From Loxodes magnus (lineage: Eukaryota > Ciliophora > Karyorelictea > Loxodida > Loxodidae), in the NCBI GenBank assembly GCA_946699065.1, contig CAMPDV010000087.1:186001-250000 (forward strand): a DNA stretch of 64,000 nucleotides. The letters run 5' to 3'. How positions within the stretch are numbered: position 1 is the first letter of the stretch; every line of letters starts with the position of its first letter. The notes beneath the pieces were generated by a model. The model worked only from the letters and a program-made list of their open reading frames with translations, was not told the DNA's origin and did no database searches. A program made the translations under genes and the position numbers. This document shows positions 1 through 64,000 of this stretch, piece by piece.

Positions 1-1035
1 AATCAGACATTATATCGATGTTTAGACTCTAGCATAATTAAGTTAATCCTGCAACTGTTACTTTATTTTCTTATTTGTCAGCATATGCAGCAAAAAAATT
101 TTATAAGCTTTCATCTATTGATATTGGCTGAGCGGCAGTTTATTTGGCAGGAGGCTTAGCTACCTTTCCTTGAGTTTTTGCGGTCTATTTTTAAGTGGGC
201 ACTGCAGGTTTTTTATTTTTCTTCATTTTAGAAAGCAAATACCAAATATAAAATAAAAATATATTAAAATTGTTTCAAATAAAAGTAATTATTATCACTG
301 CAGTTATGAGCAAAAGTAGAGAAACAAATAAAAATAAATTTCTTTTGTTCCACCTATTTTAGTTTTGTAGCAGCAATGGTTATTATATTTCTTAGGGTCC
401 CTAAAATATTTCCTGATTTGTCTCTCTTTGCAATTCTCGTGAGTTTAAAGCTTTAGTTTCTTCATATTAGCCTTAAAATAAAGCATATTCTTCAGCATTT
501 TGAAGTTATCTTGCTAGTTATTCATCTTTGTCTTATTATTCCTTTTGAAATTGTTAAAAAACTATTTCTTCCTGATCGAAATTATCATAAAGTTACTTTT
601 CTAAATCTCCTTGCTTTTAATATTTATCAGTAGTTAAATCAGAAAGCTATTAGTTCTCAGAATAGTAAAAATTTTAACTTTATAATGGATTTTCTTAATT
701 AACTTTAATTCCTCCTACTACGTTAGAAATAATAGGTTTTATTGCAGCCTTTTTTTATTCTTCCTCTTACTGTTCTTTAATCTACTTTTAAAAAGTATCT
801 TGATTTTGCTTATATTTTTACTATTATTAAAGCCTATAATCTTCTAGTTAAAAGGAATTCATTTTTATCTTTATGATTTTTTAAGTTTTATTATTTCTTT
901 ATTTAATAAACTTTTTGCTATCTTTAAGTTATTTAAATAATGTCCTCTATTAGCTTTAACGAATTAAAATTCCTTACTATACTCTTTTAGTTAGAAATTT
1001 TCCTTACTGGTTAATACTAATAATTATCATAGTGA
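1..1035 (+). CDS. Multi-pass membrane protein, 3' part only
   Basis: Partial gene whose 5' end lies before the window. The first frame starts at base 3 and gives hydrophobic segments such as SYLSAYAAKKFYK, DIGWAAVYLAGGLATFPW (TGA read as W twice) and AGFLFFFILESKY. A 19-nt intron at 285-303 shifts the frame. The downstream exon then gives further membrane segments (NFFCSTYFSFVAAMVIIF, SLFAILVSL, VILLVIHLCLIIPFEIV). It therefore looks like a polytopic membrane protein with at least five hydrophobic segments. I do not recognise the family. The stop is uncertain: in-frame TGA codons lie at 874-876 and 1033-1035, and the first could still be Trp. After about 900 the composition drifts towards intergenic. 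Confidence 0.45.
285..303 (+). other. 19-nt spliceosomal intron
   Basis: GTAATTATTATCACTGCAG, phase 0. Removing it joins the frame ending ILKLFQIK to LWAKVEKQIK, both with membrane-protein composition. It has the GTAA start and pyrimidine-CAG end seen in the other introns of the window. Confidence 0.6.
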
Positions 1036-1555
1036 TAACAGTCTTTAGTAATTCTTTCATATAACTATATAACTGATTTCCTAACTTTATTCCTTCTCCT
1101 AGCTGGTTAATCTTCTTATTTTAATAGTGTTAGTTTATTACTTACATTTCATCTGCTTTCTTTCTTATTTTTAATTGCATGCTTTTGTATAGTGCAATTT
1201 ATGCCTATCTAGAATAATGCAATATAATCTAAGTTAAATGAAATGATGTAGTTCTAAATAACTAAATTGACTGTATTAATCTCTTAGCAAGTTAAGCATG
1301 CTATTATAAATTAAAGAGCAACCTCTTGCTTATGCTAATTATTATTATAATATGTACTATTAGCCTAAACCTTTAAGTATAGCAGTTCTATTTAACTTAA
1401 GCTAATTATAAAATGTTAGCTGCTCTTATATAAATTAAATGCTTTAATTAATTTAATGAATCAAATAAAGGAATAAGAAGATGGTTGGAGTGATAAAGGT
1501 TATAAGTAAAATTAGAATTTGAAATAATATAAAAGTTCTATAAATATATACCAAA
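1036..1555. other. 3' intergenic region, no gene seen
   Basis: AT-rich DNA between two convergent 3' ends. The frame of the upstream gene stays free of TGA for most of it, but codon use is of the intergenic type, rich in TTA, ATA and TAA. Nothing recognisable. Confidence 0.4.
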
Positions 1556-2869
1556 TCACTTTTTAGCTACTTTCTTTTTGTTTTGAAGAGGCTCGTTATT
1601 CACTTCAGGTTTTTTTGGAGTTTCTCTTGGACTTGGAATAGTTTCTCCCGATTTTCTCAATTGTTCTGTCTGGAAATTATCCTTTTTAGTAGTGTTATGC
1701 TTCTGGTAATCTTTAAGAGATGTTTATTATTAAAGCATCTGAGCTTAGTTCATTTGAAATGAATTTTATTGCTTCTATTAGACTGGATTTTACTCTCTTA
1801 CTCTTCCAAGATGGTCTTTCTTCTAAGCTTAGCTCTATTGCTAATAAACTTATAAGTTACTTTTAATATTCTATTGCTGTATGGTCTAAGAGGTTTAAAC
1901 ATTTTGTGCATTTTCGGTTTAAAACTTATTAGGTTTAGGTTGCTTTGGAGATATTACTTCTTAGACGTTTGATTATGCAAGAGATGAGTTACGTCTACCT
2001 TCAGCCTCGTTGCTTGGAACATCTTCATGCTCTTCATGAACTTATTACCTGAATCTTTATGGCCAAACTACACCATCTCCAACTGGTCTTCCACTTTAAC
2101 CAAAAATCGGCAAAAACCAAAGACAGCCATTTTTCCCAAATACCTAAATCCAGTTACTCCAAACTCCCATATCATAAGAAGTAGTTACTTAATGGTTTGG
2201 CTACTTTTTTTCCATAGATTCAATAGTAGTTGAGTTTTAAACAACTAGAGAAACATGAAATTTGAAGAAAAGGGAAAGCATTACTGTTAGAATGCAACAG
2301 ATTCCATAACTAGACAAAATTAGCACTGAAGGAAAAGCATTTGGACTAGAATCAAAGAATAAATATTAAACAGTTTGATAAACCTTACTAGCCATTGTTA
2401 TATCAACAAAGTAAATTGTTACCAAAGTGTAAAACAATAAAAGCATAAAAAACTTCCTGTTGTAAAAACCCATGCAATTATTAATCCAAGGACAATGGTG
2501 ATCCATATTTAGCACGCATCTATTGCAAGCTGAGCAATGATGACAACGATCAGGTTTGAAAACGTGACACATCAAACAATATCTTCTTCTTTTATGCTCT
2601 GGATCACCCATAAAAAAGCCTCAATAAGGAGGAACTTATCCTGGATCAGTAAAAACAGCTTGAGTAAAAGACCAGAGTAGCATAAAAAGCAGCATATGAA
2701 AAATAACAAGAAGAATAATAGAAGGTATAAAAGTTCCATCATTTTAAAGCATAGGCATTATTGTGAAAAATACATATGGGTAGTAAACAAAGGAAATAAC
2801 CACTATTACGAATAGGACAAACATAGAGCCTGTCAGTCTAGCCATTGTGCAAGGAATTCGAGAGGCCAT
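1556..2869 (-). CDS. DHHC-type protein S-palmitoyltransferase
   Basis: 437-aa membrane enzyme that would attach palmitate to cysteines of substrate proteins at Golgi, ER or plasma membrane. Two N-terminal TM segments (about residues 12-35 and 50-70) lead to PPYWGF, then the cysteine-rich domain CLMCHVFKPDRCHHCSACNR and the catalytic DHHCPWINNCMG. Two more TM segments follow, with the TTIE motif (family TTxE) after TM4. The C-terminal tail is Gln-rich, from many TAA/TAG codons, and ends in KKKVAKK-TGA. The Trp of PPYWGF is encoded by TGA at 2621-2623, while the stop at 1556-1558 is also TGA. One uninterrupted frame of 438 codons. Start ATG in AAATGGCC context. The catalytic residues look intact, so activity is expected by family knowledge. 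Confidence 0.93.
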
Positions 2870-4654
2870 TTAAATAATTATTCAAAATTTAATTTAATTA
2901 TTTAATATAGCATCAAAATGAAAATTCTAGGTAGTTTTCTTAGCTATAAACAAGACTAATAATTCAACTTGTAATCTATCCTATTAATCATAATACTTTC
3001 TATTATACTAGAACCAACTAAATTTCTCAAGCTTAGTTAATTTTTGAAATATTACAGTAATTAAGTGAAAGAATTTCTTGAATGAAGATTGAGATTAACA
3101 TGGAAATAGATATATTTAAATTACATAGATAGTTTAGATAAAACTTAAAAAGAAGGTAGAAACATAAAATAAATATTTATTGATGATAATGATAACTATT
3201 TGAATTACCCAAATATTTTAATATTCCTTTATTAATTATTACTTTTTATCTTAATTGTTTCTTAAAAGCAAACTCTTATTTATTCATCTGGTTATTGCTT
3301 TACATCAAATAAAAATAGACGATCTTATGAAATATTGAATAAGATTCCCTCTGATTATAAAAGTTATAAATAGATATTATTTTCTTATGTTTATAAATTG
3401 CTCTATTTAAATCTAGCTATTATTCACAGCTCTAAGATATTAGTTATCCTAAATTCTTTTTGTAAATAAAGAAGACTAAATTATTTAATTTTTAGCTCTT
3501 ATATCTAAATTAGAACAGAAAGAGTCTATATTTGAATTTAATATGCTAAACTATTTAAGAATGCTATTTAATATAATAAATATCTCTTTTAGCTAATTTG
3601 AGTAGCTATAAGTTGTATATAGATATTTGAAAAATAGATGAAGCTTTATAATAAAAGGTTATTATGAAACTATATTAAGCTACTATAAAAGATATTCTAC
3701 TTAGATCAATTTTATTTTTTATAATTTCTTCTTTATCTTCAGTTATTTATATTTTGAGGGAACATTCAGTAAATATATAATTTGGTGCAGAATGAATTTA
3801 AAATATTTGAACTAATTACTATAATTTGGGAGATTAATTAATTTTAGGCTTTAACTGGAAGAAAAATTTAAGAACTTATTAGGATTGCCAAAAATTAATT
3901 ATATTGTGATTAAATCTGCTTATTCTTTTATCTTTAGGGGCTAGAAGCTATAGTTCATCTGATTTGAGACAGATTTTATAATTTCTAAGTAACTTCACTT
4001 GTTTCTATATCTATAAAGAATTTAATATTTTAATAGGTTTTTTAGCTACCAAAAGATAAAAACCATATATACTTAACTTCGAAACTTTTGCTTTTTTATT
4101 ATAATCATTGAGATTAATAAATAATAATATAACTATTTTAAATTTAAAATGGTTTGGCTCCTATCTGATCAATAACAAAATTTAAGAATTTTTGTAATAA
4201 GGATAAATAAAAGTTACTTAGATTAGCTAAACCATGAAAAACTTAATTCCTTTTTATCTAATTTTATGTATTTCTTCTCAATTTATGAAATTACCTAATT
4301 ATGAATATTGCCCTTTATATCATTTCAAATAACTATTTTATTAATAACTTTTATTATCTGTAAAGAGATACTAATATATAAATGTACTAAAATCAATAAT
4401 TAAAAGTACTAATTCTCTTATTATTTTTAAATTAGAATCTATGAAGTGAAATTAAAAGCTGCTTATATAAAGTAAAAAAGTGCTATTTGTTTATTTAAAT
4501 TGAAATATATGCTTTTATTTAGATAGATATAAAGCATAATTTCTAATTTTAGTGTTAATGAGCAAGCAGCTTTAATCGTATTTTAAAGAAGATAGACTTT
4601 ATAATATAAGATATTATCAATTTTTTATAGTTGTAATAGATGTTATTATTATGA
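2870..4654. other. Intergenic, no supported gene
   Basis: About 1.8 kb of very AT-rich DNA between the 5' end of the DHHC gene and the 3' end of the MLF gene. It should contain the DHHC promoter. A TGA-poor plus-strand frame near 3270-3680 was considered and not accepted. No repeats or RNA genes seen. Confidence 0.4.
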
Positions 4655-5668
4655 TCAAAACTCTGGGGCAGGGGCAGGATTTGAAGGTGTAGCTACAAAT
4701 CTCTATGGTCGCTATTAGGCTCCTTATCTGTTAGGTGGATTTACTCTTTACATTTATCTTTCGATGTTTTAGGGTCGTCTTTATTATTAGTTTCTTGGTA
4801 TAGCTCCTGGTCTCTCATGTTATCTTTGTAAATCTCTATCGGGTAACATAATTGGCTGAATATCCCTTCTTGCTGGATCTTAATACTCAAGAGCGTTTTG
4901 CAAAGGTTGTTGTTAGGGTCTTTAACGCTAATATGGAACAGGCTAGTTCTCTTGTTTCTAATAAGGGGGAATATATTATCCTCTTCTATCTTCCTAGATA
5001 TAATCATTTTATAATGCAAAACGTTCTGGTTAGTTTCTCTGTTTAAAAGACTTGCTATTTGCGAATGTATTACTTCTTTGTGAACTATACATATTTCCAG
5101 TCGGATTTTCAAGAGCTTTCTTTGATCCAAAATTTATTTCAGAGGCAACTTAATTCCATCTTCTGTCGAAATCTTTAACTTCTTCTTCAGCCAAATTTTT
5201 GTAAAGTTCATTTTAATGAAATTCATTTCCAATTCTTTACTTCACTACTTTTCTACCTTGTCCATTTAGATTTCTCTCATGAGCTTCTTTTTACAAACAT
5301 GTATGAGAATTTTCATATCTTTAATTTCTTTCTTAAATCTTTTCTCCTTTTTTTCCATATGCTCCAATTGAATGGGATTCATATCTCTCTATCTAAGGCT
5401 TTCCATTTTAGTCATAATATTAATTAGAATGCATAACTTTTCTCATTACTTAGCCTTTTCCCATACCAGAATCAAATCCACTTGCCATAAAGTTTTATAT
5501 TTATCTATCATTCCTATCAAAGTTACTATCTTGCAGCATATTTCTGCCAAACCCTCCTCCAAAATCTCCAAAGCCTCTAAACATTTCATTCGCCATCTGA
5601 TTAAACTATTTGGAAATATTTTAGTGGAACTGCTCCATACGTGTAAACATATCTTGGTGTCTTTGCAT
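4655..5668 (-). CDS. Myeloid leukemia factor (MLF) family protein
   Basis: 337-aa protein. The N-terminal half matches the Mlf1 domain: QFNQMANEMFRGFGDFGGGF, then HSNQYYDQNGKPQIERYES (compare animal MLF, where a GDGKPQVYQETSS-like stretch follows the same position), then GAYGKKGEKIQERNQRYENS, LQKEAHERNLNGQGRKV and the acidic EEEVKDFDRRW. The C-terminal 120 residues are Gln/Pro/Arg-rich and disordered, ending NPAPAPEF-TGA. MLF proteins are conserved scaffolds linked to transcription control, 14-3-3 binding and, in protists, stress bodies; which role applies here is unknown. The frame has no interruption (338 codons). A standard-code reading shows only a misleading 129-aa fragment in another frame. 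Confidence 0.85.
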
Positions 5669-7521
5669 TTTAATTATAACAATTAAACTAATAAGGGAAT
5701 TTAAATCTTTTTAAAGTGATTATATTGAAACTAATGATGGTAATTATGATAGCGTTATATCATACTATTTCTTATATTTTTATTCTATTAAACTTCTTCT
5801 TTATGTTCTAGAATTCTATTTAATTAAACTAAACACTATTTCTTTTAAAGCTTCAACTATTTAACTCTTTATTTTTATAAAGTCTTTCTCTTAGAAGTCT
5901 TTATCCAGCTAAAATAAACTGGATTCTAACAAATATGATAGTAATTTTAAGGTTAATTATTTATAGGATTTAGATGGTGAGATAGTTGGAGACTGATTTC
6001 CTAAGATGCTGAAATAAATAGAAAAAAAGTATTTTAGAATTTATGTAATTACTACCTAAGACTATTTGACAATATCTGCCTTCATATTTTCAATTCTTCT
6101 ATGATTATCTGGAGAATTTAGCATTAACTATATAATTAAGTTACATTCAGTGAAGATCTAAGTGATTAATCAAAAATAGTATAGGGATATTTTATGGCTA
6201 ATATAAAGTTAAGTTAAGAATTACACTAGCATACATGCTTGAAAATTCAATAGTAAAGTGTAATTTGAAAGCAAAAACTCACGCATATTGCTATTTACAA
6301 AAAGCTTTAACTATTTAGACTGAGATAAAGGAGAAAAATTGCATTAAAATTAAAGGATGATAAGAAATATAGACAGTGCTTTAATAGTAATTATAAATAG
6401 CTTTAGAAGAGCTATTATTTTTTATTATAATATAAAAACAGTCTTAAATATAAATTTAATAAGTCTTTATTCTTTATAAAAAGAGTAAAAATCTTAAAGT
6501 TAAACTTATCATGTGGTGCTTTATTAAATTCTTGATTATCTATTACAAATAAGTAATTTACAAAGTTCAGTAAATTATTTCTTATAGCATCATTTGCTTT
6601 GAAAGTCTTTAAATAAAACAGCACTCAGTAGTGTTAGAAATCATAATTAAGTTTATAAATTAAAAATTTTAAAGATAAAATTCTAATAAAGTATTTGATT
6701 TTATATGCTGAGGTAATATAATTGATAACCTTTTTTCTAATATAATTTTTCTTAACTAGTTTAAAAATGTCATCCTCAATTTATAGCAATCCTGGGAACT
6801 AGACTTGAAGTATAAATAAGCTTTTTTGATAAAATATGAAATACTCTTTTTATTATGATTTATTAGAAATTTAAGCTTCTCAATAAGTTGCAAAGTACAT
6901 TCCATTAATTTAAATTTAATCATCAAATGATAAATGATTTACAAGCATTATTTAGAAGTACTTAATATAAGATAGAATACCAGATGCTCTAATAATTTAG
7001 CATACTTCCTTCTTATTAATAAAAATTCTCTGATAATTGCTTTACATTTTTTGTAAATCTCACATATTTAAGAAAAAATTTTGTGTGCATAAAAGCATAA
7101 AAAGTATAATTAGCTCAGACAAATAATACTAGAGTATAAATATGAAAAAGAAAATATTAATTTAAATACTATACTTACCTCTATAGCCTTAGATTGAATA
7201 AAAGTCAAAAGATACTTCTATTTTAATAACATCTGTATGTATTTATTCATCTTTATTTGATAAAGCAAACATTTTAATTCTAAGCTTTACCTTTTATTAT
7301 ATTAACGAAGCTTATATCTTAATGTGATTTGTCTAGTAAGATTATTGATAGAGGATTAAAGGTTATCCAAAAAATAGCTGAAGTAATTTTTAAGTTTAAT
7401 GAATTGGTTATGTGTTAGTTATTTTAAGGGATATTAAAAATTCTATAATTCTCATGAAGAGGTTAATTAATAAAGAGACAAGCTTTTTTATGCAATATTT
7501 ATAAAATAAAGGACTATATAT
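5669..7521. other. AT-rich intergenic with possible unassigned coding on the minus strand
   Basis: No gene can be defended. On the minus strand about 7080-6290 there are two long frames with few or no TGA codons (for example DDIFKLVKKNYIRKKV and FKANDAIRNNLLNFVNYL near 6770-6560). They are out of frame with each other and have no clear start. It could be an AT-rich gene with an undetected tiny intron, a decayed gene, or chance. Confidence 0.25.
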
Positions 7522-8604
7522 TCAAATGCTTCCAGTGTTTGACAACATTTCAAAGCTTAAAACCTTAAGAGCTTCCATAGCATCTATTCTGTTATTTACA
7601 TCTATTACTAGCATTTTTGTTATCATTCAAGTCAGCATTTCAGAGAGACCTTCTAGTTAAGCATGCTTTTTGATATCAAAAGAGTTATTGTACAATTTAA
7701 CATAGTCTTCTTATGTGGATAAGTCACTAAGCAATTTCTGACCTGTTAATAGATAAAGAATTGTAACTCCTATGCTTCAAATATCTATTTTATTACTTTC
7801 CTGTTTTCTAAGTATTTCTTCAGGTGCTTGAAAATGTAGACTATTAGAGTTATTAAGAGAGTTATTCAAGCAATTTTCTACTTAGAAATAATTAGAAATT
7901 TTAATTTACTACAAACTTTTTTCTTTTTTACTTACAAGCTAAATACTCTTAGGGTTTATATTTTTATGCGTAACTCCATTCCAGTGCATATAAGAGCAAG
8001 CTTTCAGCAATTGATACGCAACACCCTGAATTTCTCGCTCTGAAAAAAATTAATTATTTTCTTTTCTTTCATTTATAAATTCCTGCAAGCTTCCTCCTTC
8101 GTAGTATTCCATAACTAAGTAATAGCAATTACTTTAGCGGAAATATTCTTCAAGCTAAATTATATTTGGGTGAATAAAATTAAGGTATTATTGCATTTTT
8201 TCTTTAAATGAAGACTCATTTTCAAGTTGTTCTTTTTTTATTTCTAGAACTTAATATTTGCTTTTGTTCTAAATTTTTTGAGCTATGTAGCTAAATATAG
8301 GAGTCAACTCAGTACTCTATCTATGCATCTCTCTTTATTTTGGAACGTAATAAAACTATTAAAATTCTTTAGGATTTAATTGGAGTCCTCGTTTGGCCTC
8401 CGAATTTTAAGCATCATTTTTTTCTTCTGAGTAATTTTCTTCTGTTTAAATTTCATGTGCCAAACTTAAATTTAATTTAGGTATAGAAATTTGATCAGAT
8501 TCTACTCTATTAAGTATTTCCTTTCTAAATTTGTTTCCATTCTTTTTGTTTTTTGGACTAAAATCTGTAGTGCCTTACTCTTATTTGCAAATTAAGCTTC
8601 CCAT
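7522..8604 (-). CDS. Protein kinase-like protein, probable pseudokinase
   Basis: 360 aa. The N-terminal 110 residues are polar. A kinase fold then follows: VLEIKKEQ in the place of the beta-3 lysine strand, HPNIIQLEEYF (helix C to beta 4), YYLVMEYYEGGSLQEFI (hinge), YMHWNGVTHKNINPKSI (catalytic loop), FQAPEEIL (APE), NKIDIWSIGVTILYLLTG (helix F) and NNRIDAMEALKV (helix I). The catalytic HRDLKPEN is replaced by HKNINPKS, so the proton-acceptor Asp is lost. The DFG position reads IKISNYF, and there is no glycine loop. It belongs to the CAMK/NEK-like part of the kinome by layout, but should be inactive. The Trp of DIWSIG is TGA, and the stop is also TGA (7522-7524). Confidence 0.82.
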
Positions 8605-8658
8605 TTTAATTAATTAAAATAGACTATAACACTTAAATTTACATAATATATAATCAAG

Positions 8659-8931
8659 TCATTCATCATTTTCAGCGTTTAGAGTTATTTTTGCTTATTC
8701 CTTTTATTAATTACTAAACGAGTGATTTAGCAATCTTCTTATATCTTAACGCATTTCTATTTAAATCATTTGAATAGCTTTTATTTAAGCTTCTGCTTCA
8801 TTTATATTCAAACTTTATTTCTTTATTTAACAATTCTATTCGCATTTTCTTAGAAGGCTTGAAACATAATTCCCTAATTTATCCCTCTGTATTTTGGAAA
8901 TAGTCTTATTTTATCTAAAATGTAACTTCAT
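8659..8931 (-). CDS. Small hypothetical protein upstream of the pseudokinase
   Basis: 90-codon frame starting MKLHFRQNKTISKIQ, with Cys, Lys and Gln-rich helices, ending NAENDE-TGA 54 nt before the pseudokinase start and in the same frame as it. Since TGA can also mean Trp, this could instead be an N-terminal extension of the kinase. The 18 codons between have intergenic composition, which favours two genes. No family recognised. A competing frame on the same strand is nearly as good, so the call is weak. Confidence 0.3.
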
Positions 8932-9613
8932 TAAAAAGAAGGTTAAAATATATAAATCCTGAAAATCTTTACAAAAAGTGAATTTCTTAATTTTGACGAG
9001 AAGCAGGATTTTTCGAAGGATCATTAGCAACAAAAATAAGCAAGCTTATGTATTAATCTATATAAATAGCATAAATTATAATTAAAGCTGTAGAAAAATA
9101 GAGTCTAATCTTAAGAAAGAAGCTAAAGCAAGTATAAAGTAATATTAAAGTGAACAATGCTAGCAATCTATAATCTAAACTTGTAAAAGCTAAGCATGAA
9201 ATAGAGTTTTACTTTAAAATGCTTCAATTTTCTTTAAATAGGTTATTATTTATAAGATAATAGGCTTCTTTTTATTTAATGCATATTCAAATATGTTTAA
9301 GTTTAAAGTTTATCAAAAAGGAACGAAAAGTTAATATTCCATCAGCTGTATTAAGTTTAAATTAATATCTCAATTAAGCTTTTGAATATAATATTTATGA
9401 AAATATATAAAGAGAAAATCAAATTTAGGCATAAATAAGGATTGCGTAGCATTAGTAAGCGATTGGTAGATAAGTTGAGACTACATAATAAGGAGTTGTA
9501 ATAGTTGGATTATTAACTTGAAGATAGAAGTTAAAGTCTATTTCAATTTAATAAAAGGACAAAATGAGGTATAATGATAGGTAGTTATTATTTTTCAAAT
9601 TAATTAATTAAAA
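8932..9613. other. Divergent intergenic region
   Basis: Lies between the minus-strand kinase region and the plus-strand receptor, so it should carry both promoters. Some GC-richer stretches (near 8990-9030 and 9430-9550) give coding-like frames on both strands, but none has a convincing start and stop. The ATG at 9614 is preceded by AATTAATTAAAA, the A-rich start context typical of this window. Confidence 0.3.
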
Positions 9614-11207
9614 ATGAGGTTCAAAATTGAAAACAGAACTCTTACCTTGAAGATGGTTCTTTATTTCGTACTTGCATCTGCTATTGTTATCTTTGTTCTT
9701 TTTGGCATTTTTATTGTGATTTTAGATGCTCTTGGATAAGATGCAAATGATCGTGCTAGAGATACTCTAAAGAAGTAAATTATTCAGCATATGAAATCCT
9801 ATAATGATATAAATTCAATAGTAGTGTAAAACTTTTTTGAAATGGGATTTTCTAGACTTGATTTATTAGTTAAAGTGACTTAGGATATATTTGAATTAGA
9901 TGGAAATAAAGGATACATAGTACCTCCAAGAAATGCTTATTAACATGACTAATTGCCGGATACTAATTTGAAGTATAATGAATAAACTAAAATACTTTAT
10001 GGTGAAAATATTGAAATTAGTTTTGATTATGGTGCATTTTTATCAACAGTAGCTTCTGAAGAATAATCAGAAGCAGGACTTTAAATAATGACAAAATGCT
10101 CTATATATGACTACTATGCAAACTCTTTCAAAACTTGACCTATTAGTAACATCTTTGTAGGCTTTGAAAAAGATCCAAGTTTCTATCTATACCCAGGAAG
10201 AATAATTGATTACTAGTATAGTCCTATTACAAGAGAGTGGTATTACTCATCCTTTAAAATACCAAATAATACTATTTATGTAACCAATCCATATTAATAA
10301 TATGGAGTTTAATAACTTATTATTATCACCTTTTCTGAAGCTTTATACCAAGGAGACCAAGCTTTTGGAGCGGCAGGAATAGATATCCTTCTAAGTTATT
10401 TTTCCTAAACTATTTAGAGCTTCAATATGGGAAGAGGGAGCTTTTCTATTTTTGTAACTTACGGAGGTACTATTGCGAATACTGTTCCAATTTGAAGTAC
10501 TTCAGCAGGGAGTGATAGAATTTACGATGAATCATTGACAGGATTTAGTTACAAATACTGAATAGACACTTTATTTAATAAAGAAATATCTGAAGACAAA
10601 ACTTTTACTTACAAACTAAGTAATGGTACTAGTTATTTCTTTGTCAGAAAATTCCAATACGCTCTTGATTACCAAAATAGACCAGTAAGTATTTCTTATA
10701 CAGAGCTATTCTTTGGGAATATTAATGATATTTTACTCTAAAGAAGTTCTTTATGAACCTTTAGACTGGCTAGATTAAGAGTTCTAGGATACTTATGACT
10801 TAGTTCTGTCAACTTGCTTGACAATAAGCTTCTTCTTTTATATTATTGTTGTTATACTAGTTATTTTCCTAAGTACCAGGATTATCAAGCCACTATCTCA
10901 AGTACTTGAAGTAGGTTCAGTCTTAGTCAATAATGCCTTTTAATCTAATTCTTTACAAGGAATTGACATCAACAATGACATTAAGCCTGCAGAGCACGAG
11001 CTCAATGCTTTAATAGAAACTTTTAAAAGAATTCTCAGAAAATTGGATATTAATTAGCACGATTCTCATACAGTGACAAACGGGTTTAGAACTGATTTAC
11101 TAGATATTTCTTAAGTTTAGCCTCAATATAAAAGAAATGAATTAAAGGACTTTTAGTTTGAGTGGTCCGACTATATTCCCAAAATTAAGAATAAACTTGT
11201 CTTTTGA
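9614..11207 (+). CDS. Membrane sensor with dCache domain and HAMP-like linker
   Basis: 524 aa after removing a 19-nt intron. TM1 (about residues 14-36, VLYFVLASAIVIFVLFGIF) is followed by a long extracellular region with the dCache_1 signature SPITREWYYSS (family YDPRxRPWY) and an aromatic/Gly-rich second half. TM2 (FFFYIIVVILVIFLSTR) leads into RIIKPLSQVLEVGSVL, a HAMP-like segment, and a short cytoplasmic tail. Such receptors sense small ligands outside the cell. No kinase, cyclase or TPR output domain is seen, so it may signal through partners. Several internal TGAs fall where Trp is plausible. The stop is uncertain: TGA 11205-11207 is chosen, but the same frame runs on without TGA into the next gene. 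Confidence 0.72.
10685..10703 (+). other. 19-nt spliceosomal intron
   Basis: GTAAGTATTTCTTATACAG, phase 0. Without removal the receptor frame is lost just before TM2. After removal DYQNRP joins SYSLGILMIFYSKEV and reads on through TM2 and the HAMP segment. Confidence 0.8.
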
Positions 11208-11774
11208 GAGACTTTAATTATTTTCTTTATTTAACTTTATCTCATCTTAAACTTTGGCTATTTATAATACAAAAATTCCTTCTTAACTATTAATCAATCA
11301 AAAAGGCTTGAGAATATTCCATTCATTGGACAATTAATTAATTACTATAACTTAGTTTATACCTTAGCTTTCAATAGTCTCAGATAAACATTAAAGCATT
11401 ACTTGTCATAGTGTTTATATAGCAAAATCTATGAGAGTGTAATTATAATTTGCAGTGCTGAGGATTAAATTTGGTATTTATTACAGATATCAGCAATAAT
11501 GAAGAATGATGCTTAGGATACTTTTCTTTGCTTATAAACTATACATTTACTTATCCTTAGTATTAGCTTTGCTTGCATAGCTTCTTATGCTAATGATTAA
11601 AATAGATTAAAAAGAAAGGATTCAAATTACTCTTTTAAACAATTAAGCTTTAATTCTTTAGTCTTAGTTAGTTTAATTCAACTTACAAAATAAATCAGAA
11701 ATAAGCTTAATTTAAGCCAAACGTTTAGACGTTTTATTCATTTTATAAGGAAGGAAAGATAGATTAGCATATAA
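11208..11774 (+). other. Ambiguous stretch between receptor and GPI protein
   Basis: No in-frame TGA for 189 codons in the receptor frame. Composition is between coding and intergenic. A possible 19-nt intron (GTGTAATTATAATTTGCAG, within 11400-11470) would lead to a different frame ending at a TGA that overlaps the next ATG (ATGA at 11775-11778). It may be an undetected C-terminal extension of the receptor or the 3' region plus the promoter of the next gene. Confidence 0.3.
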
Positions 11775-13238
11775 ATGAAGACAATAATTCTGCTCTTTAT
11801 TACCATAATTTATGCAACTTCAATTCAATGGGAAACATCCACTTTTAAAGTTACTTAAGAAGGTAACTCAGCTAATTGGGTTATTTAAAATCTATTTGAT
11901 TAATCATAAGTTAGAATAAGAATTGATTCTCTAGAAGAAACTTCTAGCAGAAAGTTTGATTGGCAATCTTCCAAAGAAGTGAAGATTTCAACTGGAAAAA
12001 TAAATATCACTAAAGATGGGTCTGATGTTTATGTAGATTTCATTAACTATAAATGTGAACCTTGCTCAATTAAAGACGCAAAAGAAGTATTCAATTTTAA
12101 TGGATCAATTGATGTTTTCCTTTTCAATGAAGGAGGAAATTATACCATAAGAGGATAATAAGTAGCCGTCGTGGCAGGAGCTTTTAAATTTAACTTTGAG
12201 TTTAATGAATGGTCATTCTAATCAGACAGATCAAAGCTTACATAAAATATATTCGTAAAAGAGGAAAATGATTAAAAAAGTTTACAATATGCCAGATTAC
12301 TAACCAAAAAAGAAAAATATGGAACTTTCTAAATTTAATATCCAGAAACTGCTATTGTTGATGGAAAACAAGCAGATATTATAATTTCAACTTCTGGAAG
12401 CAGTCCAAATCAAAAATTTGAATTTCCATATTTTAAAAATTATATTTATTATGATCCAACTGTATACACTTAAAATACTGATCCAGTACCTCCTGACTAT
12501 TTAGAATTATCTACAAAAACTATGAGAGTTTTTTATAGCCAAAATGTTCCAGACTTTTATTTATTAGACATAAGTTTAGAAGTGCAAGGCTATTTGCATG
12601 TTGCTTTTACATATTTAAACGAATCAAGCGGTAACTAACATGCTGATTTGAATAAACAAACCTATGTTTTGAGAGAAAGTGAAGAGATATTATTATGCGA
12701 TGGTGGCAAAAAAAGCTAATAAGTAATGACTCTAAAGTATGTTTGTAGTAACTGCTTAACTTCTTTAGGCTATTAGTTTGATGGAGTAATTTAAGCTTAC
12801 CTTGTCAATGAAACTTAAAAATCATGTAATTTTGGATAATACATTGGTTATAAAGTTGATATTTAATCTGGAGACGTTAAAATGGATATACGCTTGACTT
12901 AATGGCCATGGAGAGATTAAAAGAATTAGTTAAAATTAACTATTGTAACTGAGGAAGGAAATTCATAGAATCTTTTTGAATTAGGTACTAGTAGAAAAAA
13001 AAATAACCTTAACGAATTTAGTGCTAGCTTTGCCCAGGAAACTGTAATTTTCAATTAGACTGATCCTTCTGACAATAAACCATAAGAAGCTAAAATCGAT
13101 ACCATTGGTTCGCAAAATATTATTGAATTGTCTTATTTCGATGCCAGCCATGGAATTTATTATGATCCAATATTCCACAAGGGAAGCAATGCCTCACTTT
13201 TGAGTTTAATCCTTTGTGCCTTTATTTTCTTACTTTGA
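11775..13238 (+). CDS. Secreted, probably GPI-anchored surface protein of unknown family
   Basis: 487 aa in one frame. The N-terminus MKTIILLFITIIYATS is a clean signal peptide. The C-terminus ends HKGSNASLLSLILCAFIFLL-TGA: small residues followed by a hydrophobic tail with nothing after it, the classic GPI-attachment signal. The body is rich in Asn, Ser, Thr and aromatic residues with few cysteines (CEPC, CSNC, single Cys), and several N-x-S/T sites, as expected for an extracellular beta-rich protein. No known domain recognised. GC content is well above the flanks. Role unknown; being just downstream of a sensor on the same strand is suggestive only. Confidence 0.8.
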
Positions 13239-15739
13239 TAAACTCTATCCTTAATTTCATTAATTTTACAAGCAATTAATTTACTTTTTAGTTTCAATTT
13301 ATCAAATTTCCCTTCAGCATTTAGATATTTCATCTATTTATTCAATTTATTTATCAATTATTCGCCTTTTACCCTAAAATCATTTTTAAAACTATATAAT
13401 ATTTAATATTATCATTAAATTAGACTACATTGAGCTCATTGCTAATCTCATTTATAGGAATCTAAGCAAATAAGGAAAGAAAAGCTATGATCTCTTAACT
13501 TTATAAATAACCTGTATTTATGAGAAAGTACTACTACTAGTATTAGCATTCATAACCAGATAACAGTTTAGATAATTTGAAGTATCTTAATCTTCTTAAG
13601 AAAGATTTTCATGGTTTACTTTAATAAAATAATCTCTAAATAGTCTAGAACTTAAATTTACTACTAAATACTAAATGCTAACTCTATGCATACCAAAATC
13701 TACTAGAAGCATAAATCATAAGAAAGATATAAATTAGATTACTAAGTTTAAAATAGTTTTACTTTAAATGAAATAGCATCATTTTAGTTCTATGGTTTAA
13801 GAAAAAATCTATTCATACTAAAATATCTAAGAAGCTTAGATTAATAATTAACTTGAAGTATTTATTAAATCTACCTAATTTATATTTTATGTCTAAATGT
13901 CCCAAAGCATAATTATGCATAATAGTTAACTAATAGATACGTTATTTCTTTTATTCAATTATAGAGTATTATCTTAAGTTTTAAAAATGAAGCTAGAGTA
14001 TAAATACTAATCTTCTTAGATACTATGAAAGGCTATGCTAAATAATTAATAATTTATAAATAAAAGAATAATATTTTTGCTTTTAGAGGTAAATGTTAAA
14101 AGATTGCCAATTAAATTTTAGTGAATAGTGTGCTTGTTAGTAATAAAATAGCAAGAATTATTAGCTTTAGTATTATAATATGAGCAAGGAAAAATATTAA
14201 ATAACTTTCAATACTCGTTTTAATAATCTTGGCTAATAAGGAAGGTAAAATAGATATACTATGATTATTTAACCAATCATTAAAAATTAAGTGCAAATCA
14301 GCTATAATTCAAATAGAAGCTCTTATTGATTGCTATCCTTTATGTGATACTCATATTTAAGCAATCATTAGTAAAAGATAAATGAGCAAAATCAGATATT
14401 AGTAATTTTAAAGATCTAATTAAGTTAATAAACAATATCTCTTATAATTCAAATTCTCAATCAAAATTAAGTTAAAAATCAAAATAGGTTATCAATTCTT
14501 TCTAGTAGTTAATTCTCATTAGCTTGTAAAATAAAAAGAAATCACATCAGAAAATAATTTCCATACTTTCAAAGTTTGGAAAATTATTTTAAAGTCTAAT
14601 AAATAAATTAAGTTGCTATCTTAAATAAATGTTTTAATTATGCAATGTATTCAATAATTAATTTAGAGCTTTAATATCATTTTAAGAATATAAGAAATGA
14701 ATCAAATCCTTAACTCTACTTGTAAAGAATATAAATGCTACCTATGAGTTATACTTATTCATATTCAATATACTAACTAAATATTAAATTCAAGTATCTT
14801 AATTCATTTTTATAATCAATTAAGTTTGTAATTTCTCGAAAGTATTTAAAAAAAATTCATATATTTATACTTGTGATATGCTCTAAAACTAGTTAAATGA
14901 GTTTTTAAGAGAGCAATATGAAAGTTAGATTGATAGTAACTTAATAAGATAATAATAATAGTAAAAAAGTAAGCAACAATTAGAATAGATCTATTCGATA
15001 ATTAACTTCTTAATAATAAATAAAATCCTTTTTTAAGTAAAAGATAGCATTTTGTATAGTTTTAATTGCTTAAACTTAATTATATTAAATATTTGATATC
15101 TTTGCAAAAAGTGATTATTTTAAATTTAGCTATTTGTACATTATATTATATTAAGAACCTTCTTTTTATTTATATTATTGAGTACATTTATTAGTATAAG
15201 GAACTTAAAGGCTTACATATCAATTTATTAGATTTAAATTAATTTCTGTATAAAAAATAGGAAAACAAGTTAGATATACTCCTTTAATTAATTTAATTTG
15301 TAACTTAGACTTTATTGATTTGCTAGTTTAAATTCATATAAGACAAAGAAAAATAAAAAGGATAAGTTTAAGAATAAGATTCAATAATGAGACTAAAGTT
15401 AAAGTGACTGATGAAGCATAGAAGATTAAGAAATGTAAGGATTATATAAAACAGTAAGTAGCTAGCATTAAATAATGGTTATCTTTTGTAATAATATTAA
15501 CTTTATACTCTACTTATAATAATAAACTTTACTTTTTTACACTATTGCATCTTTTACTTACTAGTTAATTTAAGATTCTTAATATAGTTGATTCTTTAAC
15601 CATATAATATTTTGATTGCTCATAATATTAATTAGTACCAATTACTATTGATTTAGAATAAAGAGTCAAATTATGCTTAAAATAGAATATATTTAATATT
15701 TTAGCATTTATAAAACTAAACTCTTCCACACTTTTTGCT
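13239..15739. other. Long AT-rich intergenic region
   Basis: 2.5 kb between two convergent 3' ends. Several TGA-poor frames exist (for example plus strand about 13450-13990), but codon use is not distinctive and no start, domain or motif is seen. A purine-rich plus-strand patch at 15340-15470 (frame RISLRIRFNNETKVKVTDEA) is the only piece that looks coding-like. It lacks a start and is not called. Confidence 0.35.
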
Positions 15740-17977
15740 TCAACCAAATTACACTTTTTATTTTGAAGCGTTTTTGGACTCATTTCTTCTATTAATTGAA
15801 TTGGACACTTCGAACTTAAGGAATGTTGTAAATGAGAAAAAATAAAATATATAAGCAGAGTGAAAAAGGAAAAGCATAGTTCTAGACTAATAAAAAGATA
15901 TAATTTTTACTTTTAACCAAAATTTAGAAAGATTGATTATATTCCTCAATGGAATGTAATAGCACTTTACTAATAAATTTAATTACATTTAAGTTAATTT
16001 ATTTTCAATCATATCTATAATTTTATTCCCTAAGTGAGCTATCCTTTCTTTTATTTTATCTATTTATTTAGGGAACATATCAAAAATAAATCCTAAGTTC
16101 TTGATTGAATAAAGCTAGCTTGAAGTTTTGTCATAGTTTTTCTAAATAAAGTAAAAAGATACACTTATTAGATTCATATAAGTTCCTTATGTCAAGTCAT
16201 ATTTTACAATTCGCTACTACTCACTTGCTTTTCCAACATTCTAGTAAGCTAATAGAAAGCATCCTTAAACTAAGCTTACAAAAATATACATATTCTCGTA
16301 TTACTCTATTTAACTCTTCTGTGCATTTTCTTCAGAATGCATCTAACTAATTTTGCTAATAAAAGATTTGGTAAATAAGAAGAAAAGAACTATTAAAGCT
16401 TTGGCTGCTCTATAAGAATAAGGGTAAAATTACTTTTGGTGAGGAAATGATTAGATTCCATTAAGAATGCATATTCTATTTTTTATATAGGAAGATACAT
16501 ACTGAATCAAAATATCTTAATTATTCTAAATCAAATATTTTAAGAAATATTGTAATCCTAATGGTATTTAATCCGAATCTTAAATCAATAAGGCTAAGAA
16601 AGACTATACCATTTAAATCAACTATTCACACAATTATTCTAGATTGGTTTCTTTTACGATTTAAACTATTTAACTAGTTTAGTTTGATTTTGATAGTTAA
16701 ATCGGTCTCTTTAAATTGAAGAATTAGCTATCAAGTACTAATTATAATATTTATTTATAAGTTTTAACTTCTATTCAAAATAAAGACATTTTAGAGTGAA
16801 ATTCCCAAACAAAATTAAAATCATTAGCATACTATTCTATCAATTATTAGCAATGTGAAGCTTTATATTCAAATTCTAAAAATAAAGGTTCAAACAAATT
16901 CCATTAAGCAATTTCAAATAAAGTACAAATTAGTTTTAGCTCTTCCTTTACTTTTTATTTTTGTTTCTCTAGTTGGTATTCTTTAGTTTATTTGGTTTCT
17001 TTAGTAATTACCTTTTTAAAAATTTATTTAAAAACGAGATCTAATAAGGTTTTTTACTTTTTTTATTCCATTTATTTCCTTTCTTCTTCAATCTGCTACT
17101 GGAAATCTAAACTTAAATAGTTTCTTTTGTTATTAATTTGAATTTTATCAAAATTTTAGATTATATAAGCATTATTACTTGATAACTATTTAAAAAGTTT
17201 TTGGCTTCTACTTTTCATGATAAATTTGGATTTAGTAAAAATTTAATGCTTATCATCTTCATCATCTTAATCAATAGAAATCATTTTCAATAAATTTTCT
17301 TTTTAGTTTATATTTCTCTTTAATGGTGATAATGAATAATCAAGCAGTGAATGATCTTTAATTTTAGTTTATTCAATACTTTGAAAACCCATCCAATTAA
17401 TACTATTATTTTAAGAAGAAGTTTGTTACTTGTTATTTTTTACTTTTTGAGTGTTACTTTAAAATTTCTTTCCTTATATTTTGGATTTATATTGTTTAAT
17501 ATGTTTTTTATTTTAAACATCCTTTCCCTTATCTTTTCCTTTTGATAAAATAGTTCAAGTTATCTGCAGTGGAGACTCTTTTCATTCTTATGTTTAGTTT
17601 AAGTTTTCCTAGTTAATGATCTAGTAAATTGTTTTGTTTTAAATTTTGTTTTTTTGAATTTCCTTATTTTCTTATTTTATTTTCTATTTTAAAGGAATTT
17701 ATTTAAGCTTCTAGCTGTTTTTTGTGTCTAAAATAGAAGTTTTAGTATTTTTCTGAAAAAGTTAAGGTAAACTGAATGAGTTTTCCAAATTATTCTGATA
17801 GCTTTCTTAAATTATTTTTCTTTTATTCTTCTATTAAATACCATTGTCTTTCTAGTCTTTTAAAGCTTTTTCTTACTATAGTTTCATAAAAACATTGCTC
17901 ATAAAAGTCTCGTGAGTTATGTTTTAAAATATTTTTTGTGAGGTAGGTAATTTTTTGGAAATAGTAACTTTCTTCAT
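15740..17977 (-). CDS. Large AT-rich protein with a degenerate RasGAP-like domain
   Basis: 745 aa in one uninterrupted frame with only three internal TGAs (Trp) and a TGA stop, in very AT-rich DNA. Residues 1-330 are Lys/Asn/Gln-rich and disordered. About 345-545 resembles the layout of RasGAP domains: LFEPLFLEFEYKASHCQQLIEQYA (compare LFRxxTLASTLMEQYM of p120GAP) at the arginine-finger helix, then TNLEQLCEQLIQMVQSFLAL and SDQIPLGLQYFLKYL (compare LPPTLRYIYGCL), then RAAKALIVLFFL. If the alignment is right, the catalytic Arg finger is Leu and the FLRxxCPA motif is lost, so GTPase stimulation is unlikely. The family call is inference by eye; the existence of the gene is much surer. Confidence 0.68.
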
Positions 17978-18568
17978 TTTAAAAAAGGAGTCTAGAAAAT
18001 GGTTATTATGATGTAATAAATAATAACTGCTTGGTATTCACTAATATTATTCAAACTATATTATTTACTTCTATTTTCTACTGACACTTGCTCCTTCAAT
18101 TTTATCTCTAATAAAGCTCTAAGGTAGCATTATAGTATTACTAAATATTTGTTTTTATACCTTTAGAAGAAATTATTAGTAGGCAATTAATTACAGAAGT
18201 TTAAATATCTAGTCGTATTTTTAATTATTTGGTATTATTAATAACGATTTATCTCATTCAATCTAGTTAACTAATCATTCTATACTTTTATTTTGACATG
18301 AAAGCTTATTTTATTATTTAATTTGTACCTAATTAATCTATTATTATTATGCTATTTACTTTGTAAAATAATTAGCTTTAATATTTCCAAATTCCTTAAT
18401 TACCACACTCCTTAATTCTATTAAGAGCAAAAACATTAAAAGTTAGTTTCTTAAAGAAATCATTTTGAGTATGAGATTAGAACAGGGATGAGGAAGTTAA
18501 TGTTAGTTATAATATTAAGGGAGTTAAGTAGAAAAATTTATTAATTATATAACTTTAGCATTTACCAT
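17978..18568. other. Intergenic
   Basis: AT-rich sequence between two minus-strand genes: the promoter region of the 17977 gene and the 3' region of the SARNP-like gene. No gene or repeat recognised. Confidence 0.4.
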
Positions 18569-18913
18569 TCAAACATCGAATCTATTTTTTCTCATTTCCA
18601 TTTTCTCCTATTCACTGAATGAAGAAAGACCGAATCTTTATTTTCTCAGCTCTTTCTTTTCTTTTTCGGCCTTTGGATCAAGAATACCAAATCTTTTCGC
18701 TCTTTCTGAGAGTTTTTACTGTGTGATTGATGTTTTGTCTTAATTTAAAGAAAATCTCTATTTTCTTATTTCTTGCTTTTTGATTTCTTCATCAGTACTA
18801 ACTAAATTGAATCTCTTAGCTCTTTCTTACAATTTAGTTTTAATATCTTATTTTCCAAATCGAAGCGCTCTCTATTCTTTCTTTTCTTTTTCAACTTCTA
18901 TAGGAGTCTTCAT
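18569..18913 (-). CDS. Small SARNP/Tho1-type repeat protein
   Basis: 114 aa built almost wholly from repeats of the type ERAKRFG / RKQRFGL: EQRALRFG, ERAKRFNL, IRKQRFSL, ERAKRFGI, LRKQRFGL, MRKNRFDV. This is the C-terminal RNA-binding motif of animal SARNP (CIP29) and yeast Tho1, which work with TREX in mRNA export. The usual N-terminal SAP DNA-binding domain is missing: the protein starts MKTPIEVEKEKKEQ directly before the first repeat. It probably acts in the nucleus on RNA. Start ATG at 18911-18913, stop TGA at 18569-18571, exactly 115 codons. The family assignment is by motif only. Confidence 0.72.
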
Positions 18914-20684
18914 TATTATTTTAACGATTAAATTAAATTTTAAAACTTTATAAGTCTGAAGCATTTCTATATCTATTAGCCTTTCAAATAACATTATAAC
19001 TTAATAATTATAAACTAACGATAGACAATACTTACTACTTTCTCTTTTACTATCATATCAGTTTTAAGAATAGTCTATAATCATTCTATTAGTTATTTTA
19101 TAAGTCGTTAGTCATTTTAAATTATCTCTCTTTATATTTAATATCCATTAAGCCTGATTTCTAAGCTATAATCCTTTAAATAAATTATAATAAAATATAA
19201 TATCCTTTCTAATTTTGGATTCATTTAACCATATAATAGATACTTGAAAAAAGAGTTCAAATTCTTCATTAACTGATTATTATTAAATTCCTTTGGCTTC
19301 TATTATTATAACTTATTAAAGAAGGATATAACTGCTAATCATTTTCTTTCTTCTTTATAGCATAGAAAGCATTATTACTTTATCTTTTTCATTATAGACT
19401 TTTCCTTCTACTCTAATTGAATAATCATTTCTTACAAACCTAAATAAAAAGGGTTGTATAAAGTCTTAAAAGTTACTTCTTTTGCTAAAAAATGATATTG
19501 AGATTTGAATTAACTCAATAGAACATTAAAGCAGATAGAAAGAGCCTCTATAATTAGAAGAAGTGAACTGATTTATTTAAATTAAATATTGTCACTTACT
19601 TATTAATTATTCGTATCATTACACATCTATGATTAATCTTATTCTAATGCTAAAATTTAAATGATATGTAATACTTTTACATTAAGTTTAGATATTATAG
19701 GCAAGCTATATATGCCCTACTTATAAAGCAATGCTGTTTTATTTATTATGTTTTGAATATAATAGATAGTATTATTAAGCAACTTTGCTAATATTTTGCT
19801 TATCCAGTTAACTGTAATTTATATTTAATATCTGGCTTATTGATTATTTCTTTTGATTGCTTATAAATTAATTTCTAGATTCCTATTTCATGCTAATTAT
19901 GTGGTATTAAGATATAAAGAAGTTAATAGCTAAGCTCTTAATAAAATATAAGAGCAAGCATTAAAGTATGAAATAATTAAAGCCTATAAGTATTTAATAT
20001 CCTCTTTCTTATTAAGCTATTCCTTCTATCTCTACTAATTAATGCTGCACAGTCTTAATACTTTATCACTCTCTATCTTACTTAAAATCGTTAATAAGTT
20101 TTTATCCTTCAATCTTAGCATATTGAATCTGGGTTTAAAAAGCTTTATTAGAAGAGAAAGGTAAATAAATAAGTGAGAGTATTGATAAATAATTAGATTA
20201 TAGAAATATAATTTAAATAATATGCTTATAAAGCATCCAGTTATGTTGGCTGTTCTTAATTCTAGCTACTTTAATCCATCTAAATACTAAAGATATTTAA
20301 TTTATTAAAGCTGAAGCATCTCTTTCTTTATAAGAAAAGGAGTAAAATTAGGCTAGTTGTAATTTAAGATTAGATAAATCTTTAGTAAAGGTATTCTTTA
20401 AATAAAATCTAGAACTAGGAATTAATCTTAGCTATAGCTAGCATAAGTAAGGCTTTTCTATCATTTCAAAATAATTCAGTTTGATCTTCACTGTAAACAA
20501 AGCTATTGCCTTATATTGCAGAATGATGAACTAATTAAAACTTTTTGAGATTTGAACAATTAGTCTGCTATTAAGAAGAAGCAGCAATCTTAAGCCAAGA
20601 GTGAAAGGAATGAATAAAATAAGATATTATTTCTATTAATAAATAGAACTTAGTTCTTTAAATCATGTATGAATAAAAAGTAAA
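18914..20684. other. Divergent AT-rich intergenic region
   Basis: 1.8 kb between divergent starts, so it should include both promoters. It has many AGCT-containing words (TAAGCTA, TTAGCTT) typical of noncoding DNA in this window. A purine-rich piece at 20560-20640 just before the next gene looks partly coding but is out of frame with it. It may be 5' UTR or an unseen first exon. Confidence 0.35.
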
Positions 20685-22673
20685 ATGGAAAAGGGATATG
20701 GTAAAGTAAAGCAGTAATAAATATAAGAGGAATCAAAAAAGATAATGGAGTAAATAATATCTAAAAGAAAAGAAGAAATTTAAAAATAGCAGGAAATTAA
20801 AAAGGAAATTTAGCAATTTAAATCTAAGAAGACTTAGAATGATAATGACAATGATACTAAAAGAACCAAATCTGCTTCATCTAATATACGCTCTCGTCCT
20901 TAGAGTGGAAAATCATCAATAGTTGATGGATAAGAGGAACCTGAAATTTAAGAGGAGTTAAGATCAGATTTTGACGAATCTAGCAAATCAAATTCAGGTA
21001 GATAAACTCCTATCGATTCTAATTCTAATTCTAATAAAATGCGAACTGTAAAAGAAGTTGATGAAGAATACTTTTCAGAGACAAATACATTAGGTAAGTC
21101 ATTTAATTAAAAATTTGAATAATTAAAAAACTAAATACAATTAACTAAATACGACAGTTCACAAAAATGAAACCAAGAAGCTTAATAAGAAACTAATTAA
21201 ACTAGAATTGAAGAAGAAATAGTAAATTAAGACTCTGTTGATAAATATAGCTATTAAAAGGCTAAAAACGAGCAAAATGAAGAAGTGAAATCTAAAATTC
21301 CTGCTAAAAGAGAAATGAAAAGAAAATAATTAAAACCAATTTAATTCAAAGACTCACGTCAAAATAACTAAGACAACGATTCAGTAGATTAATAAACACC
21401 AAAATCTGAAGTGAGAAGACCACCAAGCTCAGTTAACATAAGGCCTTCAAAAAGAAGGATCTATAAACCTTTAAGAAGGATTTCAACAACTAACACATCT
21501 ATATAAAATAATAATGATAGCTTTTCCTCAGATTTTAGCAACTAACCATTTAAGAATAGAATATTAAAAAGTGAATGCAATTATTACATGAATGAAAAGT
21601 AGAAGAGTGCTAATTAAAGCGAAAGAATAAATTTAAAAATAAAGCAAATTAAGCAAAAAAGAAAAGTAGCTCAATTTCAAAAATATGATACTCCTATAAA
21701 TATTTAGCAGTTAGATATGTTGTATATAAACAAAGAAGAAGCTGATATTCAATAATATTTATGAATGCTTTAGTTTAATCCCAATCTTATAAGGGCTGGA
21801 AATATTAAAGCAGGAATCTTATATAAAAGTAAAAAGAGACCTACTACAATTACCATTAATGAAGAAGAATAAATGCTATTAGAATCTCTTGAATAGCTAG
21901 ATCAACTACTTTCAGTCACTAATATTTACTAGCCAACCGTTTAAAATCCACCTAAAAGAAAATCTAGAGCAGTTTAAAACATTCATTTACTTAGGAATTA
22001 AAGTTAAGTCAATTAGGAAACTAGTAGTTAAAAGGAGGATTGAGAAGTTATGTCCACTTATACTACTCAATCATAGCCTGGCTATATAATGCTTCAATAG
22101 AAAAAATCAAATTTAAAGTAAATTGGTGCTTCTCACTTCCAAAGCATTGAAAATCAAATAAACAAAATTTCTAGGAAAGAACTCAAGGATCAAATAAATG
22201 GAAAAATGCAGTAGTATAAAAAACCTCCTAGAATATTAAAAAAGTTAAGTAAAGATTCCGATGGGAATGTGTTCAAATTTGGACCAAAGTTTGATCTGCT
22301 TGTTAATTAGAACATTGAAGTTTAAAATAATATCTTGTAAAATGTTTAAATTTACTTAGCCTTTAATTACCTATTTTAGCATTAATTTACGTATTCTAAT
22401 CAAATGTAATGCTTTTATTATTATTATATAATTTGTTCTTATAATGCTTAGCTCTTTTACATCACACTTAGTTATAATCAACTTTTATATCATAATTTAA
22501 TGATATTAACGCAGTATTTAAATAGCATAGGAGAAAAGTTAGCTTATAGCAAATTACAGTTAAGCTTAATCAAAATTAAATAAAAGGCTTAATTGATTCT
22601 AGATAATCTTATAATTACAAAGCTGTTTCAAATTATTCTAAATCTAGAGCTAGCTATTCTAATATAAAGATGA
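20685..22673 (+). CDS. Low-complexity, charged hypothetical protein
   Basis: Long frame rich in Gln, Asn, Lys, Glu and Ser, starting MEKGYGKVKQQQ. Three internal TGAs fit Trp (SQKWNQE, QYLWMLQ, KEDWEVM). It has a basic Pro/Arg patch (RPPSSVNIRPSKRR) and two more structured segments: NQLDMLYINKEEA-type text near residues 340-380, and a conserved-looking C-terminal block KKLSKDSDGNVFKFGPKFD at about 525-545. No family recognised; probably nuclear or cytoskeletal and largely disordered. The end is uncertain: real-looking sequence stops near 22330, but the first in-frame TGA is 22671-22673, so a small 3' intron or extension may exist. Confidence 0.7.
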
Positions 22674-23448
22674 TAGACTAATATTAAAGAGCTAGAAATT
22701 AATAACAAACATGAAACTTTATTTTAGATAGCAATAATTAAACTTAATTAGAATAAATAGATAAAAACCTTTAAAGGCTAAAGTAACTCTATAATATTTA
22801 ATTTGGTCTAGGTAGAAAAATTCTGAGATTATTAGTTTATATAAATTTAGCGTTTCACAATAAAAGGCTAAAATTGGTGTTCTAATAATTGTTTAAAACT
22901 AAGCTAATTATTTATAGAAGTAGAGTAAATAAAGTATATGAATAGCTTTAATAAGAAATAAATTATGAAAAAGAACATAATAATTAATTATTTTTGCTAT
23001 TTAAAAGGCATTAAGAATATCAAACTTTTATTACAAAGAAAAGAAATAACATCAAGCTTATTGCTTATTAAAATTGCTATTTTGTCTTATCGCAACGCTA
23101 AATAGATAGTTTAGTATGCTTAGATACTTATGCTTTAATATATTTTTAGAGATTATCAAAGCATAGAGCGTAATTAATTTAGCAATTTTCTAAAATGCAT
23201 ATTTAAAAAATGATATTTTAAGAACTTAACAACAAAGTATTTGGAGTTGATGTGATATTAATTCTTTATTATCAAAAGCTATATTATAAAGAGATTTTAA
23301 TGACTAATTAAGTTTGATGTGATTATTTTAAGCACTTGTAGGTGTGATCTGAATAAAAAATATAGCAAGAGTATTATTGATGATTATATAACTACATTTT
23401 ATTAGACTTAAATTTAATGATAATTCAAGCATTTAATAATAAAAGTTA
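22674..23448. other. Intergenic
   Basis: AT-rich DNA between two plus-strand genes, holding the 3' region of the hypothetical gene and the promoter of the histidine kinase. No gene seen. Confidence 0.4.
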
Positions 23449-26400
23449 ATGGATTATGTCAAAAGAAATTTCCGTAAGATAAAGGAACAATTTAAAGCTC
23501 TTTATTGTCAGCATGTTAAGGATATAGACGAAGTACAAACCGAGCTACTTTAAAGAAAAACTCTAACTTTCTTTACCCTTTCATTCAATCTTTCATTGGT
23601 AATTACAGTTATTGTTATTGCCATTTATATTGTGCAACTTAGAAATCTACATGGAACGTAATTAGCTTTGCTTAATACAATCCTGTAACTGATTGTAACT
23701 GGACCCATTCTGATTATAAAAACAGGAAGTATATCTATAAGCTATTTCTTTTTTCATTTAAGTTTCTGCTTTTCCTGCTTTGTTTTAGCTATAGAAATTC
23801 CTGATTACACCATAATTGCTGGATTTTGGCTGACAATTTCAATATTATTTTTTATATTTCTAGTAAGAAGTTAGAAGCTAATCATCCTTCTTTTTGCCAT
23901 AACGATGGCTTTTTACTATCTATGTATTAAAAATTTCTACGAGAAAGAGTATTGATAGATAGAGGAACTTTATAAGATTAGATTAGATTTGCATAATCAA
24001 TTTTGATATCAACTCCTGCTTTGTCTATGTCCTGTAATAGTTTTTGTTGTTGCCTTCTGACTAAACAATTTTAACTAGGAAAATTTAAGATTCTTGAATG
24101 AAATTATTATTCGATAAGATCAGTTCCAAAAAACTAAAAATGCATATATGGCTGCCATGAACCATGAATTAAGGAATCCTTTGAATACTATTTTGGGAAG
24201 TATCGAAGTACTATAATCTTAAAGTGATCTATCTGAGAGTCATGCATAACTTATAGAGATGATATCTTGCAGTGGAGAAATTTTGCTAAACTAAGTAAAT
24301 AATGTGCTGGATGCTGAGAAAATAGCAGCTGGCTAGTTTAATATTGTTAAAAATCCTGCTTAAATTAGAAGAATTTTATGGGCAGTTGTCTAATCAAAAA
24401 TTCCAAAAGCTTTAGAAAATTCAATTGAATTAGAAACAAAGATTAGTCCTTCAGTGCCTAAATGACTTTCTTGTGATTAAGTGAAGATTCAGCAAATATT
24501 AATGAATTTGATTGGAAACGCTATTAAGTTTACTTAGGAAGGAAAAGTTTAAATACTTATAGATTGAAATCCTAATTTAGACTCCAGCTCCTAATAAGAT
24601 CTTGATTAAGAAAAAGAAGAAATCTAAGCTGACAAATGGAATCTTCATTTAGCTCATTTCCAACTTTAGTACAATTATAGTGAAAATGAGTTTTAAATAG
24701 TAGCATAAAAGGGATCTCCTTCATGGAAGTAATGAAGAAACTCCTATAGAAAAAAAAGTTATGTTAAATACTAAAACTAAAAAGAAATCTAATAAGAGTT
24801 TTCACTTAATCTAATATACTCTTAGTCCTTAATTGGCAAAAAAATTAAAATCAAGCAAAGAAACAAAAAGGATTACAATACGACGTCGCCTTTTGATATT
24901 AATGAAGAAGAAGCAGACGTTTTAGTTTAAAAAAAGACTAAAAGTTAAAATGTTTTCTTTTAAAATGAAAAAGAAATTACATTAATAAATCAAGAGTGTT
25001 ACTCTAGAATCAATTTATAGCCATAAACATAAGGACAACCAATACAAGATTAAAAAATTTTCTCATTTTTTGAACCCGATAAAAATATTAAGGGAGAGAA
25101 TACTCCTTCTTTCGAGAAGTAAGACAACAATTAAAAAGAAGTGGATGAAAAAGAAAAAAATGAAAAAAATAGTTCTTCATTGTAGAAGAAATAAAAAGAA
25201 AAAGAAAAAGAAAAAACTAGAAAAAAGCGTTCTACAATAATAAAGCAAAATATAGTAGTTAATAAAGCTTTAATATAATACAAAGTAAACAAAAATTTTC
25301 CTATACTTTATTCCTAAGGTAATGAAAAATAAGGAAAACTTACGATTTAGGTAATAGATTAAGGCATAGGCATTACTCATGAAAATCAATAAAAGCTCTT
25401 CAATCCTTTTGTTTAAGCTAATGAAAAAATATCTAACAAATTTGGAGGAACAGGACTTGGACTGTGAATCACTAAGTAAATTCTTGAGTAACATGGAGGA
25501 TAAATAGAGCTTGAATCTGAAGTTGGAAAAGGAAGCAAATTTAAAGTTACTCTTCCATTAGAAGTAATTTAAGAAGTGGAGGCTTTAGAAAAAATAAAAG
25601 AAGATTAATTTTTTGTGGGTGAATAAAAAGTTCTATTAGTTGAAACAAGTCAACATGATTTAAAATAATCTACCAAAATCTTAGAATCTCTTGGATGTGA
25701 AGTTACTTCCAATCTCTGCAGTTAGGAAGCATTTTAAGCTTATGCATCAAAAGGAATGAATTTTTATGATCTCATTCTAATAAATGAAAAACTTGATGAA
25801 ATTCACGGAATTAATCTTTTCTAGAAAGTAATTGACTATGAAATCGTCAATAACTGAAAGTAAACTCCTATTGTTCTTATGACTAAAAACTTGAATAATA
25901 TCAAAAAACTAGAAGCTATAGAGCTTGGCCTTTTAAAAGTAATACCAAAGCCAATAAAGCCTAAAGAAATATACGATTTGTTCGCCTAAATTAAAAGGGA
26001 AAAAGAAGAAATGCAGGAAATAGTAAACAGAACATTGAGTAGTTTTCTTAGCAAATCATAAAGCAATTTATTTACAGTAAGAAACTTAATAATTATAATA
26101 GAGGATGATAACTTTTAAGCTATTGTTTTAAAGAGCTTGATGCAAAGCGTAAGCGATAATTATATATTCTAAACATTTAATGATATAACTTAAGAACAGC
26201 TAAGGGAATATATATATTTGAATCACTAATAAATCCTCTTAGTTACTACTGATTGGGAACTTCCAAGTTTAAGCGGACTTGAAGTGATAAAAACAATACG
26301 ATAGTGTGAAAAAGATAGCTAGCAAGAGTGGCTATCTTATTAGGGACCTATCAAAATAATAGTATGTTCTGGACACAATGACCAATAAAAAATAAATCTT

Positions 26401-26472
26401 TCCAAATAATATGGAGCAAATGATTTTATTGTAAAACCGATCACAATGCAAAAGATAAAGGCAATCTTATGA
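23449..26472 (+). CDS. Hybrid sensor histidine kinase with two receiver domains
   Basis: 1007 aa in one frame. An N-terminal block of about six TM helices (residues 38-215) leads to the H box AAMNHELRNPLNTILG (His239, the phosphorylation site). The ATPase domain has an N box QQILMNLIGNAIKFT (about 350-364), a G1 box VIDQGIGIT (about 636) and a G2 box KFGGTGLGLWITKQILEQHG. Between N and G1 lies an insertion of about 240 residues, very rich in Lys, Glu, Gln and Asn. Two receiver domains follow. REC1 (from about 731) lacks the acceptor Asp (LILINEKLDEI) but keeps the Lys. REC2 (from about 880) has IEDD, Asp935 in VTTDWELPSLSG and the VKP lysine, so it looks competent. It would relay phosphate from His239 to Asp935 and onwards to an HPt protein not seen here. 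Stop TGA; seven or more internal TGAs read as Trp, one in GLGLWITK. Confidence 0.95.
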
Positions 26473-28677
26473 TGTTTTTTATATAAATGAATATATATTA
26501 AGTATATTTGCAAATTATAAAGTCAAAAAGATTACTTTATATTGTATGCTATTATTTATGATTTCTTCAAATCAAAATACAAGTCTTAGGTATTCTTCAG
26601 CATTTTTAATGTCTCATTCAAATAGCGAATTTTATTAGTTCTAAAATTTTAATATCTACGTTTCTGATTTTTTATCATTATCAATAACTAGCAAATGTCA
26701 TCATTTATAAAGCAAGATAATTAATAAAGACATAAGAGTTCCCTAAATTTTTGAATTGTTCTATATATAAATAGAACTAATATTAAGGAAAAATTAAATT
26801 AAATGTATAGTTTGATAATTGAGGATTTACTAAGCTAACTATTAAAGTTTCTAGTTAAAGGATTGAGATAGTAAATTAAATTTTTAATTCAATTATTTTT
26901 TGGAATATTTGGATCTTTCGAAGTATAGATTGCTTCACCAGATATTCAAGATAGTTTATTTAAAAGGTAGAAAAATTGTAATTACTAGATAAATATCATG
27001 CTTCCAATCTAATAAGGAGTATTTAAGTCTTTGAGATTTAAGCTAAATCTAATAAGTTTTCTATAGATAAACTATAATGAAAATATAAATTAACTCCTTT
27101 TTAATAATAAAAACTGCTAAATTTTGGAAAAAATGAATGCATAATACAATCATAAGTTTGTCTCACATACATGACAGAGATTGATAATAGTATAAGCTTA
27201 ACCATTATATATTTGATGTATTTCTTGATGTGAAACTGATTTTCAATCTTTTTAACTTTTAAAGAAATTTAAAAGGTTTATATTACATTAAAAAAATTAA
27301 CCTATCAACTTCCTCTATAGACTCTATATATAAATTGAACCAACTTTCACTTTCTATATCAAGTTAAGCTTTTATAATATACTAATAAAAGCAAAAGCCT
27401 TCATTTAATTTTATAAACAATTTCTATTAATTTTTAAAGTTAAAAGTATTCAAAGCTATTTAAGATCAATAATAATATAATTATTACAAATTAAGGAAAC
27501 ATAGTAGCAATAAGGTTAGACCATACTCTATGCATTTAATTCTAAGATAAAAAGGGATCTTTTAAATTAAAAGTATTGCTTAGTTTATCTACCTCTTTTC
27601 TAATGTTAAATATTAAAATCTGTGTAAGAGTTTTATCATAGCTTTATTAATAGAAACAAATAAAGGTAGAACTAAAAAGTAATTGCTTTAATATAGAATT
27701 TAAATGATAATAAAGCTAAAAATAATAGTAAACAGTTAGGTTGAATTTAAATATTTGCTGTTTAATAATTTTAATTCTTTAGTAATTATATCCTTTTATT
27801 TTCCTATTATATACCTAATACTTTTATTAAGATCAGTTTTTAATAAAAATGTATAAATCTAACTTACAAATCTAGCAAGTGTTTGCTGTTACTAGTATTG
27901 AATATGGATAACATGCTTCTAAATCTAAGAAGTTAATATATAAAAGCAATATTTTAGTTTTTCTATTTTATTTTTAGTTAAAACCAACTAATTTTAAATC
28001 CTTAAAGATATTACTTTCTTATAATTATGCAATAACTCTTCATCAGTAGAACTTAATGACAAATTTACTCTAAATATTCACATTTTTATGGGAAAATTCT
28101 TAATTTTTAAATTAAATACTGAATAGCATTTCAAATTAATAATAAAAAAGGTACAAGTAAGTAAATAAAGTTAATAATATTTCATATTACCCTTGACATG
28201 CATAAATAAGTTAAATCATTTGATTTATAAATAATAGCTTATATAGAATTTTGTTTTAATTGTATTAGCATACAATCTGAAATCAATATAGTATATATTA
28301 AATAAAAAGCATAGCTTATTTATCTTAGATGTGTACATCATTTAAAATTTAGAATTAACTGCTTCTCACTTAAGACATTTGATGCTTTACGAATAGGATA
28401 TTAATAAACTTATATAATTTTATTAATAAGCGACTTAAAAAAGAAGAGGAGATATAGAAGGTAAATAATAACTAATTATCATAATCTAATTTAAATAATT
28501 ATTTTTAAATATAGTAGTTAAATATCATTTTTATTAGGATTTAACTGAAATCTAATTATAAAAGCAAGGATATCCACTTTAGAATTGTCTTCATGATTCT
28601 AATTTATTTATCTTTAATACATTTCTTTGTCTATTTAAGGCATAGAATCATAGTTTGCATTATAAGAGAAATTTAGG
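26473..28677. other. Long AT-rich intergenic region
   Basis: 2.2 kb between two plus-strand genes. A plus-strand frame about 26895-27180 (GIFGSFEVQIASPDIQDSLF) looks weakly coding, but has no start or family. The rest is low-G intergenic DNA. Confidence 0.35.
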
Positions 28678-28902
28678 ATGAAGATTAAGCGAAATTCCAA
28701 TTAAGGAAATACTATTCTTAGATATTACTAAACTTAAAAGAGTGAATAGGCATTAATTCTCCTTTAATGGTTCAACTACGAACAGCTAAAGAAAATAAAA
28801 GAAATAAAAAATCCTTCATCAGTTGTTAGGACTGAATTATTATTAAAAAGTGATTTAGAAATCTTTTGGTTGAATATTTACTTTAATTTACAAATTAAAT
28901 GA
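28678..28902 (+). CDS. Possible small ORF overlapping the SAXO start
   Basis: 74-codon frame MKIKRNSNQGNTILRYYQ ending in a TGA that overlaps the ATG of the next gene (ATGA at 28899-28902). Coding-like composition, no family. It may be an upstream ORF or an unrecognised first exon. An overlap this tight would be unusual for two separate eukaryotic genes. Confidence 0.25.
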
Positions 28903-30188
28903 ACTAAAAATTCAGAGCTTCAAGTAACCCAAGGAGTTCATTATCAAGATGTAGTAGCAGACAGAGTTGTTAGAGTCTTAACTAGAAATATAATAGCAAT
29001 AACTTTGGTGAATTAAAAAGAATATTTGTCAGAAATTAGTAATAAAATTAACAACCTGGAATTTAAGCTAAATCTTAAAGAGACTTGCATAGTAGAAGCT
29101 TCGTTGAAACAAAACCATAAAATTTGAATCTTAAAAAGACCAGTAGAAAAAAACTGAAGCATGAAATTTAATAGAATTAGTTAGAGTAATAGGAATGAGA
29201 AAAATTAAGTGTATTATCAAGGATTTCAGAAGAATAGTAAGCACTATTAAACTAAAAATAAGAAGCTGAAAAATAAGAATTTGAAGATATTAATCCTGAG
29301 TCTAATTTTTGTATTTTAGAAGATTAAAACATGCCTATAATTCCTGAAGTTTACCATCTTACTGGAAGATGCCATTGTGATAAATGTACTTGTGGGAAGC
29401 ATATATGTCCTTCTATGGTATATAAGGGACTTTATCCCTCAGCTGTTTTTTAAACATAATATATGAAAAACTATTGGCAAGATAAAACTTAAGATTATCC
29501 TCTATTAAAAACAGAAAAGGATTGATGACTGAGAGTTAATATTCCCATAGATACTAAAACAACAAACAGATAAGATTTTGATGACAAGCATTTGCAACAA
29601 GTAAAACAGAACATTCAAGTAAATGAGCAAAGCTAAATAGAAGAACAATGTTAGTAAGACGAGACAAAGAGTAGCGAAGTTAATAGTAAGGAAAAACTAT
29701 AAAATAAGTTTATAGCAAGTTCTAGTTACAACAATTAATATCCTGATTGAGGACAATCCAAACCTGAGATTTACAAAAGTCCTTGGATTCCTATAGCAAA
29801 GTATAAGAATATGTCTATTTCAAGCACTTATAAAGAATAATTCTAATAGCCAAATTGAAATTAAAAAAATTTATTAGCTTAATAGAATGAATCATTGGAA
29901 GATAAGTCAAGATAATCGAGAGCCAGTACAAGAACAAATATTAGTTTTTTTAATCCTTGTATTAGTCTTTTAGAAGTTCCTTTCAAATGTAAATCTGTAA
30001 CAAAAAGCGACTATCTACCCAAAATTAGAATAGAACCATAAAATTAAAATTGGAGTTAACCTCCTCCAGCAAAAGTACATATAAATAAATCTATGTACAA
30101 AACAACAAATTCAGTTATGTTTAGTAAAAACCAGCCTGAAGCTGAACTATTCGGGGGAAGAATTAGAAAGCAGAGAATTATATAGTGA
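28899..30188 (+). CDS. SAXO/MAP6-like axonemal microtubule-binding protein
   Basis: 429 aa. Residues 1-130 are polar, Ser/Gln/Arg-rich. About residues 150-185 carry the cysteine module TGRCHCDKCTCGKHICP, matching the N-terminal signature of SAXO (FAM154) proteins (CxCxxCxCGRHxCPH). A tyrosine-containing module FQTQYMKNYW and Mn-like repeats follow: DYPLLKTEKDW and SSSYNNQYPDWGQSKPEIYK, then ISSTYKEQFQQPNW. SAXO proteins line the outside of ciliary and basal body microtubules and stabilise them, which fits a ciliate. The C-terminus is basic, ending FGGRIRKQRIIQ-TGA. Internal TGAs give Trp in KDWWL, PDWGQ and QPNWNQ. Single frame of 430 codons. Confidence 0.82.
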
Positions 30189-31568
30189 ACTTAAAGTAAT
30201 GCCTTTCTATTCTTATTTTATTAAATTTCAATCATTTATAGGATTCTTTAAATTTAAACTCAATAGATCTATTTTAAGTCTAGAAAATTAAAAACAGTAT
30301 TTAGCAAACTGGTTATAATAATCTTAAATGCTCCATAAGGTTTCCTTCATTTAAAATTTTAGGTAATTAAGCATCTTAATATACTGACTAAAATGCTATT
30401 CTGAGTAAAGCTTACTGTTAGCATTTTATCATTCTCCAAGTCATATTGACATTTTAACCTTTCCTTAGTTATCTTAATGCTTTCTTTATTTATCAAATTC
30501 TTTATATACTCAATTCTTCTTGCTCTTCAGATAAAATTTATAAATTATAAAAGCTAAGATCTTAATAAATAAACTTAAGCAAGCGAATGCAGAAGATATA
30601 TTACTAAAAAAGAGGAATAAAAGAGCTTTAATTAAAAAAATGGTTAATAAACAGAAGATTTATATGATAGTAGTAGGAGAATAATCTATTGATTAAGATT
30701 ACTAGCGCATACTAGGTATAACTATTTCAATTAATTACTAAAATAAGTAATAAAGTATATAATTTAAGTAATTGATATAATTAAGCTATTTATTCTTTAT
30801 TAAACTAATATTTAAAGAATGCATTGATACAGTTCTCTTCTTATAAGCTTATTAACTCTGGATTTATCAAATAAGTTTGTTTATTTTTGTTTAGTAATTT
30901 TAGTTAAGCAGAGTAAGAGTTAATACCATAGAAAGTATAATCTTTTATATTAATTTCCAAATTATTTAAGAAGATTCTAGATTAGTTTAACTTATTTGTT
31001 TAAACATAGTACTTTCCTATATATAAATTATTTGCTAAGTAAAAGCAAAATCTATATACTTTATTATAATGCAAGCCTTATAAGTATTAAACTAAATAAA
31101 TTAGACTAAATATTTAAATTAGCCTCATTTATTTAGAAGTTTAAATTAATTAATTTTAAATATACAACTCTCTATAAAATCATTCCTTATTTAAACAATC
31201 TGTTGATTCATTATTTGTCATTTCTTAATCAGACAATTAATATCATATTATTAAGCTACTTTCACACCTTTAATTAAATTTACTTTTGTATAAATCATCT
31301 AAATCCATATAAAAACCTCTTATCTGTTACTTTTATTGCATTTTGGGATATTTGCTTATCTTATCTAGTAGGATAAAAATAGAGAGATTATACATATTTT
31401 AAAAGCATTCATATATTTTTAATAAATTTAGAAGGTTGTAAAATTAGGATGGCTATACGAAGACGTATAAGATGAGTGTGCTAATAATGAAATGTATAAT
31501 TTGCTTAGCAAGAGATATAATATTTGTATAATTTTCAAATTATTTAAAATGAAAATATATTTATTGTC
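30189..31568. other. Intergenic between convergent genes
   Basis: 1.4 kb. Competing coding-like frames exist on both strands at 30340-30760 (minus KERLKCQYDLENDKMLTVSF; plus NKRALIKKMVNKQKIYMIVV), but none has a full start-to-stop reading. No gene called. Confidence 0.35.
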
Positions 31569-32123
31569 TCATTTCTTTTCCACTAAGAATTTCTCAATAT
31601 CTTCCTCAATTCTTCTTGGCTCGAATTTTGGTCCAAAATAAGTTGCGAAAGTTCCATCAGGATGAACTAAAAACTTTCCAAAATTTCATCCTACTTGTTC
31701 TGCGATTTCGTCATGTGTATGAAGTCTAGAATTTTTTCTCAAGAACTTAAAGATGTCTGCAGCATTTTCACCGTTTACATCAACTTTGCCAAACATTTGG
31801 AATTTTGCACGGAATTTCGTTTTTGCAAAAGCTGAGCAAGTTTCATTATTTCCAGGCTCCTACCGTGCAAATTAATTACATGGGAACGCCAAAATTTCAA
31901 ATCCTCTTGGCTATAGTTTATCATGTAATTAAACCAGCTAAGTATATTGATTATCAGTTAAACCGCACTTCGAAGCCACGTTCACAACCAAAATTACGTT
32001 GTTTTAGAATTATTTCATTGATACAATGTCTCCATTAAGATCAACCACATTATCAATATCCCAGAAATTAGTGAATTTAGTATGTACATCGTCCGATTTA
32101 CAACTAGCACAAGTTCCACCCAT
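31569..32123 (-). CDS. Glutathione peroxidase / thioredoxin-dependent peroxidase (Cys type)
   Basis: 184 aa, usual family length, no targeting peptide. Family blocks in order: VVNVASKCGLTDNQYTQL with the peroxidatic Cys53, GFEILAFPCNQFARQEPGNN with resolving Cys and the catalytic Gln, KFQMFGKVDVNG, and VGWNFGKFLVHPDG with the catalytic Trp and Asn. It would reduce hydrogen peroxide or lipid hydroperoxides in the cytosol; as a Cys enzyme it likely uses thioredoxin. The catalytic Trp146 is encoded by TGA (31686-31688), and the gene ends FLVEKK-TGA. TGA is not selenocysteine here, because the peroxidatic codon is TGC. This gene alone shows both meanings of TGA. Confidence 0.95.
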
Positions 32124-32474
32124 TTTTATTATTAAAATATAAACCCCAGAGAATAAAATGAAGTATCTTTTAAAATCTATTTAATATTTACTGGAACTCC
32201 CTATGATTTCTACTAAACAAGAGTAAATTATAAATAATAAAGTATAACTTCAAAATAGATAAGATTATAAATATATTCTATAGAGTACTTTATATTAAGA
32301 TTATTCAATTAACTACCAATTAATTCGGATGTCTTCACAAATTGTGATAGTGATTTAGATGGGAGATATTTTAATTAGCATTTATTGCTTTTCTATAATA
32401 AGGGAAAATATTTTAATTTTATAAAAAGAAGCAAAAATTGAAAGTTCAAGTGATAATTTAAAAGCTAACTAGCA

Positions 32475-33248
32475 TCAGAAAGCTTTAAGTTCGAATTGCA
32501 AATCTCTAAAATCAGTAACTTCTTGAATTTCCTGTTTATGTAAAAATTTGCATAGTAGACTTAAAAGCTAAGAAAAGATTAATTTTGATTCTTGAGATCC
32601 CCAAAAAACTATTTTTTATTCTTCACAAATGACTACTCCACTCTAATTTTGTACTTCACTCAATCCAATTTCATTCATATCATTCTGATTTATTCCAAAA
32701 ATAGCTTTCTTAGGATGTTTTAGAAACTGTAACTAATTCATGAATCCTAAATTTGGATCTACTTGAGGACGTTTCGATTAAAGAAATGTAACTGCTTCAT
32801 TTTCATCCAAATTCTAGGTTTGCATTAGTCAAGCTGCAACCAAAGTAGGAGCGCGGGATTTTCCCTACTCACAGTGGATTAGAATTTTACCTGATGAATT
32901 TTAGACTAATTAAATAAGATTAAGAGCATACTCTATAGCTAATAAAACACTATTCTTTGCACTGTCTTTTAATGATAAGTTATGATACTCGAATTCTTCT
33001 GGATATTTGTTCTGGTATTTATGACTAACTGTATTCAAAATGTGAGTGATTTTATTTTACCTCAAGGCTTCTAAGTTGCATGCAGCAGAATAACCAGAAA
33101 TAAATACGAACTTATTCACTTCAGTTAAGCGATCTGGCTAGTCTCCAACTGATTAAGATCTATAAATAATATCTCCTTCTAAGTCAGAAGTTGGTAGTAT
33201 TACTTTTAAAGTTTTTCTGACCTTTTTAGACTTTACTTCCATTTACAT
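32475..33248 (-). CDS. Dual-specificity protein phosphatase
   Basis: 257 aa. The phosphatase core runs from KFVFISGYSAACNLEALRQN (substrate-depth strands) through ITHILNTVSHKY and YHNLSLKDSAKNS to the active-site loop ILIHCEQGKSRAPTLVAAWL (HCx5R complete: nucleophilic Cys and Arg present) and on to ALTFLQSKRP-type helices. It should remove phosphate from Tyr and Ser/Thr of kinase substrates. A C-terminal extension of about 70 residues follows (GINQNDMNEIGLSEV). Two in-frame ATGs lie six bases apart (33248 and 33242); the longer reading is given. Stop TGA at 32475-32477. The 350 bases between it and the peroxidase start hold no gene. Confidence 0.88.
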
Positions 33249-34099
33249 TCCTCTAAGGAAATTATAATTTTTAAATATGGAATCTCAAATAGTGCTTGCT
33301 ACAATCAGATACTTTTATTGTTTACTACTTAATTAGAAATTTCAACTATTTCTAACTTTATAGAAGGCTTTTATATGAAAGATCTATCTATACAAGCTTT
33401 ATTTTACTTTCAATATCGATTCAAATCTTTAATTTGTGATTTTTATCTTTAATATAAAGCCTAAATAAGAAAAGGGAGGAAAAGCAGGAAAAGATAAATA
33501 CACAACTTAAAAAGCAAAAATATAATTATAGTACGATGAAAAATAAGAAGAAGAAGTAGTCTAAGTCACAGATAAAAGTTAAGGTAGTCAATGCAGTTTG
33601 TTATGAACAGCAAGTATATTAAAAGTAAGTGATTTTAAGTTATAGAGATTACATTTTCTATAATTTATGAAATATTACACGATATTTTAGTTATTTTCAT
33701 TTGGTAATTAAACCAATAAAGTAAACGATTCTCTTTAAATTGTTAAATAGCAAAATTATTCTTATTTTAATTACCTGAAGACCATAGTAGTAGATGATAA
33801 ATAAAAGTAATCCTTAACAAAAAACTAATTTAAAAGGATTTTCCTATTACTCTTAGAACTGCCAGATTTATTTCGTTTTAATAACTAAATAGATATTTCT
33901 GAAAAATTATTATTGCGAATAGAGTTAAATTTCATTTAAAAGTTTGCATTATATAAGAGGAAATATTTATGTAAAAGCTTTAGTCTGCATATGTTTATAA
34001 AAAAGGAGCTAAAGGGAGAAATGTACTATAAGACTATAAAAGGAATAATAGGTGAAGTATAATTAAATGTATAAGCATAAATTTCTTATATAATTATAA
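33249..34099. other. Intergenic with a possible small plus-strand gene
   Basis: A purine-rich plus strand at 33455-33610 gives the frame KGGKAGKDKYTTQKAK...SQGSQCSLL-TGA (about 50 codons), coding-like but without a start ATG. A further TGA-free plus frame follows to about 34060. It may be one small intron-containing gene; not firm enough to call. Confidence 0.25.
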
Positions 34100-36023
34100 T
34101 CAAATTTTAAAATCTTCTAAAGTTTCTATCAAATCTTTCTTTTCCTTTACAGGATTCTCTGACACTTTAACACCTGTTTTAGCTGGAGGAGGAGTCAACT
34201 TTTTAAGATTTTGCTGCTTTATAGAAGTTGTATTTTAAGCTATGTCAAATTGTATTTTAGGTGCTTATGCTTGTTATTGTTTTTAAGCAGGTAAACTCTG
34301 AAATAAGTCAAATTGTAGCTAAGGAGCTTATGCTTGCTGTTGCTTTTATTGTTATGGAATCTAACTAGATTGCTTTTAAGTTTATTACCCAAATAAGTCG
34401 AATTCAATTTATTAATCTTAAAAGCTTTATTATTTATAATGTTTTTCCCAGAAACTACCCATAGGAGCGTTTTATTACATCTTTTGAGATGGGCTTATTG
34501 TCGCAAATAAATCAGGCATCTAGTTACTTTAAATTTTGTTTTGCTGAACTTCGCTACTTTGACTAAATAAATCAAAGATATCTTCTTTATTTTTAGATGG
34601 TGGTTAAGTTGTATTCTAATTGGTAAAATTTTAAATTTCTTTAGGGGCATCAAATATCTCCTCAAATAAATTTAAGTTTGTGACTATTTTCTCTTTTTAC
34701 TCTTATTTAGTCTATGGAAATTTAATTTGCTAGAAAGGATCTTAGATTTGGGATTATTGCTTATTTTGAGGATTTTAAAAAAGATCAGTGAAAGTGTTCT
34801 CTTAATTAGCTTAGTTTTGAGGTGGGAAAGAAAATAAGTCAATATTTTCCTATTATTGGACATTTTAAGTTTAGAAATCAAAAAGATCAAGTTTTTCCTG
34901 CTAGGTTTTTTGTATTTAACTCTATTATGGTTATTATTAAAAGAGATCCAAGTTTTTATCTTCTTGTTACTAACCTACTTCGTTAAATATATCCATTTGT
35001 TGTTGTTATTAATTAGAAATAGGAGCAAATAAATCTTGTTAAGGAGGATTATTGCTCTGGTAAGGTATTTCGAGAAAATTTGCGAAATCAATTTATTAAA
35101 CTAATTTCTTCTACTAATTTTATTGCTAAGCTGTGCTAGATTCCGATTGATTCATTGCTTTAACTTCTTTTTTTTGTTAAATTTGCTCTTATTTTGGTTT
35201 TTTCATGCTAGTATTTTGTGCTGCTGTACTTTGGTTTTATTTCTTTTATTTTGAAGGTTCGATATATCCTCCATAATGTTATCCTCAATTATAATCATTG
35301 AAACCAGTAACTTATTATATACCTTAATCACTTGAAACTCCATAAATTTTTTCATTTATAGTATTTTTAATGCCCTGATATTTATCTCCTATATTTGATA
35401 CGGTTTCTGATGTAATTTCAGTAATTCTAGACGCAATATTTTGTAAAGAAGTTTTAAAACCTGCTTCAATCTTAACTTCACTTCTCACATATTTTTAATA
35501 ATCCTCAGGTTCATAGATTTCTTCTGCTTCTTCTCCTTCAATTTGTATCTTCTACATTTTTTTCTTAGCGTTTTCTCTTTCTATTTCTAATTTTTCAGAA
35601 TGTACTAATAAATCAACAACGAATGCTGCCTTATCTCTCACTGAATTATAACTTACCTCCTTAGCCTCTTTCTATTCCGTCATCATTATAAGCAAAATCA
35701 CACAAATTCTTAATGAAAAACATATGATCTTGAGCAGAATCAATAACAGTGTCAGGTCCAAGCTTAATTAAAGTTTCGAGAAGACAAAGTGCTTTATACA
35801 ACTTCTTTCATTCCCTTGCATGAAAATTGCATAGTTTGCCTCATAAAAACTCCATAATAACAGGATAATTTATAGAACTGTGACTTTAATTTGCTATTTC
35901 TTATAAAGTTGAAGCAGATAATCCATAATTATCATCCGATATCGTTTAATTCAATTGTTTTTCTAAAGGAGAAGACCAAAACTAATCCTTTATTTTAGCT
36001 TTAGCCTTTTCTAAGAATTCCAT
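34100..36023 (-). CDS. Epsin-like clathrin adaptor (ENTH domain)
   Basis: 635 aa from two exons. Residues 1-150 form an ENTH domain: MEFLEKAKAKIKDQF, TISDDNYGLSASTLQEIA, NYPVIMEFLWGKLC, KALCLLETLIKLGPD and GIERGQGVRDKAAFVVDLLV, which bind phosphoinositide and bend membrane. The Gln-rich tail holds at least seven DLF or LFD-type motifs (QDLFAP, LDLFQQ, LDLFDF, IDLFSF, TDLFQN, FDLFSQ, PDLFAT, FDLFGQ, FDLFQS), one DPF, and a clathrin-box-like NLNLFEEIF. Such motifs bind the AP-2 appendage and clathrin. It therefore should link membrane, adaptor and coat in endocytosis. Most tail glutamines are TAA or TAG. Ends TLEDFKI-TGA. Confidence 0.92.
35641..35656 (-). other. 16-nt spliceosomal intron in the epsin gene
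   Basis: GTAAGTTATAATTCAG, phase 1. Splicing restores the conserved ENTH segment DGIERGQG-VRDKAAF (compare epsin GxxxGxNVRxKAK). Unspliced, the frame is lost in the middle of the domain. Confidence 0.88.
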
Positions 36024-36412
36024 TTTATTTTAATGGATTGCAATGCTTTAACTAATTAAATTTAATTTAAAGCATTTCCCTTTATTTTTATACTTTAATC
36101 ATCACAATCATATATAGACATCACGCTTTCATTCATTCTATTATATTCTTTCTTTAGCCAAATTAATCTAGTTAGATATAAAGTTATACACATCTTGGTA
36201 AGTTAATATTTTAGCATTGCTTAAGTAAGATTTTTATAGTAAGGTGTACTGGTTTCTATAAAAATGAAAATCCCATATTAAAAAACTAAATCCATGAAAA
36301 TTTAATATTATCCAAATTTAAGATTTGTTCATCTTAGTTAGTTGTTAGGTTACTTAGAAAATTAAAATTCAACTATAAAGAAAATTACACTAAGTTAAAT
36401 GTTTACTTTTTA
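36024..36412. other. Intergenic
   Basis: AT-rich promoter region of the epsin gene and 3' region of the FHA gene. Nothing else seen. Confidence 0.4.
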
Positions 36413-38176
36413 TCATTTTTACTATTCTTTTTCTTGCTCAACTATTTGCATTTATATTACTGAAGTTGGACTAAAAACAGCAAGTTCTTGTACTTCCAAT
36501 TCAGTATATTCTTGTAATTCTCTTTAATTCATATTCTAGACTTACTAATCTTAAGCTTAAATATGGTTTTGAGTAGAATTTCGCTATATAGGACGTACAT
36601 TCAATACTTGTGAGTTTTGCATATTTGAAAATTACTGAGTTTGTTCAATACTTTGCATTCTTTAGCTTTCTATAGGTTCTTCTGATAAATTTATCACTTA
36701 ATCGCCTCTTTATTATCTTTCTTCTTCTCCATTTTCATCAGATTCCTAGCTATTTTATGAAGAGTCTGAATCCTACTCTAATCCTGAGTTTCCACCGCTT
36801 TCACTCTCTCTTTATTGTACATTTCTTACTTCTAAAAAATTTCTATCTTCTTGGTTATTTAATGCCAATATGTTGATGTTATGCTAACTATGATTTTACA
36901 TGTTTCCTGATGCTTCAGTTCTAATTGACTCTTAATGGAACTACTATATTTCTTAATTTTGCTTTGTACAGCAGAGCAAACATGAAGGAATAAAACTTCA
37001 ACTTTTTTTCATTTGAAACTAAATAACACTTCTTCCTAATTAAACTAAATTTAGATAATTACTTGAGAAGTTTGAATGAGGCCCTATTATTACTGGCTTA
37101 CGGAGTTAAGCCAAAGTTCCAAATTTACTATCATGATCTTCTAGATAAAAATCTCCTTAATTTAAGTTTATAATAGCATGAAGTCTACTCACTGAAATGT
37201 CGCTTATTCTCACATCACTGTCGTGACCTCTTCCTAATTTAATATCACTTTTGTTTTGCAATGAAATCATATGCAAACTTCTTGTAGCTTAATTTTCACG
37301 GCTGAGTGCTTCTAATATAATGAAATCTGAATCTGGTTTAGGAATTTCTATTAGATCTATATGTTTTCCCTCGAGATTGACTACTGAAGGATAAGAAACT
37401 TTGCACAATTCACAGTCTAAGTTTTTTCAAAAAAATGAAATAGAACTTCCTGATTGTTTCATCTGTAAACGATTCTTAAGTCATTATTAAAGGCATTTTA
37501 AATGGATAGCTCTCATTGTTCCTGAGCATTTACAAGGAGTTATCAAAGGATTTTCTATTGTATATTTTTCATATCAGCAAATCCTGCATGGAAACTATGA
37601 AGTTAACTCGGCGTCTGATTTACTAAATAATTTAAATACTTACACACTATTTTCTTAGTCATAAGCACAATTCGTCTAAAATTAATTGGATATTTTTTAG
37701 ATTTCTTGCTAGGGTTTATTTTGGCTATTTCTTCTTTCATTATCTCCATGCTTTTGTTATTTAAATTTAGTTTAAATTTCCTTAACGCAGTATTTCACCC
37801 TTCCAAGCTTGATAATTTCTCCTTCCCCTAATTTATATCCTCTAATGTTATTTGAGCTTTTTATAGACTTTACTACTAGTCATAGCTTTTCTACATAAGC
37901 ATACTCAGCCTAGTATAAATGAAAACGGCCATCTATTAATCTTAAACAACAGAGAACTCTACCTCCACTTTAGTTGAGGTGATCTGCTAGATTTTCATGA
38001 TCATAAATTACTGAAATTTCATTTCCTACTCTGATAATATTACAATCTACTGAAGTCCTTAATTATTTCTTTACAACATTCTTGGATTCATAATCAAACA
38101 ACCCATGAGAGTCTCTCTACCACGTGGTTGTCTTCAATATAATCCTACAATAATAAACTTACTATCCTTAGCTCAT
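36413..38176 (-). CDS. RING-CH (MARCH-type) zinc finger plus FHA domain protein
   Basis: 587 aa in one frame. Residues 30-140 form a beta-rich region (CNIIRVGNEISVIYDHENL, RGYKLGEGEIIKLGRVKYCVKEI) that itself resembles a divergent FHA fold. A RING-CH finger follows: CRICWYEK, TPCKCSGTMRAIHLKCLQQW and NLDCELC, i.e. C-C-C-C-H-C-C-C ligands, the E2-binding type. Then comes a clear FHA domain, IKLGRGHDSDVRISDISVSRLHAII and GDFYLEDHDSKFGTL, which binds phosphothreonine. The tail is acidic and Ser/Gln-rich. It looks like a ubiquitin ligase recruited to phosphorylated proteins. No TM helices are seen, unlike animal MARCH enzymes. Start at ATG AGC TAA; stop TGA. Confidence 0.88.
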
Positions 38177-39420
38177 TTTAATTAAATTAATGTATTTTGC
38201 TTTAAATTTATTTTATACGTATGCTTAACAACCATCCTTATAACTATTAACAGCTGCTTAGCATATCTTTCTATTCCTTTATTTAGCTATTTAGTAAACC
38301 ATTTAGTAAAGTGTTAGTTTAAGTATTTAAAGCTTTACAAGGAGCTTGAAACTCTATTTAAAGTTAATAAACAGTAAGTTTTCATTTATTGCTAATAATT
38401 ATTAAAGTAAAAGGCAAAGAAAATACTAATTAGATATATTTGGCATTAACTCTGCTAATCCTATCTAGTTATCTACCTATATAAATATACAACTAAATAC
38501 TTCCTATCCATATCACCTTCTAGAAGTAACATATTATTGCTATTATAAAAGCTTGTTCTACTTAAGAATGTTAAAGCATTCTCATTTTATCTAATTTAAA
38601 TAGCAGCTAATTAATACAAAAATTGAATACTTAATAGTTATTTAAAATTTTCTAACTGGATGCTTAATTATTTTATCTCACTATATCAGTCAATAAGTCT
38701 TTTATATTATAAGATATTTAAAAAATAGTTATATGATATTAATCTTTAATGCTTATATAATATAAAATCAAATAACCTAGAATTTATTTAAGTAAGCAAT
38801 TGTTATATTAATCAGATATATATATAACTAGTACGTTATACTTAAGCTATTACTAATTCCTTTTTTACACTTAAAAATTTGCATATTCAACTTACTACGC
38901 CTCTTCCTAATTAGCTATCATCATTTTATAATAGTACTTTATTTGCTTTAGCAATATACATTCCTATTTTAATTATGCTAACTGAGATAGTTATTAATCT
39001 TCATTAAATTACCATTATCTTAATTTAATATTATCAAACTTAGTTTTTATTAATCTATACTTCTAGCATTTTCTCTTTTCTAATTATTGAGTTAAATTAC
39101 ATCTAAATAGCTATTAAGATATTATTTTGAATAAAGTATAAATAAAGAAAAAAGTTTTAGTTATTATATGCCTTTATTTAAACTAACTGCCTAAGCATTT
39201 TAATAGTTTGCATTTATTAACTTTTATATATCTTCTATTCTCTAAATAGAATGATTTTAGCATAGTAATTCAATTTTTTAGTAGTTATATTTGAGGAAAA
39301 CTAGTAAGGCTTCTTAAAATATTAGATTAAAGTGCAAGTAAGAGACTGGAAGAAATATTAGATGATTAGATAAGAACAATTAAGTTTAAAGTAGTTAAAA
39401 TGTAAGAGTTTTAACAGATT
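38177..39420. other. Intergenic
   Basis: 1.2 kb of AT-rich DNA, with the promoter of the FHA gene and the 3' region of the membrane protein gene. No gene or repeat recognised. Confidence 0.4.
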
Positions 39421-40572
39421 TCAAGCCTTATTGGGAATTGACTAATACTATCTGTTTACATCAACGCTATCGTTTTTCGATGAAGCTATAACCAATGCTG
39501 AAGCACAACAAAAGCAGCAACATAAAAATATTAACAATAGGCAAACTATTATTACTCCTAAAATAATTAAAACTAGAGCAAGAGTTGATAGACCAATTTC
39601 TCGTAAGCTTTCATATATTCTTTTGTTTTGTTCTGCATATTAATTGAGAGGTTTTAGTTGGGAATTAAGAGATTGTTTGCTCAATAATTATGCATCAGTA
39701 AACATTTCTAAGCCAGTTGTGACGTTATCTTCCTTATTTTCTTCCATTTACTTTACAACATGTCCATATTCTATATAAACTCTAAAAAGACATTAATCAT
39801 TTACATAATCTGTCTTATTTTGAGCATAGCAAGTATATTCAAAGAATTCTTCATAGATGTCATCATATACTGAAGTCAGGCATCTTCCTTGATTTTTTTT
39901 AGTATCTCCTTCGACTCTAGGAACACATAAGCATTTTCCAGACTCACATTATTCATCCGTTGAACAGGAAGACCAATCATCTTCTTTGTCTTTAGGTTTG
40001 ATATTTCCAGATTAGTTAAGCCACCTTTTTAAGTTATTTTCTTCTGAGAAAAAAAAAGTATCAAGGAGATAGCCTTCGCAATAGAATTTGTTAAAATAGT
40101 AAGTTGAATCAAAGTTGCATAGCTTTTACTAAGCGTTACTCAAAGCGTTAGGATTGCTTGGATTTTCAATAGTTTTTTTATCAACTGAGGCAAAATAGCT
40201 AGACGTTTATTAGTCAGCTTAAGTGACTTATTCAACTTTTAAAGCTATTCTTTTAATGGTATTAGTTTCCTGGATTGTGGTTTAGTTTGTATTCTCCTGT
40301 TAAGTCTCATTAGTTATCTACTAGTTTTCCTTTAAAGGAGCGACTGGCCATGTAACCTAATCCTCAATATTAGAACTGCTGAAAATATCAATTAAATAGC
40401 AAGCCTCAGTCTAATTATTGATTTAAGTATTAACCAAAACTTCCTATTTCTATTATTCAACTTGTATGCAGAGAGTGGACTATACTTAATCTGAAGCAGT
40501 CCAAACTGGGCAGTTTAAGCTAAGAGCTTAGCTTGAGAAAAATGCAAGGATTAAAATAAATCTTGCGTGCAT
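39421..40572 (-). CDS. Type I membrane protein of unknown function
   Basis: 383 aa. Signal peptide MHARFILILAFFSSQALS, then an extracellular region of about 310 residues with some 14 cysteines (C-P-V-W, LCIQV, EACYLID, KLCNFD, FYCEGY, then the tight group SSCSTDEQCESGKCLCVP, an EGF- or dickkopf-like cysteine spacing) and N-glycosylation sites. One TM helix (STLALVLIILGVIIVCLLLI) leads to a Cys cluster FLCCCFCC, likely palmitoylated, and a short tail. A surface protein; family not recognised. Start ATG at 40570-40572; stop TGA at 39421-39423 after IPNKA. Confidence 0.8.
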
Positions 40573-40783
40573 TTTTATTATAAAAAATGAAGCACAAAAG
40601 AATTTAAAGCTTTAAAGTTTAATTTAAGAAAATAAGCTGTTACCACATAATTGAGAAACGTTTAAAATATTAATTCTATAAATTAAGTTCATATATAAAG
40701 AGACTAAATCTAGATTATAAATATAAAGATGGCTAAAATGTAAAAGTTTAGAGTTAAAATTATACAATATATGTCGATACAAA

Positions 40784-43700
40784 TCAGGACTTAAAGAAGT
40801 TCTTTTTCTTTTTCTTAATATTCTTATTTCTTTCTTTCTCTATTTCCGATTTTTCAGAAGGAGAATAGTACATCATAGATAAAATTACTTGAACAATCGC
40901 TTCGATTTCTTTGGCCCTGTATTTAAAAATTACAAAGGAGGAATAAGACTTAAAAATTTGGTGAAAACCTCTTTTAGGTGTTCTATTAGTTACGCTTCAC
41001 TTTACATTTGAGATCTTTAATATTTTCTTTCGTAATCCTTCATCTGCTCAGTTACTTCTTTCAACTAAAATAGAAACTTACTTAAATTTAAACTTATTCT
41101 TTTTCTAATTGCTATTGTTGGATCTCTGCTTGTTACTTCTTTATTTTATCTAATAGTTTATAAAATTATTCCGTAGAAGATGTGTTACCTTCATTTCTTT
41201 ATTGTTCAAGTAGAAGATCAGTTTAAATTGATTTGGATTCTGATCTTTCTTAATATATTTCTTGGGCTGAAAGTTTGCTTTAGGCTTGCTATTAAAATGA
41301 CGATCTTTCCTCTTCCGATGAACTTGCATCAAATAAGCTTTAACTCTAATTATTTATACTTTTACTATTAGATTCAACATCCAAAGAAGTTCCTTCCATT
41401 TTTTCAGTAAGATCTTTTCCGCTCAATGCATCAAGAGCATTTGCTATAGATAAATTATCTGATTTTTCTGAATTATTTCAATGATTTGTTTAAACATAAG
41501 CATTTTTTTATTCCCTTTTAATCTATAAATTAAATAGCTTATTTTTTTTAATACTTGATTGAGATAACTAGTTTACTAGGCTATATAGTTTTGTCATTAA
41601 ATCTTAGTTAATTTCAATTTCTTCTTCTGTAAAGTTTTATAATAAATTTATGATATCAAATTTTAATTTTTTTAGTTCTTCGATCAATTATTCTTCTATT
41701 ATTTCGATTCTTTCTAAGTTTATGTAGTTACCTCTTTGGCTTTCTGTTACTTTTAAGTCTTATTCAATTCACCAATCAAACTGATTGTTTTCATGTTTTA
41801 CTAAATATCAAATTTACTCTTCAAATTTAATTTTTTTGCATATTATGTAATTATCAAGGAGTATTTCGATACTTTGACTAAAATTTTGATTAAATTCATC
41901 ATCACTTAAAGAAAGAGTCTATTATTTTTCAAATTCATCTTTAAAGATATTTATATCGAGATCTTATTGCTAATTTTTTTCTTATTTAAGTGAATTTATT
42001 TTTTCTTAAGAAGAAAGTAAATTATCTTTTTTAAATTGCTAGTTTTTCTGTTCGCTCATCTGAAATTAAGTTTTTTATTATACTTCCAATTATTTAAATT
42101 CTTCTCATTAGACTTCTTCATGCTTGAGCTAATCGATTTGGCCATTAGTTTCATTAACTCTTCGTAACTATTCTTATAAATAATTAATTTTTTGCTCAAG
42201 TAATAATTGATTTAAAAAATTTTCCTCAAGTTTAATTTTTATTTCTTCAATTTACTAACTCTTTATATCTATCCTCACAAGATCCTCCCTCAACATTTAT
42301 ATTTACTCTTCTCTTAATCGCAGCTAATTGTTAATTAAGTTTTAATCAGTTTAATTATCTGATAATCTTTTATGCTCTTCTTTATTTAGTTTTTTCGTTT
42401 CCTATATTTTTTTTTCTAGTTAATCTTAAGAATTTCTTAGCTCTTCCTTTACTAGGTTATATTCCGTTTATAAAGATTCATATTTTCTTTATAAATCTTT
42501 GTTTCCTGGTTCAGGAGTTTTACTAATTTACTGCTACTTGATGCTTTCTTTTTCATTAATCTCTTCTACTATATAATCATTATGAGCTAGCACTAAAAAC
42601 TTAATTCTATCTGATAAGTTTCCGCTAGTAACATCTTTAGTCATACTTTCTAGTTTTTCGATTAAAGAAATCAGTTTCTTACTTTTTTTAACGATTTCTT
42701 TAAGTTTGTACTCTAATTATATAGAAAAGCTAATTTCCTAATCTTCCTCATTTACAATATCAATATTGAGGATTTCATATAGCTGGAATATATATTTCAT
42801 TAAGTTCTATATTTTTTTCTTTTCTTCTGTCATTTCATACACTTTCATTTCTAGCTCTTTATTTACATTCTCCAAGTTATTTTAATCACTGAAGAATTAA
42901 GGAGTTAACTATTCTTTTTATAATGTGGATTATAATATTTAGGCATTATTTTTCTTAAGTTATTCATTTTATTTGGATAACTGACTTATTTTTCATTTTA
43001 GTGTCTCATTCTCTTCCTTTAACTAAGACATTTCGATAATAATCTGTTTATTACTTCCTTCGTTCTTCATTTGTCTTTTAAATTTCTTAAGCTATTCTTA
43101 TAAATCTTCTATTTGAAATGTTTTTTACTCACCTTCTATTCTTTCTTCTTCCAATTATTACTAAAGGATTCTTAGTTAATCTTAGGTTTCTTTTAGTTTA
43201 CTTTTCAGCTAATCTTCGTCATCAATCTATAAATCTTCAAATTATATTCTCATTTTTTCAGCTTCTTCTTAATAGTAATCTAATTCCTGCTAGATTTAAT
43301 CTAGCTCATATTGCTTTTCATTTAAATCCTCTTTAAGCACATTATTTAAGCTAGAAAGAGTTTATATTAATTATTTAGCTTCTAATAGTTCTTGTTGTGA
43401 ACTATTATAATCCTGCTAGTCAAAAATATTACCTTCACTTTTCCCCATTTTGGTAAATTTTTAACTTTAAATTTCTAAGCCATTTTCTTAAAATTCCTAT
43501 ATCTAATTCTCTAAACTTTCGATTTATTCTTGAAACTGGATTAAATTTTCTTACTAATTACTTATTATTTAGTCTTTTTAGTCTAGCTTTTATTGAAGCT
43601 AAATTATTTGTTGTTCAAGTTTTAGTTTTGCTATTCCTAATTCAGATGTAAATCGTGTTAATTTTTCATTTTCTTATTAAATTGAAATGCTCTAAGGAAT

Positions 43701-46700
43701 TATTTCTCCTGACTCTTTTTAATTCTAATCTTAATGAGGTTATTCCCAAGTTTAATTGTTTTTAGCTTTCAACTACTGTTAAAACTCTTGCTTTTCTTAT
43801 TTTTCATCTAATTACTTTTTTAATAATAAATTTTCCCTTTCCACATCTATCAGTTACTCTTTATAAGTTAAGAGTTGTTCATTTAGTTTTTCAAAAGCTA
43901 ATAATTATTATTTTTAGCTCGAAATTTGATAGTTCAATTCTTGTGATTGAATTTAGAGTTTAGTATTTTCCTCAGTATTATCATTCTTGCTTTTATTTAA
44001 TTACTCAACCTTAGCATTAAGCTCTTTATTCAATTAATTAATTGCTTATATTTTATCTAGATATTTATCCTTTTCCTTTATATATTCCTAGTTTTATTTG
44101 CTTAATTCTTCATTTTTTCCCTTTATTTCTTGTAATTCTCTATCAATTTTTGCCTTTTCTTTTGATAATTTCTAATTTTCTAACTCTAGGTACTATTTTT
44201 GCTGATTCAAATCTTAATAATTATTTTCCAAATTAGTTGCTTATTATTATAAGACATTAATCTAGTCTTATTCTTTTAATCTTTCTTAAAGCTTTATTTC
44301 AAGAGCTTTTTATTATTCTTATGCTTTGCTTAAACCTTATTGAAGCTCTAGTTTCTCTTAAATAATTGATTATTTAATCTTATTTCATTCTTCTTGCTAG
44401 TAAGCTTATTTATCTTTTTCTTTGTTAATCTATTCATGAAGAGAGTCAATATATTTTACTTTTTATTAAATATCTACTTTATATTTTTCATTCTATTATT
44501 GATTTTATTCTAATTCTTCACTTACTTTTTTAGCTCTAGCATTTAATTACTCCTACTCTAATTCCTTTTGTTGCTTTTAGCTAATTTCTTAGGTCATTTC
44601 CTTAATTTAATCTTTAAATAGATTTTATTATGAAAGCAACTTCGTATTTTCGTTAATTAAGCTTTAAATTTATTCAATTAAGCTAGCTTACTTTATTTCT
44701 AAGTCTTCTATTTTTTAGTTGAACTAACTCTTTAATTCATTTAAATCTTTATATACTTGATTGCTTATTTTACTACTGCCTTAGAGTTCTTTTATTTTTA
44801 TTTTATCATTTTGTTCGATTTCTTAAAGTCTCTTAATTTCCTTTGCTTGTTGTTGCATTTCTTTATGCTGATTTTATTAATTGACTTCATAATCCTTAAT
44901 CTTATTCTCTTATTTCGTAAGTTAATTCTCAAGAGTTATAGCATCTTACTTGAGAACTTGCATTTAGTTTTCTTATTCTTGATTTTAATCTTATAATTAC
45001 TTAACTTAGATTTAAACCTAATTGAGCATTATTTATTTGTCAGTTATTTCATCGTTTATTTTTTAATTCTATATTTAGAGTAAATTAATCATCTCATTAA
45101 GTTAAATAATTTCATTCAGATTTTAATCTAAATCTACAGATTTAATTTGGCTTTTGAGTAAAGAAAGTTATTATATTAATTGCTTATTTTAGTACTTTAA
45201 CTATTAAATTTCTTCTATCATTTATTAGTTTTATTCATTAATGGTCTCACTTTATTGCTTGCTATTTTAAACTTGCACATTCTTATTCACTATTTATTAT
45301 TGGGCTTCTTATAGCTGTACTTGGAGCCTTTATTTTATAGTTTCTAATTCATCAACTTTATTTTATAACTCCTGATTTTTGCTTTCTAAAGACTAGGATT
45401 ATGAAGGCTTTTCAAGTTAATTTGAACTTAAAAGGTATTTTTTTGGGTTTGAAGGCTAAAATTAAAGTTAAATAGACTGTTTCTTTTGCTCTGTAACAGC
45501 TTCATCTTACTTTTAATTAAATTAGTTTATTTTTTCATTTTAAGAGCTTAGCATCTCAATTGATTCAAATGATTAATTATTTTCTTATTGATATCTTTTG
45601 CTTTATGGCTTTAGTTCTTTATTCAAATTCATGCTTTCTTCCTTCTTTTTGTTCAATTCAATCATTTCACTTTAAAGCAGTGTAAAGTTGATTTGGACAT
45701 CTTAATATTTTAACTCTAGAGCCTTATTTTTATTTTATAGCTCGTTTATCATTTTTTTTGCGTTCTATACTTATTAATTAATTTCGTTTGGCTACTGCGA
45801 GGTGAATTCTTCATTTTTTTAAGATTTACTAACCTTGTCTTAAAGCTATTTGAATTTAAATTGCAAATCCTCATATTCAACTTACTTTTCTTGTAGGTTT
45901 TGAGTTAATTAGTCTATGATTTAACTCAATTTTTCTATTTAATCAAGTTTATTTCCTTAACTCTATGAATTTTCACTAAATTATTAATTATAAGTTTAGG
46001 GTTCAACTTAAACTTATCAGTTCATATCTTAAATTTCAAAATTTGTTAGTGGAATAGTTTGCTGATAAGTAGCATTATCAACTCTTAGTCTTAAATGATG
46101 CTTTTAATTTTGTTATTGATTCATATTTCTATTTGCATTTTAGCTTATCTATTATGTACTATCATCTTCAAACTTACTGCTGCTCAAAAGTTTTTTACTT
46201 TGCTAAGAAACACTTTATGATTAATACTAACGAAGCTAGATTTTTATATTCATGTTTTCTTTTATTAAATTCCAAACCATTTACTACGTCTCAGGTAATT
46301 AGAAAGTGGCCGAAGAAACATCACTTAATAAATTAGTATAAAGTTCAGTGATTTCTTCTAATTTCAATTGTAAATCTTACAGCTATTCAGTTGCTTAAAG
46401 CTGCACTTAAATTAGGTCCCTTTCTAATTCGTTTTTTTAACTTTATAAAATTTCATTTTCTTCCTCTAAATCTTAGTTCAAGACATTTTTAATCTTTTTA
46501 TATTTCTAACCATACTTTCCTTCTCCATACATTTGATCTATCTATATATCTTTTTATTGAAGCTCTTACTCTAGCTAGTTTATTTAAGTGGTTAATAGAT
46601 TGTTAGTTTGATTCATTTCTTGAAGTTCAATAATCAATTAATTTTTTTCTTCTGATATAGCTTAGATATCGTATTCCAACTCTTCTACTTTAATAGTATG

Positions 46701-48653
46701 ATATTCCTGGTTTTGCTATAGCATATATTCTAAATCATTCTTAGTTTTGAGTAAACTTTGAATTTCTTGTTCATAATTATATAATTTTTGATTTGATAAG
46801 CTTATTTAGCTTTGATTTTATTCGTCTACTATTATTTATTCTTGAAGCTCTAGAATAGATTGTAAATCTGACTAAAGCTTTTACTTAACTAGTATGTTTA
46901 TCTTATCTAAATATTACTCTTTCTCTTGTAAACGAGAGCTTATCATCGATAATTAATTCTCAAAATTGGATTCAGTTCGTTTGATAATTTCAACCACTTT
47001 ATCCTGCATTTAGTTAACTAGATAATCAATCTCCTTTTATAAGTCAGTGCTTATTGTAACTAATTTTTGATTTTCTTCTTGTAAGTCAGAAACTTACTAA
47101 ATTAGTCCCTTTTGTTCAACTTTCCATTGCTTTGCTAAAATTGATAACTCCATTTAAAGTTTCTTTTACTCTTCCTGTGCTTTTAAACTAATTTCTTTAT
47201 ATTGATCAGACTAGATTTGAAGCTCTCCGTTTTGAATTTATAAATTAGCAATTTTGTTAAGCATTGATTGATTGCTCTACTTTAGTTTGATTGTTGATTA
47301 TTACATTTTTTTAATTTCACTTTGTAGTTTTTCATTATCTCTTTGCAATTCTATGGTCTGATTCCCCTATTATTCCATTATTTCTTTAAAATTCTCTAAT
47401 TTTCGTTTTTCTTCCTAGATTTTTTAATTTGGAGTTTAGTTCAACGAAGAATTCGTTTCTTCATACTTTTGATAATCCAATTAATCTTATAGATGATTTT
47501 TAGCTTATTTTAGGATTGACTTATCTGCTTTAAGTGTTGTAACCAGCTACTTCTCTTTTAATAGCGCATCTTTTAAAGAGAATATTTCTTTTTAATCTTT
47601 GTTTCTTTATTCTTAAAGGTCATTTAGCTATTTTTTCAGCATTAAGTTTTCAAACTATTAAATATGGGATAGCTATTATACCTAGAACTATGTCTTTTCT
47701 GTTAGAATTTGCTTTTCGTTTTAAGTATTTGCAGATTCAATATTTTAGACTTTAGAATCTGCTTCCAGGCTTCTATTTGATCTTTATTCTCGTTTACTAC
47801 TTTCATATTACTGCAGTAGTTTAATTCTTTTTCTCAGCTAATTATTTTGAGTAGACTCTCTTTATTAGTCTTTTTGAGAAGAAAAATTTTGATTTTAAGA
47901 TTTTGGCTTTTAGGTAGGGTTATAGTTAGACTAAAAGTTAAGATTAGAAGACTAAAACTAGAATGTTTTGGTGTTCTCTTTTTGTTTGCTTTTAAGATTT
48001 TCAAGTTCCTCCATTTGATCTTAAAGTTGCTTTTATTCTTAGTTATTTTAATTTACTTAATTTACCTTACTTTTGGTTTATTATTTTAATACTTCCAGTT
48101 CTTGAAGTTTCATTGCTAAAATCTCTCTTATTTCTTATTCATTATCTAGATGCTACTTAGGAGAAGAAATGGGCTTTTAATATTCATGAGCAGTAGTTGC
48201 TGTGATAGTTTTAGAGGCAGTTTTAGAAAAGGGGGAAATAGATCTAGCTTCATTTCTCTTAGCCTTGCTATTTAAGATTTGCTAGATTTTATTAGTTTTC
48301 TTATAAATATTTTCTCTCAAGTCTGAAAGCTCTGCTTTAAAGAAATCCTAGCTTGTTTAGAATAATGGATTGGTTTAAAGAGGCTATTCATTATTGGTCA
48401 TTTTTGATTTATTAAAAGTTTAAGTTTACCCAAATAATAAAGCTTCACCTACTTGCTAGATACTCTTCTGAATGTTTTATTTGTTTAGACCTTAAGAATT
48501 TATTAGTTAGTCATTAGCGTAATTTGTCTATATCTATGTATTCTTCAGCTTAGAAGCTTTTCCAAACGAATGTTATTCTGGAGGAGCGGAATGAGACGCT
48601 TTAGAAGCAGAAGAACGTATTTGACTCTGCAAGTTAGTAAAAGGACGATACAT
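40784..48653 (-). CDS. Giant coiled-coil golgin with C-terminal GRIP-like domain
   Basis: 2611 aa after removing two 17-nt introns near the 3' end. The frame from the ATG at 48653 agrees exactly with the GRIP exon. Residues 1-170 are Ser/Gln-rich and unstructured (MYRPFTNLQSQIRSSAS). About 170-2480 is one continuous coiled coil with heptad patterns such as LNELKSQFNQKIEDLEIKQA, rich in Gln from TAA/TAG. The last 80 residues resemble a GRIP domain: LIEHLKEVFTKFLSLIPPLA, IEAIVQVILSMMYYSPSEK. GRIP golgins tether vesicles at the trans-Golgi by binding Arl1. The GRIP tyrosine (EYLKN) is His here, so the Arl1 link is not assured. The basic tail is KKKKKNFFKS-TGA. Confidence 0.88.
40917..40933 (-). 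other. 17-nt intron inside the GRIP coding region
   Basis: GTAATTTTTAAATACAG, phase 2. Splicing joins LSLIPP to LAKEIEAIVQV, restoring the GRIP-like helix. Confidence 0.82.
41065..41081 (-). other. 17-nt intron before the GRIP exon
   Basis: GTAAGTTTCTATTTTAG, phase 0. It accounts exactly for the frame change between the coiled-coil exon (starting 48653) and the GRIP-like exon. Confidence 0.82.
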
Positions 48654-50687
48654 TTTTGGTTGATTTAAAAAGAGAAAATTCTATTATTTTAACATTCTAA
48701 CTAAATTCAACTCCTTTCTAATCACTAATTTCCTTATAAACCATTCTTTATTACTATAATCTCTCTAATTGTCTCTTTACTTTTAGTATTACTATGAAAT
48801 ACAAATTTATCCAAATGAGACTCTTAGTTCTTTACTTTAGAATATGTTAACTTAGCAATCATACTTATGCGTTTCTAGAATAATATAAGAAGTTTAATAA
48901 ATTAAGTGATAGATAAAGCAAGAGATGGAAATATTTGAAATATAAGAAGCAATGCAGTAATATAGTTAGTAAGAGTATATACTTCTTAAAGTTCATAACA
49001 ATAAGAATTTCATATCTTTAAATTAATTAATTCATTAACTTACTCTATAGGAAATTCCCATAACTACATATATTTGAGATTAATTATATAGATACACTAT
49101 CTTTTTTATATTTAAGGATAACTGAATTATATCTTCTAGCTTAATTGGAATATCTATAATTATAGAACCATTCTTATTTAAATGTAGGAAGAATTAACTT
49201 CTGACAAAGCACTTTATTATTGACTAAGTATATCTGTATTTACTATCTTATTAATAAGACTTTATTTCAGCAATGATAATTCCTTTGCTTATGCATATTT
49301 TATTGAAAGCAGCAAATATTAAAATAAGGTAGCTATAATAGCTAAATTAATTAGTCATTTGCTCTATTAAAAATAATTAATTTATGCATGTTTTATATAT
49401 TTAATTGTTATACCTATGAAGAGACTAAAGAGAACAAACTAAAGCTTAAGAAGTGGTTTATTTAAAGGTATAAATGTGTATGCTTTATATTTTAAGTATA
49501 AATAGAATATTTCTATAATCACTATGCTATTAGAATCATCCTCTTACTTCACTAGCTAGGCTTTAATATATTTAAATTAAACTATATAATTATATAAACA
49601 ATCACTTTCGTCACATATTTTGCTAGTTATTATTTAATCTTATTTTTACTCAAAGTACTCTATAGACAGTAGATCTATATTCAATTATTTGAAGAGTTTA
49701 AATAAGATAAATAGAGGAAATTAATTATTTAAATTATATAGGAAATCTCCTAAAGCAAATATCTGACTATCATGAAAGTAAGTTACTTAAATAAAAAGTT
49801 AAAATTAAATATATAATAGACTCTACTAATCTACCTTTAATTTAAAATACTAAAGAAATGTACCATTAATATCATTACTTATATACAACTTACATATAAA
49901 ACCTATTAAATCTAATGTAACTAGATATAGAATTAAGTGTTTAGGCTAATATAAGAAGCAGCTACTAATAGTGATTAAAGAAGTAATTAATAATTTAGAT
50001 TTATGCTCTCATCAATAATTTGCTACCTCTCTTTTTAACTATCTCTTTTAAACGAATGCTCAGCATATCACACGCTTTTTATTTTATGTATAATGCTAGT
50101 AGGTAGTTTAAAGCTAAATTAAGTAAATTATGATAAATAAAGCTGCTTTAAAATAAAGATATAACTAAATAGCCAAAATTAGAGATAATTAAATAAAGAG
50201 ATTAAGGAAGTTTAATTACTCAAAGAGTTTTAATAATTAATACGGCTTTTTAAAATACTATACAAACAATTAGGATTTTAGATAGATACAAAATTATATA
50301 TTTCTATATCTTCAATTTATAGCCTTATAACTTACTTTTTCCATTTTACTTATAGTTCCAGATATGAACCATATACACGCTTTTCATATTCTGAAATTAG
50401 ATTATAAGCCAGTCCATTAAATAAAATATAAAAGTATTGAGTTAGTCTAGTGTATATATATAAAAGTAAAAGATAAAAGAATCTAAACTTAGAGAACTAA
50501 AGATGAATATAAGTAAAGATATAAAAGAATGCTTATCCTATGAAGGATACTTAAAATAAGGAATTAAACAATTAATTGGAATTAAACAATTAAAATTAAT
50601 TACTTTTTAATCCTAAAAGCATTAATTAACCTCCATTGTTATAGATATCTCTTTAATATATTCTGTATATAAAAGTATCTAAAGAAA
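48654..50687. other. Divergent AT-rich intergenic region
   Basis: 2 kb between the divergent starts of the golgin and the K+ channel, so it should contain both promoters. No coding-like frame, repeat or RNA gene recognised. AGCT words are frequent and CpG is rare. Confidence 0.45.
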
Positions 50688-52624
50688 ATGAGCTAAGAAG
50701 TAGGCGATACTCAAATTAAAAAGAATGAGGCATAAGCGTAGGAAAATGAATAATAAATAAATAAGTTAATTGAGGAACTAACTGGTAAAAAGTTGCTTAG
50801 CCCAATCTAATCTACGTTATTTTCAACTTAGTCCTAAAATCAAGTTTCTTCAAATACTAATGAATTGCAGCAAAATTAGAATGAGGCAGCTTAAACTATT
50901 CAGATGATTCAATAGCCAAGCAAAATATTAGAGAAGAGAGCATCAACTAGAACATTCTCTCAAAAACTTTCATAAAAATCAAGAAAATCTACAAGATAAT
51001 CTTTCTAAATTTATAACGAAGATATATCAGCCAATAGATTTTTTCACTTAGTTCAATAAAACGAATATGAAAAATTAAGAGTTGCAGAGACAGTTTGCGC
51101 TCTTGTAGCACTAATAAGTGTTGTAACAAGTGCAATAAGTTAAGATATTGTATTTACACATACTAATTTAAACAAAGATGGATGGGATTGAATCAACGCT
51201 ATTGGGACTCATAAAGATGTAGACTTTATAATTTCTTATTTTCTTATTTGTCAGACTATTTTGACCATTTAGCTTGAAATAGCAATAGTATGAAGAACTT
51301 TTAAAACATTACAGTGATAGAAAAGCAGAGGAGAAATAGGGTAGAAGTTAACTCTAATGTCATCAGGAATGTGAAAGTATCTGCTATTTGAAATGCTGGT
51401 TAATTTAATACATCCTATTTATTTTCTAAAAGATAAAACTTTTTTAAATTATAGCCCTCCTTTAGGCCACGAAGTTGAATACTAATGCAATGAACCTTTA
51501 GATATTCTAATATGTATTCGACTTTATCACTTTATACGTGTGATCCTCCATTTATCGAAGTTTAGAGGTCATAGAACTTAAAGAATTTGCGACTTGAATA
51601 ATACAAAATAATCAAAGATGTTCACTTTGAGATGTATAATGAAGGAAATACCAAATACGATAGTTCTATTAGCTATGGTTATTACTATTATAGTTTTTGG
51701 CTATTTTCTTCATATATGTGAAAGGTCTTATTGGAATATCCCTAATGCTAAAGATTTTGGCAATTTGAGTAATGCAATGTGAAATATTATTGTCACCATT
51801 GCTACAGTAGGATATGGAGATTTTTATCCTGTTACTACCTCAGGAAGATGCGTAGTTTTTGTTGTTGTCATTTGAGGAGTTATGCTTGTATCTACTATGG
51901 TGGTTAGTGTAACTAATACTCTAGAAATGGACTCAAGTGAGAGAAGAAGTTACTTTATTATCAAAAGAATTGATTTTAAACATAAAATGAAAAGCAAAGC
52001 TGCTACTTTAATAAGTTTAGCTGCTAAAATAAAAATACTAATGAAGAAAAATGCCAGCTAGCAAAAGATAGGCATCTTTCTAGGAAAGTTTCTAAAAGCT
52101 AAGACAGATTTCAAAATGCTAAAAACGTAAGCTGTTTCTATTTCAGAGATTTGAGATCCTTATATATGTAAGGAGATTCAAGCGAAATTACTAATTAAGA
52201 TTTATGTTTAGTTAGGACTGAAATAAGCAACCTTCAAAAAAGTGTTGATTAGTCTATAATGGAAATATAATAGTAGCTCAAAATTATACTAGGAGAAGCT
52301 ACAGATTATGAAAAGAGAAAATCGATAAATTATTCTTGAAACACTTTCTATTTTGTTGATCCTATATTTAATATTATCCACTTAACTAGACTTTATCTAT
52401 AGGCTTTAAATGCTGCTTATTTCTAAATTAATAGCTAGAATTCATTATCTTCTATCTTAAATTAGTTTCCAATCCTCTTCTAATATTCTTAAATTAAGTC
52501 TTCTCCTATAGATAATCTATTCTCTATGCCAATTAAAAATATCTATATTAATGCAGAGTAGTTAGTTTCCCTAAAACCTACTAAATAAAAGATTGAGAAG
52601 TTATAGAGAGACTATAGGAAGTGA
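50688..52624 (+). CDS. SK-like six-TM potassium channel
   Basis: 638 aa after splicing a 20-nt intron. The N-terminal 130 residues are polar. S1 (VCALVALISVVTSAI), S2 (FIISYFLICQTILTI), S3 (YLLFEMLVNLIHPIYFL), S4 (ILICIRLYHFIRVILHL, few charges as in SK channels), S5 (IVLLAMVITIIVFGYFLHI), the pore NAMWNIIVTIATVGYGDFYP, and S6 (CVVFVVVIWGVMLVST) follow. The filter TVGYGD (about residues 373-378) shows K+ selectivity. The layout matches calcium-activated SK channels (AMWxIxxTFLTIGYGD), where calmodulin binds just after S6. A coiled-coil segment (TEISNLQKSVDQSIMEIQQQ) and a Ser/Gln tail end in DYRK-TGA. The pore Trp is TGA (51780-51782). It would set membrane potential, which governs ciliary beating. 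Confidence 0.92.
52127..52146 (+). other. 20-nt intron in the K+ channel gene
   Basis: GTAAGCTGTTTCTATTTCAG, phase 2. It restores the frame from KMLKT to DLRSLYMQGDSSEITNQDL and the coiled coil. Confidence 0.82.
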
Positions 52625-53511
52625 TTTAATAGAATATACAGGGAGAAAATAAAAGTGTCTAGATTAGTATAAATAAGCAAATAGTTTAGCTTATATATAG
52701 AATACAACTAGATCCTTAATTTTCTAGCATGCTATATTCAATAGAAGCTTACAATCTAATTAGTTTACTTTTAATCAAAAGCATACTTTTTAAATAAATT
52801 TTGCATTTATATATATTAAAAACTTTGTAATGTTAACTTAGCTTAGGCACAAAACTAATATATTTACTTATAAACCTCAAGAGAAATAAAATTATAGCTA
52901 GTATATTAAATCTAGAAAATAGGGAAAGTTTATGATTTGAAGGTATAAATTGATATTTATTATATCTATAAAGCAAGCATCTATTAAGAGATATAATAAC
53001 TGACTAAGTTAAGAAAAATAGCCTAATATATATAATTATTATTTATCAGTTTACTTTAAATCACTGATTTAGTTAATTTTAACTTAGCAGTATGGTTATA
53101 TTATACTAAAGCTTAGTAATTTTAGTTTATGAGCTAGTGTTTAAATTGTATATACTTAAACTAATAACTACTTGGAGTTTTAGGCTTTATTATTAAATAA
53201 TAAATCTAATTAGAACTTTAAAATTATAATTTAGGCATATATATATAAATGCTTTTTCCAAGAGTTTTGAAATAGAAAGTAACAAGAAATGCAATAGATC
53301 TACTTTTGTTTTGCTATAACAGTAGACTTAAACAAATAAAAAAGATGATAACTTAAGATAGATTAAGTATATAGAAGATTTTAAAAAGACTAAAGACTAA
53401 AAGAAAATTAAAGAGATTAGCATTACTGATAGATTATTAAATTAAGGATAATTAACTTAGATTATTTAAAATAAAATTATAAGACATTATGAAGTATCAA
53501 AACCTAATTCC
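52625..53511. other. Intergenic between convergent genes
   Basis: AT-rich, no gene seen. The two genes end towards each other across about 890 bases. Confidence 0.45.
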
Positions 53512-54042
53512 TCATTAATCTTACTCAGAATTTTATTGCACATATACGTTCTCATAAATTTGCTTTCTATAATACCTTTCCACATACTAGCTGATTAATA
53601 GAAGAAAAGCAAAGGTAAAAATAGAAATTATTATGCCAATGGAAAGCCAATATGCTTCATTTGCGTTTTCTCGACAATCATCCTTACTGAGCAGATAATT
53701 AAGGCCTATAGCAAGCCATGCAAATTCTAGTGATATGAAGTAAATTTTGAGCTACCTAAGTAGAAACTAATGATGGTCGCTGAGCTGCACTTTTAATAAA
53801 TCTTTGATGACTATGCAAATGTCTAGTGCAAATAATAAACACACTTAAACTTCAGTTCAGTTCATCAAAAAATTCGTTTAAAAGGGATCACATTTGGTAG
53901 GAAAAATAGTTTAGGAGATAATCAAAATAATAGGTGCTAAAATCATGACAGAGAAAAGAATTCACATTAAGTTTCTTCTAATGAATTTTCATCTCTCAAT
54001 TTATTTTTAAATCTAGAGCATTTGCAGTCCAATCTGCTACAT
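53512..54042 (-). CDS. Four-TM membrane protein of unknown function
   Basis: 176 aa in one frame. It starts MQQIGLQMLQIQKQIE, then has TM segments WILFSVMILAPIILIIS, VCLLFALDICIVIKDLL, IYFISLEFAWLAIGLNYLL and WLSIGIIISIFTFAFLLLIS. A luminal DPFQTNF loop follows the first, and a Tyr-rich C-terminal tail (QYVERYYRKQIYENVYVQ) ends in TGA. Trp codons in MWIL, NWTE and KW are TGA. No family recognised. It is divergent to the Myb gene with a 383-base shared upstream region. Confidence 0.7.
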
Positions 54043-54425
54043 TTATAATAATTAATTTCTAAAATAAATAAATAAACTAAATGTTTATTATTAAAGCATT
54101 ATTATCTGCTAATACTATGACTATTAACTAAGCTCCAATTGCTTCCTTTATCATATTCTCCTTTATTTTCTTACTTCAAACTAAAAAGAACCTCATCTTA
54201 TACTTAAATACCTTAGCCTTTAGAATAAGAATAAAAGGCATTTAACTAGAGTGTTGATTTAGATGGGAATTAAATAATAAATAGGTAAATGAAAGTTTTA
54301 AACTAGTAATATGAATGTAGAGGTTAGGTATAGTAAGGAATGATTATGATTGTAAAACATAATTAGATAGGGTTTATTTTAATTTAAATGCAAATGATTT
54401 CTAAAATCAAATCTTCATTTTTAAA
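54043..54425. promoter_or_regulatory. Shared upstream region of two divergent genes
   Basis: 383 bases between two start codons facing away from each other, so both promoters must lie here unless transcripts overlap. AT-rich, with no recognisable TATA-type or other motif. Confidence 0.35.
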
Positions 54426-55701
54426 ATGGAAGAAAGTAATTTGCATATTACCTTATAGCTCATTGAAAAGGAAACTAATGAAGAACCTGAAATGTAGACT
54501 GACTAGTCCAATTTAACTTCAGCAAACTTGAATTACTAAGAAGCGTAAACTACTGAAAGTGATTGTCTAAGTGATGCATCATTCGCTTTTACTTCTATGT
54601 CTGTACTGTCCCCTGAAATAAGTAGAAGTCCCAGTCCTAATTTACGTAACTTGAAAAGAAAAGGAAGTGTAGCAAAAGCTGAAAAAGAAAAGAAGTTTAC
54701 GAGACATACTTATCTTTGAACTGCTAAAGAAGATATTAAGCTTCAAGAACTAGTAAAATAGCACAAAACCAAATGAACTAAGATTGCAAACGAACTTAAT
54801 AAGCTATTTCACAATGGCTAGCCAAATCGTACTGCTAGAATAGTAAGAGAAAGATATAAAAACTATGTAAACCCTAATATTTCTAGTAACTTTCTTTACA
54901 TACAGAAACTAATTGGAGTTTATAAGAAGATTTAATATTGCTAAGCTAATAAAAGGGTATTGGAAACAAATGGTCAAAACTTGCTGTGTATTTATAAGGT
55001 AAGTCTTTTTAATTACATAGGGAGAACTGAAAACTAAATAAGAAACAGATGAAATAGTCTTATAAACAAGGTTAGCAAGGGTAACGAAAATTAGGCTAAT
55101 TAAGAAAAAATAGTCGAAAAATTGATATAGAAGATTAATATAGAAATGGCTAACGAACAAATTTTTAACAAAAGAGAAGGACAAGATATTGATAATCTTC
55201 AACTTGAATACTCTCCACTATCCAAAAAGCGTAATATAGAAGATTATTAATTTAATTGAGAGTAGCCAACAGAGGAATAGGAGAAGAATAGAGATAGATG
55301 CTAAACTATTTCTAACTTAAAAGCACAGGAAAAGACAAGTAAAAACTAAGGATTCTAGACAGTAGAATAAATTGTAGAAAATAAATATATAAAGTAAGAG
55401 GTGAAAATAGAAGACGGAATAAAATAAGACCAGTACACTTACTAAAATTAAATTAATTAATATTAGTACTTTGATCAAGCAGAAGAAGATCTCGAAAGAG
55501 ATATATATCAAGATCTCGATTGATAGCTAAACGAAGGTAACTTGCTAAGTCCAGTTAATATAAATGATTTTGGATTTAATAAAAATTAATGCAATTAAGA
55601 CTAATTAGATATATCCAATAATAAGGAGACGGAAATGGATTACTACTTCAACATAAACGATCTTATTCTTCCAGATTGTAATTAAATAACATACTAGTTG
55701 A
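54426..55701 (+). CDS. Myb/SANT DNA-binding protein
   Basis: Two Myb repeats after splicing two introns. Repeat 1: LWTAKEDIKLQELVKQH, TKWTKIANELN, GQPNRTARIVRERYKNYVNP. Repeat 2: NWSLQEDLILLSQQKGIG, NKWSKLAVYLQGRTENQIRNRWNSL. This is the R2R3 layout of Myb transcription factors, whose third helices (RTARIVRERYKN, RTENQIRNRWN) contact DNA. Of the three or four Trp per repeat, two in repeat 1 and one in repeat 2 are TGA (for example 54717-54719). An acidic/Gln/Asn-rich tail of about 250 residues follows and could activate transcription. The stop is uncertain: coding-like sequence ends near 55680 (LILPDCN), but the first TGA in this frame is far downstream, so a 3' intron is likely. The end given is approximate. 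Confidence 0.87.
54886..54905 (+). other. 20-nt intron in the Myb gene
   Basis: GTAACTTTCTTTACATACAG. Splicing joins repeat 1 (NPNIS) to KTNWSLQEDLILL, the start of repeat 2. Confidence 0.85.
54999..55020 (+). other. 22-nt intron in the Myb gene
   Basis: Starts GTAAGTC and ends ATTACATAG. Splicing joins KLAVYLQ to GRTENQIRNRW, restoring the recognition helix of repeat 2. It is the longest intron found here. Confidence 0.87.
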
Positions 55702-55933
55702 ATAATAATTAATAACTTTATAATACTTACTTAGCATCTTCTCACCTTTTATTAATATAAGCATTCGTATTAATTCTGTAAAAATATATATAAATGATTT
55801 TTTATTATATTTACTTTTAATTCACCTAATTTTAGGATATATATTTATCTTCTTCTATATAACTGTTTTAATCGCTTTATTAAGAGTAAATATCTTTTAT
55901 TCAAATCTTAATTTCTTCAAATTTTTAGCTTAA

Positions 55934-56737
55934 ATGGATTATAAAATTTATGCATGATTACTTTTAATTTTCTTACTTGCTTTAAGTTTCCCTTTAAGTT
56001 TCAATTTATTAGAATTCAAAATATTTCTCTCTTTTTCTAAATTTGGAAATTCTGAATAAGATCTAACAATATTGCTTATCAAGGCTTTGAATTATCTTTT
56101 TATATTTTTCTAATATGCTTTTTGGTAGCCGTTGCCCTAAGTCTTTGCATTATCTAAAACTTTATTAGCTCTTATTACTCTTATTATCCAAATAATAATG
56201 ACAGAAAAGCCTGAATACAGAAATAATAGAAGAAGATACAATAAATAAACCTTTAATGATTAAGCAAGCTTAAGATAGTATTACTTTAATAATTTTCTTT
56301 AAACTTCATTTAAATATTTTACCTGCGCTAAATCTATATCAGCAGCATCATTTATATCTAACAGCAATATATTTATAATTACCCTTAGAGTTTAATTCCC
56401 AAACTTGAGCAATTTTGAAGAATAAAATATAAGTATAACATCACTAAGGAATCTTAATGATATGTATATTACACTTAACTCTTTCGATATTTCTAACTAG
56501 AAAAGGAGTGTTTGCTTTTTTTTAGTTATTACTATTGATATATTAATATTATTTATCGAAACCTTTAAATAGTTATTCATTTACTAATAATACCTGTTAG
56601 ACTTTTATTTTATTTCAACTCTTTGCTTCTTCTCTATTTTCCTAATCTTCCTCTGCTTTTAATTTAGCTTCAAGTATTTTTTCGTTTTCATAAGCTTGAT
56701 GTCCCCACATACTATCTTCCTCTAAAGGTTATTCTGA
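55934..56737 (+). CDS. Hypothetical four-TM membrane protein
   Basis: Frame of 267 residues starting MDYKIYAWLLLIFLLALSF, a signal-anchor or first TM segment. It has further hydrophobic stretches (ALNYLFIFFQYAFWQ, TLLALITLIIQIIM), a polar basic linker (EYRNNRRRYNKQ) and TM4 (VCFFLVITIDILILFIETF), a tetraspan layout without the tetraspanin CCG. Only one internal TGA (Trp) in 260 codons. The first in-frame stop (56735-56737) lies inside the convergent SPRY gene, so the true end is probably earlier, after an unseen intron. It is only 230 bases from the Myb tail and in a frame compatible with a Myb 3' intron, so independence is not proven. Confidence 0.42.
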
Positions 56738-57424
56738 CTGATCTTCTTCTTCTGATTTATCTTCTAAGGTGAATTTAAGAGAACTTTTGCCTTCTACTTA
56801 ATTTGGATCTAATAGCTTTTCAAAAATTTCGATTTCTTAGGATTCTCCTTCTTGTATTTCATCAGAAGATAGATCAAGATCTCTTCTTGACCTCCCTGCT
56901 CTTTCATCTTCATCCTCTTCAGTTCAAATTTTTAATTCCTAGAGTTGAATATCAGTATCAGTTCCAGTGACAGTAAAGTAAAGTTTTTCACTTAAGAATA
57001 GATCATCAGTAAAGAATTCATAGTCTACCTTATTAATAGAATACCTCATCTTGTTTTCATCTCTAAAAAAGAAAACTTCTAATTCATCTCCAGGATTCAT
57101 AAACTTCCCAAATTTTGATCCTTTATTGCTGTGGTTCGATAAAACATTACCAGTATAAAGATTCAGTCCAATTCCAGTTATTTCAAGATGTCTATCAAGA
57201 CTATCAATTAATTATGAAGAAACTCCTATTAGAGCTCTGTTATTTCTAATCAAGTAAAACCGAGCATAATATCTATATTTAGGCAAAAGAGGCTCTGATA
57301 ATAGAATTCCTCCACTGAATATGCAATCTCCTTTACTTTAAGGAAATTTAACTAAAGTATTCTTATCAAACAACTCAACTCCTTCTGTAAGCTAAAAAGC
57401 ATTAAACGTTTTCTTTAATTCCAT
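56615..57424 (-). CDS. SPRY (B30.2-like) domain protein
   Basis: 269 aa. Residues 1-155 form a SPRY fold: GDCIFSGGILLSEPL, YYARFYLIRNNRALIGVSS, ITGIGLNLYTGNVLSNHSN, KFGKFMNPGDELEVFFFRDE, KMRYSINKVDYEFF and LYFTVTGTDTDIQL, with the usual order of strands and the Y-T-G-N and G-D-x-x-E-V blocks. SPRY domains bind partner proteins. The C-terminal 110 residues are very acidic (EEDEDERAG, EEEDQSEQPLEEDS) and helical, ending EEAKS-TGA. No catalytic domain. Trp in IWTEED is TGA. One frame, 270 codons. The 191 bases upstream hold no gene. Confidence 0.72.
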
Positions 57425-57615
57425 TAAGCAATTAATTAATAACAATATTCTTCCTTTTTAAATCAAGAAAGCACTAATTTTATAGCAAGTAGCTTAAATC
57501 TTATTATAATTTGTTCAATAAAGAGACTAAAATAACAATCAGCAATACTCTAACTTTATATAAAATAGCTTTTTGTAGATACTCCTGCTTAATATTTAGA
57601 ATTATTAGAACAATA

Positions 57616-58569
57616 TCATAAGATAAAGCGATAGTCGCATATGAAAATGTTATTTATCTACTTCAGAACTTCTATATTTGTGTTTCTTTAGTATAATATA
57701 GATAAGAAGAGGTAAGAAGGGGATAAAGCAATTAACTCTAATTATTTTACTAAGGTTATTTATTTTTTCTAAAGAGGGTTTATTAATAAGTCTTGCTTTA
57801 TTCTCTTTTGATCAGGCCAATAGTGAAGAACTATCTCGGTTATTTCTTTACAATCTCTAGCCTAACTTCCTATTTCTTTTATACTGCTATAATTACCTTA
57901 AAAGTAGTTTATAAATGTCTAGCATTGACTAAACTCACTATTCTTTTAGTCTATTAGCTCTTTTAGAAATTTAGGTGATTCTTGGCATTTGCATATGTTT
58001 TCTTTGAAGTTTTGCTATATTATAGGTAACTTAGAAACTCTAACTTCGCTATTTATTTAAGCAAGACCTTATTCAAGCAACTTTTCAGCTTCTTAGCTAA
58101 TTTTCTAGATCTATGGAGTCAAATCGCTTTCAAATTCCTATAGAGTTTGCTCCAAAAACGAAAAATAGTTCTTTAAATTGTTGTATTTGAAAGCTTCATA
58201 TGGAGTTAGTTTCTCTTCAAGCATAAAGATATAAGGTACTTCATTTTAAACTTTCAGTTCTATTTTTTCTATATTACCACATGTTCTTGCAGACAAAAGG
58301 AAGACAAAACTATTTAATACATCAATTAATTGAGGATCAGCTAGAATAATATCAACTCCCATTAATTAAAGCAACTCTTATCTTAAACTTTCATACCTTT
58401 CTTTCATTGATTTAAGTCTTTAAAATACTCTGTCATACTTCCTAAACTTTTCATCAAGACTTTTAACATCGACTGGCTTCAAAATCAAGTCATTTTTTTA
58501 CTTATCTAATCCAGAAAACAATTCTTAAGCATTATTCTATTGAAGTTTAGATTAGCAACAGCCAGCCAT
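57616..58569 (-). CDS. Hypothetical helical protein with Cys-rich N-terminus
   Basis: 317-codon frame starting MAGCCQSKLQQNNAQ. The Cys pair near the start is a possible palmitoylation site. The rest is alpha-helical: EKFRKYDRVFQRLKSMKERY, DPQLIDVLNSFVFLLSARTC, a LTPYEAFKYNNLKNYFSFLEQ segment, EAEKLLEQGLAQ, and QARDCKEITEIVLHYWPDQK. No family recognised. The last 40 residues before the TGA at 57616-57618 have lower coding quality, so the real end may be somewhat earlier. Start is 76 bases after the end of the upstream gene on the same strand. Confidence 0.62.
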
Positions 58570-58644
58570 TAAGAATTAATCTATGAATTTGAAATTTTTT
58601 ATTTGATTATCTAAATTCTAAGATAGAGTTTCTCAATTAAGATA

Positions 58645-60487
58645 TCATTGATCTTTAATTTAATAAATCTTAGATTTATATAGTGTTTAGCCTTATTGAA
58701 TATCTTAATATGACATATTAATTGATAACTTAAATGATTTATTAACTATAAAATTTGTTTTCGTTTTTCCTAAAAGAGTTAGACGTAGCTGATCTTTATA
58801 GATAAATTGCTTGTAAAGCAAAAATTACCTCTATTCTCCGAAGAAAGCATTCTAGTTTTTATTATGTTCAGATTCTTTACTTGGAGACTGTTTTACAGGT
58901 CTACCAATATCTTATCTTTACAATCCAAACTTATAGTTGTTGCTTTTTCCATTTCCTGTATTTTCGTAAAAACTAGCAGTGTCCTATTGCATTTATAAAT
59001 TTTTTGTATTAGGACTAAAAGTTAAAATTTACGTAGCTGGCTCTTGATTTAAAAACTTTGACTGATTCAACTGAAAGTTTTTATCTTGAGTTAAGTTGCT
59101 TGGAACTTTCTACTCTTCTTTCTTTTATACTGGAGTCGCTATTTAATCTGCAAAAAATTCTTATTAGTTCTTTATTAATCCTTGATCAACTTAAGTAGGC
59201 AAAGGTGGCCTACCTGACTTTGCATGTATGCTAGCAGGATTCGTTACATTATAGAAGGATCCTATGTTTTTATTAGGTTTCGGAGACTCAAAAAATTATA
59301 TTTTACTTTTTTCGAATTGCTTTTATTCTTCTGATGCTCTGTAATATAAAACATTACGTTTTTCCTCTTGACGAGCAAAAGAATCTTGCAGCGCTTTCTT
59401 AAAACCCTTCTGATGATGGTCTCGTAACTTCTTTAGTCTACTTTTGTGTAATTAATGGAGATCTTTTAGTATCAGGAAGTGGAGTTACAGCAAAAAATTA
59501 GGCTTTAGATTATTCTAACTATAAGTCCATTTATTTTTTTACCTCAGTCTATATTTTTTATTACTATTATGCTTTTTCTTAGCTTTATCCTATATAAGGA
59601 TACTCAGGATTCAAAGGATTGGTAGATCTGTTTGTGATGAAAGATTTTTTTAAAGTTCCAGACTAAGCTCCTGGAATATCTTAAATTTGTATTTAATTTC
59701 TTACTTACTAAATGCGTTTTAAATAACCGTTAGTTGTTCCTGGTTTTGCACCATCAATATCTTCAGTTGTAAGGGGTCTGTAAAATTATTCTTTTATTCC
59801 ACGACCAATTCTGGGTTTACTGCCTTCAACTTGACCAATTTTATATTTTGATCCTTACTCATTAAATACTTCGTACTCAGGGTCAAGTGGATTTGTAATT
59901 CTTTTAGTTTTCCAATCATTAGCACTAATATCTCTTGCATCCATAAAATTTGGCTTCTTTAAGAAAACTTCTGGCTTAGGTTTAGCTCCTTCAATGTCGT
60001 CGATATTCATGTTATTCCTTGTCTTTCACTTAAAATTAGAAGTTGGCGAACATCCTTCTATGTCATCATGTTTTAAATTATCTCTTATAAATTTTGGAGG
60101 TGTAAAGGGTCTAACTTAAAAGGTAGGTAACTTATATCTAGGTTCAAGGGGATTGTGTGGAACTCTGCTAGTAATAAATTCTATTTTCTGTGGCCAAGAC
60201 CTTTCAATGTCTTTATGCTGGTTAATAAAGCAAGGCTTATTGTTATAAACTTTAAGAACTTTGGGATAAGCAGACTCTATGTCTTATGTACAATTGACAG
60301 TTGTTATTTTATTATTGAATTAATATCCTTGAAGCTTTGCTTTTGCTCCTTCTATATCGTTAGTCTAGAGGGATTTATTCTATCCTTATATCACTTTTTT
60401 AATTGGAACATCATTATTTGTAATAGTTGATAGGCTCATTAAGTCTTAACGTTTTGGAAAAGGGTTTGCAAACGAGTCAGTCCACAT
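58645..60487 (-). CDS. D-I-x-G-A-x-P repeat protein, probably cytoskeletal
   Basis: 607 aa from two exons. Residues 1-300 carry about eight spaced motifs: NDIEGAKAK, QDIESAYPK, KDIERSWPQ, DDIEGCSPT, DDIEGAKPK, GQVEGSKPR, EDIDGAKPG, QDIPGAQSG. They alternate with R-x-x-N-P-L-x-P-x-Y units (VPHNPLEPRYKLP, ITNPLDPEYEVF, STNPLNPEYPYIG). Spacing is 35-60 residues. The second half is Gln/Lys/Asn-rich with a helical segment KKALQDSFARQEEKRNVLYY. Repeats of this kind are seen in protist cytoskeletal and axonemal proteins; that role is inference. Single N-terminal exon plus an intron at 59410-59428. The stop TGA at 58645 is the first in frame; a possible last 19-nt intron (GTAATTTTTGCTTTACAAG) could change the final 60 residues. 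Confidence 0.75.
59410..59428 (-). other. Probable 19-nt intron, non-GTAA start
   Basis: GTTACGAGACCATCATCAG, phase 0. Needed to join the repeat half to KGFKKALQDSFARQEEKR. It begins GTTACG rather than GTAA and is GC-richer than the others, so the exact borders are less sure. Confidence 0.55.
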
Positions 60488-60988
60488 TTATAAAATTTAT
60501 TAAAGAAGAATATTTCCTAACTAACTTTCCTTAAAATCCTTTATCCTTTACCTATATCATCTTTAGTCTATATAGGCAACACTCCTATATTACCTTTCAC
60601 TACAAAATGTTACTCAGCTATAATCACTAATAGTTGCTTAATAATATGTAATTTGTACTAGTTTACCTATCTATTTATTATAGTAACACTCTATAAATCA
60701 TAAAACCCTTTCACAATATTACTTATTTAACCTGACTATCTTAGTATTTAATTCAACAAGTTTGAGCTCTTTATTGAGGGAGAAAGACTTATATAATAGT
60801 AGTGCGAAAAGATAAAATATGGAATAGCAGTATCCTTATAAATAAGATGCTTATTTAAGTTTATCTTATTTAATCTATTTACCTATTTTACTTTGCTTTA
60901 ACTAATATTTACCACTTTTATTTCTACTGCTCCTATATTAAATATCCTGTATCATATCCTTTAAATTCTAGCGGTATGCTTATTATAT
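60488..60988. promoter_or_regulatory. Divergent upstream region
   Basis: 500 bases between divergent starts of the repeat protein and the CDK-like kinase; it should hold both promoters. AT-rich, no motif recognised. Confidence 0.35.
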
Positions 60989-62104
60989 ATGTAGTAAGAA
61001 GCTTTAAAGGAAGGAACTTTAATCTAGAATAAATATAAAATTATAAAGAAAGTAGGGAAAGGAGCATATGGCGCTGTGTACAAAGCTCTAGACTTAGAAA
61101 ATAATGAAGTGGTAGCTTTAAAGCAGATGTTTGTGTTTGCAGAATTATAAGGAATTCATCATTCTACACTAAGAGAAATTTCAATTCTCCAAAACTTCAA
61201 GCACGAGTATATAGTTAATCTTTAAGATGTTATAGTAGAGTAAAAATAATAGAGCTACATTATCTATTTGAAATTCTAGTTTCTTGATCAAGATCTTCAA
61301 GAATATCTAAGCAACACTTAATTCGACTTAGATGAAACCAAAGTTTTCCTTTACGAAATTTTATTAGCTTTGAATTATTGCCACTATCATGGAATTTTTC
61401 ATAGAGACTTAAAGCCTTCTAATATTATGGTTGATATGCAAAAATCCAATGAATTAAGACTCTTAAGTAAAGGTTATAAAGTTTGCCTTAGCGATTTTGG
61501 ACTTGCTAGACCAGTTAATATTCCAATTAATCCTATGACAAAGGAAATATAAACAATTTGCTATAAAGCACCTGAATTACTTTTAGGAGTAGATAAGTAT
61601 AGCTTAGGAGTCGATATTTGAAGCTTTGGATGCATAATGGCTCAATTTTATCTTAGAGATTTTCTTTTTTATCCTGATTCAGAGTGAGAACTAATTGTCC
61701 AAATTTTTAAGCTATTTGGAACTCCTGGAGAAATATAGTGGGAAGGAATAAAATAAAACTTATACTGAACAAATAATTTTCCTTAGTTTAAACCCTAAAA
61801 CTTGCAAGAGAAATTCCCATTAATGGACAAGCAAGCTCTAGATCTATTCATTCAACTTATGTAGCTAGATCCTCAAAAAAGAATCTCAACTAAATAAGCT
61901 TTAAATCATCCTTATTTTAGTTTAATTAGGAAAAAGGATAGAGAATTGCAAAGTTTGAGTACAAATCTATTCTATTCAAAGGAGTCAGTTAAAGGTCTTT
62001 AAAGCATACTTGAATAGCAAAGTATTATAAGCAATAATTTTCTAAAGACTTAAGATGAAGAGACATTAGAAGAATAGAATAAAATGGAGTAGACAACTAA
62101 CTGA
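60989..62104 (+). CDS. CDK-type Ser/Thr protein kinase
   Basis: 371 aa. All catalytic elements are present: glycine loop [12 protein letters not shown], beta-3 lysine VVALKQM, a helix C in the CDK style ([14 protein letters not shown], where CDKs have PSTAIREISLL), HRDLKPSN (Asp140), SDFGLAR, activation-segment end [24 protein letters not shown], and [18 protein letters not shown]. It resembles CDK/CDK7/CDK10-type kinases that need a cyclin partner; the family usually has a YRAPE. The C-terminal 60 residues are Gln/Glu-rich. TGA encodes Trp in DIWSFG (61619-61621), SEWEL and LYWTNN; the gene ends QTTN-TGA. An insertion before DFG ([14 protein letters not shown]) is longer than usual. Confidence 0.94.
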
Positions 62105-63028
62105 ATAAAACTATTTAACTAATTAAAGATATAAAATTCCACTTCTAGCAATTATCAAATGTACCTTTAAATGACATTCCTTCCTACTTCATTTTTATAT
62201 TCCCTCTATTTTCATTTAACATTATCACAAATTATAAATTTAAAGCTTTAATAACTTTACTAAAGCTAATCTAATCCCTTAAAAATAAGATAATCATAGG
62301 CAGTCAACTTCTTTTTATAGAGTGATAGATAAGGATATTATTGACTAGTGCAGCTAACTAATTATTTAAGAAAGAGAAAATTAAAATATGTGACGTTTTG
62401 ATTAGAGTGTAGCAGTAAAAGTAAATAGATGCTGTTTAATTAGTTAGATTTTTAGCCATTAATTAAACAATTTTAACTACTTAAAAGAAGAATAGCTTAT
62501 ATGAATCTTTTATATAAAACATTACTATTACTAGCTTAAAAGACAGCTGAACCTATCTAATTAAATTTAAAACTCTATTAGTATTTACTTAATACAGAAG
62601 ATAGAACTACAATTTAATAGCTTATATCATTTTAATTAATAAAATAAGCTAATTAAAGTAGCTATTTTAAATCAAGATGCTTCTAGATAAAGAAAGGCAA
62701 TACCTATTAAAACAATAATTTATTTTTATGAGCAAGAAAGCTGCTTTTGCTATGAATTAAATTTATTTATTTTATAATATAATGGTATTAAAAGAATCTT
62801 AATCAATGAAATAAAGTAAGGCTATTTTATATAGGGATATAAAAAAGCCTTTTTAATATTATATATTATAAATTAAATATAGAGATAGATGTATAATTCC
62901 TTTAGATCTATAATCTTCCATATATCAATTTAACTCTTAATAGAGTTAGAACTAGTAATAGAGTAGCTTAAATAAATAGTTTATTCCTATTAATTTTGAA
63001 AAATAGATTAATGTTGGAACAGATATGT
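62105..63028. other. Intergenic between convergent genes
   Basis: AT-rich, many AGCT words (three in 62641-62760), no CpG in that stretch. No gene seen. Confidence 0.45.
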
Positions 63029-63436
63029 TCATTTTTCTACAGTTACCCTTTTTCTCAGCAAATTACTTTTGTTGAGAGAGTTTAATGAAAAATTCTATCT
63101 CTTAATTCCGTCTATCAACTTAATTTGAGGTTTATTTGTCACTTATTTTGATTATTTTTCTTTCTGCATTTATTACAAATCTCCCTATCGAGGTTAAATT
63201 GGGTCTTTACTGACCACATAAATAAAGGTTTCATTAAGGAATATGCTGTGCCTAACTTTTTCTACTATTAAATTTTTAGCAGGTGCTTGACTATTATATC
63301 AGAATACTTTAGATTTTCTTCTCTCTTGTCTTCTTTATATCTGTTGCTAGTTTTCTTGAATTACATTGCTATAACTTTCAGACAAATATTTTTTATTTGT
63401 TACTATCTTGAGTTTGCTAGGAGATAAAGGCTTCAT
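63029..63436 (-). CDS. Small basic hypothetical protein
   Basis: 135 aa, strongly basic: MKPLSPSKLKIVTNKKYL, QRRQERRKSKVFWYNSQAP, KLIDGIKRQNFSLNSLNK, LLRKRVTVEK-TGA. One internal TGA (Trp). A clean start, 136 codons in frame and a TGA stop, with GC above the flanks, support a real gene. No family recognised; could be a nuclear or microtubule-associated protein. Confidence 0.6.
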
Positions 63437-64000
63437 ATTTTTATTTATATTTATAAGTAAAAAACATAATGAGGAGTTAAGATTATTTTATTAATGCTAT
63501 TTTATTTATTCTATACTTGTTTTTAAAAAGAAATTTGTCCATACTCATCAAATACTTATAACTAATAACTTTCTTTCAAATATTTATTTTACTGATTATT
63601 TCGCTAGTTAATCTACAGGAGCTAGCTTAAAATATATTTTAGCTAATTATTTTATAATTATTGCTCTATACATTGGAAATTCCTTTCTTTAATATGCTCT
63701 TTTAACTTTAATTTAGCTTTAACTTTGGCTTGTTTATTGCATTATCACTAGATATTAATATTGCTTCTTCATTTTTATTTTAATAATACTTATCTAGAAA
63801 TTAGTTATTTATTTCGTTTAATTAGTTTAAATTGCAAGAATAAGCTTAGCAACTTGCAAGCAAGCTCTAGTAAAGTTAGCTTTATTAATATTTAAAGCAT
63901 TATTAATGTAAAGTATCTGATTTCTGTCTATAACTTTTAGCTTTAAGTATAATTTAAGTTTCTTATTACCATTAATTTAGTTTCTTTCATTTCATACTGC
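63437..64000. other. AT-rich intergenic end of the window
   Basis: Promoter region of the 63436 gene, then low-G DNA with repeated TAAGC/AGCTT words. No gene seen. Confidence 0.4.

Follow-up and report, generated by a model that had tools for sequence, protein, structure and literature searches.

The window, the whole stretch of 64,000 nucleotides of Loxodes magnus DNA analysed here, is almost certainly karyorelict macronuclear DNA written in code 27, with UAA and UAG (UAR) read as Gln and UGA read as Trp by default, as stop near the mRNA 3' end and, in a few SECIS-like mRNAs, probably as selenocysteine (Sec). The use of UGA as Trp inside genes and as stop at their ends, together with UAR as Gln, was supported at the level of sequence; this two-way UGA code is already published for Loxodes magnus, and the window holds nothing new in this respect. 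A third meaning of the codon in the same genome, Sec, is probable from genes lying outside the window.

UGA as Trp and UAR as Gln in the window

Open frames were read with TGA as Trp and TAA/TAG as Gln before comparison with Pfam. For codon counts, 24 of the 29 window gene models were kept, with the DHHC model lengthened by hand; the five models left out (one truncated at the end of the window, one antisense to the DHHC gene and three judged doubtful) contained 2/55 sense TGAs. The 24 genes comprised 11,598 codons, among them TGA 54, TGG 48, TAA 743, TAG 269, CAA 309 and CAG 93. Introns in the window models were very short (16-29 bp), and scans of the window revealed neither tRNAs nor Rfam families. 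The wider search space was the whole genome of 705.7 Mb. The principal features are given in Table 1; for the kinase at 7522-8604, no structure match was obtained at the strict cut-off.

Table 1. Genes and in-frame TGA codons of the window.
Feature	Position	Strand	Remarks
DHHC palmitoyltransferase gene	1556..2890	-	stop TGA 1556-1558; sense TGA 2621-2623 (PPYW)
Protein kinase	7522..8604	-	in-frame TGA in DIW motif by eye; model ends at TGA
Hybrid histidine kinase (HisKA, HATPase, response regulator)	24148..26472	+	5 sense TGA
Glutathione peroxidase (GPx), Cys type (NVASKCG)	31569..32123	-	Trp TGA 39 codons upstream of stop TGA
In-frame TGA, conserved GPx Trp (WNF)	31686..31688	-	PDB alignment
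Dual-specificity phosphatase	32475..33248	-	1 sense TGA; model ends at TGA
ENTH/epsin gene	34100..36023	-	predicted intron of 16 bp (35637-35652); TGA at two ENTH Trp sites
RINGv-FHA gene	36413..38176	-	one TGA opposite RINGv CLQQW Trp, another opposite His
SK-type K+ channel	50688..52154	+	6 sense TGA; stop TGA 52152-52154
In-frame TGA, pore AMW Trp of SK channel	51780..51782	+	PDB alignment
Myb protein	54426..55523	+	4 sense TGA, three within aligned Myb region
In-frame TGA, first Myb Trp	54717..54719	+	Phe in MYB21/MYB24, Trp in WER
CDK-like kinase	60989..62104	+	3 sense TGA (opposite Trp, Ile, Tyr); stop TGA 62102-62104
In-frame TGA, kinase DIW Trp of CDK-like gene	61619..61621	+	PDB alignment

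Five in-frame TGAs had been singled out in the first-pass annotation, and all were found where it placed them, as TCA on the forward strand (TGA on the reverse) at 2621 and 31686 and as TGA on the forward strand at 51780, 54717 and 61619. The open frames bearing them matched Pfam families (DHHC, 1e-34; GPx, 6e-39; ion channel, 2e-11; Myb, 9e-14; kinase, 4e-57). That all five encode an invariant Trp was borne out for GPx, the SK channel and the CDK-like kinase, where the best PDB match has Trp, but not for the DHHC PPYW codon, which lies outside the Pfam domain and opposite Lys in ZDHHC20. The Myb codon at 54717 faces Phe in the best match, MYB21, as well as in MYB24, and Trp in the third match, WER; the next two Myb TGAs are opposite Trp in the best-match alignment.

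Alignment to structures covered seven window genes (DHHC, GPx, SK channel, Myb, CDK, RINGv-FHA and ENTH). By eye, 17 TGAs fell into aligned stretches, one of them opposite a gap. The best match has Trp at 8/16 of the others, Phe or Tyr at four more (aromatic 12/16) and Met, Ile, His or Lys at the last four. At a Trp background of 1.3-3%, the binomial P for 8/16 is about 1e-11 to 7e-9. The Trp-facing TGAs are flanked on both sides by aligned residues, with no gap. In addition, the GPx WNF Trp codon is TGA in the window gene and in locus L022 and TGG in L020 and L023, and one paralog of thioredoxin reductase (TrxR) has TGA at a Trp that other paralogs spell TGG.

The reading of TAA/TAG as Gln was confirmed by UAR at ubiquitin Gln sites in 8/8 loci read; in-frame UAR was present in all 150 scored matches (1,235 candidates in the genome). 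A genome search for suppressor tRNA-Gln(UUA/CUA) with a single pattern gave nothing convincing, its five matches (four of them one identical repeat) comparing with one for the reversed control. NCBI table 27, proposed in the first-pass annotation, fits, with UAR as Gln and UGA as both Trp and stop within the same genes.

Termination at UGA and the ends of genes

All 24 kept models end at TGA; TGA was the sole stop permitted in the gene finder, so independent evidence for UGA as stop comes from homology, namely the C-termini of actin, GPx and TrxR. TGA was found at the family C-terminus in 12/14 actin loci (14 loci fetched of 96 genome matches; the other 2 of the 14 were not anchored), 4/4 GPx loci and 4/4 distinct TrxR loci. 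Base composition changed at the terminal TGA of the 24 window genes, with GC of 0.308 in the final 60 nt of coding sequence versus 0.194 in the 60 nt past the stop.

Coding TGAs had been predicted to be absent near the 3' end, and the window counts pointed in this direction, with 0/54 sense TGAs in the last 20 codons where 2.27 were expected, which is not significant alone (P=0.097). In the wider set, the TGA share of Trp codons was 0/9 in the last 20 codons versus 77/166 upstream (P=0.005), and that of TGG 9/9 versus 89/166, 8 of the 9 codons being one actin position. Three observations run counter to the decoding model set out below: the near-stop depletion stems mainly from that one actin position, 4/16 aligned window TGAs lie opposite a non-aromatic residue, and the pattern for suppressor tRNA-Gln gave no convincing match. 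Published 3' UTRs of Loxodes magnus are reported with a mean of 53 and a median of 41 bp (PMC11441545).

Different accounts of these codons were weighed. If UGA were only a stop, as in ciliate code 6, and the internal TGAs were artefacts of pseudogenes, faulty assembly or missed short introns, introns of 16-29 bp, which are present, could in principle hide a TGA; yet the Trp-facing TGAs sit in gapless alignment, TrxR and GPx paralogs swap TGA and TGG at the same Trp, and TGA is as frequent as TGG, and we regard this account as very improbable. It is just as improbable that UGA is always Trp, with termination by UAA/UAG or by the mRNA end: this would agree with UGA being common as a sense codon, but UAA and UAG stand in frame 743 and 269 times in the 24 genes, TGA occurs at the family C-terminus in actin, GPx and TrxR, and GC falls directly past the terminal TGA. 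That sense and stop UGAs are told apart by local sequence, such as the next base, and not by closeness to the mRNA end is unlikely, if less so. The raw counts of the +4 base differ somewhat between sense TGAs (A31 G10 T7 C6) and stop TGAs (A10 T10 G3 C1), but every +4 base occurs in both classes and the sequence past the stop is rich in A and T in any case (GC 0.194); moreover, for Condylostoma and Parduczia, Swart et al. 2016 argued that closeness to the mRNA end is what counts (PMC4967479).

Probable selenocysteine sites elsewhere in the genome

TGA was found at the Sec site of four distinct thioredoxin reductases and of two SPS2 genes. The ending GC-TGA-GG-TGA is kept in 5/6 TrxR-like loci, while the sixth and divergent locus, L033, is without the Sec ending. 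Both SPS2 copies carry G-TGA-GC, the position of which we take to be the Sec site of the family. The SPS2 TGAs at codons 9, 13 and 15 are kept in both copies as well; they were not counted as Trp, since they lie upstream of the part that can be aligned with known SPS2. In the TrxR locus L032, four Trp (codons 48, 83, 93 and 402), one Sec site (in the predicted C-terminal GCUG) and the stop are all spelled TGA, TGG is absent, and one codon separates Sec from stop. Genes of the Sec machinery comprised three tRNA-Sec loci above the cut-off, one SepSecS and the two SPS2.

Over the 110 nt past the stop, 6/6 Sec genes had a more stable predicted fold than 24/24 ordinary window genes. UGA/GA quartets were seen by eye in the hairpins after the Sec-gene stops, and GTGA occurs 35-37 nt past the stop in 4/4 TrxR. 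For the TrxR locus L030, the 3' fold had z -2.38 and a second fold z -1.94, with 8/200 shuffles equally stable. Rfam cmscan with E values of up to 5 revealed no SECIS in nine GPx/TrxR loci, nor, with the limit raised to 10, in the four TrxR and two SPS2 loci, where the sole strong match was to a tRNA, in L072. Three TrxR hairpins were used to build a covariance model, which recovered its own three sequences and missed the fourth paralog, L030. With filters switched off, its matches in L030 and the two SPS2 loci were weak and dispersed, and the strongest of them (E 0.028) did not coincide with the hairpin. Since the model misses the L030 and SPS2 hairpins, it lends no independent support to a SECIS.

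Other candidates were rejected. GPx is of the Cys type in 4/4 loci, and SelT (L068), one of two Rdx loci, was also Cys type by eye (0/1 read as a selenoprotein). A backup stop as a signal of Sec genes was dropped as well: an in-frame TGA lies three codons past the TrxR stop in 5/5 loci and within five codons past the stop in none of the 24 window genes, but 5/12 anchored actin-family loci also have a second in-frame TGA, four of them being one subfamily.

The TGA before the last Gly of TrxR might instead be an ordinary stop, with the protein ending in Gly-Cys and Sec unused in the organism. The gene finder does stop at this TGA in 4/4 TrxR, Rfam gave no SECIS in the TrxR and SPS2 loci, our hairpin model missed the fourth TrxR with nothing convincing in SPS2, and L033 is without the GC-TGA-GG-TGA ending. 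Against this stand the retention of that ending in the other 5/6 TrxR-like loci, the SPS2 TGA at the presumed Sec site in 2/2 copies, the presence of tRNA-Sec (three loci above the cut-off) and SepSecS, the 3' fold of 6/6 Sec genes surpassing that of 24/24 ordinary genes, and the GTGA at 35-37 nt in 4/4 TrxR. Taken with both sides, the absence of Sec is quite unlikely, and Sec remains the probable third reading of UGA.

tRNA-Trp, proposed decoding model and related systems

For tRNA-Trp(CCA), 124 pattern matches were found in the genome, in tandem arrays, and ARAGORN called Trp in 3/3 loci scanned. Its anticodon stem has four pairs, with an A27-C43 mismatch (by eye, the copies read being all from contig C67). 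Zero genome matches were obtained with one exact pattern for tRNA-Trp(UCA). A tRNA-Trp with a 4-bp anticodon stem that reads UGA has been described, with Loxodes cited among its holders in the paper on that tRNA, and the tRNA-Trp here likewise has four pairs and CCA. The tandem arrays are an addition to this system, and UGA would be read by the arrayed tRNA.

The Trp and stop use of TGA, the tRNA-Trp arrays, tRNA-Sec, SepSecS, SPS2 and the Sec-site TGAs could be read directly from the DNA; decoding by tRNA-Trp(CCA), the switch to stop near the 3' end and the actual incorporation of Sec are inferred. By default, UGA would be read as Trp, most likely by the abundant tRNA-Trp(CCA) with its four-pair anticodon stem. 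Near the mRNA 3' end, eRF1 would outcompete tRNA-Trp, turning UGA into a stop. Where a SECIS-like hairpin immediately follows the stop, as in a small number of mRNAs, one UGA would probably be read as Sec.

The published somatic assembly of Loxodes magnus (PNAS 2024, PMC11441545) describes table 27, short 3' UTRs and a disappearance of coding UGA from the last ~20 codons. As far as described there, it resembles the window in code and tiny introns, with no difference in code, and the window counts lean the same way on coding UGA close to the stop; words beginning with 'tRNA', 'selen' or 'eRF1' are absent from its main text. UGA 'codon triality' (Trp, stop and Sec) was reported for Condylostoma magnum and the karyorelict Parduczia sp. 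(Cell 2016, PMC4967479), and Loxodes would share with these ciliates the three meanings of UGA and a TrxR in which Sec is the penultimate codon, with the SECIS close behind it. Added here are one open reading frame with Trp, Sec and stop all as UGA, two SPS2 genes with predicted Sec far upstream, and six 3' flanks folded against ordinary genes. In Condylostoma, UAA/UAG can reportedly also terminate (PMC6879139), whereas in Loxodes they were seen only as Gln. Euplotes crassus resembles what is proposed for Loxodes in that a SECIS makes only the chosen UGA Sec, with other UGAs a standard amino acid; its UGA is described as Cys and not stop, in contrast to Trp and stop in Loxodes (PMC3737529). 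In Amoebophrya sp., a dinoflagellate relative, UGA is given as Trp and probably as Sec in selT, selM and selO, Sec genes that differ from the Loxodes set, and the only UGA tRNA found was tRNA-Sec (PMC6394959).

The general system being published, the window adds no new kind, but the genes found outside it bring into sharper focus what makes a ribosome read a given codon in one place and stop at it in another. If the whole L032 hairpin is in the mRNA, at least some 96-106 nt separate the stop from the mRNA end, more than the median 3' UTR of 41 nt. The hairpin seems to keep stop and poly(A) tail apart, and from distance alone one would expect Trp or partial readthrough at this stop. A Trp UGA lies 90 codons before the stop in TrxR L032 and a presumed Sec UGA 335 codons before the stop in SPS2. 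It is a finely balanced suggestion that Trp, Sec and stop stand side by side as UGA in one Loxodes frame, that of L032, and that in such mRNAs the meaning is set neither by the distance to poly(A) nor by that to the SECIS alone, so that the kind of SECIS or the local context would have to play a part too, as in Euplotes TrxR.

Reading of UGA and UAR codons in the window

The first-pass annotation had assigned the karyorelict code (NCBI table 27) to the window, with UGA as both Trp and stop and UAA/UAG (UAR) as Gln. This reading was borne out by TGA codons facing Trp, by homology-anchored TGA ends and by ubiquitin. Five TGAs had been named as invariant family Trp codons; all five were found in open frames at the positions indicated, and translation with UGA as Trp and UAR as Gln gave Pfam matches of 1e-34 (DHHC), 6e-39 (GPx), 2e-11 (ion channel), 9e-14 (Myb) and 4e-57 (kinase). 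In the best structure match, Trp stood opposite the TGA of GPx, of the SK pore and of the CDK DIW motif. The first TGA of the Myb gene was opposite Phe in the best structure match and opposite Trp in WER, and two other TGAs of this gene were opposite Trp. For DHHC, the invariance is unsupported, because the codon lies outside the Pfam domain and opposite Lys in ZDHHC20. Structure alignment revealed two further TGAs at Trp sites in an ENTH gene, and in a RINGv gene one TGA opposite Trp and another opposite His. Seven window genes yielded 17 aligned TGAs, one of them opposite a gap; the other 16, read by eye, faced an aromatic residue in 12 cases, 8 of them Trp, and other residues in four. Finding at least 8 Trp among 16 by chance has P < 1e-8 for a Trp background of up to 3%.

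Gene models were obtained with our own small generalised HMM, which was seeded with codons of thioredoxin reductase (TrxR) and SepSecS and retrained on the window, yielding 29 models. Five were discarded, namely one truncated at the window edge, one antisense to DHHC and three that were doubtful; these five held 2 of 55 sense TGAs. After the DHHC model had been lengthened by hand, 24 genes remained, with 11,598 codons and three introns of 16, 16 and 29 bp. Codon counts were 54 TGA and 48 TGG, and 743 TAA, 269 TAG, 309 CAA and 93 CAG; therefore, UGA accounts for about half of the Trp codons and UAR for most of those for Gln. Three window models are listed in the table as side observations; the longest is rich in Gln spelled as UAR, and a Pfam scan of 878 of its residues gave no match.

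The GC content across the stop fell from 0.308 to 0.194 in the 24 genes. Since TGA is the only stop allowed by the gene finder, the model ends are no proof of UGA as stop; at the sequence level, this proof is given by homology in the actin-family, GPx and TrxR frames. A TGA at the family C-terminus was found in 12 of the 14 actin-family loci fetched from 96 matches, the other two being without a clear anchor, and in 4/4 GPx and 4/4 distinct TrxR frames. About 40 full-length actin matches had near-equal scores (contigs C266, C711, C437, C707, C524 and others). UAR as Gln was shown independently by ubiquitin, the units of which form large tandem arrays on contigs C32, C537, C2553 and C930.

Coordinates of features in the window and in the wider genome
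Feature	Location	Remark
TGA codon, DHHC gene	window 2621	
TGA codon, GPx gene	window 31686	
TGA codon, SK pore	window 51780	
TGA codon, Myb gene	window 54717	
TGA codon, kinase DIW	window 61619	
Protein with MCP-like PDC sensor domain	window 9614-10561	in a ciliate
Hybrid histidine kinase with response-regulator domains	window 24148-26472	in a ciliate
2,584-codon gene model	window 40873-48653	coiled-coil-like by eye
tRNA-Trp(CCA) array	C67:482321-491198	exact pattern matches
tRNA-Trp(CCA) array	C148:155462-169423	exact pattern matches
tRNA gene near SPS2 (contig C15)	L072:573-643	RF00005, E 4e-11

Candidate selenocysteine genes and their hairpins

The window occupies positions 186001-250000 of contig C87 in the searched genome (705.7 Mb, 7,843 contigs). 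This genome holds three tRNA-Sec loci over the family cut-off, with which ARAGORN concurred, and one SepSecS gene; among 49 weaker tRNA-Sec matches, the two scanned were both tRNA-Ser. Two SPS2 genes (L072 on C15, and L073) carry TGA at the putative selenocysteine (Sec) site, a position which we take to be the Sec site of the family. Five TrxR loci, two of them near-identical and the set thus comprising four distinct paralogs, end in Gly-Cys-TGA-Gly-TGA, an ending that a sixth TrxR-like locus, L033, lacks. On alignment, the first of the two closing TGAs was opposite the Cys of the GC-x-G ending in mammalian TrxR, a residue that is Sec in the native enzyme. Judged from sequence, these TrxR and SPS2 loci (L028-L032, L072, L073) are probable Sec genes. 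Sec use looks narrow, because GPx (4/4) and SelT (one read) are Cys forms.

Folding of the 110 nt past the stop gave z-scores of −2.08 to −5.83 in 6/6 candidate Sec genes, which come from two families only and are thus not six independent cases; L030, a TrxR locus, scored −1.94 by another shuffle set. In ordinary window genes, z was above −1.7 in 24/24 (60 shuffles each). Paired bases reach 96–106 nt past the stop in TrxR and 74–75 nt in SPS2. GTGA, the SECIS-type 5′ quartet, lies 35–37 nt past the stop in 4/4 TrxR genes; the SPS2 quartets were read by eye. Against Sec use, Rfam SECIS models gave no match in the TrxR or SPS2 loci, and our own covariance model built from three TrxR hairpins missed the fourth TrxR paralog and gave no convincing match in SPS2.

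In the TrxR gene L032, TGA occurs at codons 48, 83, 93 and 402 (Trp by alignment), 490 (putative Sec) and 492 (stop), and TGG is absent; the residue opposite codon 402 is Trp in TrxR1 but Phe in TrxR2. In the other three paralogs, two Trp sites, which lie 409 and 399 codons upstream of the stop, are spelled TGA and the remaining ones TGG. In SPS2, the putative Sec UGA precedes the stop by 335 codons, and the three Trp codons downstream of this UGA are all TGG. The SPS2 stop was taken as the TGA after ...IIEV because the hairpin starts directly after it; the gene finder model continues for nine codons to a further TGA, which would fall within the hairpin. Provided that the proteins conform to their families, a UGA located 90 codons ahead of stop and hairpin would be read as Trp in TrxR and one 335 codons ahead as Sec in SPS2, and the TrxR stop would lie farther than usual from the poly(A) tail. 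Hairpin folding could bring the tail close to this stop.

Precedents have been published. For Condylostoma and the karyorelict Parduczia, Swart et al. (2016; PMC4967479) described UGA as a "codon triality", with the TrxR Sec codon immediately upstream of the SECIS. In Amoebophrya, UGA is Trp, with Sec probably in a few genes (PMC6394959), and the TrxR SECIS of Euplotes limits Sec to the C-terminal region, UGA being otherwise Cys (Turanov et al., 2013; PMC3737529). No report of Sec in Loxodes was found in the literature searched, and the main text of PMC11441545 contains no word beginning with "selen".

Decoding components and UGA position

Three eRF1_1 matches were found in the genome, and two of them, 35 kb apart on contig C196, were named eRF1-like by eye. 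Their gene models contain no sense TGA and carry RAQNIKS and FLCENTF at the positions of TASNIKS and YLCDNKF, which we take to be the human eRF1 motifs. One exact tRNA-Trp(CCA) pattern gave 124 genome matches (52 forward and 72 reverse); with its anticodon changed to UCA, the pattern gave none. The 100 matches listed lie in head-to-tail tandem arrays on C67 and C148, with repeat units of roughly 187 and 241 bp, and the three loci scanned with ARAGORN, all on C67, were called tRNA-Trp(cca). The structure, read by eye, shows a four-pair anticodon stem with an A27-C43 mismatch in each of the 449 readable matches, which come from overlapping C67 loci. Published work already connects this form of tRNA-Trp with the reading of UGA and cites Loxodes as having it.

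No sense TGA was seen in the last 20 codons of the kept window genes, with 2.27 expected (P = 0.097). When window, actin, TrxR and GPx genes were combined, Trp in the last 20 codons was TGG in 9/9 cases and further upstream TGA in 77/166 (Fisher P = 0.005, which overstates independence, since a single actin Trp position accounts for eight of the nine). Between 21 and 60 codons before the end, 4/12 Trp codons in the actin set were TGA.

For Loxodes magnus, the text of PMC11441545 describes a 706 Mbp macronuclear assembly using table 27, 3′ UTRs with a mean of 53 and a median of 41 bp, an intron length mode of 17 bp and a loss of coding UGA and UAA over about 20 codons before the stop. As this code and its features are published, the window finding was already known. 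We conclude that the first-pass annotation read a published code correctly and that the wider genome beyond the window is a good natural test case.
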